Positions 1 to 64,000 of a stretch of DNA of 64,000 bases are shown here, one piece after another. The translations under genes were made by a program, and so were the position numbers. The DNA lies in NCBI RefSeq assembly GCF_963855985.1, contig NC_087109.1, positions 8,700,001 to 8,764,000 of the forward strand, given 5' to 3'. Origin of the DNA: Ostrinia nubilalis. Lineage: Eukaryota > Arthropoda > Insecta > Lepidoptera > Crambidae. The stretch's first letter is position 1; each line of letters begins with the position of its first letter. The notes under the pieces are model-generated. The model was not told the DNA's origin, made no database searches, and saw only the letters and a list, made by a program, of their open reading frames with translations.

Positions 1-288
1 GTGAACCACTTTTCTTTCACGACTATAAAAATATTTTAGCAATTTAATTCATAAAACCAATTGCGCACATTTAAAATAAAGTTTGTTTACACTTTGACAG
101 CAATAGACTGACATGCAAGGTGACATGTCAATGAAGTTTTCAGTTACTGTTGCCATTAAAAGAAATTAGTACCATTAGTTTTCCGCAACATGGCGAGGGT
201 TTTTATGTTCCTGGTCAGGCTATACCTACTATTTTGGACCTAACAAGTATTATTGCAACCTTTGAATAAAACATGTTTTCACCACCAG

Positions 289-480
289 GTGGCAGAAGCT
301 ATTGAAAAACTGATCGACGAGCACCAGCGAGTGCCCGGCAACATCCTGCTTGCCCTCACAGAGCGCGTCTACGAGATGCCCAAGCGGAGGGCGAAGCCCC
401 GCGACCTCCCCAACGGAAAATGCCAAAACGGCGCCACCTCCAGTGACAAATGTGACAGTGACGAAGCCAAAGTTTCATAA
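289..480 (+). CDS. 3'-terminal coding exon of an unidentified gene
   Basis: A 63-codon open segment follows a plausible acceptor (AG at 287-288) and ends at TAA 478-480. It begins VAEAIEKLIDEHQR, has a mostly helical first half, a basic stretch (PKRRAKPR) and a polar acidic tail (SDKCDSDEAKVS). The upstream exons lie outside the window. The sequence before 287 is intron-like. Composition, an upstream acceptor and a clean stop followed by AT-rich DNA support a real last exon. I do not recognise the family, so no function is proposed. Its gene is convergent with MED25, the two 3' ends meeting near 3240-3270. Confidence 0.6.
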   Translation: MAEAIEKLIDEHQRVPGNILLALTERVYEMPKRRAKPRDLPNGKCQNGATSSDKCDSDEAKVS

Positions 481-1454
481 CTCCCGCCACTTTTTTGACG
501 TAACTGTAAAAAACTTTTTAAAAGTATCAACGGCCATGTAAAAATTCAGTATTTCCCCGCGCAAATACTCTGTTTTTACACATCTTGGGTTCAAACCCAT
601 TTCTGTTTCGGGCTCGCCCGTCCGCCATTTTGTTTAATCGCTATCAAATTCGGAATTACTCAATTTAATATAGAATCATTGATTTTCGTTCTTGGCTCTA
701 GAGCATTGGTTCCCAAAGTGGGGGGCGAAAAACCTGCGACCGCTGTGAAAATGCATTCCAGACTGCTCGATACGACCAATAAATGATCTTGACTGGAGGA
801 GGGGGGGGCGCGGAATTTTTGTATGGTCGAAAGGGGATGCGTCTCAAATAAGTTTGGGAAAAAATGCTCTAGAGTATACGTTACCTAATAAAGTTACTTT
901 TTGGTCTTGAGTTAGTACAAAGATACTTCTAAAATTAAGCATTTGAAATATACTCAGCTTATTCTATTAATTAGGTACGCAACAAAACTGAAACGTCGCA
1001 ATGTTAACGTATTACAAGTGCTCATAATGTTTGTATTTATTTTAATAAAAAACACCATTAAAAATAAGTTATAAAATCTGAATAACAGGACCGATTTTGT
1101 AGAATAATAATATAAAAGTTTGACAATCGGGTGTTGACAACGATGATGGATGACATAACATTTTACTATATGTTTGCAGTTTATGTATTCCATTTTAAAA
1201 ATATACCATAAACGTTAAAAATCAAATATTTAACGTATTTACGAGATTTAGTTGCATTTATAGAAACAAAAGTTCAAAAGCGATCCAAAATATAAAAACG
1301 TATCAGTACAAAACTATGTACAGATCGTTATTAAAGGTATTAAATACTTTTTAAACCTTGAACTAGAATAGAGAAATATCTTGTTGATGTTGGAAACACC
1401 AGGTAAAGGGTTATTTAAGAAAACGTAATTTAATACATAAATTATATTATGTAT

Positions 1455-1640
1455 AGTCTGGTCTGCGAGCACGTAGAATTTTGTCCAATGACCCCAAACT
1501 ACCCCTACCCAAGCGACTGTGCGACGGGCGCCCGCAGTGAGTGTGCGAGCGCGACAGCAATATAATTACGCGCGAGCGATAAGGATGGTTAGCTTGGGGT
1601 CATTGGACAAAATTCTACGTGCTCACAGACCGGGCTTTAG
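1455..1640. mobile_element. Hairpin MITE family 1, copy a
   Basis: The left half (TAGTCTGGTCTGCGAGCACG, then a segment containing TTGTCCAATGACCCC) is repeated in inverted orientation in the right half (GGGGTCATTGGACAA, then CGTGCTCACAGACCGGGC). The centre contains a GCGACAGCAATATAATTACG motif. Eight other copies lie in this window, which marks it as a short non-autonomous foldback element. The RNA would fold into a hairpin with an arm of about 80 bp. Confidence 0.85.
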
Positions 1641-2930
1641 TTTGAGTGAAGCAGCGTGATTTTACTAAAATCAAGTTTTATTGGCAAATCATGAGACACT
1701 CGAGTGTTTTGCACGATCATATTAAGTTCTCTCACAAACTATTATAAGTTATTATTAGTATCTAAAATGTATTTATTTATTTAAAAATAGAGCATTGCTT
1801 ATTTATGTTAGTATTTATTGAATTTTACGAAAAATGTGCTACTTAATCATGGCTTTTAGATAAACTCAAATTAGTTAAATTAGATGATCTAGGTGCAAAA
1901 CACTCCTGTAATAATTTTAATATCGAATTTACATTATTATTTTATATTTTTAGGATTTGCTTTTAATTTTATTCGACATATCAAACAATTATGAATTTTG
2001 TGATAGTTTAAAGACATTATTTGTATAAAAAATAAAAATATGCATTTTGTGTCAAATTTTTTTCGTAGTTTGTGTAACTAAATTATATTTATAATCAACA
2101 AGGACGTGGTTCGAAGTATGTATGTGTATGTTTATACATGTTTAACTATTAATCCGACACTAGAAATAATTTTACAATTTCTATGTTTAGTGCTTAGATA
2201 TTTGAGAGAAAAGTCTAATATACGTTCAGACTAGCGGTATAAAATTTACATTGACCAGTTTGGGAATTATTTCACTGGTTTGCCACTTTTGCTTCCAGTG
2301 AGAGCATAGACGACTTTTAATCGATCATCAAAAGGGCCCCGGTTATCGATAAGGCAGATGTAGCCACTCGGAAAAGTATGAAAATGTGTCATAAATTGAA
2401 AGATTTAAAGGTAATGGAGTCTCAGATGTACTTTGCCTTGGGTTTAATCAGGCCCTGTGTATCAATGTCTTCTGACATAATGATGACGTAGGAATTTGTA
2501 TCTTGTATATTTGTATTAAAATTCAAGTTTGTTCATCATTATGTTAGAGGTATTGATGATTTTCGATTGCCTTTCTCTAAGTCTACACTTCCTAGTGTGA
2601 GGTAATATTAGCGTATGTATTTAACATAAGTTAGCAGTAGTGCTGGCGCTACTATATGTAAGCACTAATATAAAATATTGTGCTTATTTACTTTTGGATG
2701 TGTCATGTGTAGAATGAGGACTTAATACACTCTGGACAATCTTGTTAGTTGCACTTCTAAAGAAGCACTGAATTTGGGCAAAATACTAAATTAATAGCGT
2801 TTAGTAAAATTAGTAAGTGTGTCAATGTCATTAAACTTTAACAATAATGCTAAAATAAGTTTGAATATATTAATTTATATCATAAAGTAACAACAAGCCT
2901 GCTTGACGGTAACCCTACTAAATAAGAACC

Positions 2931-3074
2931 GATGTACAGTCACGCGCAAAAAAGTATGAAATCAAATAAATATTCCAATCTCTACTAGAAATTATCTTCT
3001 TTCTTATAATGAACTTATGGTGATATGTGGTCATATTAATTGAATTCATACGTTTTTGCGCTTTACTGTACATC
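2931..3074. mobile_element. Small inverted-repeat element
   Basis: Termini GATGTACAGTCACGCGCAAA and the inverse ending GCGCTTTACTGTACATC bound about 144 bp of AT-rich, non-coding DNA. It is probably a MITE. Only one copy was seen here. Confidence 0.6.
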
Positions 3075-3234
3075 TTTAACGTGCCAGTTGTGTGTTAGTT
3101 CGCCTGCCCCATTTTTGACTGTTAGTAAGTTTGTACTGTATAAATATACTTAATTGCGAATGGATACTTATTTAAGTATAAATATAATATTTTCTAAGTA
3201 TGCGTGAATTTTATTTGTTTATCCCAATGTAAAA

Positions 3235-3240
3235 AATAAA
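3235..3240 (+). terminator. Candidate poly(A) signal AATAAA for the upstream gene
   Basis: AATAAA lies in an A-rich run just before the convergent signal of MED25 at 3272-3277. The close pairing suggests the two transcripts end back to back or overlap slightly. Confidence 0.45.
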
Positions 3241-3271
3241 AAATATTTTTTAGTCAAATGTATCATAACAT

Positions 3272-3277
3272 TTTATT
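3272..3277 (-). terminator. Candidate poly(A) signal AATAAA for MED25
   Basis: Plus-strand TTTATT reads AATAAA on the minus strand, about 1.7 kb past the MED25 stop. This is inferred as the distal end; nearer signals cannot be excluded. Confidence 0.4.
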
Positions 3278-4299
3278 CAATTAATCTTAACTAATTAAAA
3301 CACTTTACATATCAGCATTTAAAAAATCTCTTACATTTTATCATTTATTTTACAACAATTCTATTATTTATAGAAATATTTACTATTATTATCAGACTCG
3401 TACAAAAATTATCATTTTATAATCCACTCATTTCAAAATACAATTTGAGTGTATTTTTTACATGAACTGTACCTATTAATATCTACAAATTACATCAGAC
3501 TATGATCTTTGTACACTTTACAAAGTTAGAAAAAACATTTAATTCAACATAAAACATTTACTTTAAAACAATTGTCGCTTTTGTGACTGTATTGAAATAT
3601 TTAAACAGTTCTTCATTTTATAGTTTCATCATTATGGTAGTTTGTCTGGAAAATATTTAAATTAACCAACATTTCACAAATAACACGATTCAGAAATAAG
3701 TAAAGAGAATTGAAAAGATAAATCACCATTAGATAAGATTTAGAAAAATTAATAAAGAATTTTTATAGATAAAATCAGTCAGTACTAAAAATTAAATATA
3801 TATCGATTATATTTTTATAAGCAACGATATAAAATGTCTCTTATCTCCATAAAATCTATAGCCAGGGTACAAAACAAAATTTTAATTAATATTTTAGTGG
3901 CGCCACCTAGCGGTACAAATTAACTACTGTACATTAAAATAAAGTAATAACTATCGAGGAAAAGTACCAAAGGAACTTTTTTGGGCTATTCATCTAAAAA
4001 TATATTGAGATTTCTCTAGTGTTTAGTATTACTACATCTACTTTTCATAGAAAAACGGGCATCGTTTCCCGAAATAACATACAAAATTGAAATCTATATC
4101 TGTATTATTTGACTGTTTTGGAATAAGAATTGGAAAAGTACCAATTTCTAATTTTATTTAACCCTATTTCGCAGGCAAGCTATAGTCCCATCATTATCAC
4201 TTTTTTATAAGCTTTATAAATCATTATTACAGTATTATTTACTTAATTTGGTATATGTCACAATATACACATTATTCTTTCGAAATTGCACCCATTACA

Positions 4300-4890
4300 G
4301 GCAGCGTCAAATAGTTTGTGACACAACATGTCTTTTTTTACAATAGACGTGTTGACACCATCATCAATCAATTGACGTACTTTTTAAAACTGTCAAAACG
4401 AGACTCCTATTTTGTCAACTCAAACTACTTTTTCAATGAGGGTTTTCGCGAATGTAAAATCCGCCAGACGGCAATACGTAGACGCGAGGTCCAAATGCTG
4501 CATGATTGGTTATTTTTGACATGACATTGACAGATATGTCAAAATCCACCAAACACGCAGCAGTCAGACCCGACATCCACGTCCCGCCATCTAGCGGATC
4601 TTTCATTCGCGAAAACCCTCATTGATGTACTTTTAAAACTGTCAAAACGAGACTCCTATTTTGTCAACTCGATTAAACTACTTTTTTCAATTACAATCCG
4701 ACCAAAAATCTTAATTTACAGATAATTTAAAATTAATAAAGTTTTTAAGACCAGAATGAAGTGTCTTTTTAAAAAAGTTGTGATTTCGAATTAAAAGGGG
4801 AATGGTGTCAAATAGTCTATTAAAATAAGGTTGTGTTTTTAACTTTTTGGCCACTTTGGGCGTTGTGAACCATTTGACGCGGACTGCACA
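4300..4890. mobile_element. TIR element (TGGCGTCAAATAGTTCGTGAC family) carrying a nested MITE
   Basis: The left end GCGTCAAATAGTTTGTGACA is the inverse of the right end near 4866-4888 (GTGAACCATTTGACGC). A shorter member of the same family lies at 52651-52843 in ACSF3 intron 6. Inside, the segment around 4372-4435 is repeated at 4622-4690 on the two sides of the element at 4436-4624. Confidence 0.6.
4436..4624. mobile_element. Nested foldback MITE (GAGGGTTTTCGCGAATG termini)
   Basis: The termini ATGAGGGTTTTCGCGAATG and its inverse CATTCGCGAAAACCCTCAT bound about 189 bp. Flanking blocks containing AAAACTGTCAAAACGAGACT occur on both sides, as if a roughly 70-bp segment was duplicated around the element. 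Confidence 0.7.
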
Positions 4891-4984
4891 AGCAGCATAA
4901 GGTGCAACATTCATCTTGATTCGCCATCCCTACCTACTTATTCACATTGCCTTATAATACACTTCAGTGGCGTCAAACGTCACT

Positions 4985-5050
4985 TTAGTCCATGAACCGC
5001 TCGTCGCTAGGCAAGTCACACAGCGAGGAGAAGAAGTCCGGTTGTAACTG
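4985..5050 (-). other. Possible readthrough extension of MED25 (21 codons)
   Basis: Directly after the MED25 stop TAA (5053-5051) the same frame stays open for 21 codons to TAA at 4987-4985. The residues begin QLQPDFFSS and end SDERFMD, an acidic, aromatic composition that looks like protein rather than UTR. The six bases after the stop, CAG TTA, fit the CAR-YYA readthrough consensus. The alternative is a recent or erroneous C-to-T change that turned CAA into TAA. Confidence 0.45.
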
Positions 5051-5146
5051 TTAGAGGAAGTCGTTGTAGCTGGGCACATCGTCGAATTGCTGGGTTTGGG
5101 TTGTGGGACGCGTGGCCGCGCCGCCCGGACGGTATTGTTGGGGTTG
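5051..5146 (-). CDS. MED25: MED25 exon 14 (C-terminus and stop)
   Basis: The acceptor TTCTGTTAG precedes a phase-0 exon of 31 codons plus TAA. It is rich in Gln, Pro and Thr and ends [11 protein letters not shown]. The preceding exon 13 also ends in phase 0. Assignment to MED25 rests on phase, composition and position, because the C-terminus of this family is poorly conserved; an acidic ending is typical. The stop lies in a leaky-type context (see 4985-5050). Confidence 0.7.
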   Translation of the reverse strand, partial: QPQQYRPGGAATRPTTQTQQFDDVPSYNDFL

Positions 5147-8100
5147 CTAACAGAAATACGGGTTAGAATACATGGAATAAAATTTTTGTCTTTTCTTTTA
5201 AAGTTGTTGGTAGTTGACATCGTCTCTATCAATTGACATTTTATGGCGCAGATACACTATGTGCGAACTTGATCGAACATAATGTCAACTGTAGTCCGGT
5301 CCCTGAGCACGTAGAATTTTGTCCAATAACCCCAAGCTACCCATCCTTATCGCTCGCGCGTAATTATATTGCTGTTGCACTCGCACACTCACTGCTGCCG
5401 CCCGTCGCACAGTCGCGACAGCAATATAATTACGCGCGAGGGCTAAAGATAGGTAGCTTGGGGTCATTGGACAAAATTCTACGTGCTCCGCGACCAGACT
5501 TTACCTACATATATCTTATATTTCATATTTAAAAGTTCCCTTATAACGAATGAGTTTATTTTGAAAGATTTTTTTTTAATTTGCTATTTGACAGCTGTTT
5601 TCTGAAACATTAATTATGTGTCTTAATTTCTAAATGTGATTTGGCGGTAGATTGTGCAGTAATGGATGGATGAATGAACTTAAACAAAACTTTTTAGTGG
5701 AAACAAATTAATAAATAAAGGTCATTCACACGAGTGCTGTTAGGGAAATAAGCATAACACCTTTAGTTTAAAAAAGTAGCATCAGTATAACATCTGTCCA
5801 TCCCTTTCACTCATAGCTAAACACAGCAAAGAGCGACAGAGATAGACAGATGAGACTATACCTACAGATCACACCATGAGCTAGATAACACATTTTAGCG
5901 ATAAAGTCAACCAACGCTTTTAATTAGAGCTTGATTTAACTGACTTAGCTATTGTACTTTTAATTTCATAAGCTCGTAGTGTGGACTGCTTTTCTATAAG
6001 AAAAAAAACCATCATTTAAGAAACATCTAAATTGTCTTCATAGGTAAAAAAAATTGAACCTACGGGTAAGTGGTAGCGAGGGTACAACAAAAAAAGTATA
6101 ACAACTAAGAATATAGGCTTTTTGATGTTCTTGCATGATACTCATGAAGTGTATTGGTGTCACGTTTGATTTCAATTTACTTTCAACATTTTAAAGTTTA
6201 AATTCAGATAATGGCAAAGAAAAGGCAACCTGCAGAGCTACAATGCGTGCCACAATAAAATATCGTAGTATTATATCGATTTTTTGGTGTTATCATCTAA
6301 AATCGACAATATTTTATCGTTGGCGCGCACTTTAGCCCTTCTGCGCGGCTTTTTTAACACTGTGAATTAGCCCATTTATTGTCCCGAAGTAGTGCCAGAT
6401 TAAAGTAATACTGGGACGTGTAAAAGCGCTTTTTAAAAGGTTATGTGCAGAAAACTTTGTTTTAAGCTAATAAATAAATATCTTAACTTATGGTCTCTCA
6501 GCATTTAAGCAATCAAAATCAAACGTAACACCAAAGCGTGGTTAGTACAGAAAGGTGAGCATTACTTGCGCGTGCGCCGCTTGTCTACTACTGCGCCTCA
6601 GTTAGCTACATGTGCGGGCGCGGGCCGCGTTGCTGCTGCTGTTGTTGTTGTTGCTAGAACGACGAGGCAGCTGTATAGGGTTACTCCGAAAAACGTTAAG
6701 TTTCGGATGTCACCATCTCTCTCAGTGAGAAGGCACACGGTCATTTTGCCGTATCACTGTACACATAGTATGCAGCGCCGCACGGCATTGTCTCGCTCAA
6801 TCGAAATGCGGTGTGCCTGCGGTGCGTCGCCGGAACGCGCCGTTTGGCATATCATTGGTTATTATATGCAGAACGCCGCAGCGACATCGCTCCGGCGCCG
6901 CGCCGCGACCGCACCGCACCGTGTGGCTTCTCCCTCACGCAAAGCAAGATGCCAGTATGAGCGACAGTGACAAAGAGAGCCGAAACTACGTACAGCGTTT
7001 CGGAATAGCCCTATTCAGACCGTGTTCGCATGAAGGGCAGGTGGAGCATAGATAAAGGATTGATAGTCCGCGACAGTGATTTAAAAAAAAATCCTACTAA
7101 TATTATAAACGCGAAAGTTTGTGTGGATGTTTGTTACTCTTTCACGCAAAAACTACTGAACGGATTTTGACGAAACTTTACAGTATTATTATTTATAACC
7201 CGGAATAACATATAGGCTATACTTTATGACGATCTGTGACAAACTAAATAGTTTTATTTTAAATAAAAATACTGCCTTTGCCGAGGGTTGGTAGTTCGAA
7301 TCCCATCGCTACTGGACTATTGTGGTGAATCCACTCGTAGCACAAGCACATTTTAGCTCAGCTCGAGGGCTCAACAAGAGTATTTATTAGTAATTTATAT
7401 TACACAAATGTTCTTTTAGAAAAGGGGTAGTTTTGATGTGACAATATGTGTTTTCAGAAATGCGTAAGTCCATTGGCGTTGGTGCAGGCTATATCTAGCC
7501 CTAATGGGTAGGTAAGGAAAAGCACAGGGCTGTGACTGTGAGAAAGCGAGTTATAAATGCTACTTCTCTATGTATGCATCGTATACTTCATCGGAACACG
7601 GTCTGTTACCCTGTTTCACAAACGCCAATCATCCGTGAGCACGTAGAATTTTGTCCAATGACCCCTAGCTAGCTACCCATCCTTATTGCTCGCGCGTAAT
7701 TATATTGCTGTCGCGACTGTGCGACTGGCACCCGCAGTGAGTGTGCGAGCGCGATAGCAACATAATTACGCGCGAGCGATAAGGATGGGTAGCTAGGGGT
7801 CATTGGACAAAATTCTACGTGCTCACGGACAGACTATAGTTACTTTTTTCGTTAAATTCGATTGGCGGGTCGAAACCGAGTTATAAATAATTTGCTCGGT
7901 GTGATTTAAGCTGTGAGCGTGTTAAGGAGCTGTGGGCAAAGCATGTTAAGAAACAGATTAGGTTAAAACATAAAGATAAAGAGTATAACATCGACGTAAC
8001 AAAAGACATTGATTTTGAACCATTGGGCGCTTGGAAAACTGCGTAATGTAGTTAGTTTGTTACTTGTCATTTACATTCGTCAATTATTTTTCGTTTATTC

Positions 8101-11100
8101 AAATTACGCGTTTTATAATTAGATACATATGTATATCTTTTGTTTTTTCGATGCTCATAAACTAGTTTATACAGAATTAAATTAAATTTTAGTTATATTG
8201 CTGATTGTACAAAATAAAATTACTTGTAATGTTAAGTACAAATTTTTAAATTCTGTTTAAACATAGTTTACTTCACAATAAATAAAAACCAACACATTAA
8301 ATTAAGATTTTTTAAAAATAATTTCAATAATATGTTAATCAAAATAAATAGGTTTGTTAATAAAATTGCAGCTATAAAATAACCTTGGCTGGTGAAAAAA
8401 AGAGAAAGCCAGATAGAGAAAATGTGAGTGACTTGCAGTTATTGACTATGATGCAAGAAGAGTACATTGCTGTGCACTGATGGAAGTTTAAGACTATTTA
8501 TGAGAAAAAAAAGGATACAATGAAGTGGATGTGTTTGAGAAAAGTGCATGGATTTTACCTGACTCGATGTTGTCCAGAAATAGTAGAAATGTAAGCTATT
8601 ATCTGGGACGTAATGTCCTGAAAAAGCTTAGCTAAACATGGGTCCCAGCAGTAGACATGTCTCGTACACTGATAAAAGGTACCGTCGTCGATTCCTGAAC
8701 CTCGGATCTGTGTCCTGATCTTTGGGTCTCTGTCTGGTTAGTTTTTACCTGTTGTAGAAGGTGCCAAAGGCCGGGAATTGAGGGCGGCTTGGAAAAGCAG
8801 ACTAGTTAAGCTGTAAGAGTACGCAACTTTTGTTGTTGTTGCACAACACAGAAGTTGCGAACCATTGGTAATAAGAGGTGGGAATAGTCCGGTAAATTGG
8901 TTGAAAGGCGTCGACACCCGGATTCCTCCTAGAGTCCCGGTTTGTAGAGCCTGATGCCTTAGTTCTGAGGCCTATTCCATAAATACCAGGTCCTGGTTCC
9001 TATTTTCTGGGTCCTTGTCCCTGGATTCTGGGGCTTTACACTAAGACCAGAGTCCTATGCCCGTTTTCACCATCAATCCCTAATTTTTAAGTTTCCCCCT
9101 ATGACCATAATTTTCCTGTTAATTGTTACTATAGGGGTCACTTAAAAATTAGGGATTGATGGTGAAAACGGGCATTAGTCTCTGGATCCTGGTCCAGGTC
9201 CTTTGTATCTAAGTCTAGCTCCCTAGGTCTTGGTTTCCGGCTAGCTATTGGTTACCTGCTGCAGCAAATGCCTGAGGCCGGTGTTGGAGGGCAGCATGGG
9301 CCGCAGCAGGCCGGCACTGGTCGAGGAGTGCCGTCACCCGGTCTGCTCCCTGCTCCTGTATGGCGGGTGTTACCTGGTGCCTGAGGCCAGGGTCGGATTG
9401 CATCATGGCGCGCATTGGACAAATCAATCTTCAACTGTGGAAATAGACTCGTACGGTAAAAGGTTGCCGACGTCTAGCCCCATACCTGGACCCTGGTCGT
9501 TGTGTCCAGCTTGTTGCGTCCTATTAGGTCCCTGCCCAAGTAACATTTTACTCCATTTAAGAGTAGACTAGTCGTTCACATGTACTCCACAAGCTGTGTA
9601 TGTCAGCTGTATACGAGCTGTATAGCTTGCTATAATGCTTTTATAGAACCAGTTTGGGCACAAATTAGACAGCCTTAAGTTCACTATGGCTGTACATTAG
9701 CAGTATAATAGCATTATAATAGCAGTTTAAGTAGTAACATCGGACTTAAGGCTGACTTACGGCACTATATGGGACGCATTGTGAACCATACAACGTACGT
9801 GAGTGTAATAAAGAGTAACAAGTGGCTAAATGCACAGCTTTCAAAGTTATAAAGTCCGACAAAAGTACTCCAATGCTACATAAAGTTCACGTGTGTCCTA
9901 AATTATTTCCACATTTTAATATTAGTTTGGTATTTGTACGTGAGTGCTAAGAGGGAAACAACTCGGGCGGATAATCATTTATGCAAATAATAACACGGGT
10001 TTTAAATACTTAATAATGTTAATGCCATTGGGAATGCAACTTTATCGTGAAATGTATACATATTTACAGCTAAAATATTTACGCGCCTCTGTAAAAACGC
10101 GATATTCATTTTAAAATATTTAAATCTGGCTGAGAGGAAATCTACAATTTTCAGTTTTTGATATTGTATTGGCATTATAATTATATTACGGTAATTAATT
10201 ATAACATGAAACCAAAACTCAATCGCTCTATCTGCAAATTTTGTAATAAATCTGCATTAATTTTGGAGATTTATTTGGTAAATATTTTAGGTTATGTAGA
10301 ACAAAATGGTGGAAATGAAATACGGCTATGTGAACTGTTATAACTCCGATTTAATGCGGTGAGCGTATATTAGGTTCACATGTGTTCTGTTAGAATGCTG
10401 TTATCTATATGAAGTTCCACATTTGTACCACTACAGCGCTAATGTCTATAAATTTATTCTAATGTGAACTTATGTACAGCTTTAAGATGTGCCTAGTTCA
10501 GGTCAATTGTGTATCTTTAATTCTTTCAAATACTGAAATTTTAGAGATCCGCAATAAAAATTTTAATGTCCGTTAAATCGCCTAGCCCAGCTACTAATAG
10601 TCAAGTATGAATACCTAAAGCATCAGACGGTAGTGTTCCTGGTTTAAATTCGTTTATTATGCCTGACAATTTATTCAAAGCGGAATGAGGAATACGATTT
10701 TCAATAGCCCATGTTCTTATTTTTTTGCGAAAGGTTAAATAAATAATTGTCCAAATCAAAATTGTATTCACTATCACTAGAACTGCAATCATCACACTCT
10801 GATATCTGTATATTTTGAAGGGAACTTTCAGGTTCAGGCATAATATTTTCCTCTGCATCATGTACAGAACCACCATGAACAACTAAAAACAGGCTTGGGG
10901 AAAAGTGTAATAGAATATCACATTCACATTCATGTTCAGCTTAAAGCAAATAAGAGTAGTACTTGTGGACAAATAAACTGCTATTGATGTTAATGGACAA
11001 CACATATAGTCCTTTTAACAGCCTACAGTGCACATGCGAACCATTGAAACACTTTTGTACAGATAGTAAAAAAAGGTTATTTAATTATCACAAACAAGTC

Positions 11101-14100
11101 CTACTACAGCTACTAGCTGTATAACAGTCTAAAACAAGTAAACATAACAGCCTTTGGCTTTATAAATGACCACGTGTGTTCTATTAAAATGCTAGCTCTA
11201 TAACATCGTACAAGTAGGCCGTTAAACAGCGATTGCCGTATCTCTACCCTCCTATAATGCTCTTAGTCAGACGGCTGACTAAAGGATAGTTGTTAGAGTA
11301 TTATAACACCAACAATCGTATAAAAGTATAACTCTACACTAGTCTACACTCCTATAAGTCCCTTAGACAGGTATAGGTGTAATTAATTGCAATAATACAG
11401 CTTATACATCACGAGTGAACTGTACTAATGCTTTAAGTACACATTGGAACTAAATGTGAACTCTTAAATGGAGTAAAATGCTACTTGGGTGGTTCCTGGC
11501 TAAAGTCTGTTCGCCGAGAGTTGATAAAAAAAAATATCAGAGGTTCTAAACTCATTATAAATTGCGGCCCGCTAATTATTTTTGTCGATATAATGAAAAA
11601 GTTGGTAGATTATTTGGCCTGGCCTTTTTTTTTGGCCTGGATTCTCGGCTCGGTTACAATTTAATTTTGGACTACAATTTATAAGAATGTTCTAAAAATA
11701 CGAATTATATATCAAAATCTACTAAACGATTTCGCACTACTAAATCATCGTTCTCTTTGCCTCAAATCTACCATAAAAGTAGAAATCTACTAAAAGTGGT
11801 CACGCAGCTGTGGCCGGGGCGCTTGACGACAGCTGCGTGGCTCGTACCATGGTACTCAGTGCGCGTTGTGACAAACGACGTCCGCCATACAGAATGCGAT
11901 AATTAAGCGACAGTCGCTATTGCAAGACATTTCATATTTATCAACTCTCGGCGAACAGACTTTAGAAGGTGGCAAAGGCCTGGAACGAAGGTCAGCAAGG
12001 GTCAGCAAACTGGTTAAGTTCCAACGGCCTCCGCAAAAACTCACTAATTTCTCCTTGAGTCTTGGTTCGTAGGAGTTGGTCTCTCGAACCTGGGTCCTTG
12101 GTTTTGGTCCCTAACACCTGGATCAATAGTCCTTTGCCCGTTTTCACCATAAATCCCTAATTTTTAAGTGACCCCTATGGTAACACATGACAGGAATTTT
12201 GTTCTCAAAGAGGTCACTTAAAAATTAGGAATTGATGGTGAAAACGGGCACTAGTCTCAAACCTGGGTGCTAGTCTCTAGATCTTTGGACCTGGGTCTTA
12301 GTTCTTATGTTCTTCCTGGGTCCTTGGTCTTCGCTCCTAGGTCTTAGCTCCATTCCTAGACCCCGGTCCCTGTGTTCTGATCTTTGAGTCTTTGTCAGTT
12401 TAGAGTTACCTGTTTTAGAAGATGGTAAAGGCCTGGAACGGAGGGCAGCAGACTGGTTCAGTTGCAACGGCCCCCGCCAATACCCATTCATTCCTATTTG
12501 AGTCGGTCCGTGGGAGCTGGTTCCTCTAACCCTTCTTTTTAGATCTTTGCACCGAGCTCCTAAGTCCCTGTTCTTCCTGGTACCTGGCTAGCTATTGGTT
12601 ACCTGCTGCAGCAGGTGCCTGAGGCCGGGGTTGGAGGGCAGCATGGGCCGCAGCAGGCGCGGCTGGTGCTGTGCGCCGCCGCGTAACTGCTGCTGTAGCT
12701 GCTGCTGCAGTTGATGCTTGCGTTGCTCCTGCAAACGGTAAGGTAACTGAGATTTAATCTTCATCTTCAAAGGCTCAGGGCGCCTGTTGCATTAAGTGGG
12801 AGCTGGGTACGCGATAGAACAGCCAAGATAACCCTTTCGCGTAAATGCGCAGTGGCAGGGTTAAGGACAGAACAAGTGATCTGGCGGTTATAAACATAAC
12901 ATGAGAAGATAATTAAGAGAAAAACACAATTACAAGAACAAAAAAAAACCTTTCAATAGTCAGAGACAGACAGACAGCTTTAGTATGTATGACAAGCATT
13001 GGGAGAGTACAGATGATGGTCGAATAAGATCTTTATGGCTGGTGAAACCATCAGCAACAGGAGTAGACTATGTCCATCTGGAATTGGACTATTCTCGCAC
13101 TTACCGTAGATGTCGTAAGAGGTAACTAGGAGACAAACATGCGAACATCAAATGGGGAGTGTAAGCACAATCCTCTGGTAAATTATAGAGTTGTTTTCCT
13201 GCCAGTGGAGACTAAAGGACCCTTCAAACTGAGGCGTGAGAAGGCCCTGGAGAGGCGCCACTACAGCGCTTACCCTTGCTTCTAATATGAAGGTGCCCTA
13301 AACAACCTGGTCATAATATCATAATTCGTCTCAGCATCAGCCCATGTATTGTCCCGAAGTGGTGGTAGCGCAAGCTATATTTGTGATGCCTATAAGGACC
13401 CAGGAAAGGGTCTGCATACTGCATAAAATCTTAAGACTCTAGCTATTTAATCAGCTCACCTCCAGCTGCTTGTAATGCTGCTCTTGCTGATGATGATGGA
13501 AACATCAAATGAAGAGTGCAAGCCCGATCCACTGGTAAATTATAAAGAGTTGTGCTCCTGCAGTGGAGACTAAGGTGCACCTGCAAAGGCCCAAACGACC
13601 TGGTGATAGTGACGTAACAATACGTCACCAGCTCACCTCAAGCTGCTTGTAGTGCTGCTCCTGCTGCTGGGCCGCGTGCAGGTGCTGCATGATGTCCATC
13701 TGCGACTTGAACTGCTGCTGGTGCGCCGCCTCCAAGCTCTGCTGGAGGTGCTGGATCACCTCCAGCTGCATACACAGCCTTGGGAGTGGCGAGTGGAGGC
13801 CTAATTGGAGACTGAATGATCTGATGATGATCTAATGAGATCTTCATGACTGGTGAGACCATCAGCAACAGGAGTAGACTATGTCCGTCTGGATTTGGAC
13901 CATACCCACACGTAAAGTCCGGTCGCCGAGCAGATCAATTCAATTCAATTTCAAAATATCTTTATTTCGTAAAATAATGTTACATTAAAACAGTTCTAGT
14001 GTACATTTTTAATCCTAGGCTGTTATAAAAATTAACATTTAACTGTTTTTAAGCTAATTCGCTTGTTAAAAACTTATGAAATATACATTTTATCTATATT

Positions 14101-17100
14101 TACGAATTGTAAACTGTATTAAGAATTTATTTATAACAATAAAGCAGAGCCGAGCAGATCGAATTTCGTCCAATGACCCCACGCTACCCGACCGAATAAT
14201 TATATTGCTGTCATGCTCGCACACTCACTGCGGCCGCCCGTCGCACAGTCGCGACAGCATAATTACGCGCGAACGAGAAGGATGGGTAGTTTTGGGTCAT
14301 TGGTCGAAATTCTATCAGCTCAGCGACCGGACTTTAGTAGATGTCGTAAGACGCAACTTGGGAAGAAATATGCGAACATCAAGTGGGTAGAGAGTTGTCC
14401 TCCTGCAGTGGAGACTATGGGCGTCTTCAGCTTTATCGCGCTTCTAATTTGAAGGCGCAACGACCTGGTGATAATGACGTAACAATGTTTCATCGACGAC
14501 ATCGTAAAGGTAGCAGGGAAGCGCTGGACGCAGGCCGCTACCAATCGATCAACGTGGAAAGCATTGGGGGAGGCCTATGTTCAGCAGTGGACGTCCTATG
14601 GCTGAAATTATGATGATGATGATGATGAATGTTTCATCAGCTCACCTCCAGCTGCTTATAGTGCTGCTCCTGCTGCTGGGCCGCGTGCAGGTGCTGCATG
14701 ATGTCCATCTGCGACTTGAACTGCTGCTGGTGCGCCGCCTCCAAGCTCTGCTGGAGGTGCTGGATCACCTCCAGCTGCATACACAGCCTTGGGAGTGGCG
14801 AGTGGAGGCCAAATGTAGTGGAGACTGAATGATCTGATGATGATCGGATAAGATCTTCAAGGCTGGTGAGACCATCAGTAATAGGAGTAGACTATGTCCA
14901 TCTAGAATTGAACCATTCCCACACTTGCCACGGATGTCGTAAGAAGCAACTTGGGGAAAGACATGCGAACATCAAGTGGGTATAGATCCGTTTCATCCAC
15001 GAAGACGCGCCCCACCAATTTTTGGTCGAGGGAAGCGCGGGGTGCGGGGAGTTTGATCCGAGCAATCCGAGCGTCATTATTGTAGTGTGCGTGTTCACTC
15101 ATGGATAATTTAGCGTGTACCGATAAAACTCAAACATTAGCGGAAAAATGTTTGGGCGCGTCTTCGTGATGAAACGATCTATAGAGTTGTCCTGCTGCAG
15201 TGGAGACTATGGGCGTCTTCAGCTTTCTCGCGATTCTAATATGAAGGCGCAACGACCTGGTGATAATGACGTAACAATTTTTCATCGACGACATCGTAAA
15301 GGTAGCAGGTAAGCGCTGGACGCAGGCCGCTACCAATCCATCAACGTGGAAAGCATTGGGGGAGGCCTATGTTCAGCAGTGGACGTCCTATGGCTAAAAT
15401 TATGATGAGGAGAGTATTTTCACGAGCTGGATGTTACCTCCAGCTGCTTGTAGTGCTGCTCCTGATCTCTTCTAATGAGATCTTCATGGCTGGTGAGACC
15501 ATCAGTAACAGGAGTAGACTATGTCCATCTGGATTTGGACCATACCCACACGTAAAGTCCGGTCGCCGAGCAGATATAATTTCGTCCAATGACCCCAAGC
15601 TACCCATCCTAATCGCTCACGAGTAAGCTGTCTGTCGTGCTCGCACACTCACTGCGGTCGCCCGTCGCAGAGTCGCGACAGCAATATAATTACGCGCGAG
15701 CGATAAGGATGGGTAGCTTGGGGTCATTGGACGAAATTCTATCTGCTCGGCGACCGGACTTTAGTAGATGTAAGATGTGGTGTCAATGTAAGACTGATGT
15801 CAAGATGTCAGACAACTACGCCGTATCAAAGCAACTTGGGGAGAAATTATGCGTACTTCAAGTGGGTAGAGAGTGGACCTCCTGGAGTGGAGACTATGGG
15901 CGTCTTCACTTCGAATTTGAAGGCGCAGCGACCTTGTGATAATGACGTAACAATACGTCACCAGCTCACCTCCAGCTGCTTGTAGTGCTGCTCCTGCTGC
16001 TGGGCCGCGTGCAGGTGCTGCATGATGTCCATCTGCGACTTGAACTGCTGCTGGTGCGCCGCCTCCAAGCTCTGCTGGAGGTGCTGGATCACCACCAGCT
16101 GCATACACAGCCTTGGGAGTGGCGAGTGGAGGCCTAATTGGAGACTGAATGATCTGATGATGATCTAAATAGATCTTCATGGCTGGTGAGACCATCAGCA
16201 ACAGGAGTAGACTATGTCCATCTGGATTTGGACCATACCCACACTTACCACGGATGTCGTAAGAAGCAACTTGGAGAGAAATATGCGAACATCAAGTGGG
16301 TATAGATCGCTTCATCCACGAAGACGTGCCCTACCAATTTTTGGTCGATGGAAGCGCGGGGCGGGAGTTTGATCCGAGCAATCCGAGCGTCATTATTGTA
16401 GTGTGCGTGTGCACTCATGGATAATTTAGCATGTACCGATAACACTCAAACATTAGTGGAAGAATGGTGGGGCGCGTCTTCGTGATGAAACGATCTATAG
16501 AGAGTTGTCCTGCTGCAGTGGAGACTATGGGCATCTTCAGCTTTCTCGCGCTTCTAATATGAAGGCGCAACGACCTGGTGATAATGACGTAACAATGTTT
16601 CATCGACGACATCGTAAAGGTAGCAGGGAAGCGCTGGACGCAGGCCGCTACCAATCGATCAACGTGGAAAGCATTGGGGGAGGCCTATGTTCAGCAGTGG
16701 ACGTCCTATGGCTGAAATGATGATGATGATGATGAATGTTTCATCAGCTCACCTCCAGCTGCTTGTAGTGCTGCTCCTGCTGCTGGGCCGCGTGCAGGTG
16801 CTGCATGATGTCCATCTGCGACTTGAACTGCTGCTGGTGCGCCGCCTCCAAGCTCTGCTGGAGGTGCTGGATCACCTCCAGCTGCATACACAGCCTTGGG
16901 AGTGGCGAGTGGAGGCCTAATTGGAGACTGAATGATCTGATGATGATCTAATGAGGTCTTCATGGCTGGCGAAACTATCAGCAACAGGAGTAGACTATAT
17001 CCATCTGGATTTGGACCATACCCACACGTAAAGTCCGGTCGCCGAGCAGATAGAATTTCGTTCAATGACCCCAAGCTACCCATCCTAATCGCTCGCGAGT

Positions 17101-20100
17101 GAGCTGTCTGTCGTGCTCGCACGCTCACTGCGGGCGCCTGTCGCACAGTCGCGACGGCAATATAATTTCGCGCGAGCGATAAGGATGGGTAGCTAGGGGT
17201 CATTGGACGAAATTCTATCTGCTCGGCGACCGAACTTTAGTAGATGTCGTAAGACGCAACTTGGGGAGAAATATGCGAACATCAAGTGGGTAGAGAGTTG
17301 TCCTCCTGCAGAGACTATGGACGTCTTCAACTTTCTCGCGCTTCTAATTTGAAGGCGCAACGACCTGGTGATAATGACGTAACAATGTTTCATCGACGAC
17401 ATCGTAAAGGTAGCAGGGAAGCGCTGGACGCAGGCCGCTACCAATCGATAAACGTGGAAAACATTGGGGGAGGCCTATGTTCAGCAGTGGACGTCCTATG
17501 GCTGAAATGATGATGATGATGATGAATGTTTCACCAGCTCACCTCCAGCTGCTTGTAGTGCTGCTCCTGCTGCTGGGCCGCGTGCAGGTGCTGCATGATG
17601 TCCATCTGCGACTTGAACTGCTGCTGGTGCGCCGCCTCCAAGCTCTGCTGGAGGTGCTGTATCTTCTCCAGGTTCTGCTGGCGAGCCGCGTCCAGCCCGT
17701 CAAGCTGCGCCACCGGCCTCGGGCCCTTGCCGGCAACTTGTTGCACCTGGCCGCCCATTCCTCCTCCTATCATCATGCCCTGGGGAGGTTTGAGAGATTT
17801 AGGATATGCGATTGGGTTGGATGTGAAAATAAGGCAGTGCCTCAGCAGTGTGTAGGAAAGATCTAAGTCGCAAAACGTCAAATACTGATAGATAAGAAAT
17901 TTTTATTCAAATAGTGGCACATGAGTTACCTTCGGATACATCTGAGTTTGAATGACATTAATTTTTTTTTTTTTTTTTTTTTTTATGTGATAGGAGGCAA
18001 ACGAGCAAACGGATCACCTGATGGTAAGTGATTACCGTCGCCCATAGACACCCGCAGACCCAGGGGCGTTACAGGTGCGTTGCCGGCCTTTAAGGTAAAG
18101 ATACGCTCTCCTCTTGAAAGCTTGCAGGTCGTATCCGTCCGGAAACACCGCAGACGACAGTCCATTCCACAGTTTGGTTGTACGGGGCAGAAAGTTTAAT
18201 TAAATGCGATATTACACACGTTCAGTACTTAAGTTTCGAGCTTTAGCAGCGGCTTCGTGTGTTACGATTACGACCTACGACTTCACGCATTACTTGCAGT
18301 TTTATAATGATACCTACGATTTCACGTGTTACTCGCAACATTGTGTTATCTACGACTTCGTGTGTTACCTTGGACTTCGCACTTAATCTGCAGCCCTGTT
18401 ACCTGCGACTTCACGCGTTACCTGCAGCCCCGTTAATTACCTGCGACTTCACGCGTTACCTACATCCTCGTGCGTTACCTCCGGGCTCGTGTTTTACCTG
18501 CGGCCTTGTGTGTTACATCAGACTTCGTGTGTCACCTACGACTTCGCGCGTTACTTACAGCCTCGTGCGTTACCTCCAGGCTTGTGTTTCACCTGCAGCC
18601 TTGTGTGTTACATCAGACTTCGCGCGTTACCTGCTGGTGCTGCGGGTGCTGATGCTGCGTGCTCATGCCCTGCGCCGGCAGCTGCTGCAGCGGCGCCATG
18701 CTGCCGCCCGCCATGGAGCCGTTATACCTGCGGCCTCGTGTGTTACATCAGACTTCGTGTGTTACATCAGACTTCGTGTTACCTGCTGGTGCTGATGCTG
18801 CGTGCTCATGCCCTGCGCCGGCAGTTGCTGCAGCGGCGCCATGCTGCCGCCCGCTATGGAGCCGTTATACCTGCGTCCTCGTGTGTTACATCAGACTTCG
18901 TGTGTTACATCAGACTTCGCGCGTTACCTGCTGGTGCTGCGGGTGCTGATGCTGCGTGCTCATGCCCTGCGCCGGCAGCTGCTGCAGCGGCGCCATGCTG
19001 CCGCCCGCCATGGAGCCGTTATACCTGCGGCCTTGTGTGTTACATCAGACTTCGTGTGTTACATCAGACTTCGCGCGTTACCTGCTGGTGCTGCGGGTGC
19101 TGATGCTGCGTGCTCATGCCCTGCGCCGGCAGCTGCTGCAGCGGCGCCATGCTGCCGCCCGCCATGGAGCCGTTATACCTGCGGCCTCGTGTGTTACATC
19201 AGACTTCGTGTGTTACATCAGACTTCGCGCGTTACCTGCTGGTGCTGCGGGTGCTGATGCTGCGTGCTCATGCCCTGCGCCGGCAGCTGCTGCAGCGGCG
19301 CCATGCTGCCGCCCGCCATGGAGCCGTTATACCTGCGGCCTCGTGTGTTACATCAGACTTCGTGTGTTACATCAGACTTCGCGCGTTACCTGCTGGTGCT
19401 GCGGGTGCTGATGCTGCGTGCTCATGCCCTGCGCCGGCAGCTGCTGCAGCGGCGCCATGCTGCCGCCCGCCATGGAGCCGTTATACCTGCGGCCTCGTGT
19501 GTTACATCAGACTTCGTGTGTTACATCAGACTTCGCGCGTTACCTGCTGGTGCTGCGGGTGCTGATGCTGCGTGCTCATGCCCTGCGCCGGCAGCTGCTG
19601 CAGCGGCGCCATGCTGCCGCCCGCCATGGAGCCGTTATACCTGCGGCCTCGTGTGTTACATCAGACTTCGTGTGTTACATCAGACTTCGCGCGTTACCTG
19701 CTGGTGCTGCGGGTGCTGATGCTGCGTGCTCATGCCCTGCGCCGGCAGCTGCTGCAGCGGCGCCATGCTGCCGCCCGCCATGGAGCCGTTATACCTGCGG
19801 CCTCGTGTGTTACATCAGACTTCGTGTGTTACATCAGACTTCGCGCGTTACCTGCTGGTGCTGCGGGTGCTGATGCTGCGTGCTCATGCCCTGCGCCGGC
19901 AGCTGCTGCAGCGGCGCCATGCTGCCGCCCGCCATGGAGCCGTTATACCTGCGGCCTCGTGTGTTACATCAGACTTCGTGTGTTACATCAGACTTCGCGC
20001 GTTACCTGCTGGTGCTGCGGGTGCTGATGCTGCGTGCTCATGCCCTGCGCCGGCAGCTGCTGCAGCGGCGCCATGCTGCCGCCCGCCATGGAGCCGTTAT

Positions 20101-23100
20101 ACCTGCGGCCTCGTGTGTTACATCAGACTTCGTGTGTTACATCAGACTTCGCGCGTTACCTGCTGGTGCTGCGGGTGCTGATGCTGCGTGCTCATGCCCT
20201 GCGCCGGCAGCTGCTGCAGCGGCGCCATGCTGCCGCCCGCCATGGAGCCGTTATACCTGCGGCCTCGTGTGTTACATCAGACTTCGTGTGTTACATCAGA
20301 CTTCGCGCGTTACCTGCTGGTGCTGCGGGTGCTGATGCTGCGTGCTCATGCCCTGCGCCGGCAGCTGCTGCAGCGGCGCCATGCTGCCGCCCGCCATGGA
20401 GCCGTTATACCTGCGGCCTCGTGTGTTACATCAGACTTCGTGTGTTACATCAGACTTCGCGCGTTACCTGCTGGTGCTGCGGGTGCTGATGCTGCGTGCT
20501 CATGCCCTGCGCCGGCAGCTGCTGCAGCGGCGCCATGCTGCCGCCCGCCATGGAGCCGTTATACCTGCGGCCTCGTGTGTTACATCAGACTTCGTGTGTT
20601 ACATCAGACTTCGCGCGTTACCTGCTGGTGCTGCGGGTGCTGATGCTGCGTGCTCATGCCCTGCGCCGGCAGCTGCTGCAGCGGCGCCATGCTGCCGCCC
20701 GCCATGGAGCCGTTATACCTGCGGCCTCGTGTGTTACATCAGACTTCGTGTGTTACATCAGACTTCGCGCGTTACCTGCTGGTGCTGCGGGTGCTGATGC
20801 TGCGTGCTCATGCCCTGCGCCGGCAGCTGCTGCAGCGGCGCCATGCTGCCGCCCGCCATGGAGCCGTTATACCTGCGGCCTCGTGTGTTACATCAGACTT
20901 CGTGTGTTACATCAGACTTCGCGCGTTACCTGCTGGTGCTGCGGGTGCTGATGCTGCGTGCTCATGCCCTGCGCCGGCAGCTGCTGCAGCGGCGCCATGC
21001 TGCCGCCCGCCATGGAGCCGTTATACCTGCGGCCTCGTGTGTTACATCAGACTTCGTGTGTTACATCAGACTTCGCGCGTTACCTGCTGGTGCTGCGGGT
21101 GCTGATGCTGCGTGCTCATGCCCTGCGCCGGCAGCTGCTGCAGCGGCGCCATGCTGCCGCCCGCCATGGAGCCGTTATACCTGCGGCCTCGTGTGTTACA
21201 TCAGACTTCGTGTGTTACATCAGACTTCGCGCGTTACCTGCTGGTGCTGCGGGTGCTGATGCTGCGTGCTCATGCCCTGCGCCGGCAGCTGCTGCAGCGG
21301 CGCCATGCTGCCGCCCGCCATGGAGCCGTTATACCTGCGGCCTCGTGTGTTACATCAGACTTCGTGTGTTACATCAGACTTCGCGCGTTACCTGCTGGTG
21401 CTGCGGGTGCTGATGCTGCGTGCTCATGCCCTGCGCCGGCAGCTGCTGCAGCGGCGCCATGCTGCCGCCCGCCATGGAGCCGTTATACCTGCGGCCTCGT
21501 GTGTTACATCAGACTTCGTGTGTTACATCAGACTTCGCGCGTTACCTGCTGGTGCTGCGGGTGCTGATGCTGCGTGCTCATGCCCTGCGCCGGCAGCTGC
21601 TGCAGCGGCGCCATGCTGCCGCCCGCCATGGAGCCGTTATACCTGCGGCCTCGTGTGTTACATCAGACTTCGTGTGTTACATCAGACTTCGCGCGTTACC
21701 TGCTGGTGCTGCGGGTGCTGATGCTGCGTGCTCATGCCCTGCGCCGGCAGCTGCTGCAGCGGCGCCATGCTGCCGCCCGCCATGGAGCCGTTATACCTGC
21801 GGCCTCGTGTGTTACATCAGACTTCGTGTGTTACATCAGACTTCGCGCGTTACCTGCTGGTGCTGCGGGTGCTGATGCTGCGTGCTCATGCCCTGCGCCG
21901 GCAGCTGCTGCAGCGGCGCCATGCTGCCGCCCGCCATGGAGCCGTTATACCTGCGGCCTCGTGTGTTACATCAGACTTCGTGTGTTACATCAGACTTCGC
22001 GCGTTACCTGCTGGTGCTGCGGGTGCTGATGCTGCGTGCTCATGCCCTGCGCCGGCAGCTGCTGCAGCGGCGCCATGCTGCCGCCCGCCATGGAGCCGTT
22101 ATACCTGCGGCCTCGTGTGTTACATCAGACTTCGTGTGTTACATCAGACTTCGCGCGTTACCTGCTGGTGCTGCGGGTGCTGATGCTGCGTGCTCATGCC
22201 CTGCGCCGGCAGCTGCTGCAGCGGCGCCATGCTGCCGCCCGCCATGGAGCCGTTATACCTGCGGCCTCGTGTGTTACATCAGACTTCGTGTGTTACATCA
22301 GACTTCGCGCGTTACCTGCTGGTGCTGCGGGTGCTGATGCTGCGTGCTCATGCCCTGCGCCGGCAGCTGCTGCAGCGGCGCCATGCTGCCGCCCGCCATG
22401 GAGCCGGCCGGCATACCGCCGCCGGGCATCGCACCTGTGGATGACAGGCAAATCTATACTAATAAAATGCCATAATTAACTTTTTAAAAAAATAAAACCG
22501 ACTTCAAATGCGTGAACACAAAAAAAACTAAAAATTGCGTATAAAAAAGTTCATCCCCAATTTTCCACCCTTGGGGGTGAAATATTTTCTTCAAATTCGC
22601 ATGAAACCACCCTTTTGATAATACCTATTCAACAAAAAAATAATCGTTCAAATTGATTTATAATCGGCGGAGATATTGCGTATAAAAAAGTTCATCCCCA
22701 ATTTTCCACCCTTGGGGGTTGTTTTTTCTATTATTAAATTTAAATGGGACCACCCTTGAGGTATTACCTATACGCCGAAAAAAGATTTGTTCAAATCGGT
22801 TCATAATTGGCGGAGTTATCGCGTAACAAACATAGAAAAAAAAAAAAAAAAAAAACATACGGGTCGAATTGAGAACCTCCTCCTTTTTTTTGAAGTCGGT
22901 TGATTATAAATACAAAAGTAACTCTGTGATGATATTTGGCATAGAGATAGTTTGAGTCCAGGGAAAGGACATAGGATAGTTTTTATTCCGATTTTTGGAA
23001 CAGGGACAAGCGCGATAAAGTTTTTCTGTGACAGACAAAATTCCACGCAGGCGATGCCGCGGGCGGAAAGCTAGTCAGAAATAAGAAAATCCACAGGACA

Positions 23101-26100
23101 ACCAAAGTAACCGACATAGTCTACAGAATTGCCAAACTTAGGTCAACTTCCACCAAGGCGGAACGGAGCGTAGAAGAGAAGAGATGTATCGGGCGAACTC
23201 GTTTTGCTATAGAATTTGACAGTGGCGGCGGCGCGGAGAAGAGATGTGGAAATAATGATATCTGATTGGTTATTCAAAACACTTCTCCGCTCCACTTGGT
23301 CATGGTAGAAACGGGGCCTTATTTAAGAGGCTATGGGCGGGGCACCGCTCGTAGAACGAATAGCCAGAATGAAGAAGAAAAGTGGAATGTCTTGAGCGAC
23401 GACCACGGACCGAAAGACGCAATATCGATGTACCGACGATCTAGTGAAGCACTTTGAGGTCAACGCAGGACCGGTAGTTGTTTAAAAATATTATCATTAT
23501 CATCATTTAAGCCACAGGATGTCCCCTGCTGAACATAGGCCTCCCCCAATGACTTCAACATCGCCCGGTTGGTAGCGGCCTACATCCAGCGATTCCCTAC
23601 TACCTTTATGAGGTCTTTGGTCCACCTCGTGGACAAAAGTGTCAGTGAAATCTGAATACAGAAATACAGGTATCTAATAGGGGAGAAAATTATAAAAAAG
23701 TTCGTTCGTTCGTTTCAGCCGCAAGACGACCACTGCTGGACAAAGGCCTCCCCCAAGCGAGGATCGATGCGAGCGGCGCAGGATCGGTCTTGGTGGAAAT
23801 AAAAAAATATTCATGATATTTTGAAAATTCAGTTAGTAAAAGGCAGAAAAATTAAAAGGTATTAAACTCACCGGCCATCGTAGAGGTGGGCATGTTCGAA
23901 GGCATGCCACCTGACCCACTCGCAGCCGCAGGTAGCTGTTTGTTTATGATCTGTGTTATCTTCTGCTGCTGTATTACCTGGCCAAATAAACATTATATTC
24001 ATATTTTTAACTGATTTTGAACACGACGAAACAAGTTTTATACAGGGTGCTACTTTGCATTCTTGCCATATTTACAGAGGTAACTTTACAAAACCCCATT
24101 TTTATACTTTCCACAATATTATTCCATAGCCCTGATTAAAACGTTCCAATTTCGACATCAACAATAATAATTTACCGATCCATTCTATTCCATTCCCGTG
24201 CCCCCCGTAACATATTACTGGCACTGAATACAAAACAGTAAAAAAATTATGCCCTACAATTTTGCTTTTTAAGAATATTTTATTTTATCGACAATCTGTT
24301 AAACACACCACTAATTATCATAACGCATACACATCACTTGTCGGCGATGGCGATGAAGACTTACTGCAAAAGTAAATTTACTAAAAACTGTAACTGTGTG
24401 CTTTTCTTTATGGGAGTCTCTTGTTTATCTAAAATAATAAAATCAAGAAAATCAAAATCAAAAGTATTCAGTTTAGACCACAAGTGGCACTTATGAACGT
24501 CAAAATTATTATAGAAAATAATAAAAAAGAAAAGTTAGCCCTTATGGGGCACTTTACATGTCTCCGATTATAATAATAAATCCATAAGCGTCACAAATAG
24601 GTATTGATACCCACTTTTATCTCTGTGAATTTGGCAAGGATGCAAAGTAACACCGTGTGCAATTAGGGTTACCGTATTTGTGTACACTATTTGGCGCCAA
24701 TGACATGTGACATGACTTTACTTGACAGTGGCGCCATCGTAATTAGTGCAAATGTTATACTCTTTCTACCATCAGTTGGCGCCTCTGTCTTAGCAGCTAC
24801 GAGTCTAGCTTCGAGCAACTGGACTTAACAAAGGCGTCAACTGATGCGTGTTAAATCCTTATCTGACATCGTCAACTGGCCTTGGCATAGCTGGCCAACA
24901 TTATTATTGTGTATAAGGGCCCTTTCTATTGCGACTTTTTGCAGTGACAAAATCGCGATTCAGTCGCGATATAGCATCGATACAGTTGCAAAATATCTCC
25001 CTTTATACACACGTGTTATTAAAAGCACAATACAATCGCGATGCAGTTGCGCGACGGTCACACGCGCGTTTATATCGCTGCAAAAAGTCACCGCCATCTA
25101 GCGACAAACTCCTAGTAAATATAGTCTGGTCTGTGAGCACGTAGAATTTTGTCCAATGACCCCAAGCTATCCATCCTTATCGCTCGCGCGTAATTATGTT
25201 TCTATCGCGCTCGCACACTCACTGAGGGCGCCCGTCGCACAGTCGCGACAGCAACATAATTACGCGCGAGCGATAAGGATGGGTAGCTAGGGGTCATTGG
25301 ACAAAATTCTACGTGCTCACAGACCGGGCTTTAGTTTATTACCTTCCTAAGTCTGTCCACGAACGTGGCCTGGTTGTTGGGGATGAAGCCCAGGTACACC
25401 TTCTTGTCGGGCGTGTATAGCAGGATCAGCACCTTGATGTCGCACTGCGGTGGTGACGACATCAGCGAAAAGTGCACACAGCCCGCCTGGAACATAAGGA
25501 ATTGACAAGGCTAGGCACATCTTATGATCTTAGTAGGGTCCGGTTTCTACCAAGGCGGAGCAGAGTGGAGAAATGTTTTCAAAACCAATCAGATTTAATT
25601 ATTTCTACATTTGTTCTTCGCTTCTAAGTTCTATAGAAAAATTCGTCATCTTCTCCGTTCCGCCTTGGTGGAAACCGAGTCTTACACCACTATAAATAAC
25701 GTGCAAATTCCTGACAGCTTATTTTGCAGTAGTCTGACAGATCCTAATCTGTCAGACTTAGGGCTTGTGCACCGGGGTTATGGTTTGAATATTCACGCAA
25801 ACATTACCCCACTCCAGCTAGGTAGCAGGAAGGCACTGAATGCAGGCTGCCAGCAACCGGTGGATATGGAAATCTTTGGGGGTAATCTATGTTCAGTAGT
25901 GAACGTTCAGTGGCTGATGATGATCCCTCTCCAGTCCCCAGCTCGTCTGGCCAGCATGAGGAGTGTAGACCAAATCCTCCATTAGCTTCTGGTAAATTAG
26001 AGAGGCTCGCGCTCCTGTAATTGGGACTAAATGACCTGATGAAATGACTACTAAGTAGTACTAGTATATCCTGCATTTGCTCCTAGAAAATTAAAGAGAC

Positions 26101-29100
26101 TTGTTCTCCTGCTGTAGAGACTAGATGACCTTATGATGTTGCTGATTCCTTGTATTATACACTTTCTCTAAGGTGTGCTCTTACTACAGAACTATATGAC
26201 CTGATGATGCTTTAACACCTTTTATTTATGCACCCTCTCTCAAGTCGCGCTCCTGCAATGAAGACTGAAAGATCTGATGAAGTAGATGATGGTGGATATA
26301 CTCACAAACCCGTTGACCATGACCTTGGTGAGCGCGTCCAGCGCCTCGCTCGGCTGCAGGTGGAACAGCACGGACTTGCTGTCCTTGAGGTACTGGCCGC
26401 CGATGTTGCTGATCAGCTGCTTGGGCATCAGCTGCATCAGCAGCTTGTTGGGCCATGTGTCCACCTTCAGTTCCGGCTCCACTTCTTTGGATCCCGCCGA
26501 CACCTGCATTCAAATTCAATTTTTATATTGTTATCGTGGTACATCGATTTTAAACGATATACGCATACATTTAACGTCTCTAATAATAATCGATAAAATA
26601 TAGTATTGTATCGCCCATTCTTGTAGGATAGGACAGGTATGAAACTTTGAGTCTTTATAATTACTAGTAATTTGTTTGTATTAAAAAATCACTAATATTC
26701 TTTTCCTCGAAAAAAAGATGAATCGACACAGCTTGGACAATTGGGTTTTTGTTATCAAAGTGAAAACAAAACACTAATAAAATACAAAGCGTTTCACTTT
26801 AACATGCTTCTTAATCTTTCCCTACCTTCGCTTCGAAACCAACATTTGGCAAGTGCTAAAGAGAAACCAGAAACTCAAGTCACCACTGGTCAAATAAGAG
26901 TAGCTGTTACAACACGCACGACAATAGATGACTGGCAGGTGTAAGCACAGATGGTGGATACTATTGACTGTAAAAATATTGTGTTATAAAATAAAAATAA
27001 AAGAAATTTTATAAAGTCCGGTCGCCGAGCAGACCGGTCTTTACTAACCTGGCACGGCAGATGGCGCGTGGTCTTCTGCTGGTCACCGGGCGCCTTGCCC
27101 TTCTCCATCCACTCCAGCACGCTGTGGCGCCGAGCCGGGGACTTGATGGGCTCGAGCCGGGAACGTAACGAGCCCGGGCTGGGGACGAGCACTGACCTGG
27201 CACGGCAGATGGCGCGTGGTCTTCTGCTGGTCGCCGGGCGCCTTGCCCTTCTCCATCCACTCCAGCACGCTGCGACGCCGAGCCGGGGACTTAACGGGCT
27301 CGAGCCGGGAACGTAACGAGCTCGGGCCGGGGACGAGCACTGACCTGGCACGACAGATGGCGCGTGGTCTTCTGCTGGTCGCCGGGCGCCTTGACCTTTT
27401 CCATTCACTCCAGTACGCTGCGACGCCGAGCCGGGGAGGTGACGGGGCCGAGTCGGGGACGTGACGGGGCCGAGCCGGGGACTAGCACTGACCTGGCATA
27501 GCATCGTGTCGCTTCCTGTCACGGCCAGTCACTCCGTCCTAGATCCCTCGACCTAGGATAACGGGTCAGGTTCGAACTGACCTGGCACGGCAGATGGCGC
27601 GTGGTCTTCTGCTGGTCGCTGGTCGCCGGGCGCCTTGCCCTTCTCCATCCACTCCACACGCTGTGGCGTCGGGCTGGGGACGTGGCGGGGCCGAGTCGAG
27701 GACGTGACGGGGCCGAGTCGGGGACGTGACGGGGCCGAGCACTGACCTGGCACGGCAGATGGCGCGTGGTCTTCTGCTGGTCGCCGGGCGCCTTGACCTT
27801 TTCCATTCACTCCAGTAAGCTGCGACGCCGAGCCGGGGACGTGACGGGGCCGAGTCGGGGACGTGACGGGGCCGAGCCGGGGACTAGCACTGACCTGGCA
27901 TAGCATCGTGTCGCTTCCTGTCACGGCCAGTCACTCCGTCCTAGATCCCTCGACCTAGGATAACGGGTCAGGTTCAAACTGACCTGGCACGGCAGATGGC
28001 GCGTGGTCTTCTGCTGGTCGCCGGGCGCCTTGCCCTTCTCCATCCACTCCAGCACGCCGCTCCAGACGAAGCTGCGCTGCGGCGTCGGCGCTGGCGACGT
28101 GGACGGGCCCGGGCTGAGGATGCCCATGCGACTACCCATGGCACCCTGCGGCAGAAAATAAAAATTAAAACAACCCTTTTTATGGCGAAATCGGATAAAA
28201 AAACTGACAGCATAAACTGAAGTTATGGGACTAAAGAATTATGCTTGTCAGAAAGAGCCTTTGTAGCTAAAATACATCAAGCAGTTTAGGCTACAGAGCC
28301 TGCCAAAGAAATATACATAAAATAACGAAGACGAAGAGGTGTCTTAGTTACTTGCCTGCTATGGCGGCAGCGGCTGGTACAACGGTTGAGCGAGCTTTAT
28401 TGTTAGCGTGTGACTTGATAGTGTCACACGTCTGCCATTTGCGCTACACGATTGCCGTTTGCGCTAATTATCGGCTAGTTACCTGCTGCGACGAAAGCTG
28501 CGGGTACAATATCAGGGCGAGAAAAACCGCTATTAGCGCTACACGGCTGCCATTGTACTACAAGTGTGGCGAGTTTTTGGTGTATATCAGCTGTAATAGT
28601 TTCAAGACGCTATACGCTGCTATAAGCGCTATAAAAGGAAGGAACTACAAAACTGCTATTAGCCCTACAAGACTACTAGTAGATACTCACCTGCTATGTG
28701 GCTGCGTGAGGAGCGCGGTTGATGGCGCTATAAAATCGCTATTGACGCTACTAATTACTTACCTTCTGTGGCGGGGGCGGCGGGTAGGACGGCTGTGCGA
28801 GCTGCGTGAGTAGCGCCGAGTTGTTGGTGTATATGGGCTGGCGCGCGGGCGCTATAAGACTGCTGATGGCGCTACACGGCTGCTGTTGACGCTACACGGT
28901 TGTCGTGCGAGCGGCACGAGGGTTAGTTCTCACCTGCTGTGGCGGGGGCGGCGGGTAGGACGGCTGTGCGAGCTGCGTGAGTAGCGCCGAGTTGTTGGTG
29001 TATATGGGCTGGCGCGCGGGCGCTATAAGACTGCTGATGGCGCTACACGGCTGCTGTTGACGCTACACGGTTGTCGTGCGAGCGGCACGAGGGTTAGTTC

Positions 29101-32100
29101 TCACCTGCTGTGGCGGGGGCGGCGGGTAGGACGGCTGTGCGAGCTGCGTGAGTAGCGCCGAGTTGTTGGTGTATATGGGCTGGCGCGCGGGCGCTATAAG
29201 ACTGCTGATGGCGCTACACGGCTGCTGTTGACGCTACACGGTTGTCGTGCGAGCGGCACGAGGGTTAGTTCTCACCTGCTGTGGCGGGGGCGGCGGGTAG
29301 GACGGCTGTGCGAGCTGCGTGAGTAGCGCCGAGTTGTTGGTGTATATGGGCTGGCGCGCGGGCGCTATAAGACTGCTGATGGCGCTACACGGCTGCTGTT
29401 GACGCTACACGGTTGTCGTGCGAGCGGCACGAGGGTTAGTTCTCACCTGCTGTGGCGGGGGCGGCGGGTAGGACGGCTGTGCGAGCTGCGTGAGTAGCGC
29501 CGAGTTGTTGGTGTATATGGGCTGGCGCGCGGGCGCTATAAGACTGCTGATGGCGCTACACGGCTGCTGTTGACGCTACACGGTTGTCGTGCGAGCGGCA
29601 CGAGGGTTAGTTCTCACCTGCTGTGGCGGGGGCGGCGGGTAGGACGGCTGTGCGAGCTGCGTGAGTAGCGCCGAGTTGTTGGTGTATATGGGCTGGCGCG
29701 CGGGCGCTATAAGACTGCTGATGGCGCTACACGGCTGCTGTTGACGCTACACGGTTGTCGTGCGAGCGGCACGAGGGTTAGTTCTCACCTGCTGTGGCGG
29801 GGGCGGCGGGTAGGACGGCTGTGCGAGCTGCGTGAGTAGCGCCGAGTTGTTGGTGTATATGGGCTGGCGCGCGGGCGCTATAAGACTGCTGATGGCGCTA
29901 CACGGCTGCTGTTGACGCTACACGGTTGTCGTGCGAGCGGCACGAGGGTTAGTTCTCACCTGCTGTGGCGGGGGCGGCGGGTAGGACGGCTGTGCGAGCT
30001 GCGTGAGTAGCGCCGAGTTGTTGGTGTATATGGGCTGGCGCGCGGGCGCTATAAGACTGCTGATGGCGCTACACGGCTGCTGTTGACGCTACACGGTTGT
30101 CGTGCGAGCGGCACGAGGGTTAGTTCTCACCTGCTGTGGCGGGGGCGGCGGGTAGGACGGCTGTGCGAGCTGCGTGAGTAGCGCCGAGTTGTTGGTGTAT
30201 ATGGGCTGGCGCGCGGGCGCTATAAGACTGCTGATGGCGCTACACGGCTGCTGTTGACGCTACACGGTTGTCGTGCGAGCGGCACGAGGGTTAGTTCTCA
30301 CCTGCTGTGGCGGGGGCGGCGGGTAGGACGGCTGTGCGAGCTGCGTGAGTAGCGCCGAGTTGTTGGTGTATATGGGCTGGCGCGCGGGCGCTATAAGACT
30401 GCTGATGGCGCTACACGGCTGCTGTTGACGCTACACGGTTGTCGTGCGAGCGGCACGAGGGTTAGTTCTCACCTGCTGTGGCGGGGGCGGCGGGTAGGAC
30501 GGCTGTGCGAGCTGCGTGAGTAGCGCCGAGTTGTTGGTGTATATGGGCTGGCGCGCGGGCGCTATAAGACTGCTGATGGCGCTACACGGCTGCTGTTGAC
30601 GCTACACGGTTGTCGTGCGAGCGGCACGAGGGTTAGTTCTCACCTGCTGTGGCGGGGGCGGCGGGTAGGACGGCTGTGCGAGCTGCGTGAGTAGCGCCGA
30701 GTTGTTGGTGTATATGGGCTGGCGCGCGGGCGCTATAAGACTGCTGATGGCGCTACACGGCTGCTGTTGACGCTACACGGTTGTCGTGCGAGCGGCACGA
30801 GGGTTAGTTCTCACCTGCTGTGGCGGGGGCGGCGGGTAGGACGGCTGTGCGAGCTGCGTGAGTAGCGCCGAGTTGTTGGTGTATATGGGCTGGCGCGCGG
30901 GCGCTATAAGACTGCTGATGGCGCTACACGGCTGCTGTTGACGCTACACGGTTGTCGTGCGAGCGGCACGAGGGTTAGTTCTCACCTGCTGTGGCGGGGG
31001 CGGCGGGTAGGACGGCTGTGCGAGCTGCGTGAGTAGCGCCGAGTTGTTGGTGTATATGGGCTGGCGCGCGGGCGCTATAAGACTGCTGATGGCGCTACAC
31101 GGCTGCTGTTGACGCTACACGGTTGTCGTGCGAGCGGCACGAGGGTTAGTTCTCACCTGCTGTGGCGGGGGCGGCGGGTAGGACGGCTGTGCGAGCTGCG
31201 TGAGTAGCGCCGAGTTGTTGGTGTATATGGGCTGGCGCGCGGGCGCTATAAGACTGCTGATGGCGCTACACGGCTGCTGTTGACGCTACACGGTTGTCGT
31301 GCGAGCGGCACGAGGGTTAGTTCTCACCTGCTGTGGCGGGGGCGGCGGGTAGGACGGCTGTGCGAGCTGCGTGAGTAGCGCCGAGTTGTTGGTGTATATG
31401 GGCTGGCGCGCGGGCGCTATAAGACTGCTGATGGCGCTACACGGCTGCTGTTGACGCTACACGGTTGTCGTGCGAGCGGCACGAGGGTTAGTTCTCACCT
31501 GCTGTGGCGGGGGCGGCGGGTAGGACGGCTGTGCGAGCTGCGTGAGTAGCGCCGAGTTGTTGGTGTATATGGGCTGGCGCGCGGGCGCTATAAGACTGCT
31601 GATGGCGCTACACGGCTGCTGTTGACGCTACACGGTTGTCGTGCGAGCGGCACGAGGGTTAGTTCTCACCTGCTGTGGCGGGGGCGGCGGGTAGGACGGC
31701 TGTGCGAGCTGCGTGAGTAGCGCCGAGTTGTTGGTGTATATGGGCTGGCGCGCGGGCGCTATAAGACTGCTGATGGCGCTACACGGCTGCTGTTGACGCT
31801 ACACGGTTGTCGTGCGAGCGGCACGAGGGTTAGTTCTCACCTGCTGTGGCGGGGGCGGCGGGTAGGACGGCTGTGCGAGCTGCGTGAGTAGCGCCGAGTT
31901 GTTGGTGTATATGGGCTGGCGCGCGGGCGCTATAAGACTGCTGATGGCGCTACACGGCTGCTGTTGACGCTACACGGTTGTCGTGCGAGCGGCACGAGGG
32001 TTAGTTCTCACCTGCTGTGGCGGGGGCGGCGGGTAGGACGGCTGTGCGAGCTGCGTGAGTAGCGCCGAGTTGTTGGTGTATATGGGCTGGCGCGCGGGCG

Positions 32101-35100
32101 CTATAAGACTGCTGATGGCGCTACACGGCTGCTGTTGACGCTACACGGTTGTCGTGCGAGCGGCACGAGGGTTAGTTCTCACCTGCTGTGGCGGGGGCGG
32201 CGGGTAGGACGGCTGTGCGAGCTGCGTGAGTAGCGCCGAGTTGTTGGTGTATATGGGCTGGCGCGCGGGCGCTATAAGACTGCTGATGGCGCTACACGGC
32301 TGCTGTTGACGCTACACGGTTGTCGTGCGAGCGGCACGAGGGTTAGTTCTCACCTGCTGTGGCGGGGGCGGCGGGTAGGACGGCTGTGCGAGCTGCGTGA
32401 GTAGCGCCGAGTTGTTGGTGTATATGGGCTGGCGCGCGGGCGCTATAAGACTGCTGATGGCGCTACACGGCTGCTGTTGACGCTACACGGTTGTCGTGCG
32501 AGCGGCACGAGGGTTAGTTCTCACCTGCTGTGGCGGGGGCGGCGGGTAGGACGGCTGTGCGAGCTGCGTGAGTAGCGCCGAGTTGTTGGTGTATATGGGC
32601 TGGCGCGCGGGCGCTATAAGACTGCTGATGGCGCTACACGGCTGCTGTTGACGCTACACGGTTGTCGTGCGAGCGGCACGAGGGTTAGTTCTCACCTGCT
32701 GTGGCGGGGGCGGCGGGTAGGACGGCTGTGCGAGCTGCGTGAGTAGCGCCGAGTTGTTGGTGTATATGGGCTGGCGCGCGGGCGCTATAAGACTGCTGAT
32801 GGCGCTACACGGCTGCTGTTGACGCTACACGGTTGTCGTGCGAGCGGCACGAGGGTTAGTTCTCACCTGCTGTGGCGGGGGCGGCGGGTAGGACGGCTGT
32901 GCGAGCTGCGTGAGTAGCGCCGAGTTGTTGGTGTATATGGGCTGGCGCGCGGGCGCTATAAGACTGCTGATGGCGCTACACGGCTGCTGTTGACGCTACA
33001 CGGTTGTCGTGCGAGCGGCACGAGGGTTAGTTCTCACCTGCTGTGGCGGGGGCGGCGGGTAGGACGGCTGTGCGAGCTGCGTGAGTAGCGCCGAGTTGTT
33101 GGTGTATATGGGCTGGCGCGCGGGCGCTATAAGACTGCTGATGGCGCTACACGGCTGCTGTTGACGCTACACGGTTGTCGTGCGAGCGGCACGAGGGTTA
33201 GTTCTCACCTGCTGTGGCGGGGGCGGCGGGTAGGACGGCTGTGCGAGCTGCGTGAGTAGCGCCGAGTTGTTGGTGTATATGGGCTGGCGCGCGGGCGCTA
33301 TAAGACTGCTGATGGCGCTACACGGCTGCTGTTGACGCTACACGGTTGTCGTGCGAGCGGCACGAGGGTTAGTTCTCACCTGCTGTGGCGGGGGCGGCGG
33401 GTAGGACGGCTGTGCGAGCTGCGTGAGTAGCGCCGAGTTGTTGGTGTATATGGGCTGGCGCGCGGGCGCTATAAGACTGCTGATGGCGCTACACGGCTGC
33501 TGTTGACGCTACACGGTTGTCGTGCGAGCGGCACGAGGGTTAGTTCTCACCTGCTGTGGCGGGGGCGGCGGGTAGGACGGCTGTGCGAGCTGCGTGAGTA
33601 GCGCCGAGTTGTTGGTGTATATGGGCTGGCGCGCGGGCGCTATAAGACTGCTGATGGCGCTACACGGCTGCTGTTGACGCTACACGGTTGTCGTGCGAGC
33701 GGCACGAGGGTTAGTTCTCACCTGCTGTGGCGGGGGCGGCGGGTAGGACGGCTGTGCGAGCTGCGTGAGTAGCGCCGAGTTGTTGGTGTATATGGGCTGG
33801 CGCGCGGGCGCTATAAGACTGCTGATGGCGCTACACGGCTGCTGTTGACGCTACACGGTTGTCGTGCGAGCGGCACGAGGGTTAGTTCTCACCTGCTGTG
33901 GCGGGGGCGGCGGGTAGGACGGCTGTGCGAGCTGCGTGAGTAGCGCCGAGTTGTTGGTGTATATGGGCTGGCGCGCGGGCGCTATAAGACTGCTGATGGC
34001 GCTACACGGCTGCTGTTGACGCTACACGGTTGTCGTGCGAGCGGCACGAGGGTTAGTTCTCACCTGCTGTGGCGGGGGCGGCGGGTAGGACGGCTGTGCG
34101 AGCTGCGTGAGTAGCGCCGAGTTGTTGGTGTATATGGGCTGGCGCGCGGGCGCTATAAGACTGCTGATGGCGCTACACGGCTGCTGTTGACGCTACACGG
34201 TTGTCGTGCGAGCGGCACGAGGGTTAGTTCTCACCTGCTGTGGCGGGGGCGGCGGGTAGGACGGCTGTGCGAGCTGCGTGAGTAGCGCCGAGTTGTTGGT
34301 GTATATGGGCTGGCGCGCGGGCGCTATAAGACTGCTGATGGCGCTACACGGCTGCTGTTGACGCTACACGGTTGTCGTGCGAGCGGCACGAGGGTTAGTT
34401 CTCACCTGCTGTGGCGGGGGCGGCGGGTAGGACGGCTGTGCGAGCTGCGTGAGTAGCGCCGAGTTGTTGGTGTATATGGGCTGGCGCGCGGGCGCTATAA
34501 GACTGCTGATGGCGCTACACGGCTGCTGTTGACGCTACACGGTTGTCGTGCGAGCGGCACGAGGGTTAGTTCTCACCTGCTGTGGCGGGGGCGGCGGGTA
34601 GGACGGCTGTGCGAGCTGCGTGAGTAGCGCCGAGTTGTTGGTGTATATGGGCTGGCGCGCGGGCGCGGGCCAGTTGGGCGCGCGAGGGGCGCCGCGGGGG
34701 AATAGCGGCGCGGGGGGGCGCACCACTTGAGTGCCGGTCCTGCCTTGCCTGTTATGGAGATGTTAAGTTTGTTAAATTATAGAAACAAGGGCTTTCCAAC
34801 CCGTCGGACTGGTCTGGCGCAACGCAAGGGTTAAGGGACCTGCCTGTGTCAAGGACAAGACTTAAAAAGTAATTAAAAAACAAAAATAAAGATGTCACTT
34901 TCGAACAAACGCAATACGGCTTTTCATTTGTGCTCTCTTCGTATTATAACAAATTATGCAGAGAATCACGTTGCCTATTATTAAAAAAAAAGATTAGAAA
35001 AGATTATTTATTCACCGAGACAAGGTAGATGTTAAAATAGTTACAGCTCAGTTAATTAATAAATCGCGTTAAGATCCGTGTCTTACTATTTTGGTTACAG

Positions 35101-38100
35101 ATCAGCTTATCTCACCAGCGAGTCCACGAGCGAGTTGTGAGTGACTTATGGAAAGAAGAAAAAATACGCGTGGTGCGCTAGATGGCGACACAGTAGCTTC
35201 TTGTAGCAGCGAGCCCTATCGCAACGGCACAGTGCCGATCACTGACGTATGTAAACGAAACGGTGCTCGACGCTGAGACAAGTTAAATCTAAATGTACAG
35301 TGTGTCCGAGCATGTAGTGATCAAACTTTAAAGGCGTAATTTATGGACAATTTTATCGATGAAAATACTTCGAATTTGCGGTTTGACCCATTTCTCGCAA
35401 AATTACAAGGATTTAAGTTATTAATTTTTAGTTTTCACCTCTTCCTTCAAAAACAAGTGAAAGCGTGAGTAACTTAACACTAATAAGCAAATATTTTATA
35501 TCATGCGATAGCCAATAAAATTACTTTTAGTAGAAGTATAAAACAGACACAAGTTTCGTACATTTTAAGGTTTGATTAATTAGAAAAAACATGACTTTTT
35601 CACTTCTTTTTCAGTTATTTTCCAATACAAGAAAAACCAGGTCGTTAAAGTATGTTTTATTTGCATTTCATTGTTAGTATTTGAGCTATTCTACAAAACG
35701 AATGTAAAATTAGCCTACGTCTATTAGTTTCGAAGCTATTGTTGAACAAAGATACCCATTCTCAGCGATTTCATAGCGCGGCTAGTCATGTGGTCGGAAT
35801 AGGTTGTGTGATTCTTTCAGGCATTGCATTTTTGCGTGTTAACAGCTTACAGCATACTTAGTTAAGCTGTAAAAATTATAAGCTAAGCTGTATGAAACGT
35901 TACTCACGGGTACACATCCCCCTGTATGTCTGGCACGGGCGGCGGCGCGGGGCTTGGCGGTCGCTCCTTCAAGCTGTATCCGCGAAGCAGGACTAGGTGG
36001 CGCGGGTCCTGCCACCAAGCACATAAAACATTTCAAATAGGTCTAAAGCCCGGTCGCCGAGCACGTAGAATTTCGTCCAATAACCCCAAGCTACCCATCC
36101 TTATCGCTTGCGCGTAATTATGTTGTTGTCGCGCTCGCACACTAACTGCGGCCGCCCGTCTTACAGTCGCGACAGCAATATAATTACACGCGAGCAATAA
36201 GGATGGGTAGCTTGGGGTCATTGGACGAAATTCTACGTGGAAATCTTACAAAATGGTTCTTAAAATTCTAACGCCCGTATTCACAAACATTACTATGAGG
36301 TCTCACAGTCGCGTGGACACACATGGTTACCATAACCATTCACAGAGCTCTATTCAACGCTATGCGTTCGATTTGCTGCTTCACTTAGGCAAGCATCGTT
36401 TGTGAATACGGGCGAAACTTCTGTCATGATTAAGTAACAGTAGTCTCCAATGGCCTACCTTAGCATAGTTCCTTTGTTGCGCCGCTAATAGTTCTCCCCC
36501 GGCTAACTCGTATAGCGCCGTTAGTGCTGTGATGCGCTTGGACGCCGCTATCGATAGGTGTACGCCGCGTTCAGCTAACAGACGCGCGGCTTGCTCGACT
36601 GTGGCTGGCGCCCCTGGAGAAATAATTGAGGATTGTCATTTATTTATTTGTTTAAAGACTATTGCACACACATAAAAATGATAAGTACAAAAAGGCGAGC
36701 TTAATGCCGTTAGGTTACGATAAAGAATAGCGTCGTTAGTGCTGTGATGCGCTTGGACGCTATCGATAAGTGTGCGCCGCGTTCGGCTAACAGACGCGCG
36801 ACTTGCTCGACTGTGGCTGGCGCCCCTAAAGAAATAATTGAGAATTGTCGTTAGGTTACAATAGACAATAGCGTCGTTAGTGCTGTGATGTGCTTGTGTT
36901 AATAAGTGTACCCCGCGTTCAGCTAACAGACGCGCGGCTTGCTCGACTGTGGCTGGCGCCCCTGGAGAAATTATACGTCATTAACGCCCGTATTCACAAA
37001 AATTACTATAAGATTTCACAGTGCACGTGGACGCACAGGGTGACATACGAACCAATCACAGAGCTGTATTCAACGCTGTGCGTTCGATTTGCTGCTTCAT
37101 TTAAGCAAGCATCGTTTGTGAATACGGGCGTAAGTTACGACAAGCGATAACGTATAGCGCTGTAGTGCTGTGATGCGCTTGGACGCTATCGATAAGTGTA
37201 CGCCGCGTTCGGCTAACAGACATGCGGTTTGCTCGACTGTTACTGGCGCCCCTGGAGAAATAATTAAGGATTGTCGTTAGGTTACGATAAAGAATAGCGC
37301 CGTTAGTGCTGTCGATCGAGTAGTGAGTGACGTATGGAAAGAAGGAAAAAATATGCGTGTGGTGCGCTAGATGGCGACACAGTAGCTTCTTGTAGCAGCC
37401 CTATCGCATCGGCACAGTGCCGATCACTGACGTATGTAAACGAAATGGTGCTCGACTCTGAGACAGGTAAATTACACCATATTGTTGAAGAAATTTTTTC
37501 ATTTCTTTTAGTACGTATTCCGTGCTATCGATTCTCTACATGGCCTGCAATTCGAACTGTATTCTCTACACGATAAGAACTAGTTTCCACGAACCTGGAG
37601 GCACCAGCCCGCCGGCATACGCCGAGTACGGCGGCGAGCAACACAGCAGCAGGATGTGCAGAGGTATGTCGGTGCGGCCGAGCTCGTCCAAGCACGCCAG
37701 AGCCGTTGACAGGGCCTCTGTCACACACGCTCGATTTTCAGCGTGTCCCGTAATGAACCTACGATTACAGAAATAATTGTTAGGTCAAGTCATTAATATA
37801 CAGGGTGATTTGAATTCAGGGGTTATAGCACAGGTCATTTGCAACATTTCTGTATATGGACACCAAAATGAGATAACAAGAAAAGACAATATATTAAAAC
37901 TAGATACATTTCAAATTTTATGCCTTTTTTTGGCAGTGAAATATAACTGTAGTTTAACTAAATTCATGTTTACAATTCAGAATCTACAATACATTTACTA
38001 TTCTTTAATTAGCAACAATAGACCAACAAAAATGGAGATGGGCAGGTCACATGATCCGGGACCCAGAAGAAAAATGGTGTAAAAGCGTCACTGACTGGTA

Positions 38101-40570
38101 TCCCAGGGATGGAAAGAGAAGTAGAGGTCGGCAACAAACAAGATGGGAAGACGACCTAAAAATCACAGTTGGACACTATTGGAGAAGGGTAGCACGTGAC
38201 AGGTCCCAATGGAAATCGTTGGAGGAGGCCTATGCCAAGAGGCAAACTGAGCTTCGGGATATTTTATAACACAGATCTTATTATTTAACATATTTTGTAA
38301 CTATTATGTAACCAAGTTCAGAATAAAAAGGCTTATTATTATTATTATGTTTGTACGCTTTGGAGCTCACGGGTCAAAAGTGGCCCGGTCCTTTATAAGG
38401 CTTGCGTGGGGATACAGATCCAACACGTAGAGGCCGTTTTAAGCGCAAAATAATCGACAAAAGTGAAAGTGGTGCACATACTGGATCTAGTCTCTGACTA
38501 TATCATGGGATGTAGCCAGAGACCATCCCCAGCCTGTGCACAGGAGCTATTGCAGTTATTGGAGAATGGACTAGGGTTATGGATGAAGGATGGATTATTA
38601 TTATTATTATTATTTGTACGCTTTGGAGCTCACGGGTCAAAAGTGGCCCGGTCCTTTATAAGGCTTGCGTGGGGATACAGATCCAACACGTAGAGGCCGT
38701 TTTAAGCGTAAAATAATCGACAAAAGTGAAAGTGGTGCACATACTGGATCTAGTCTCTGACTATATCATGGGATGTAGCCAGAGACCATCCCCAGCCTGT
38801 GCACAGGAGCTATTGCAGTTATTGGAGAATGGACTAGGGTTATGGATGAAGGATGGATGGACTGGTTACTGGGCTATGGATGGAGACTACGGGACACCTG
38901 CCTGGTTCATAGTCTCTGACTGAAAAAATGGCAGGCGGTGACTAGCCAGCGACTAAATGGGCCCCCCCTGGCGTCATGGGTCGTATAGACCGGACTGAGG
39001 GGCAACATTGGCGTCTGCCAGCTCAGGGGTGTAGAGAGGTGTGCTGCGCTTTCTCCGGAGTTACTCGCGGCGTTATGCCCTTTAACACTTCCACCCCTGG
39101 AGCATATAGCTCTAGCGACTCCACTCTGGCCGGCCGGTTAAGGCAAGCCAGAGGTGAAAGTCCTGCAGACCCTCTCGGATTCCACTTCGGCAAGCCGAAG
39201 ACGAGGGTCTTGACCGACTCTCGGGAGCACTCGGGTTAACAACTGGCCCCGTGGTGTCGCTACTCACCAACAGCTCGCCACAAAGCTGCCCTGCGGGGCT
39301 TATTATTATTATTATTATTATTATAATTAGCAACATAATTCACTCACTCGATGTTATCTACACATTGTAAAACTTCTTGTGGGCATGCGAACGGTCCAAA
39401 CGTGTCAACCGGAAGGCCGGGGTGACAATCTGCTGACTTGTATGTCACTACAGCGTACATGGAACCACTGCCGCCGCCTTCCTCTAGCGCACCTCCATGG
39501 AAATATCTGGAAAAATGATATAATAAATGATAACAATTTAAAAGTTCTTACTCTTGTAAAAGATACTTTTTTAGTTTGTTCTTGGGCTTATAGGTTGGTG
39601 GAGAAGAATGTCATAATGGAATCAGGTCTATATTTTTGTGACTTTGCAAAATATAAATAAAGAGCTTTATTTTATTTATTTATTTATATTGAGGAAACAA
39701 ACAATTTTGATATACAGACAAATAATCACACAAAAAATAGGACAGAAATCAGGAAAGTATTTTATTTTCATTAGAGCCCCTATGGCTGTGTGTGCATACA
39801 TATTATGTTATCAGGATTGAATACCACCACAAGAATGCACAAATATGTATACTCATAACTAACAATAAAATTAAGTATAAAAATCAGTTATGAATTGAAT
39901 CATTCTTATGATCAATTAATGGCTTATGTGGTTAGATACTGCATCTAACCACGTTATCAAGTGAATACTAATGTTGTAACAATTATAGAGATGAACTCAT
40001 AATTAATTGACCAAAAAACCCATTATCTAATGTAAAGGCTTCTATTTTCTACTAAAAGCCTGTATTGAAAGGAGATCTTTTTGACCAACTTATTGAAAAC
40101 ATGTAGTGTATTAACAACTGATTTAGATGATTTCAAACAAGGAAAATAAGCAGATAAATTAGTTATTTATGTGTAGCCAGCACTTACTGATACCATGACA
40201 AAATATTTATTTAGTAGTGTGTCTAATAGTATACATAGAAGTGTGTGTGTGTATTATTAAGCTCAAAATATACAGATTAATATTATTTAGAGGTAGGTAG
40301 GAGGTGAATGGTAATCAAGTAGTTTTGTTGGTGTTATAGAAATAAATATTTTACATCATTACAGCATAATAAAAGTGGATACTATTTAAAGGTTAAAAAT
40401 GTTTTTTTTACTTGGTAAACACAATAGGGTACTTACTCCAGTGTGGGTACAATGTAATTCGTTTTAAGTTCACTGATGTAGGCCCCATTGGCTGCTGTGG
40501 CTTCTATGACAAAGATGACTTCAGCCTGTACAGGCGTGTCTGGCGCGTTGGCCACCATTGATATATTCAT
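5051..40570 (-). CDS. MED25: Mediator complex subunit 25, complete spliced gene (14 exons)
   Basis: MED25 is a tail-associated Mediator subunit that links DNA-bound activators to RNA polymerase II in the nucleus. Joining 14 exons (listed separately) gives 687 codons with every splice phase consistent and GT-AG borders throughout. Exons 1-4 form the von Willebrand A domain ([28 protein letters not shown]). Exon 5 carries [10 protein letters not shown], close to the animal MED25 motif after that domain. Exons 7-9 form the activator-interaction (ACID/PTOV) domain ([33 protein letters not shown]). Exons 10-14 are Gln/Pro/Gly-rich, with an LXXLL box (LRHLL) in exon 13. The length is close to the roughly 750 residues of vertebrate MED25. 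Introns make up almost the whole 35.5-kb span and are swollen by exon-edge repeats and transposons. The start is the ATG at 40570, preceded in frame by TAA. Confidence 0.95.
5292..5502. mobile_element. Hairpin MITE family 1, copy b
   Basis: Same inverted arms as copy a (GAGCACGTAGAATTTTGTCC ... GGACAAAATTCTACGTGC). It lies about 145 bp upstream of the MED25 exon 14 acceptor, inside intron 13. Confidence 0.85.
6240..6340. mobile_element. Short inverted repeat with ATAAAATATCG motifs
   Basis: ACAATAAAATATCGTAG and the inverse CGACAATATTTTATCGTTGG face each other across roughly 60 bp. It is a probable small MITE, seen once. Confidence 0.4.
6368..6440 (+). mobile_element. Short piece of a LINE 3' region
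   Basis: The segment from CCCATTTATTGTCCCGAAGT to ACACGTCCC-like text matches, in inverse orientation, the beginning of the LINE fragment at 57300-57680. Confidence 0.4.
6673..7016. mobile_element. Inverted-repeat element with AGGGTTACTCCGAAA termini
   Basis: TAGGGTTACTCCGAAAAACG on the left and the inverse TTTCGGAATAGCCCTATTC on the right bound a GC-richer interior. The interior has open frames on the plus strand, but they match no protein I recognise and I treat them as chance. Confidence 0.5.
7085..7260. mobile_element. Fragment of a common lepidopteran interspersed repeat
   Basis: CTACTAATATTATAAACGCG, CTACTGAACGGATTTTGACG and AACATATAGGCTATA are typical pieces of the short interspersed repeat family also seen at 45498-45716 and 50530-50755. 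Confidence 0.6.
7275..7400. mobile_element. tRNA-derived SINE fragment
   Basis: GTAGTTCGAATCCC resembles a pol III B box. It is followed by text with GTAGCACAAGCAC and AGCTCGAGGGCTCAAC, the layout of a decayed tRNA-derived SINE. No A box or cloverleaf could be assembled, so it is not called a tRNA. Confidence 0.4.
7632..7840. mobile_element. Hairpin MITE family 1, copy c
   Basis: CGTGAGCACGTAGAATTTTG and the inverse CAAAATTCTACGTGCTCACG bound a near-perfect foldback in MED25 intron 13. Confidence 0.85.
9058..9177. mobile_element. Foldback MITE with ATGCCCGTTTTCACCATC ends, copy a
   Basis: The left arm TGCCCGTTTTCACCATCAAT is inverted at the right end (ATTGATGGTGAAAACGGGCA). Members also lie at 12134-12252 and, as a half, at 56660-56703. 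Confidence 0.8.
9252..9330 (-). pseudogene. Decayed duplicate of the MED25 exon 13 3' end with donor
   Basis: The plus-strand text GGTTACCTGCTGCAGCAAAT followed by CCTGAGGCCGGTGTTGGAGG matches the exon 13 end ([17 protein letters not shown]) and its GTAACC donor, but the frame is broken inside. A second, worse piece starts near 9370 (TTACCTGGTGCCTGAGGCC). Confidence 0.7.
9535..11490. mobile_element. Roughly 2-kb DNA transposon with CCCAAGTA termini
   Basis: The left end CCCAAGTAACATTTTACTCC and the inverse right end GGAGTAAAATGCTACTTGGG form TIRs of about 28 bp. The flanks GGTCCCTG (9527-9534) and GGTTCCTG (11491-11498) look like an 8-bp target duplication with one difference. The interior has many AGCTGTATA-like subterminal repeats and a transposon-type ORF remnant on the minus strand (10601-10882). 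An 8-bp duplication suits the hAT or P superfamilies, but the class is not decided. Confidence 0.7.
10601..10882 (-). pseudogene. Transposon-encoded protein remnant
   Basis: The last 35 or so codons ([20 protein letters not shown], then [11 protein letters not shown]) resemble the N-terminal module found in many insect transposon proteins, where a similar WA-N-H-ALN-L pattern is followed by LP-DARTLL. The part before it is hydrophobic and probably out of frame. It lies inside the 9535-11490 element, on its minus strand. Confidence 0.45.
11502..11966. mobile_element. Foldback element with CTAAAGTCTGTTCGCCGAG termini
   Basis: CTAAAGTCTGTTCGCCGAGA and its inverse ending TCGGCGAACAGACTTTAG form TIRs of about 28 bp. 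The ends resemble those of hairpin MITE 1 (CTAAAGTCCGGTCGCCGAGC), so the two may share a transposase source. Confidence 0.7.
11960..12045 (-). pseudogene. Decayed duplicate of the MED25 exon 13 3' end
   Basis: GAAGGTGGCAAAGGCCTGGA then GGTCAGCAAACTGGTTAAG parallels the segment at 12409-12488, itself a degraded form of the exon 13 edge. Confidence 0.5.
12134..12252. mobile_element. Foldback MITE with ATGCCCGTTTTCACCATC ends, copy b
   Basis: TGCCCGTTTTCACCATAAAT and the inverse ATTGATGGTGAAAACGGGCA bound about 119 bp, the same family as 9058-9177. Confidence 0.8.
12409..12488 (-). pseudogene. Decayed duplicate of the MED25 exon 13 3' end
   Basis: ACCTGTTTTAGAAGATGGTA followed by GGCCTGGAACGGAGGGCAGC aligns with the exon 13 donor side (ACCTGCTGCAGCAGGTGCCT then GGCCGGGGTTGGAGGGCAGC), with many substitutions. 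Confidence 0.6.
12603..12728 (-). CDS. MED25: MED25 exon 13 (LXXLL-box exon)
   Basis: The acceptor TTTGCAG at 12729-12735 opens a 126-nt, phase 0/0 exon of 42 codons closed by donor GTAACC. It starts [14 protein letters not shown] and ends [17 protein letters not shown]. The LRHLL motif fits LXXLL and sits where vertebrate MED25 carries its nuclear-receptor box after an LRP segment. Decayed copies of its 3' edge extend into intron 13. Confidence 0.85.
13637..13765 (-). CDS. MED25: Candidate cassette exon 12e of MED25 (exon 12 duplicate)
   Basis: 129 nt, 43 codons, phase 0 at both ends, no stop. An acceptor-like GTGTATGCAG stands before CTGGAGGTGATCCAG, and the donor is GAG|GTGAGC. It encodes [18 protein letters not shown] and continues through QHYKQLE, the same Gln-rich helix as the end of exon 12. 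The one codon difference from copy 12b (CTT for CTG, Leu) is silent. Transcript evidence is needed to decide whether it is spliced in. Confidence 0.5.
13910..14342. mobile_element. Hairpin MITE family 1, copy d, interrupted
   Basis: The left terminus GTAAAGTCCGGTCGCCGAGC is separated from the rest of the hairpin by the 216-bp insertion at 13937-14152. The right end is CAGCGACCGGACTTTAG. Confidence 0.8.
13937..14152. mobile_element. Retroelement 3' fragment inserted in a hairpin MITE
   Basis: It begins with short AATTC repeats (AATTCAATTCAATTTC), is AT-rich, and is flanked on both sides by GCCGAGCAGATC, an apparent 12-bp target duplication inside hairpin MITE 1 copy d. A variable-length duplication and a simple-repeat end fit target-primed LINE or SINE insertion. 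Confidence 0.65.
14485..14635 (+). mobile_element. RTE-type LINE 3' end with (TGA)n tail
   Basis: One frame reads [19 protein letters not shown], then [17 protein letters not shown] and a stop, then a TGATGATGATGA tail. This is the usual C-terminus and tail of insect RTE-like endonuclease/reverse transcriptase elements. Parallel copies lie at 15275-15410, 16588-16737 and 17371-17527. Confidence 0.8.
14646..14774 (-). CDS. MED25: Candidate cassette exon 12d of MED25 (exon 12 duplicate)
   Basis: Same 129-nt structure as 12e: acceptor-like TGTATGCAG, open phase 0/0 frame, donor GAG|GTGAGC. It differs from 12b by TAT for TAC (silent, Tyr in QHYKQ). The intron flank has changed much more (AAATGTAGTGGAGACTG here, CTAATTGGAGACTG in the others). 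Confidence 0.5.
14982..15184. mobile_element. MITE family 2, copy a
   Basis: ATAGATCCGTTTCATCCACG at the left and the inverse TGATGAAACGATCTATAG at the right bound about 200 bp with a conserved interior (GAGTTTGATCCGAGCAATCC). Copies also lie at 16302-16501 and 59369-59564. Confidence 0.8.
15275..15410 (+). mobile_element. RTE-type LINE 3' end
   Basis: Parallel to 14485-14635 (GCGCTGGACGCAGGCCGCTA then TTCAGCAGTGGACGTCCTAT), with a shorter ATGATGA tail. Part of the intron 12 repeat unit. Confidence 0.75.
15556..15767. mobile_element. Hairpin MITE family 1, copy e
   Basis: Ends AAGTCCGGTCGCCGAGCAGA and the inverse TCTGCTCGGCGACCGGACTT, with the CCAATGACCCC / GGGGTCATTGG arms inside. Part of the exon 12 repeat unit. 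Confidence 0.85.
15970..16098 (-). CDS. MED25: Candidate cassette exon 12c of MED25 (exon 12 duplicate)
   Basis: 129 nt, phase 0/0, open, with TGTATGCAG before it and GTGAGC after it. It carries the single amino acid change in the set, GTG for GAG in the second codon (LVVIQHLQQ instead of LEVIQHLQQ). The other 42 codons equal those of 12b. Confidence 0.5.
16302..16501. mobile_element. MITE family 2, copy b
   Basis: Ends ATAGATCGCTTCATCCACGA and the inverse GATGAAACGATCTATAG; interior as in copy a (TTTGATCCGAGCAATCCGAG). Confidence 0.8.
16588..16737 (+). mobile_element. RTE-type LINE 3' end
   Basis: Same [11 protein letters not shown] to QQWTSYG frame and TGATGATGATGATGA tail as 14485-14635; part of the repeat unit. 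Confidence 0.8.
16753..16881 (-). CDS. MED25: Candidate cassette exon 12b of MED25 (exon 12 duplicate)
   Basis: The copy nearest to exon 12. Acceptor-like GTGTATGCAG with CCACTCGCCACTCCC upstream, 43 open codons in phase 0/0, donor GAG|GTGAGC. From the sixth codon on it repeats exon 12 exactly. If joined to exon 12 it would add one more turn of the Q-rich helix without shifting frame. Confidence 0.55.
17033..17240. mobile_element. Hairpin MITE family 1, copy f
   Basis: Ends AAAGTCCGGTCGCCGAGCAG and the inverse CTGCTCGGCGACCGAACTTT; arms TTCAATGACCCC / GGGGTCATTGGACGAA. Confidence 0.85.
17371..17527 (+). mobile_element. RTE-type LINE 3' end
   Basis: Same frame and TGATGATGATGATGA tail as the others. 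The tail stops about 15 nt from the exon 12 donor (17542). Confidence 0.8.
17543..17779 (-). CDS. MED25: MED25 exon 12 (Gly and Gln-rich coiled coil)
   Basis: 237 nt, 79 codons, phase 0/0. The acceptor CCTCCCCAG precedes [20 protein letters not shown], and the donor is GAG|GTGAGC. After a glycine-rich start it becomes a Gln/His-rich amphipathic helix ([19 protein letters not shown] ... EQHYKQLE). This belongs to the poorly conserved Gln-rich tail of MED25. Its last 38 codons plus donor are the source of the repeats in intron 12. Confidence 0.9.
17961..18200. mobile_element. Poly(T)-headed lepidopteran non-LTR element fragment
   Basis: A run of more than 20 T is followed by GGAGGCAAACGAGCAAACGG, CACCTGATGGTAAGTGATTA and GTGCGTTGCCGGCCTTTAAG, the very common moth and butterfly LINE 3' sequence in reverse orientation. 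It lies in MED25 intron 11. Confidence 0.75.
18204..18630 (-). repeat. Degenerate 19-bp minisatellite (GTAACACACGAAGTCTGAT family)
   Basis: On the minus strand each unit begins GTAAC and many end in CGCAG or TGCAG, so units look like a donor joined to an acceptor. They diverge strongly here and are uniform inside the adjacent 154-bp array, which contains three of them per unit. Confidence 0.75.
18631..22315 (-). repeat. 154-bp tandem array of the MED25 exon 11 3' end plus donor (24 copies)
   Basis: Each unit is 90 nt identical to the last 30 codons of exon 11 (from [13 protein letters not shown] to HPQHQQ), the donor GTAACG, and 64 nt of intron made of three 19-bp repeats plus GTATAAC. Anchor text recurs at 18659, 18802 and then every 154 nt to 22344, which is exon 11 itself. 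One unit is 143 bp. A copy spliced at its CCGCAG would start GTA TAA, so a stop follows at once. Confidence 0.95.
22316..22434 (-). CDS. MED25: MED25 exon 11 (Gly/Met/Gln-rich)
   Basis: 119 nt; acceptor CATCCACAG, first codon completed with the G of exon 10, then 39 codons ([15 protein letters not shown] ... HPQHQQ), phase 0 at the donor GTAACG. The 5' part (AMPGGGMPA) is unique, which identifies this as the founder of the array at 18631-22315. Confidence 0.85.
22455..23075. mobile_element. Composite lepidopteran short interspersed repeat
   Basis: It contains a duplicated block (GTATAAAAAAGTTCATCCCC and CCCTTGGGGG, at 22540 and 22680), AAAACCGACTTCAAATGCG, TTTGAAGTCGGTTGA and a right end GCCGCGGGCGGAAAGCTAG. 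This is the standard text of a widespread moth and butterfly SINE-like family. It lies in MED25 intron 10. Confidence 0.75.
23138..23320. mobile_element. Inverted-repeat MITE (CCACCAAGGCGGAACGGAG type), copy a
   Basis: TTCCACCAAGGCGGAACGGA faces the inverse TCCGCTCCACTTGGTCATGG. A shorter copy is at 25539-25680. Both are in MED25 introns. Confidence 0.6.
23503..23645 (-). mobile_element. RTE-type LINE 3' end
   Basis: Minus-strand counterpart of the 14485 element: CCCCTGCTGAACATAGGCCT, GGTAGCGGCCTACATCCAGC and a TCATCATT tail. A second RTE-type fragment follows at 23697-23795 (CCACTGCTGGACAAAGGCCT). Confidence 0.75.
23872..23977 (-). CDS. MED25: MED25 exon 10
   Basis: 106 nt; acceptor TTTGGCCAG, 35 codons ([15 protein letters not shown] ... 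MPTSTMA) plus one base, donor GTGAGTTT. The start follows the end of the activator-binding domain, as in vertebrate MED25 where a V-QQQK segment follows the last helix. Confidence 0.9.
24040..24660. mobile_element. TIR element of about 620 bp carrying a LINE tail
   Basis: ACAGGGTGCTACTTTGCATT and the inverse GATGCAAAGTAACACCGTGT form about 38-bp termini. Inside, 24440-24570 carries CACTTATGAACGTCAAAAT and ATGGGGCACTTTACATG, a LINE 3' segment also seen inverted at 52970-53075. Confidence 0.65.
25121..25334. mobile_element. Hairpin MITE family 1, copy g
   Basis: TAGTCTGGTCTGTGAGCACG and the inverse CGTGCTCACAGACCGGGC. Its right end lies only 8 nt from MED25 exon 9, so the exon 9 donor region abuts a strong hairpin. 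Confidence 0.85.
25343..25486 (-). CDS. MED25: MED25 exon 9 (end of the activator-binding domain)
   Basis: 144 nt, 48 codons, phase 0/0: AGCVHFSLM ... [34 protein letters not shown]. This is the most recognisable piece of the ACID/PTOV fold; the order strand, LLY, KK, GFIP, FV, LR is that of animal MED25. Acceptor TGTTCCAG, donor GTAATA (not GTRAGT, a weak donor). Confidence 0.95.
25539..25680. mobile_element. Inverted-repeat MITE (CCACCAAGGCGGAACGGAG type), copy b
   Basis: CCGGTTTCTACCAAGGCGGA and the inverse TCCGCCTTGGTGGAAACCGA bound 142 bp. Confidence 0.7.
25805..25925 (+). mobile_element. Decayed RTE-type LINE 3' end
   Basis: AGGCACTGAATGCAGGCTGC, TGTTCAGTAGTGAACGTTCA and a TGATGATGAT tail: a diverged version of the 14485 element. 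Confidence 0.6.
25930..26300 (-). repeat. Degenerate tandem repeat next to the MED25 exon 8 donor
   Basis: Loose repeats of about 100 bp share CTCCTGYARTGGAGACT and GACCTGATGATG. The same words follow the exon 12 copies in intron 12, so these may be old relics of the same kind of duplication. Confidence 0.45.
26306..26503 (-). CDS. MED25: MED25 exon 8 (activator-binding domain)
   Basis: 198 nt, 66 codons, phase 0/0: [59 protein letters not shown]. It corresponds to the segment TEQWPQKLIMQLIPQQLL of the human protein. Acceptor GAATGCAG, donor TTT|GTGAGT. Confidence 0.95.
27016..27983 (-). repeat. Tandem copies of the MED25 exon 7 3' end plus donor (5 copies, 2 stubs)
   Basis: Blocks encoding [15 protein letters not shown] to RHLPCQ, each followed by GTCAGT or GTTAGT, have donor-side ends at 27049, 27197, 27345, 27582 and 27747. 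Two stubs near 27490 and 27893 keep only TGACCTGGCATAGC. Spacer text is GC-rich (CGGGGACGTGACGGGGCCGA). Spacing is 148, 148, 237 and 165, so the array is less regular than those at exons 6 and 11. A piece of MITE 1 terminus sits at 27016-27037. Confidence 0.9.
27984..28145 (-). CDS. MED25: MED25 exon 7 (start of the activator-binding domain)
   Basis: 162 nt, 54 codons, phase 0/0. The acceptor TCTGCCGCAG precedes [20 protein letters not shown]; the end is [24 protein letters not shown] with donor GTCAGT. The SLPCQV-like ending is the first strand of the ACID domain in animal MED25. The 5' part is unique, so this is the founder of the repeats at 27016-27983. Confidence 0.9.
28146..28759 (-). 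other. MED25: Distal part of MED25 intron 6, degraded array units
   Basis: Scattered words of the 171-bp unit (GGCGCTATAAAATCGCTATT, CCTGCTATGTGGCTGCGTGA, CTGCTATGGCGGCAGC) show that older copies have decayed here, farthest from exon 6. No exon seen. Confidence 0.6.
28760..34576 (-). repeat. 171-bp tandem array of the MED25 exon 6 3' end plus donor (34 copies)
   Basis: Each unit is 90 nt equal to the last 30 codons of exon 6 ([15 protein letters not shown] ... PPPPQQ), the donor GTGAGA, and 81 nt of intron. Donor anchors fall at 28760, 28931 and then every 171 nt to 34574, which belongs to exon 6. Units appear identical except the outermost, whose donor is GTAAGTA. Reading on through a unit in the MED25 frame meets TAG 13 codons past the donor. 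Splicing at the CAGCAG before TCTTATAG would give 97 nt and shift the frame. Confidence 0.95.
34577..34739 (-). CDS. MED25: MED25 exon 6 (Pro-rich linker)
   Basis: 163 nt; the first base completes the Pro of exon 5, then 54 codons ([13 protein letters not shown] ... [16 protein letters not shown]), phase 0 at the donor GTGAGA. The 5' 72 nt are not in the array, which marks this as its founder. Acceptor GGCAAGGCAG; another AG lies 9 nt upstream. Confidence 0.85.
34740..35907 (-). other. MED25: MED25 intron 5
   Basis: AT-rich with no coding seen. At 35135-35292 it carries a segment (TGGTGCGCTAGATGGCGACA, CGATCACTGACGTATGTAAA) also found at 37325-37492 and, diverged, at 55925-56030. Confidence 0.6.
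35135..35292. repeat. Dispersed repeat (GCTAGATGGCGACACAGTAG family), copy a
   Basis: Shared with 37325-37492 (same GCTAGATGGCGACACAGTAG and CAGTGCCGATCACTGACGTA text) and with 55925-56030. No clear termini were found, so the class is undetermined. Confidence 0.6.
35908..36008 (-). CDS. MED25: MED25 exon 5
   Basis: 101 nt, 33 codons plus two bases: [33 protein letters not shown]. The [10 protein letters not shown] motif matches the vertebrate DPRHMVLVRG that follows the von Willebrand A domain. Acceptor CTTGGTGGCAG, donor GTGAGTA. Confidence 0.95.
36043..36240. mobile_element. Hairpin MITE family 1, copy h (right end lost)
   Basis: Starts CTAAAGCCCGGTCGCCGAGC; the arms CCAATAACCCCAAGC and GGGGTCATTGGACG are present, but the right terminus after TTCTACGTG is missing. 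Begins 35 nt upstream of MED25 exon 5 in the transcript, in intron 4. Confidence 0.8.
36271..36415. mobile_element. MITE family 3 (ACGCCCGTATTCACAAA ends), copy a
   Basis: ACGCCCGTATTCACAAACAT and the inverse TTTGTGAATACGGGCG bound 145 bp with a conserved middle (TTCAACGCTATGCGTTCGAT). Copies at 36983-37131 and 48531-48680. Confidence 0.85.
36459..36613 (-). CDS. MED25: MED25 exon 4 (end of the von Willebrand A domain)
   Basis: 155 nt; two bases complete the Gly of exon 3, then 51 codons, phase 0: [44 protein letters not shown]. It resembles the vertebrate segment with ERGIHFSIVSPRKLPALR. Acceptor TTTCTCCAG, donor GTAGGC. Its 5' part is duplicated upstream in intron 3. Confidence 0.95.
36729..37251 (-). 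repeat. Three partial duplicates of MED25 exon 4, acceptor side
   Basis: Copies at 36729-36825, 36870-36961 and 37155-37251 keep the 5' two thirds of exon 4 ([15 protein letters not shown] in the first) and the upstream TTATTTCTCCAG-type acceptor, but end before the donor. The first keeps the frame and lacks one Ala codon, then runs into TAA. MITE 3 copy b lies between the second and third. A stub follows at 37298-37317. Confidence 0.9.
36983..37131. mobile_element. MITE family 3, copy b
   Basis: ACGCCCGTATTCACAAAAAT and the inverse GTTTGTGAATACGGGCGT, flanked by TTA/TAA. Inserted between two duplicates of exon 4. Confidence 0.85.
37325..37492. repeat. Dispersed repeat (GCTAGATGGCGACACAGTAG family), copy b
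   Basis: Near-identical over about 160 bp to 35135-35292, apart from one small deletion (GCAGCGAGCC there, GCAGCC here). Confidence 0.7.
37595..37758 (-). CDS. MED25: MED25 exon 3 (von Willebrand A domain)
   Basis: 164 nt, 54 full codons plus one base at each end: [54 protein letters not shown]. The LLLCCSPPY strand-loop corresponds to the vertebrate LLICNSPPY. Acceptor AATCGTAG, donor CAG|GTTCGT. Confidence 0.95.
38020..38345 (+). mobile_element. RTE-type LINE 3' end with (TTA)n tail
   Basis: The frame reads [74 protein letters not shown] and stop, then a UTR with an AATAAA and a TTATTATTATTA tail. This is the C-terminal part of an insect endonuclease/reverse transcriptase. It lies in MED25 intron 2. 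Confidence 0.85.
38346..38925 (+). repeat. Direct 263-bp duplication with TTA-repeat junctions
   Basis: The block TGTACGCTTTGGAGCTCACG ... GGATCTAGTCTCTGACTATA occurs at 38347 and again at 38615, each copy preceded by a TTATTATTATT run. It looks like one retroelement segment duplicated through its own microsatellite. Confidence 0.8.
38930..39325. mobile_element. Probable non-LTR element fragment with (TTA)n end
   Basis: GC-richer than the surroundings (GGCGTCATGGGTCGTATAGA, GACGAGGGTCTTGACCGACT) and ends in TTATTATTATTATTATTA, about 23 nt from the MED25 exon 2 donor. Family not named. Confidence 0.5.
39348..39506 (-). CDS. MED25: MED25 exon 2 (von Willebrand A domain)
   Basis: 159 nt, 52 full codons: [52 protein letters not shown]. 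It corresponds to vertebrate EYFNGG ... YSLVVFNTVDCAPE. Acceptor TTTTTCCAG, donor GA|GTGAGT. Confidence 0.95.
40437..40570 (-). CDS. MED25: MED25 exon 1 (start codon)
   Basis: 134 nt, 44 codons plus two bases: [44 protein letters not shown]. The [13 protein letters not shown] strand and turn matches the vertebrate ADVVFVIEGTANLG. An in-frame TAA directly precedes the ATG at 40570; a second ATG at 40558 is the alternative start. Donor GTAAGTA. Confidence 0.95.
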
Positions 40571-43184
40571 TTAAACCACTTTACAAAATAATTTTATGAA
40601 AGAAACTTCTTTTGGTTCACCAACAACCAAGCATTCGACAAATAATTTCTTATTTTGACCACAGAGCACCACGGGGTGGAAACGCCATAGAGTTTGACAG
40701 CTCCATAGAGAGTGAATTTTTTTGACAGTTCCGAGAGGAAGTGACTTTTTTTATAGTTGTCTTTTGTATGCGACAATGGTCTTTTGCGTGTCTGGAATCA
40801 TAGTAAACATTTTCGAATTACAACTTCAACTTTTATTTATAAATTATTTTATTGAATCTATTTGCATTCTATAAATGAAATGATTATTTAAAAGTATATT
40901 AATTCAAAGTCGTAATTTTCACTTTAATCAATTTAGTTCCGTCTCAAGTCTACAACTGTGACATTATTAAAAAAAAAACGTCAAAAATTTTCATCGAAAA
41001 AACGTGTTTTTCTTCAAACAAATTTTATCTAATTAAAATCAATAATTTCACAATCAATAACAATAAGAACTACATGTGCATGGATTGCCAGTTGGATTGA
41101 TGTTTGTTTTAAGAAGAAATTTCTCTCAAGTAAGATATCCACTCGAGAAAGGTTATTGCAGCTTGCAGCAACCTCATGTTTTATCAAGTATTGAACCACA
41201 CAAAGGATTAAATCTTCATTACAATATCATTCATAACTCCATTTAAATCAATGGAAACTAAATATGGATCGTTTCATGGAGTAACAACATACTTTGGAGT
41301 TTGGACCCAAAATACAATACACGTAGGTACATTGCAGGCATAGATTGCAGGACACAGTGAATGATACGTGTTTTATACAGTGAATCTAAGTACCTATTTG
41401 TTTCAGGTTAATATCGAACTTATAAGGTGTTAAGCTGCAATTACAATAAAAGTGCTTGCTATGGAATCACCGGTGCTGATCATTATTGTCAACTGTTACT
41501 TAAAATCCAGATGAACCAACCTTTACTTCCTATTCAAATAAGTTTAGAAGAAACCTATATAAGCAATAAAACCAGACCAAGAATGCTTGATTACAAACGA
41601 TGAACTCATTTCATTTGCAAGTTATGCCATGACATAAATGCATTAAATTAGGAAGATTTGTATTAGATGAATTACCCAGATAACAATTAAAACAACTTCT
41701 CTTGATAAGAACATTTGGTAAGTACCTTTAAAATTTAAAACACCCTCAAAATGATTCTAACCCTATCCTCTGACGCTTTTCGACTAGGATCAAATAAAAG
41801 TTAATTATTTAATTACAGATTGGTGGAATCCAGATTCTGTGAATGTACATGTAATTGATTGACAAGTACACATTTGACAAGGTAAATTAATTTTATTTAA
41901 CAAAGTAGTGCAAATCTAGAAACAAAACAGACAGTAAGTAGGTATGGTAGATAAGACAGATCACTTGTTCATCTGCTGTACTCTTTTATAATATTAGTGT
42001 AGAATGTAGATGATGTATGAGATTACAGTCTTACGGTGACATGTGCATCTTTTTGCTCTAAATTTACAAATATTTCATATATTTTACAGGTGGTGAGAAA
42101 CGTGTAGATCTGGCCTGCTTACAGTGGCTATTGGATTGGACAGAACCAAAGTGAGAGTGAACGTGTGAATTTATGGAGAACATTAAAAACTATTTTACTA
42201 TAAGTCATAACGCAACTTATTTTGTATGAGTTACATACAAATGTCAAGCCGTGAGTACATTATGTAAAAACTAAAACAATGTACTGTAATCACAACAGTA
42301 ACTGTAATCTTTTAAAATCCAATAGTTTTAATGCTTATTGATTTTCGTAAACAAAATATTTCATGTTATATTTCATCAATAAAGTTTCATTTGATACTTC
42401 AATAGTTTTATTTTTAACCGCAATACATAAAAAGGAACGGATCATAAAAAAGTATGACAGGTATATTTCGACGGTCCCTACGTATAAAAACGTATCTGAA
42501 AACGGCCAATTTTACAGGAGAGCGGTTTGAAGGTTTAAACATGTGTAGCTCGCGTTCTATTTATCATACATTGATGAAATTTGGTATAATAGTTTTATAT
42601 GAGGTATATTTTATAAAACATGAAGAATTATCGAAAAATAATCACAATAAGTGTATTATTTGTCATTTACTCACTTATGCAACGGAAAGTTTCTAATTAC
42701 AAATGACGTAAGTGGTACTTACTAACTTTTACGTCGGAGTAATATATTTGTTTAAATTATTAACTGCCACATAAGTAATTGTACACGGGAAAAAACTTCA
42801 GCTACTACTGACCGTAACTCTCACTCTAGGCCCATAGTCCTGCTCGACGAGGCATAACAGCGTCCCGCCTCGTTTCCCAGATAGTTGCATTTTGGAGGCA
42901 CTCAATACCTTAAGATTCTTCCTTATCTAAGGGGTCTTTTGACTGAAGAATACTTGTAGAACCGGTAAATTTTCTTTGTCAATAGTGCCGGCCAGGTTTG
43001 ACAGCATGGCATCGAGTCCGAAGATCCACGTGACTCTTTTTTGAGTTCGATCTTGTGGAACATTGAATACAACTGGGTACTAAATGGAACCCTTTTCAAG
43101 GGCATGGATATTTCAAGGTATCATCTATCATGCAGATAGTTTCATCATTACAAGAATATCCTCATAAATAAATAAATAACTTTC

Positions 43185-44330
43185 ACAGCGAGGCGGCTTG
43201 CCTGGGCGCCACAGACGGCATTATGGTGGCCCTAGGCCAGGGACCACATAAATTTAAAGGCATCCCTGACACCTTCACCTGACGCCCACACCACTGTCAA
43301 AACTAAGGCCCAGGTGAAATATCTAAGAGTTATCCTGTTAATCACCAGTGGCGCCAAGTAGTGAGCGCAAATTAATACGGTGACCTTAACTGTATATAAC
43401 CAGTGGCAGCTCGCACTTTTTCCAATCCGTCGCCGTGCGAATGGAAGACAGCTTGCTTTTTCGTGGCTGCTTCCCTAATTTGGAGGTCCGAAAACTCTAT
43501 GTCGGAAGGCTATGGAGAAAGGCCGGGAGCTCTATACTGGTACCCTCAAAAGCATGATTCTGTCCCATCTAAGGCATCACCCTCATAGGGAAGGGTAACG
43601 CTGCCCATCTTCTAAGATCTTAACAGGCCCAGAAAGTCTACAGGGCTACATCGTCGGCTTTAACGCAGCGTGAAGAACGAGGTGAAAGCTCCGCCATAGG
43701 AGGACAGAGAGGCCGTTTGACGTGAGACTCGCTAGACTGTGCTGTAGTCTAATAGTTGATAAACCACCTCGCCGTGGGCCGTGGCTAAGTTGGGTCGCCG
43801 AACCTTATTCGCACTCGTGCTGAAGTTTAAGGTTGCTCTAGCGATCGCACCATGACTGGGCACGGATCCTTCGAGCCCTACCTGTATTGCGGTGGCTAGG
43901 AGCATACGACACACCATATTCTTGCGGGATAGCATAGTCAAAGCTATGTGGACGGTAACAAAAGTTGGGTGGTAATGAAGCACCTCTATCTGAGAAGACA
44001 AGGTGCCGCAAGAAGCTGCAGTATGATAGCGCGACTACGAACCAAGTGCGGGTGCATTTGAATTCGCTCCAGGGAAGGTGACAGTATGATTGCCTCCTAT
44101 CTTCCTTCCTCGGTAATGGCCAGCGTAACGGGGGCGTGTGGCCGCACCGGAGGCATTGCATAGATAGGCCACCACCACCGTCTGCTGATGGTGAGTGTGT
44201 GTACGGAAAAGCTGTGTACTTCCAGTTGCTCTCGTCCCAACTGTCGCCGTGTAGGTGGGAGATCTTTGTCCGGAATCTCAAAGTTAGCACTTATAGCGAG
44301 TGACGGGGCACCAGGGTATTTTTAGTGGGT
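43185..44330. mobile_element. GC-richer block, probably a decayed transposable element
   Basis: It differs in composition from the AT-rich surroundings, is bounded by ATAAATAAATAA-like tracts on both sides (43165-43185 and 44475-44495), and has only broken frames on both strands. No protein motif recognised, so the class is open. Confidence 0.35.
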
Positions 44331-45497
44331 ATACCTCATCCTTCTGACGGGTGTATGTTTGCAATATCATGTAAGCATTATCATGTAAGGTAGTAGATTC
44401 TAAATGCAGTTAATTTAAACTTTTGTTTGTAAGTGTTACCTGCTTATCTTTATTTCTGAATGCCCTAATATGCTTAATAAATAAATAAAATAAATTTTAC
44501 GACTTTTTACTTGTATCTTGTATTATAAAGTAGCATAGGAGAAGAACTTGGTTGCGTTGAGTCTAATTAATGACCTAGATACTTCAGTCGTGTTGTATAT
44601 CATATTTTATATTGTTTTGTCTTCACTTTTATGTCCACCAGATATTGCTAAAATACAATTTCTCGGCGTACAACACCGTTACTGGCACTAACTTACAGAC
44701 ATAAAACAAACTTTTCCAAAGTAAAACATTTATAGTGGCAGTTACGGCTAGAAGATACTTGAATTTTCCGACGTAAAAATAAGTAAGTGCCACCTACTTA
44801 TAATAGTAACTTTAATTGTCCCGAGTAAAAGAACGCAACTACCTTATGCCTACAGTTAACTGATTAATTTGCCGTTGGTATAATGTTGAGTGAAATAAAT
44901 TAAGTCAGAAACCATAATAATACCTATTTCCTTCATAAATTACGTATCAATTTACTCGATCTGCGCGAATGAAAGTGGCAGTTGCGGGGCTGGGCGCGCG
45001 GAGTAAGGCGTGCGGTCCAACGTAAAATTTCTTAACTCCCAGTAATGCAATTTTACTGCGGAAATCGTTCTAATTTTGTAGTTGCGGGATTTGTTTTTTG
45101 ACGTTTTAAGGTTCAATTTAAATAAAAACTGTATGTTTTTTTAACTGAGTCGAAACTGTTGGGTGCTCTGAAGGTTTTGCAAACAAAAACGGCAAATCAC
45201 GGAACTGGTAGATACTGAATTATACGTAGGGACCGTCGATTTAATCTGTGGGCGGCAGACGCCATATTGTATTCAGCGCCACCTACTGGACAATCTAGCT
45301 CGGTACCAGTTTGTTTATCGTTTAACCAATACTAGGGCCGTTTCCTATCTGTCTTTAGACATACTCTCTAATCTGTGCAGAGCACGAAATATTTTGACAT
45401 TGACATTAGTGTTAGTGTAGTGATGTAGATAGGTAGGTAAACGTAACTTAAGTTATCGATTATTAGAAGAGGTTAAAAAATGCGAATTTATATTTAA

Positions 45498-45716
45498 CTA
45501 GCTTTCCGCCCGCGGCTTCGCGCGCGTGTACTACATTATCTACATATTTTAAGGAACCCTATTTTTTTCCAAAATAAAATTTAGCCTATGTTACTCGTGG
45601 ATAATGTAGCTTTCGAATGGTGAAAGATTTTTTAAAAACGGTCCAGTAGTTTTTGAGCCTATTCATTACAACCAAACAAACAAACAAAGTTTTCCTCTTT
45701 ATAATATTAGTGTAGA
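45498..45716 (+). mobile_element. Lepidopteran short interspersed repeat (GCTTTCCGCCCGCGG family)
   Basis: Starts AACTAGCTTTCCGCCCGCGG and ends TTATAATATTAGTGTAGAT, with CCAGTAGTTTTTGAGCC and AACCAAACAAACAAACAAAG between. An inverted copy lies at 50530-50755 and fragments at 7085-7260 and 56868-56952. Confidence 0.8.
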
Positions 45717-46702
45717 TTAAATATGCAATATTCATCTGTGGGTCATTTCAAAAAAATTGCATTTTGCATTTTGTCTAGGGGATTTAGGCTTAATAACAAA
45801 AAAACCTACTCGTAACCGTAACACAAGCATATTTAGCTTACCGCAGGGTATTTCAAGAAAAAAAAAGCAGAATTATATCCATAGGAGATTTTAATCTCAC
45901 ACGCATTAAACAACGTGCTCCTTTTGATTTCCTGGAATTCTAGGATATTAATAAATAAGACAACTTCAAATCGATTTTTTTTTTGTTTGAAAAAATATTT
46001 CATACAAAATAATTCGCCATAGTTAAATAACCGTGTAAAAACACTGACGTAAAAAATATCAATATCATATTATTTTTACTGAAATAAAATGATGTACATA
46101 CATACAAAAAGATAAGATTACTGGATGATAATTCAAAACTCTTAAGATTGATGATATTTTGGAAAATGTACTTACGACATTTAAAAAATTAACAGGAAAA
46201 CAAAATGGAGCACGTTGTATTATTATCGTTTTTTTGGACTGTCTCAATTTATCGATAATGAAACAATCGCAATCATATCACTAATTTGTCACTAGACAAA
46301 TTAAAAAACATATCACTATTATTTTACCGTTTTACCATCCAATTTATTTTTTAGGTATATTTTTACGATATAATTATTGCACCAATTAAATGCAACCTTG
46401 CAACGAATTACAATGTCATTTGTGATTTCAATTCGTCAATACTAATAATCACGGTGCAGTTTAAAATAGTTTTGATAGATTAATATTAATTTTGACAGCC
46501 TTTAAAATAGACACACATGATCGCAAAATAATTTGTGCTGGCTGTTTGTCAGTTCTTGCCAAAAATAAACTAATTTTCTTATCGCATTTAGCACAACAGC
46601 AACGTTCCTGATAATCTTTGAAAGATTCGAGATTCGAGTTATCAGCTCCCGAGTTGTTCATTGAAATTGGCTCTCAAAAATCAATATCGTAATAACATAA
46701 AT

Positions 46703-46856
46703 ATGGAAGTTTCTCTACGCTCTTTGCGATTGATCAACCGGCTTTTTCGAAAACCTATTGGAATAACTCGAAGATACAAGAGCGTGAACTATGCAGCTGT
46801 AAAAGAAGATGTGAACACCGATTTGCTGAATTCATTCAACCGAGACACCAAGGATG
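46703..46856 (+). CDS. ACSF3: ACSF3 exon 1 (mitochondrial targeting region)
   Basis: 51 codons plus one base: [20 protein letters not shown], then [10 protein letters not shown] and an acidic [14 protein letters not shown]. Basic and hydroxylated residues alternate as in matrix presequences. The donor is GATG|GTGGGT. Confidence 0.85.
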
Positions 46857-49427
46857 GTGGGTGATGTAACTTATTTTAAGTTGACATAACCTTTAGCCAA
46901 ATTCAACCTTGAAAAAGTGATATGTAATAGGACTATGTATTTAATTATTATCAATAATGTATTTGGCGTTAGACCTTGCTATTGAAGATCTTAAAACTGA
47001 CCAATGACCAATAATATTAATGCATAAGTGTTTTTGATAATAATTGTTCTTATCTTCACTCCAATAGCAATAAATAAGTGCTTATTTCCTTATCATATCA
47101 AGTATGTATGAACATAATAAAGACAATAATATTTATAGTCTTTATGTGACTGCATAATTTCGCTTTTCATGTTGAAAATTGTGAAATTCTATTTTTTAAG
47201 CTTCTCCTCAATTTTTGTTTTGGTATCCAACAGGAAAAAATATTTACAACAGCACACCAGACTAATTTTTGTTGCAAATTCGCCTCTATTACAACTAAGG
47301 CGGTTATCACACTGCTCCGCCACGGAGCGCGTGATTTCATATAAAAAAACCCGCGCGCGGACGCGTTGTCAGTGTGTTGTGGCGCGCGTGTTTTCTATAC
47401 AAACTGAGGTACTTGCATACAATGATTAAATCTGTCGTCCCGCGCTCCGCGGCGGAGTGCGGCGCAGTGTGATAACCGCCTAAATAAGAGACCTCAGTGC
47501 TAGCTTCAAGTGCTGTCTGTATTTGTGCAATAATTTCACTGCTACGAGGAAAGACTAATAAATTGATGCATAAGATGAAATGTTACCTGCTTTATAGTGA
47601 AAAATTTATTCAAAGCTCCTTTTTATTGGATTACTATATGTGGCCCTGACTTCATATTTTATGCTTGAAAATAATTTTACCTGTTTTATAGTCAAAATTT
47701 TATTTAAAACTCCTTTTTATTGGATGACTAGCTGTGCTCATGACTTTGTATGCTCGAAAATAGTTTGATTAATATTTTCCGTTTTTGCTAAATTTTCTTT
47801 ACTGCTCCACCCCTTTTGGATGTAGAGTGATATTATAATCTAAAGATTTCCTCGATGGGCTATCCAACTGTACTGCAGTTTCTGAGATTAGTGTGTTCAA
47901 GCAAATTCAGCTTAAGATTCAAATTACTACTAAATAAAATACTATTATTTTCAGGCGGTGCGGTACCAGTGTTCCGACGAGCTCTCCTGTTTCCAACTCG
48001 TGTTGCGTTACAAGACGAGGTGGGCATCTACACTTACGCAGGATTGCACCAGGCAGCCACATCCCTCAGCAATGAGATTGCCGCACAACTCGGTAAGAAT
48101 TATGTAAAATATGGCTTCTGAAGATTTGTACTATCTCTAAATGTTATCATGATAATACATACTACATCAATCAAGATAATTTGCATCTATGTCATAAACA
48201 TAGATATTATTATGTTGCAAATTCCAACTGAAAGTCAACATAAACTCTTGAATGATGGGAATACCAAAGGTAAATAAAAAAAATATTATTGGACCCAATT
48301 TTACTTGGGTTTGTTCATGACTGGGCAAGTGGGCATACTGAATACTATTAATATGATTGTATTGTATTATTTATTAATGACTTTTCTTCAACAGTTGGGG
48401 AGTCAGAGCGTACGATTGCGTACATGTGCAACAATGATGCGTCACACGTCATCGTCCAGTGGGCCATATGGATGACAGGAAATATTGGTATGTCAAATTG
48501 ACCGTCTAAAACTCTAAACTGTTTACACTAACGCCCGAATTCGCAAACATTACTATGAGGTCTTACAGTGCGCGTGGACGCACAGGGTGACACACGAACC
48601 AATCACAGAGCTCTATTCAACGCTGTGCGTTCGATTTACTGCTTCACTTAAGCAAGCATCGTTGTTGAATACGGGTGTCAGGCTAAACCACCCAAGAGCA
48701 GTATTTTTGTATTTGTATATCAATTTCCAAACAATTACAGCTGTTTATATCGAAATCTGTATTCAACGGGTGCGTGACAGTTTATATAAGTTTATATGAT
48801 ATAAATTCATTTCAATAACGTTCATATTGTATAATAAACGTATGTTATAATAACACTTGATATAATTTTTTAACATATAATGTTTACTTCATATAATAAA
48901 TCATTTCTAATAATGTCATTTCAGATACCAATCAAAACGCATAAAGACATTTGATATAAACCTTACTTATTCTAAGACTCATTTGATGTAATTTTGTTTG
49001 ATATAAATAATATTTCATATAACCATTACATAAAATAAATATTATTTGTTATAACGACTATTTGGTATACTCTTTAATTGATATAATTTCTGATAGATAT
49101 AACTTTTAGTATGTTCTTCTTTAACTTGACTTATAAATGACTTTAGTGACAAAAACGAATCGCCGTAAAACCGACTCCACGTAGTCTTGTCTGCCCTACC
49201 CCTAGAGTGTAATTTAGAAGCGCGTAGGCACGGAGGGGCGAGGCGGCCCGCGGGCTGAGGAGCAGGTGGCGAAAGCCATCTGCGACGATTAGCACGCGAG
49301 GGACCGCCAGAGCCCCGAAGTGCCGGAGCCGTGACAGAAGTCTCAAGGTTTTAGTCAAATTTGCATGCTGCATGCCTGCTTGCTTGCTTGCCTGCTTGCT
49401 TGCTTGCTTGCCTGCTTGCTTGCTTGC

Positions 49428-49459
<32 letters not shown>

Positions 49460-52400
49460 CTGCTTGCTTGCTTGCTAGCTTGCTTGCCTGCTTGCTTGCC
49501 TGCATGCTAGCTTGCTTGCTCGCTTGCTTGCTTGCTCGTTTGCTTGCTTGCTTGCTGCATGCAATGCTTATTATAACAATTATTATTGTTATATGATTTA
49601 AGTTTTATAGGAAAAGAATTTTATCTCATTTGATTGTTCGACACTTTATTTTTATATGATTTGAATGTTATTTGTTTTAAATTTTATACATTGTAAGTTT
49701 TATAGAAAATATTCATTATATCAAACCATTTTATATCAGTTAAAAGTTATTTGTCTTAAAATTATTCGTTTTAAAATTATATTATTCGTTTATTATAGTA
49801 AATAATTATTATATTAAATGATTTTATATAATTTGATGTTATATCCTCTAAGTATTATATGATATGTAGTTATATCATACATTACACACCCGTATTCAAC
49901 ATGTGATTTGCCTTTCATATTCTTTAAAATTTTATTTATTTACTTCCCCAGCTGTACCTTTAACGCCAATCCACCCGCCAGCCATGCTCAAATACTACCT
50001 AGGCGATTCCGGTGCCAGCCTAGCTATCTGCACCCCAGAATACGAAAAACTACTCCGTCCCATAACCCTGGAACTGTCTAAACCTTTGCTGATCACTGGC
50101 AAAGACAAGGAAATAACAGCGCAGCTGTACCAACCGAATAGCGCGTTTCTAAAGTCCAAATCAGAGGATACGTTGATCGATGTGGGCAAGACGAACGCTT
50201 GGTACGGGAGCGCTGATGCTTTCATTATTTATACAAGTGGTAAGAATGGCTTTTTTTGTGTAGATCATCATAGCTTTAAAGAATATCGATACTTTTAGTT
50301 TTTTTTTCCTTTATGGTAATTAGTACTTAATTTGGTATGGTATTTCTAACACTTTTGTCGCATGCGACGTGCTAATTTTATTGTCACGTTCAAAACTGTT
50401 AAAGTATTCCATAGCACATTAATATTCGATACAGAAGTAAGGTCTGTTACTGATAAACTGATATCAATATTTGATTATCAACATCAACGCCGCTTCCATG
50501 GCAATGACAATCCTCTTTTGAAAGTCAATATCTACACTAATATTCTATAGAGGAAAACTTTGTTTGTTTGTTTGGTTGTAATGAATAGGCTCAAAAACTA
50601 CTGGACCGTTTTTAAAAATTATTTCACCATTCGAAAGCTACATTAACCATGAGTAACATAGGCTATATTTTATTTTGGAAAAAAAATAGGGTTCCGTAAA
50701 ATATTTGGGATTTTCGGAGTCCACGCGGGCGAAGCCGCTGGCGGAAAGCTAGTTTATAATATAATATATTGCAGGTACAACAAGCAAGCCCAAAGGCGTG
50801 GTGTGGACTCACAGCATGCTAGCAACACAGATAGCCTCGTTACACTCCGCCTGGCAATACTCCGGCGATGACGTAGTATTACATTCGCTGCCATTACATC
50901 ACATACACGGACAACTAAACTCTCTAAACGCGTCATTAGCTGCAGGAGCAAGGTAAGGACATATGGAATTATTTATCCCTTTCACTCGTAGCAGCAGCCC
51001 CAATTGGATGATAGAGACAGGTAGCCTCGCTCATCTCCGCCTGGCAATACTCCGGCGATGACGAAGTATTACATACATGGACAGCTCAACTCTTTAAACC
51101 AGTGGTTCTTAACCGGTGGTCCGCGAACCACTGGTGGTCGCTGGAGGCATTCCAAGTGGTCCACAAAGTGCACTTGCACACCTTGGTCAAAACCACTTTT
51201 TTAACAGATTTTTGCAGTCATACTGGTTTTGACCGATTATGAAGTGGTCCCTGACAAGATAGAAATTTGGTAATGTGGTCCCTCATGACTTAAAGGTTAA
51301 GAACCACTGCTTTAAACGCACCATTAGCTGCAGGAGCTAGGTGAGTGAGGCTGAGACTACCTCGGATCTATCTGTCTCTTTCACCCGTAGTAGCAGGCCC
51401 AATTGGATGAGAGAGACAGCATGCTCCGTAATATCCCGGCGAAGACGTAGTATTACATTCTTTGCCACTGCATCACATACATGGACAACTTAACTCTTTA
51501 AACGCCTCTCTGGCAGCTGGAGCCAGGTATGTGGAGCTAATTATTTTATGTATATCTTTTTCACTCATGCCAGCAGCTCTAACAACTTAGTGAGACAGAT
51601 ATATTACCTCTTGTAATAGTACTCTGGCGTGGTATTACAATAGCAGCAGCAGCCTGACTTTGAACGCATCTCTGTTAAAATTCCAGCCCTAGTGTTAGAT
51701 AAGACCATGTTGAACTTATTTCTCGTTTTCACTGAGTCAATAGCCCAATGATTCCCTTTGTTTTAAACATTTTTAGCTAACTAAATTCACTTGCCTACTG
51801 CTTTTTTTTTATTTCAAAACAAAAGTATTATTATTATTGGTTTTTGGGCCTTCATTTCTCGACCAGATTTGATCTATTGTGGCAGCCCTTGTGTTTAGAG
51901 TTCACTGCTTAGTCCCGTTGAGTCTATAAATTTCCAGATTCTTTGGAGCGTGATATCTGCTATCTCATCCGGTTGCATGATGTGTCGCTCGAGATGGATA
52001 AAAACCGAACTAGGTTATCACGGCTAAAATTTGTCTTGGAATTATTGATTGACTACCCAATGGACGTTATCATTTATCTTGCAGAATCCGTATGCTACCT
52101 CAATTCGTATCTCACAACGTGTGGGCTCGCCTACTCGGCATGGGCGAGCGCGAAGAAGCCAAAGTGACTGTATTCCACGGCGTGCCGGCAATGTACGCAC
52201 GCCTGCTCGCCGACCACGAGCGAATGTTCGCGGCCGCGCGCACGGCTGACTATGTTCGCCACACGCTCGCGGCGCGCATGCGACTTATGTGCGCTGGTTC
52301 AGCGCCGCTGCCTGATACACTGGCCAATAAATGGGAAGAGGTCAGTATAGTTATTTATTTTCTTTTACATGAGCGTATTTGAAAGGCGATTATCACACTG

Positions 52401-55400
52401 CACCGCGCTCTGCCGCGGTCCGCGTGGCTACATATAAAGATTCCCGCGCGCAGACGCGTTGTCAGTGTGTTGTGCCGCGCGTGTTTTCTATACAAACTGA
52501 GGATGATGATTAAATCTGTCGTCCCGCGTACCGCGGCGGAGCGCGGTGCAGTGTGATAATCGCCAAACACACTGGTTAAGAAAGCAGCACTAGTAGGGCC
52601 AAATAAATCAAAATTTTCTAAAAGTTGTGTTAGTTAATATTTATTGTAGTACAGTGGCGTCAAATAGTTCGTGACACCCAAAGTAGCCAAAAAGTTCGCA
52701 CAGGCCCTAACAAGGGCTATTGAAATAAGGTTGTGTTGTCAGCTTGATGTTGCTGTCATGTTGATAGCCCAATAAAATAAATAAATAAATAAATAAACTT
52801 TTTGGTCATTTTAGGTGTCACGAACTATTTGACGCTGACTGTACACCATATAATCGATCCCTTCCTGACAATTCGAGGAGAGGACAGTTGTTTAAGATAA
52901 AAAGGGTGAAGGCAAAGTTTGTACAAAGTACTACAAATAAATGTAAAATTAGTAGGGCCTAAAAGATAAGGAGACAAGTAAAGTGCCCCATAAGGGCTAC
53001 CTTTTTAGTGTATTTGACGTTCATAAGTGTCACAATGGTGAAAATTGAATAAAATATTTTGAGTTTGATTTCCCAAACAACTGCACGCAGGAAGATTTAA
53101 TGAAGGCTACTGACAACGCCATTCTTGTGAATACGCAATAAATGATTTGATGATGATAATGATGATGATGATGTGACGGAGTTTTGGGCCGACGCTGTGT
53201 AGGTTTGTTGTCGACACGACAAGAAGAATTTAGATTTTTTGAAATGGTATCTTTTCCAGATATCCGGCGTGCGTTTACTAGAGCGCTACGGCATGACAGA
53301 AGCGGGCATGGCGCTCAGCAACCCCTACCGGCCGGTCGAAGCTCGCGTGGTGGGGTGCGTAGGGACCCCACTGCCTGGGATATCGGCTAGGCTGGCAGTG
53401 AAACACGAAAGCAGCGACGTGTTGGAGCCTTTAGTCACTGTGGAGTCCCCTGTACCTGATACACAGGTAAGATGCGTATTATTGTAGTGGTGGCGTGCAT
53501 TGAGACCCCACTAATGAACCCTCTGTGCCTGAAAGGCTGAGACAAAGGTAACATGATATACAAACGGCACGTCAACCTAGACACTGTGGCTTCGTCGGAG
53601 GATTTTGAAACAATAATTATAGCACAACGTTGTCTCAAAACTACTCAGTAAGGCTGTTTATTTTTCTTTTATAAAGATAATAAAAATAAAACTACATGTA
53701 ACTCATGAAAAACTAGTTTTTGGTCTCTGTTATTCCTGACGCTTAAATTTTCTTCCTGATTTAGGAATCTGCAATATCTACATCTGAAATAAGGTGTATA
53801 AATCCGTATCTTCGTCGGCAGTTTATCAATTACACCTTACCTAGTACCTTTCTTTTGCTTTACAATATTTATTAATCCTTCCAGATATCCCTAGAGCTGC
53901 TCGGCCTAGCCGCAAGGGATCCCGAGCAAGAATGGAAGCAGCCCACCGTCACCATACACAAGCAGAACGACAGCGGCGGCTACCAAGGAGAACTGTTACT
54001 GAAGGGGCCTGGGGTGTTCACCAGGTGCGTACTAGGGCACTATTTAAGTTGTGAGCCTCGACAACATAACGTGTTGTTACACGACATCTGATACTTTTAA
54101 TGAAAAGTTTGTCATTTTTGACTACAACCTTATTCAAAACTTTTTATCATTTGAGCACGTTTTGTATTATTAACATTGAATTGAAAATTATCTTGACTAC
54201 AAAAACATGGAATTGACTTGCGGAAATTTACGCGCGAATATTTATTATGACTTTCGACGTGGTTAATCAATACAAAACTGAAACGATCAGCCAAATTTCA
54301 CTTTTGGTGATAAAGATCTGTCCTTTACTATTGTAAAACGCTAGTTTAAGAAGTATAAATATTGTATGTCATTGGCTCACCAGTGAACTTTGCGAAAGTC
54401 GTCCAAAATGACTAATAGTGGCGGAAAACATTGATGTTGTCAGAAAAATGGAAGAGAAACCTCGTCATGTGATATATCGTAGGATTGAGATAATCCTAAA
54501 CATTAATTCCACCAGCAGTAATAAAATATTGTATGACCATATTATGGTTAATACGTTTTTTTCTCGCTGGATGTCACAAAATTTTTCAAACGCTCAATAG
54601 GACGCTTGTGTCGTTTAGTCCTTGGAAATGTTTGATAAATACGTTTAAAAAGCTTTAAAAGCCGTTTTTAAAATTGTGACAGTTGACGAATTAAGGATCT
54701 ATGCATAATGATCCTGAAAATAAACAGCTATCGACTATGGAGGTGATTTAAGATGAACCAATTCCAACAAAAGTCCCATACGCTCGGAACACTTTGAAAC
54801 TTACGGTCGCCTATTTTTCCGAAATATCCGATTATATGACAGAAACGTCACTAGAGAAATGTAGAATGGTTAATTCTTAATAGTAAACAGCCACTTTTTT
54901 CCAAAAGTCTTCAGTTTAATAAGGGAAACTGGCCAGCATAGTCGAATCGCCATTCGTGACGAAAATGTGAGCTTTTACACGTCTCGTCAAACAACTGACT
55001 ATTTGAACACTCAAAATATGAAATAAACAGGTCCAACGCTACAAAATTCTTGCTTGGAATCTAAACACTTCTTTTGGTAACCATTATATTAAAATTAAAT
55101 ACGTGAACAGCGATTTATGTTGCCAGAAGCAACTGTCGGTGCGGTCAAAAACCATGTTTTGGAGGTGCCTCAAGCTGAGTGGAAAAAATGCTATGAAAAG
55201 TGTTTCGGACACATTAAAAAGTACATAAATCATGAAAGACAATACCAATAAACGCAATCAATACCATTTTTATAATATACTACTTTGTTTTCATAGTTAG
55301 GCTTACAACTTAAATAGTGTCCCACGTATGTGGCGACATCTACGATACGCCACTACAAACGTGTACCAACAGATGGCGCTGTTACGACTGCACTATGGCA

Positions 55401-58400
55401 CACTCCGCCGCTCATACAAACCTGCATCGCGGTGACGGAGTTTTCTACCCTGCCAAGTACATATAGACAAACCAAGATGGTGTAAATAGGACCTTGGTCC
55501 CCGAGCATAACACCCGCTCGGAAGGAAGCACTAACATCTAGCTTCCTTATTGTGGATGAACATCATATCCCACACGTATAATACCAGGCCTGTTCATCTC
55601 CGCGAGTTTACATCGAAAACAAAACAAGCACGATGGCACCCTACAGGATTACTATTCGACAAGGCCTCACATACGAGCGAGCATTGACTCACGCACGCGT
55701 ATTCTAGTGTATGATGTAAAAAAAAAGAAAATGGTGTACTAAATACTGTGCAGTATTTAACTGCTTAAATAATAATAAAAACACAATGTTCCTACTTTTT
55801 TAAGTTGCCAGAAGACACTTAAGAGGTAAGTAAGTGGTTCATATTATTCATGATAATTCATGCTTAATCATGTATTTCCTCCGCCATTTTCTGCAGTTTG
55901 GCACCTCACGTCACACCTTTTTTACCGAAGTCAGCCCTATAGCTTCGGCGCAGTACCGATCACTGACGTTTGTCAACAAAATGGTGCTTGACTCTTGAGA
56001 CAAGCTAAATTACACCATATTGTTAATGACATTGAGCATACATTTTTTTAAATACCTTCGCGAAGTAAACCTTCTGTACGCAGTACTCATTATTATTCTG
56101 TGATAATACAGGCTGTTGATTTACTTGACACTTGCTATATGTGCACTTCTCTTCGAACTCCTATGTTCTTCTGATTAATTTCTTTGCGGGTCCAATGACA
56201 GTTTAACTTTCCCCGGGGACAAACTTGACCTTTACTGGTTTTTTATTGGCGGTCAAGCTGTAGATCCTGGCTACACAGGAGTTGCGGCAGTGGGAACGAG
56301 AGGTAGGAATAGTCCCGTTATATGTGCAAAACCTGGCCTACGCGGTTTTATTTAATTGAAAAGAAAAAACAAGTCTGTATGCCACACTTCTCTGTTAATG
56401 GGCAGTTGATAACTTTAGCTGATAGTTAGACTGAATTGAACTGACTGAGTGAACCTATGGTTTTACTTTTAGACACTATAGGTTTAGCTCTTAACTGAGT
56501 AGGTTACTGTTTTATTTCTATTGCTTTTTCATGGATTCTGTGAAGAGAAATTGCTTAAAGACACTTGAAGTGCGCTCAAAAATTACTACACTACACCTTA
56601 GGATACAAAGTGACACCATTGGGATACCCCATATGACCCATATGAAAATAAAATGCCTGTTGTGTTACTTAAACATTAGGGATTGATGGTGAAAACGGGC
56701 ATAATGTCTATAAATTAGTTAAAAGCTACTGTACTGTTCGACAATGCTTTCTTTTAACTTCCTCAGGGAAAACTTGAAGTTTTTCTAAATTGTCTTTCAA
56801 CCTTTCAAGGTTTTATTTAAATACCTAAAGCCTTCAGGTATTAACGGGCTATTTAATACAAAAATAATTTTTCAAATCGGTCCAGTAGTTCCTGAGATTA
56901 GCGCGTTCAACCAAACAAACAAACTCTTCAGCTTTATAATATTAGTATAGATTAAGAGTTTGAGTTCCCGTTTCACTTTGTTTTAGATATTTTTATTTAT
57001 AGTACACTCGTACTATGATACTTTGAAGATTGTGTTAAATGATTGCTTAATGTATCGCATCAGATACCTGAACCGCGCGCCAAAGCTGGACAACTCTGAC
57101 TTCACATCGGACGGCTGGTTCCGCACGGGCGATACGGCCATGTTCGCGGACGGACGCTTCCGCATCCTCGGACGCACCTCCATCGACATCATCAAGAGCG
57201 GCGGGTACAAGGTAAGGATTGAACCCTCCACCATAGACCAGAGGGCTTAGTAAAAAAAACTCTAAAAAAAACTCAGTAAAACTCATTTATTTCTGTAAGT
57301 AGGCTTTAAAAAAGCACTTTTACACGTCCCAGTATTAACCCTACCACTGCTTCAGGACAATAAATGGGCCAGTGCTGAGAAGAAGCAGCGCAAGAAACTC
57401 AGACACTATTGTCAGCCTCTTTTTCAAAGGTTTACAGGTTTTCAAAATACATAGTTATAAATATTTATGTTTATGCGAGCTAGGCAGTTACGCATCCCAA
57501 ACATTTTTATCTTTTAAATAATTAACCATCGACTTTATAGTAGCCCTTTTTCATTAAGGTATTTTTAATATGTGCTTTGAATTTATGAATGGGTAGTTCT
57601 ACAACAGTTTGTGGTAATTTATTAAATAATTTAATACATTTCCCCATAAATGAATTCCCAATCTTATGCAGTCTGAAATTTGTTCTTAGTGCAGCTTAGT
57701 GCAGGGTTTCCCAATTTTTTTTTGCCAAGGAACCCTAATTGATTATACTTTTCCTAGCGGAACCCCCGTACTACTCCGCCCGCACGCCCTGCCCCTCCCT
57801 TGTGCGTAAACAAGTCGGTGCGAGCGAACAAAGTCGGTCACGAAACGTGGGACAATATTTTTTACGGAACCCTTGCGGCCTTTCCACGGAACCCCAGGGT
57901 TCCGCGGACCGCTTCGGGAACCGCTGGCTTAGTGTGAGTTTACATCAAAGGTCGTCACTAGCGAGCGCGTTAAAAAATTTGTGAAAATTTTAGTTCTTGA
58001 AAGTTTCTTCTAGGGTCGCTGTACAATCCGTCATACATTTAATGTCACTTTTTTACGCAGTCGACATCGAATGCGTTTGACCTAAACTCACACTACGCCC
58101 CCAGTTCACAGTTCCAGCTACCTGTTTCCGTTTTTTCTCTCGCTCTCATCAAATGGTGATTAGTCGCGATAGAACGAGACGAAATGAGTGGAAATGAGTA
58201 GCTGGAACTGTGGCCCATAGTACACATTCAGCAAGTTAACTCCGAGTAGTTTCTCATATGGACTGTGTGCTTACCATGATGGTTAGGTTAGCAAGTGCGT
58301 CAAAAAAATCTAAAGATTTTAGTTCTTGAAAGTAGTCGCTAGGGGCGCTGTACAATCTGTCATGTATTTCATGACATTTTTTTTACACAGTCGTGCTTTC

Positions 58401-58811
58401 TACCAAGCACACAAACACAATACATATCATATTGGTGAATGAGCTACTTTAAAACTCTGAATATTAGATTTTAGGTCTTCATATTAATTGTATATAATAC
58501 ACTTTGTCTTCCAGATAAGCGCTTTACAAGTGGAGTCAGCCATCTTAGAGCACCCAAGCGTGGCCGACGCAGCAGTGGTAGGCATCGAAGACGACAGCTA
58601 CGGCGAAATAGTGGCTTGTCTAGTTGTTTTGAAGGACAAATCCAAACTCACCCTTAAAGAATTAAAAGACGAGGCCGGCAAGAAACTAGCTCCGTACCAG
58701 CTGCCAAAAACTATGCTCATAGTCGAACAAATGCCGAGGAATGTGATGGGGAAGTTGGATAAGAAAGATATTAAGAAAAGGTACGGGAAGGAACTTGCTT
58801 TGAAGAAGTAA
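46703..58811 (+). CDS. ACSF3: Acyl-CoA synthetase family member 3 / malonyl-CoA synthetase (10 exons)
   Basis: ACSF3 activates malonate (and methylmalonate) to the CoA thioester in the mitochondrial matrix, using ATP, and supplies mitochondrial fatty-acid synthesis. Ten exons join with consistent phases into 632 codons, somewhat longer than the roughly 576 of the human protein. The N-terminus is Arg-rich and lacks acidic residues for about 20 residues ([17 protein letters not shown]), fitting a mitochondrial presequence. ANL-superfamily motifs follow in order: [11 protein letters not shown] (P-loop), [56 protein letters not shown] with the catalytic Lys. The start is the first ATG of the frame in exon 1. 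Introns hold several MITEs, a mariner relic and duplicates of the exon 5 edge. Confidence 0.95.
46857..47954 (+). other. ACSF3: ACSF3 intron 1
   Basis: AT-rich, no coding; carries MITE family 4 copy a (47299-47480) and two similar stretches around 47590 and 47690 (TTTTATTGGATTACTATATG, TTTTATTGGATGACTAGCTG) that look like an old duplication. Confidence 0.7.
47299..47480. mobile_element. MITE family 4 (GGCGGTTATCACACTG ends), copy a
   Basis: GGCGGTTATCACACTGCTCC and the inverse GCAGTGTGATAACCGCC bound 182 bp, GC-rich in the arms (CGCGCGCGGACGCGTTGTC). Copy b is at 52384-52564 in intron 6 of the same gene. Confidence 0.85.
47955..48092 (+). CDS. ACSF3: ACSF3 exon 2
   Basis: 138 nt: two bases, 45 codons ([45 protein letters not shown]), one base. 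It resembles the start of the conserved domain, human [28 protein letters not shown]. Acceptor TTTTCAG, donor GTAAGA. Confidence 0.95.
48395..48487 (+). CDS. ACSF3: ACSF3 exon 3
   Basis: 93 nt, 30 full codons: [30 protein letters not shown], which parallels human [24 protein letters not shown]. Acceptor TTCTTCAACAG, donor GTATGT. Confidence 0.95.
48531..48680. mobile_element. MITE family 3, copy c
   Basis: ACGCCCGAATTCGCAAACAT at the left, GAATACGGGTGT at the right, with the shared centre TTCAACGCTGTGCGTTCGAT. Its right end is reused as the left end of the element at 48664-49899. Confidence 0.75.
48664..49899. mobile_element. Composite element, GTTGAATACGGGTGT termini, TGATATAA-rich interior
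   Basis: GTTGAATACGGGTGT on the left and its exact inverse ACACCCGTATTCAAC on the right enclose 1.2 kb of ACSF3 intron 3. The interior consists of two AT-rich zones crowded with TGATATAA and CATATAA words (48740-49135 and 49600-49880) around a GC-richer segment and a tetranucleotide repeat. Confidence 0.55.
49370..49556. repeat. TGCT/TTGC tetranucleotide microsatellite
   Basis: About 45 imperfect repeats of TGCT with interspersed CTGC variants. It encodes artefactual Leu/Ala/Cys or Gln/Ala/Ser/Lys runs on the two strands, which are not real proteins. Confidence 0.95.
49952..50239 (+). CDS. ACSF3: ACSF3 exon 4
   Basis: 288 nt, 95 full codons: [40 protein letters not shown] through [15 protein letters not shown]. 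The end is the first half of the ATP-binding P-loop (YTSG). Acceptor TACTTCCCCAG, donor GTAAGA splits the Gly codon of the motif. Confidence 0.95.
50530..50755 (-). mobile_element. Lepidopteran short interspersed repeat, inverted, next to ACSF3 exon 5
   Basis: Same family as 45498-45716 in reverse (ATCTACACTAATATTCTATA ... GGCGGAAAGCTAGTT). Only about 20 nt separate it from the exon 5 coding start. Confidence 0.8.
50775..50952 (+). CDS. ACSF3: ACSF3 exon 5 (ATP-binding motif)
   Basis: 178 nt, 58 full codons: [65 protein letters not shown] completes the AMP-binding P-loop; LPLHHIHG is the second core motif. Acceptor ATATATTGCAG has almost no pyrimidine tract. Donor AG|GTAAGG. Confidence 0.95.
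50998..51695 (+). repeat. Three decayed duplicates of the ACSF3 exon 5 3' end plus donor
   Basis: Copies at about 51026-51335 (split by a MITE), 51417-51525 and 51590-51690 repeat CTCCGCCTGGCAATACTCCG, GACGTAGTATTACATTC, CATGGACAACT and GCTGCAGGAGC, then a donor-like GGTGAGT or GGTATGT, then the first intron bases (CACTCGTAGCAGCAGCC). Deletions and substitutions increase with distance from exon 5. The last copy is barely recognisable. Confidence 0.85.
51100..51309. mobile_element. hAT-like MITE with 8-bp target duplication CTTTAAAC
   Basis: CAGTGGTTCTTAACC and the inverse GGTTAAGAACCACTG are the ends. CTTTAAAC occurs exactly on both sides (51092-51099, 51310-51317). The duplicate at 51417-51525 shows the empty site (CTCTTTAAACGCC). 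An 8-bp duplication with CAG ends is the mark of the hAT superfamily. Confidence 0.9.
52085..52340 (+). CDS. ACSF3: ACSF3 exon 6
   Basis: 256 nt, one base plus 85 codons, phase 0: [60 protein letters not shown]. It parallels human RMLPKFDPQQVW, VFMAVPTIYTKL and IRLMVSGSAALP. Acceptor ATCTTGCAG, donor GTCAGT. Confidence 0.95.
52384..52564. mobile_element. MITE family 4, copy b
   Basis: GGCGATTATCACACTGCACC and the inverse GCAGTGTGATAATCGCC; begins 44 nt past the exon 6 donor. Confidence 0.85.
52651..52843. mobile_element. TIR element (TGGCGTCAAATAGTTCGTGAC family), short copy
   Basis: ACAGTGGCGTCAAATAGTTC and the inverse GAACTATTTGACGCTGACTG; the interior contains CAATAAAATAAATAAATAA. Related to 4300-4890. 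Confidence 0.8.
52970..53075. mobile_element. LINE 3' segment
   Basis: AAGTGCCCCATAAGGGCTAC and GACGTTCATAAGTGTCACAA followed by an AAAATATTTTGAGTTTGATT tail; inverse of the piece inside the element at 24040-24660. Confidence 0.6.
53260..53466 (+). CDS. ACSF3: ACSF3 exon 7 (A5 motif)
   Basis: 207 nt, 69 codons, phase 0/0: [44 protein letters not shown] is the A5 motif binding the adenylate; human has [18 protein letters not shown]. Acceptor TTTTCCAG, donor CAG|GTAAGA. Confidence 0.95.
53885..54024 (+). CDS. ACSF3: ACSF3 exon 8
   Basis: 140 nt, 46 codons plus two bases: begins [17 protein letters not shown], ends [27 protein letters not shown] corresponds to human GELLVRGPSVF. Donor AG|GTGCGT lies 7 nt from a mariner end. 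Confidence 0.95.
54032..55326 (+). mobile_element. mariner-like transposon, degenerate, with TIRs and TA duplication
   Basis: CTAGGGCACTATTTAAGTTG and the inverse CAACTTAAATAGTGTCCCAC are the ends of a 1295-bp element, flanked by TA on both sides. This length and target are typical of mariner. At 54418-54600 a frame reads [19 protein letters not shown], then KILYDHIMV and FFSRWM, similar to the helix-turn-helix region of mariner transposases. The rest has frameshifts, so it is not functional. Confidence 0.85.
54418..54600 (+). pseudogene. mariner transposase remnant (N-terminal DNA-binding part)
   Basis: An open stretch with the ILYDHI ... SRWM pattern of mariner helix-turn-helix domains. 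The catalytic region downstream (about 54900-55230) is recognisable only in pieces because of frameshifts and stops. Confidence 0.7.
55327..57063 (+). other. ACSF3: Remainder of ACSF3 intron 8
   Basis: No coding seen. Contains a diverged copy of the GCTAGATGGCGACA repeat (55925-56030), a half foldback with GATTGATGGTGAAAACGGGC (56660-56703) and a SINE tail (56868-56952, CCAGTAGTTCCTGAG to TTATAATATTAGTATAGAT). Confidence 0.6.
57064..57211 (+). CDS. ACSF3: ACSF3 exon 9 (A7-A8 motifs)
   Basis: 148 nt, one base plus 49 codons: [57 protein letters not shown] is A7 (the Asp contacts ribose); [14 protein letters not shown] is the A8 hinge. Acceptor GCATCAG, donor AAG|GTAAGG. Confidence 0.95.
57300..57690 (-). 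mobile_element. LINE reverse-transcriptase C-terminal remnant
   Basis: The minus strand at 57545-57655 reads [19 protein letters not shown], then [19 protein letters not shown], the KLYNxLP ... FK..LK..LxxKxYY pattern at the end of many lepidopteran LINE polyproteins. It is followed by UTR text shared with 6368-6440. Jockey-like or CR1-like clade; not decided. Confidence 0.65.
57702..57926. mobile_element. hAT-like MITE with 8-bp target duplication GCTTAGTG
   Basis: CAGGGTTTCCCA at the left and the inverse-like GGGAACCGCTGG at the right; GCTTAGTG is exactly repeated at 57694-57701 and 57927-57934. The interior shows GGAACCC words on one side and GGGTTCC on the other. Confidence 0.85.
58515..58811 (+). 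CDS. ACSF3: ACSF3 exon 10 (C-terminal domain, stop)
   Basis: 98 codons plus [70 protein letters not shown]. The Lys of MGKLDKK fits the A10 catalytic lysine. Acceptor GTCTTCCAG. Ends ELALKK. Confidence 0.95.
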   Translation: MSALQVESAILEHPSVADAAVVGIEDDSYGEIVACLVVLKDKSKLTLKELKDEAGKKLAPYQLPKTMLIVEQMPRNVMGKLDKKDIKKRYGKELALKK

Positions 58812-59368
58812 GGTAAGGTTTAAAACTTCCTAAAGGCGTAAGTACACTATGCTGAAATTTACCGAGACGAAGCGCTATATCGCATAATGAAGTATGGGCG
58901 ACGCACGGGTGGGTGAAGGAGAAAAAAACGAGATGGTGTTCACACTATTACGTCTCGGCCAATTTCTCGCAGGGTACTTGCGCCATAAGAGCCACAGCAC
59001 ACAATGACATACTATTAGCATCGGCTATCGGCGATTTAGCCGATTTTTAGAAGCTGAATGCAGCGACCACACATTTCACACCGCACACTTAAAAACGCCA
59101 AACGTTTGAGTCACTTTTCGAGTCGGAAGCTCGACGCAGCGACAGCAGTCGCTAAAAAGCGCGATTCTGATACCGCGTCCGAACGTATGAAGTCGCGAAA
59201 TCGCGATGCTACATCGATTGTCGCAAAATCGCCGATGACCGTTGCTAAAAGTAGCATGTCTAGCTAATGCTAAAGCAGTTAATAGATGGGTTAAAAATGT
59301 TCAGGCGAAAATAAACTTTAACAATTGGACTACATACTTATGTTACAACCAGCTGGGTAACGATATTT

Positions 59369-59564
59369 ATAGATCGTTTCATCCGTGGATGAAAAATTTC
59401 TCGTCGAGGGAAGCGCGGGTTGCGGGGAGTTTGATCCGAGTAATCCGAGCGTCATTATTGTAGTGTGCGTGTGCACTCATGGATAATTTAGCGTGTACCG
59501 ATAACACTCAAACATTAGCCGAAGAATGGTGGGGCGCGTCTTCGTGGATGAAACGATTTATAGT
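59369..59564. mobile_element. MITE family 2, copy c
   Basis: ATAGATCGTTTCATCCGTGG and the inverse GTGGATGAAACGATTTATAG, with the shared TTTGATCCGAGTAATCCGAG centre. Confidence 0.85.
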
Positions 59565-60738
59565 CAAAAACATGCCTTTGTGCATTGGGTTACGTAGTCG
59601 TTAACTCGCAACTCTGCTGCGAACTGAATTGGAATATTATTTGAAAAGGGAATATTTCTTTAGAGATTTACTCAAAAGTTACCAAAACTATTTTTAAATA
59701 CTCTTTTGCGTTAATTGTTACCTTTAATTCGGGTGAAATGAGATTTTTCATATTCATGTCACAAAAAAAAACTCTTCTGAGATGATCAAAAACTTGCTCA
59801 AGCCAAACTGAAATTTATTGTTGCTGCTTTTACCAAACTTATGGTGAAACATAATAAGTTATTAGTGGATTGTATATCCCACTTGTGTATGCTATTCTTG
59901 TAATTTGGTATGTGGTACTTTTCTTAAATCGCCTTTATTGGGGCAAACTTAAAATAATCGGTGTGTATTTGTGAGTATATTTTTCAATACCACTCGAGCA
60001 TTTAAACTATGTGTCTATAATCTTTGTTATTGATAATGTTATGTTAAAACCAATTATAAATTTTAAACTTTCGCGTTGCATAGTTTCATTAATTTAGACA
60101 GGTTTTTTTAGGTGTTTCTCGTAAAAACCTATTTCAAATAATTAAAACCTATTATTATAACGAAACTTGTAAGTTTGGCAATACTTATTTACTTTTATTG
60201 TGATTAAATTCTAGTCTGTGAGAATCGCGATTTTGAGTCGACAGTGCATGGGACTACACATTTTGTTGCAAAATTACAACACAGTCAACCTTATTGTCTG
60301 TTTCACAGTGCAAAGTTTGACTCCCAAGACTCTAAAAACAAGTAAGATATACAAAATACCGCTGATTTATTTCCTTAAATTTAATATCATTAAGTATTTT
60401 AATATATTAGTAATATTATATTCTTGTTCAAAATTTTAAACAGTTTTGAAAGAAGTCGTACTCAAGAGCACAAATTAAGACGAACAATCTTTAATAAGAA
60501 CAAATTAATTATTTTGTTTGCAAATAAGTACAATTTTATAAATGACATGAGTCAAGTATTTTATATCGAATGTATGCATTTAATTTTGTTAGGATTTAGT
60601 TATTTATTTAATTTTAAATGTTACCTATTTACCTACTTTTTATTTTTTGGAAAAAGAGCACAAGAGCAAGAGAAATAATTTTGTTTGAAAATAAAAGTGC
60701 AATGCCTTACTATAATATATTTAGGGGCCGCTTTTTCT

Positions 60739-60956
60739 ATAGTCTGGTCTGTGAGCACGTAGAATTTTGTCCAATGACCCCAAGCTACCCATCCTTTGCG
60801 CTCGCGCGTAATTATGTTTTGTTGCTGTCGCGCTCGCACACTCACTGCGGGCGCCCGTCGCACAGTCGCGACAGCAATATAATTACGCGCGAGCGATAAG
60901 GATGGGTAGCTTGGGGTCATTGGACAAAATTCTACGTGCTCACAGACCGGGCTTTA
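60739..60956. mobile_element. Hairpin MITE family 1, copy i
   Basis: TAGTCTGGTCTGTGAGCACG and the inverse CGTGCTCACAGACCGGGC; one of the best preserved hairpins. Confidence 0.85.
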
Positions 60957-62289
60957 CCGTCTGTTAACTTTCAACTATAGAATGTTAGACATTTTGATAG
61001 ATTTTGTATAGAAAGTGTGTCAAATAGTTTAAAAGTTAACTGGACATTGAAAAATCGGTCTTAAGTCAATTTGAAGACTGCTTCTATGTGTAAATATGTA
61101 ATGTAGACTACCATATTCATGTAGATTTAGATTATGTACATAGTACATGGAAATAATGTTACATCGAACAAAATATTTTTAATTAAATGTGCATGTATGT
61201 ACTTACAAAAATTCTTGTGATCCTAAATAATTTCAAATGAATGAAATTATACATTATTGTATAGTTTCAACTTTTGTATAAGTTTATGAAAAGGTTAGTT
61301 CCTAATAAAAAACATGTATGCGCTTTAAAGTCATAATGTATGTTAGTTGTTAATTTTATCAATAAAAATAGTTGAAAATTACAAATAGCTTTTATTTAAA
61401 CTTAATAGGTACTAGTGATAAGGAACACTTTTTGGGACACCCTGTATAAGGTATATTAAGGACACTGTACATGGCAGTAAAATAACTTTAAACAAATAAC
61501 GCTCTAATGCCCCGAAAATTAAGGGCATTTTCCATCAACACGTATAGTGATTTCTGCGCGTCGAGTTCTAATATGCACTGTATGCGTACGACATTCAACC
61601 CGGTTGAGTTAACTTGCGCACCTGGCAGCCGTGACGTTACATCGACGCTTTAGTACGAGACGGGGCGAACGCCGGGAGGTGTGCGGATAAGCTTTCAATA
61701 TAAGCTGTATGTTTTCCTAATAAAGAAAATAAAATAAAAATAAGTGGGATGGAGAGTCGCATTCCTGCGAGGTGCGCATTTAGTTAGATCGGGTTGTACG
61801 AACCTTATTGGCTTAATTCTACTTTTTTAAACTATACAGGGTGTTTGGCGCATCGTGTGCCAAAATGATTTGGCGAATAGAATGGGTCATTTCCTATATT
61901 TTCAGCCCCCATAACACGTTCCATGCCAGGCGGCTACTTTTAAATTAATTTTTTTAGTAATTTCACCAAAATACCCAAATCGCATCATTTAATTTCGATT
62001 AAAAAAAAAACTACTAGGCGCAGCCCTAAAGTAAATATTTTGTTTTGACGTGCATTAATGTAGGGTTGCATCAAATCTAAATTTACTGGCAAATATCATC
62101 TAGTTTTTTTAAAATTCAGCTTTGAAGTTTTCAGAAAAGTTAAAAACGGACTGAACATTTAAGTTTACATGGGTATAATTTTTTTTTTAAAAGAGATGGC
62201 GATCTTCGGATTTTATCAAAACTTCTCTAGTCTATCCTCATTCAAACGGTATACTAATCTTGTTTAAATAATAATAACAACTTCACAAA

Positions 62290-62845
62290 TTACTTAAAAG
62301 ACAATGCCGGAAATTGGCGTCTTTTTTTTTTTCGCGCGGCCATCGACCAAACTTTGTTTTTTGATTACAAAATAGTGTAGTAAATCAAACTTACTATAAC
62401 ATGTATACCTCTAAACTCAGTCTGAACTGAGTTACGAGCATTACAAGTTTGATGATTTTCATACTAGATTTGCTTTTTGCGCGCAAAGTTTTGTAAGAAA
62501 TTGCAACAAAATAGTGAGATTGTATGTGTAAACGAACAATATCATCCATTAAAGGCTCCAGACATCAGTATGAAGCAGAATCAGCGCAATAAAAAAATAG
62601 CGCAATATTTTGTTGCAATTTCTTACAAAACTTGCGCACAAAAAGCAAATCTAGTATGAAAATCATCAAACTTCTAATGCTCGTAACTCAGTTCAGACTG
62701 AGTTTAGAGGTATACATGCAGTAGTAAGTTTGGTTTGTTACACTATTTTGTAATCAAAAAACAAAGTTTGGTCGATGGCCGCGCGAAAAAAAAAAGACGC
62801 CACTTTCCATACAAAATCTGGCATTGCCATTAGTGCATTGACTCT
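62290..62845. mobile_element. Second foldback nested in the left arm of the large foldback
   Basis: GGCGTCTTTTTTTTTTCGCG and the inverse CGCGAAAAAAAAAAGACGCC, with long arms (AAACTTTGTTTTTTGATTAC / GTAATCAAAAAACAAAGTTT), are absent from the matching place of the right arm, where CACAAATTC runs straight into the shared sequence. Hence a later insertion. Confidence 0.8.
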
Positions 62846-63124
62846 ACTCGGACTGATTTGCGAAATTTGTGTTTATAGCCCCTTTATGTGTGAATAGCAC
62901 GTTTAACACCTACAGGTAAAAAATATTTATCTTATGCAATGTAAAAACCTTTTCCCAATCGTTTTTCAATGTGGATTTCTTGAATTTAAAGACGAAAATA
63001 ATTATTTTGATCGTTTATTAATTATTACAAATTTTGTTCAAAATGGCCTCGGCAACGTATACACTCACGACATCTTCTTCTAATTTTCTCTTTTTATTAC
63101 TACAAAGGCGTTTTCTACTCGTGG

Positions 63125-63240
63125 ATTGGAAGAGATGGCCCTATACAGTGGCCTACACGTTCCCCAGACCTAACTCCGTTCGATTTTTACGTCTGGGGAC
63201 AAGCTAAAGAACTGGTGTACGTAACGGATTCAAACAATAG
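63125..63240 (+). pseudogene. Transposase scrap in the foldback spacer
   Basis: WIGRDGPIQWPTRSPDLTPF then DFYVWGQAKELVYVTDSN matches the conserved end of IS630/mariner-type transposases of insects (the GP.-WP.RSPDL.P.DF..WG signature around the second catalytic Asp). Only about 40 codons remain. Confidence 0.75.
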
Positions 63241-64000
63241 AAAAACTACAACGAATAGAAAACGCCTTATTAGTAATAAAAAGAGAAATGTGGCTGCATA
63301 CGACAACAGTCGAAATTAGAAGAAGATGTCTTGAGTGTATACGTTGCCGAGGCGGACATTTTGAACAAAATTTGTAATAATTAATAAACGATCAAAATAA
63401 TTATTTTCGTCTTTAATTTCAAGAAATCCACATTGAAAAACGATAGATAAAAGGTTTTTAAATTGCATAAGATAAATAATTTTTACCTGTTAGGTGTTCT
63501 ACGTGCTATTCACACAAAAAGGAGCTATAAACACAAATTTCGCAAATCAGTCCGAGTAGAGTCAATGCACTAATTTAAGGAATTTGTGAAGTTGTTGTTA
63601 TTATTTAAACAAGATTAGTATACCGTTTGAATGAGGATAGACTAGAGAAGTTTTGATAAAATCCGAAGATCGCTCTCTTTTAAAAAAAAAAATATACCCT
63701 TGTAAACTTAAATGTTCAGTCCATTTTTAACTTTTCGGAAAACTTCAAAGCTGAATTTTAAAAAAACTAGATGATATTTGCCAATAAATTTAGATTTGAT
63801 GCAACCCTACATTAATGCACGTCAAAACAAAATATTTACTTTAGGGCTGCGCTTAGTAGTTTTTTTTGAAATCGAAATTAAATGATGCGATTTGGGTATT
63901 TTGGTGAAATTACTAAAAAAATTAATTTAAAAGTAGCCGCCTGGTATGGAACGTGTTATGGGGGCTGAAAATATAGGAAATGACCCATTCTATCCGCCAA

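Follow-up and report, generated by a model that had tools for sequence, protein, structure and literature searches.

Why should partial copies of exons be stacked in tandem at the borders of the exons from which they derive? We examined this in a window of Ostrinia nubilalis DNA (the whole 64,000-nucleotide stretch that was analysed), where copies of this kind were seen in two genes, MED25 and ACSF3, and where the duplication could have been directed to the splice junction, kept for the splice sites it supplies, or made generally and filtered afterwards.

Partial exon copies within MED25 and ACSF3

The MED25 model lies on the minus strand (14 exons, open frame throughout; product matching Pfam Med25_VWA, 8.5e-56, and Med25, 6.7e-59) and the ACSF3 model on the plus strand (10 exons, 632 aa; 100% identical over its full length to Ostrinia furnacalis ACSF3). 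These 24 exons were compared with the window by blastn (E<=0.01), and copies were counted within 8 kb. Direct partial copies were found in the adjoining intron for 7/24 exons (MED25 exons 4, 6, 7, 11, 12 and 13; ACSF3 exon 5), the arrays sitting within introns of the gene model; for the remaining 17 exons the same search gave no copy within 8 kb. The copied edge was the donor (5' splice site) for six exons and the acceptor (3') for one. At least one copy of each of the six contained the donor edge, while some exon-13 and ACSF3 copies ended earlier, and the opposite exon edge was in none of the copies examined. This bears out the initial annotation, which had described seven exon-edge duplications in two unrelated genes with the far exon side left uncopied. 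Exact inverted matches of the donor junctions of exons 6, 7, 11 and 12 were absent from MED25.

Table 1. Founder exons, arrays and comparison duplications in the window (a slash marks the exon-intron junction).
Feature	Positions	Strand	Basis or remark
ACSF3 exon 5, founder, donor AAG/GTAAGG	50775..50952	+	
ACSF3 exon-5 copies	51008..51526	+	self-BLAST, exon BLAST
Possible further exon-5 copy, donor lost	51600..51695	+	by eye; absent from blastn exon search
Mid-intron tandem duplication, 94 bp x2, comparison	47579..47766		self-BLAST
Mid-intron tandem duplication, 262 bp x2, comparison	38330..38858		TRF, self-BLAST
MED25 exon 4, founder of sole acceptor-spanning array	36459..36613	-	open frame with edge; copies by blastn
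Exon-4 array, 3 copies and a fragment	36705..37312	-	self-BLAST, exon BLAST
MED25 exon 6, founder, donor CAG/GTGAGA	34577..34748	-	
Exon-6 array, 171-bp donor-spanning unit	28761..34576	-	TRF, exon BLAST
Decayed exon-6 copies	28330..28760	-	donor-like AAG/GTAAGT, CAG/GTGAGT, CAG/GTAACT, CAG/GCAAGT
MED25 exon 7, founder, donor CAG/GTCAGT	27984..28145	-	
Exon-7 donor array, 148-167 bp units and two 89-bp donor-only segments	27043..27983	-	TRF
Mid-intron tandem duplication, 141-143 bp x2, transposon-like look, comparison	22534..22825		TRF, self-BLAST
MED25 exon 11, founder, donor CAG/GTAACG	22316..22434	-	
Exon-11 array, 154-bp donor-spanning unit, ~23 extra units	18640..22315	-	TRF
19-bp minisatellite, donor-like (N)AG/GTAAC in most units	18238..18640	-	
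MED25 exon 12, founder, donor GAG/GTGAGC	17543..17779	-	
Exon-12 donor copies	13446..16881	-	self-BLAST, exon BLAST; spaced ~0.8-1.3 kb
MED25 exon 13, founder, donor CAG/GTAACC	12603..12728	-	
Decayed exon-13 donor copies near 12409, 9255, 9373, 8748	8688..12531	-	transposon-like inserts between

The exon-4 unit joined the end of intron 3 to the first ~102 bp of the exon, and a palindromic element at 36982-37136 split this array. The exon-6 unit consisted of the exon's last 90 bp plus 81 bp of intron, and the exon-11 unit of the last 91 bp plus 63 bp of intron. With the founder counted and <=2 mismatches allowed, there were 34 junctions for exon 6, 24 for exon 11 and 8 for exon 7; exact GAG/GTGAGC sites for exon 12 numbered six. 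Four exon-12 copies comprised the exon's final 129 bp (97-98% identity) and two were shorter, with palindromic elements embedded. Within ACSF3, the copy at 51008-51099 held interior exon-5 pieces and no donor, whereas those at 51310-51340 and 51430-51526 read TAG/GTGAGT and CAG/GTATGT.

The range from identical to heavily decayed copies was likewise as first described: 33 consecutive exon-6 units were identical (the exact number may stem from consensus assembly), compared with the decayed exon-13 and last ACSF3 copies. Masked alignments of the decayed exon-6 copies scored 69, 51, 42 and 32 against a control maximum of 33. A strict gradient with old copies distal was dropped, since in intron 13 the nearest aligned copy, at 0.76, had diverged further than a distant one, at 0.82. 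The identical exon-6 units are what an assembly artefact could yield, but copies in many arrays were diverged, decayed or interrupted by elements, and some of the same exons are repeated in the predicted proteins of other species; we consider an artefact scarcely credible.

Placement and recurrence of the arrays

The comparison with random breakpoints proposed in the initial annotation was run on the window. The model, in which a unit was dropped at random and only intronic or one-junction outcomes were kept, predicts 13-21% junction-spanning duplications and a donor:acceptor ratio of 1:1; 7 of 10 or 11 tandem families spanned a junction (P = 6e-5 to 3e-3), in a window that was chosen for showing the pattern. 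Beyond the window, 11 further arrays were found in kinase, kinesin, sodium-channel and one unnamed gene. All 11 were donor-spanning with GT donors (8 donors at L029, 5 at L030), and the exon part, in the best copy of each aligned, ended short of the acceptor. Anchoring at exon edges is repeated and independent. The donor:acceptor ratio was 17:1 overall (P 1.4e-4) and 11:0 outside the window (P 0.001).

Array frequency was 6/~75 exon matches for kinesin and 3/~107 for kinase, while the DEAD and AMP-binding screens gave arrays at 0/~60 matches (AMP-binding 0/18, DEAD 0/~40 partial matches); the denominators of 75, 107, 42 and 18 (kinesin, kinase, DEAD, AMP-binding) were hand-set from match lists, DEAD matches covering <150 positions came to 39 on a later count, and the screens detect only copies retaining enough exon, so that the counts are lower bounds. 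Pooled donor arrays stood at 9/~242 exon matches, where 1.1% would be expected (P 0.001, rising to 0.036 when the upper 95% background rate is taken), with P 1.6e-4 for kinesin and 0.11 for kinase alone. Thirteen pairs of kinase matches overlapped by at least 20 positions within 6 kb, and three loci were exon-edge arrays. Adjacent genes seem to account for the C7 and C11 pairs, and boundary overlap for the C2:12384890 pair; the sequence of kinase-list locus L031 contained no repeats. Among 52 DEAD matches, three pairs overlapping by at least 20 positions (L033-L035) were examined and none was an exon-edge array; L035 had one 44-bp repeat. The 20 AMP-binding matches had no overlapping neighbours, in a screen of low sensitivity that missed the window's own ACSF3. 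The 95 Ion_trans matches were left out because the domain is repeated within such channels.

In 20 tiles of 10 kb, 2/13 tandem families were donor-spanning, near what geometry predicts (P 0.06-0.15, depending on the donor number assumed). This tile count, the empty AMP-binding and DEAD screens and the kinase figure taken alone would all fit a genome in which tandem duplications are common, those in exons are merely the ones recognised, and MED25 is one hotspot turned up by the search; yet the kinesin and pooled frequencies exceed background, and exon recognition alone would not have given the one-sided ratio outside the window, so that absence of enrichment seems unlikely.

Array units were mostly 81-231 bp, with an exon share of 24 to >200 bp. 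Exon parts began at scattered exon nucleotides (21 to 127), and intron parts were ~19-81 bp in clear cases; clustering of breakpoints near the donor was not significant by rough hand estimate, though the clear-case intron parts are short. Window exons with copies had lower 5-mer complexity (P 0.0005, 24 exons; 0.0013 within MED25) and were GC-richer than the others (P 0.017, 24 exons; 0.02 within MED25). This link covers window exons only; kinase exons L029, L030 and L032 were of ordinary 5-mer complexity (0.80-0.89).

The annotation had suggested a mechanism tied to exon-intron borders, such as R-loops or template switching. The donor bias on which such a proposal would draw is real, but scattered exon starts and variable intron parts, as random breakpoints give, together with the tile count, mean that no junction-tied mechanism is required. 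At the largest (exon-6) array the evidence does not favour R-loops: plus-strand GC skew was ~+0.29 over 30-34 kb and MED25 is on the minus strand, which makes the coding strand C-rich there, the wrong composition for R-loops. Mutation tied to the donor in other ways (nascent RNA, U1-linked pausing, RNA-templated repair, template switching) could create duplications preferentially at that site, and the donor bias, the kinesin frequency, the 19-bp minisatellite with its donor-like sites, and the drop in similarity just past the donor in diverged copies partly picked by motif (below) all point that way; on balance we find it possible but doubtful. If it held, the Lepidopteran 5' splice site would itself be a duplication hot spot coupled to transcription or splicing, thousands of introns would carry arrays re-seeded time after time from an unchanging exon, and the spliceosome would routinely pick the first of many identical donors, a generalization that we likewise find possible but doubtful.

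Donor retention and a general account of the arrays

Among copies that were located from the exon sequence only and extended to the exon end, 28/30 had an in-register GT; six further copies from this search ended before that point. That proportion is not clearly above what the age of the copies would give, since the founder itself keeps a fixed donor, which was copied inside the block. Donor-masked alignments of the decayed exon-6 and exon-13 regions showed CAGGT in 3/8 (one shifted), a GC site in 1/8 and none or another sequence in 4/8. Twenty-seven diverged copies, compared ungapped with the founder, had similarities of 0.83 in the exon flank, 0.92 at the donor and 0.48 in the intron flank, with GT in all, a donor figure that is circular in that the copies were chosen partly by donor motif. 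The 19-bp minisatellite had GT in 19/22 units; in the 22-unit hand alignment T +2 was present in 22/22, A -1 in 20/21 and A +4 in 20/22, and non-donor columns reached 11/12 and 18/21. Donor conservation as proof of selection was rejected, the masked alignments being mixed and the column counts and 27-copy comparison indecisive.

Copies of MED25 exons 4, 7, 12 and 13 carried 24/54 synonymous changes, which fits the neutral value of 0.39 (P 0.41, some copies being related and not independent); that value was estimated by hand for a neutrally evolving copy whose source exon changes only synonymously. Exceptions to the neutral pattern were L032 (108 synonymous:37 non-synonymous) and one ACSF3 copy (15:2). 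With frames hand-assigned, read-through would end at a stop no more than 60 nt past the donor in 15/17 arrays; the statement that every array soon meets a stop was dropped, L039 and L041 lacking an early in-frame stop.

Selection for spare splice sites, also raised at the outset, is a weak reading of these data. Copies held because they offer spare or decoy donors, or because they bind U1 and protect long introns, would explain the strong donor motifs that persist in decayed exon-6 copies and the GT retained in copies found by exon sequence, but the latter is discounted by copying of the founder's donor; 3/8 masked alignments carry CAGGT, two of the exon-11 unit's three internal GT sites have the sequence GAT/GT, one ACSF3 copy seems donor-less by eye, and most arrays soon meet a stop. 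We consider this very unlikely.

We favour, at a probability of about 55%, general short tandem duplication with a selective filter that spares donor-side copies and removes acceptor-side and whole-exon ones; both the duplication mechanism and the filter are inferred. The genome would often make short tandem duplications with units mostly of 80-230 bp, as the 13 families within 200 kb of tiles suggest, and more easily in GC-rich or internally repetitive sequence such as many exon ends. Since donor arrays exceed background, GC or repeat content must on this account raise the rate at exon ends. When a block runs from exon across donor, the first copy would remain the working exon end and the additions would fall in the intron, and with the authentic first donor still usable the change would be nearly neutral and could persist. 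A block spanning the acceptor would put a false acceptor ahead of the true one, and a block within an exon or covering all of it would alter the protein; both kinds would mostly be removed. Selection would hold the founder constant, so that fresh copies keep being seeded, while older ones decay or grow by unequal exchange into minisatellites and higher-order arrays.

Annotated O. furnacalis proteins had no extra residues after MED25 exons 6, 7 and 11 (X1 model) or ACSF3 exon 5, which fits use of the exon-proximal donor; judged from annotation, the first donor is probably the one used. When two equal donors compete, in vitro work suggests that the one closer to the intron may prevail; donor-side copies would then be harmful, and this counts against the filter account.

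If a few percent of moth exons precede arrays of their own donor, as the pooled frequency here would have it, the arrays are natural tests of choice among identical 5' splice sites. They also illustrate how an exon under purifying selection may mark the introns next to it on one side only and feed repeat growth within genes.

Other Lepidoptera and known systems

In four other Lepidoptera, predicted proteins contain a repeated exon end that runs as far as the donor position, and public gene models with repeated exon ends occur in Parnassius, Spodoptera, Leguminivora, Colias and Papilio; exon-edge anchoring probably recurs in these moths and butterflies, presumably through intronic copies. The exon 4 repeat in the predicted Papilio machaon MED25 is an exception to the one-edge-only rule. 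One O. furnacalis MED25 model ends in QLEVSW. The arrays may account for that ending and for the repeated exon ends of public Lepidoptera models. No report of donor-edge arrays in Lepidoptera was recognised among titles and abstract openings of the open-access literature, which is not proof of absence.

The minisatellite of the human gene IFI6 (6-16/G1P3), described by Turri, Cuin and Porter in 1995, reportedly has a 12-bp unit. It gives multiple splice donor sites, and two downstream units are used as donors, according to passages of PMC4526556. As in the Ostrinia arrays, exon-end repeat units each offer a 5' splice site; such a motif in each unit was found in the exon-6 and exon-11 arrays and at L029 and L030. 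IFI6 differs in being one gene with a reportedly short unit, whereas Ostrinia has ~ten more genes beyond the window's two, with units mostly of 81-231 bp, 24 to >200 bp of exon, decay and higher-order repeats. Tandem repeats on exon-intron boundaries alter gene structure among human segmental-duplication paralogs, according to passages of De Grassi and Ciccarelli 2009 (PMC2812944). The likeness is in position, head-to-tail copies spanning the exon-intron boundary in Ostrinia also; the human repeats vary between recent paralogs, and those passages speak of neither a donor bias nor long arrays.

Gao and Lynch reportedly described in 2009 how introns arise when a splice-like site is tandemly duplicated. 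The same route appears in passages of Lehmann et al. 2010 (PMC2891723). There too a local tandem duplication copies splice signals, but in-exon duplication creates an intron, whereas Ostrinia introns appear to be lengthened. Tandem exon duplication, as in mutually exclusive exons, copies whole exons with both splice sites. It resembles our arrays in repeating exon sequence beside its source and differs in taking the whole exon and not one edge; copies with both acceptor and donor were found neither in the 11 donor arrays that were aligned (best copy of each) nor for exon 4. The IFI6 donor minisatellite and the human boundary repeats are thus known relatives, and what is new in Ostrinia is the scale, the recurrence and the 17:1 bias toward the donor.

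Exon-edge arrays of MED25 and ACSF3

The window carries MED25 on the minus strand and ACSF3 on the plus strand, and both models were hand-built from splice signals. MED25 gave an open frame over 14 exons, with Pfam matches to Med25_VWA (8.5e-56) and Med25 (6.7e-59), and ACSF3 gave 632 aa from 10 exons. By protein search, the ACSF3 product was 100% identical over its full length to ACSF3 of Ostrinia furnacalis; the MED25 product matched O. furnacalis MED25 isoform X1 (P0122) at 100% over 89% as given, with at least one residue differing by eye. These matches would put the window in Ostrinia, as O. furnacalis or a near relative. The public P0122 model joins exons 6, 7 and 11 without added residues. 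It terminates in QLEVSW, the exon-12 donor (5' splice site) read through, and is without exons 13-14.

All exons were searched against the window, and copies were found within 8 kb for 7 of 24; the other 17 had none within that distance. The exon-edge duplications described in the initial annotation stand: MED25 exons 6, 7, 11, 12 and 13 and ACSF3 exon 5 have donor-edge copies downstream of the founder (the working exon whose edge was copied), and MED25 exon 4 has acceptor-edge (3' splice site) copies upstream of it. The annotation also held that the far side of the exon is not copied, and the opposite edge was seen in none of the copies inspected. The arrays are real and no artefact in kind; exact copy numbers are uncertain in two near-perfect MED25 arrays. 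MED25 exon-13 copies and distal exon-6 copies are decayed, and most units of the minisatellite past the exon-11 array carry (N)AG/GTAAC (slash, exon-intron border). An approximately 200-bp palindromic element occurs many times and lies within several arrays, where it offers a possible clock for array age.

Arrays, copies and neighbouring elements (plain coordinates are window positions; L-numbers are loci elsewhere in the genome, C-numbers its contigs)
Feature	Position	Unit	Remarks
MED25 exon 6 array		171 bp	34 junctions including founder
MED25 exon 7 array		148-167 bp	8 junctions
MED25 exon 11 array		154 bp	24 junctions; passes into 19-bp minisatellite
MED25 exon 12 copies		last 129 bp	four, 97-98%, 0.8-1.3 kb apart; palindromic elements present
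ACSF3 exon-5 copy	51430-51526		
L018, voltage-gated sodium-channel exon			donor-spanning; Na_trans_cytopl 4.1e-23 jointly with neighbour exon
L011, exon without Pfam match		81 bp, including 24 bp exon	donor-spanning
L029, PAK-like kinase by our reading		181-182-bp steps	8 donors in piece
L030, kinase		163/167-bp steps	5 donors; best PDB sequence matches STK38, DMPK, ROCK1
L032, kinase exon	C1:1544500-1547200		seven diverged copies
L041, kinesin exon	C18:1267780-1268500	141 bp	
L035, DEAD-box exon	C15:10867600-10869300, 1442-1485 and 1594-1637	44 bp	partial copy, 86%
Palindromic element, GTAGAATTTTGTCCAATGACCCC ... TCGCTCGCGCGTAATTATATTGCTGTCGC	5300-5522, 7632-7858, ~14149-14338, 15565-15748, 17041-17240, 25140-25330, 36050-36250, 60740-60960; also L030, L032	~200 bp	some places by eye
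Palindromic element, CGCCCGTATTCACAAA...	36269-36420, 36982-37136, near 48530		beside and within exon-4 array
Element with inverted ends, CCCAAGTAACATTTTACTCCATTTAAGAG	~9540-11490	~1.95 kb	MED25 intron 13, amid decayed exon-13 copies; by eye
TTGC-type tetranucleotide repeat	49361-49556	~49 units	ACSF3 intron 3

Under a random-breakpoint model retaining only intronic and one-junction outcomes, the junction-spanning share was 13-21%; in this check the window families lay above the model, 7 of 10-11 being junction-spanning (P 6e-5 to 3e-3). The model predicts equal donor and acceptor frequencies. Window exons with copies had lower 5-mer complexity than those without (P 0.0005; MED25 alone, 0.0013) and higher GC (P 0.017; MED25 alone, 0.02), so that founder sequence matters in the window. 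The kinase exons at L029, L030 and L032 had complexities of 0.80-0.89 and were not especially simple.

Frequency and donor bias in the genome

Exon-edge arrays recur in the genome and are donor-biased. Twenty 10-kb tiles at round-number positions that we picked on 16 contigs gave 13 tandem families (adjacent copies, units of at least 60 bp), two of them (L018 and L011) donor-spanning; the tiles alone, with assumed donor numbers, showed no significant departure from geometry (P 0.06-0.15). Gene families were screened by exon-by-exon searches, and adjacent rows whose profile ranges overlapped were then picked out. The kinase screen (138 rows; 125 of 666 candidates scored) gave at least three array loci (L029, L030, L032), and the kinesin screen (93 rows; all 111 candidates scored) gave arrays at six exons (L036-L041; units 126 to ~231 bp), which probably belong to five genes; all were confirmed in DNA. 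The AMP-binding and DEAD screens gave no exon-edge array. The short copy at L035 lies directly downstream of its exon and apparently stops before the donor. At L041 the unit has no early in-frame stop and decays to shorter units in which CAG/GTCAGTAGAGAG is retained; its distal donors, in frame, would lengthen the protein.

All 11 arrays outside the window were donor-spanning, giving donor:acceptor ratios of 11:0 (P 0.001) and, with the window included, 17:1 (P 1.4e-4). Background was set at 1.1% expected per donor (13 families per 200 kb x an assumed 165 bp). Against it, and with approximate denominators throughout, arrays were found at 6 of ~75 kinesin exon matches (P 1.6e-4), 3 of ~107 kinase matches (P 0.11; incomplete scoring), 0 of ~40 DEAD and 0 of 18 AMP-binding matches; the pooled 9 of ~242 gave P 0.001, or 0.036 at the background's upper 95% limit, and acceptor arrays were 0 of ~242 (P 0.07). 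The alternative of a mutational process tied to the donor, which would itself make the duplications, keeps support from this excess over background and from the donor:acceptor bias.

Exon-end repeats in other Lepidoptera

Among 100 listed proteins similar to the MED25 and ACSF3 products and taken as lepidopteran by rank (P0001-P0062, P0121-P0158; some nameless, some species repeated), six had an internal repeat of at least 12 residues. In four of these an exon end was repeated, stopping by eye where the window exon stops: MED25 exon 7 in a predicted protein of Parnassius apollo, MED25 exon 11 in one of Leguminivora glycinivorella, ACSF3 exon 7 in one of Colias eurytheme, and MED25 exon 6 in one of Spodoptera exigua. 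The S. exigua protein carries five 15-aa units, which may be a repeat within the exon; a second S. exigua model has one unit. A predicted Papilio machaon protein repeats MED25 exon 4 whole with other sequence between, and the repeat in P0032 is short and charged. The remaining 140 listed proteins included three with repeats. Since these are gene predictions, they suggest, rather than prove, that intronic exon-end copies exist in other Lepidoptera.

Origin of the arrays

A selective filter acting on ordinary tandem duplication is our leading account, with a probability of roughly 0.55. A donor-spanning duplication would let the first copy keep working; an acceptor-spanning one would set a false acceptor ahead of the true one. 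As long as the exon itself stays constant, each new copy would begin from an intact template and older copies would decay, which would explain why copies span identical to barely recognisable. Among copies of MED25 exons 4, 7, 12 and 13, 24 of 54 substitutions were synonymous, which fits neutral copying of a constrained exon. Maintenance of the copies by selection as spare donors seems doubtful: GT was in register in 28 of 30 copies that were found by exon sequence alone and reach the exon end, but the donor is held constant in the founder, whose GT any young copy takes over.

Some observations do not fit. Copies c1, c3, c4 and c7 at L032 differ from the exon, over the last 93 bp, nearly always at third codon positions, and the seven partly related copies there gave 108 synonymous to 37 non-synonymous differences; the ACSF3 exon-5 copy gave 15 to 2, with a stop and 5' deletion upstream by our reading. 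This synonymous excess could mean that the copies were once alternative exons, or that gene conversion took place between them and the founder. Stretches upstream of the ACSF3 copy look by eye like polypyrimidine tracts, and the L032 copies, which are intronic, resemble a duplicated three-unit higher-order repeat. Over 27 diverged copies, compared ungapped and chosen partly by donor, similarity stood at 0.92 for the donor itself and dropped to 0.48 past it. The exon-edge arrays described here are related to known boundary minisatellites.
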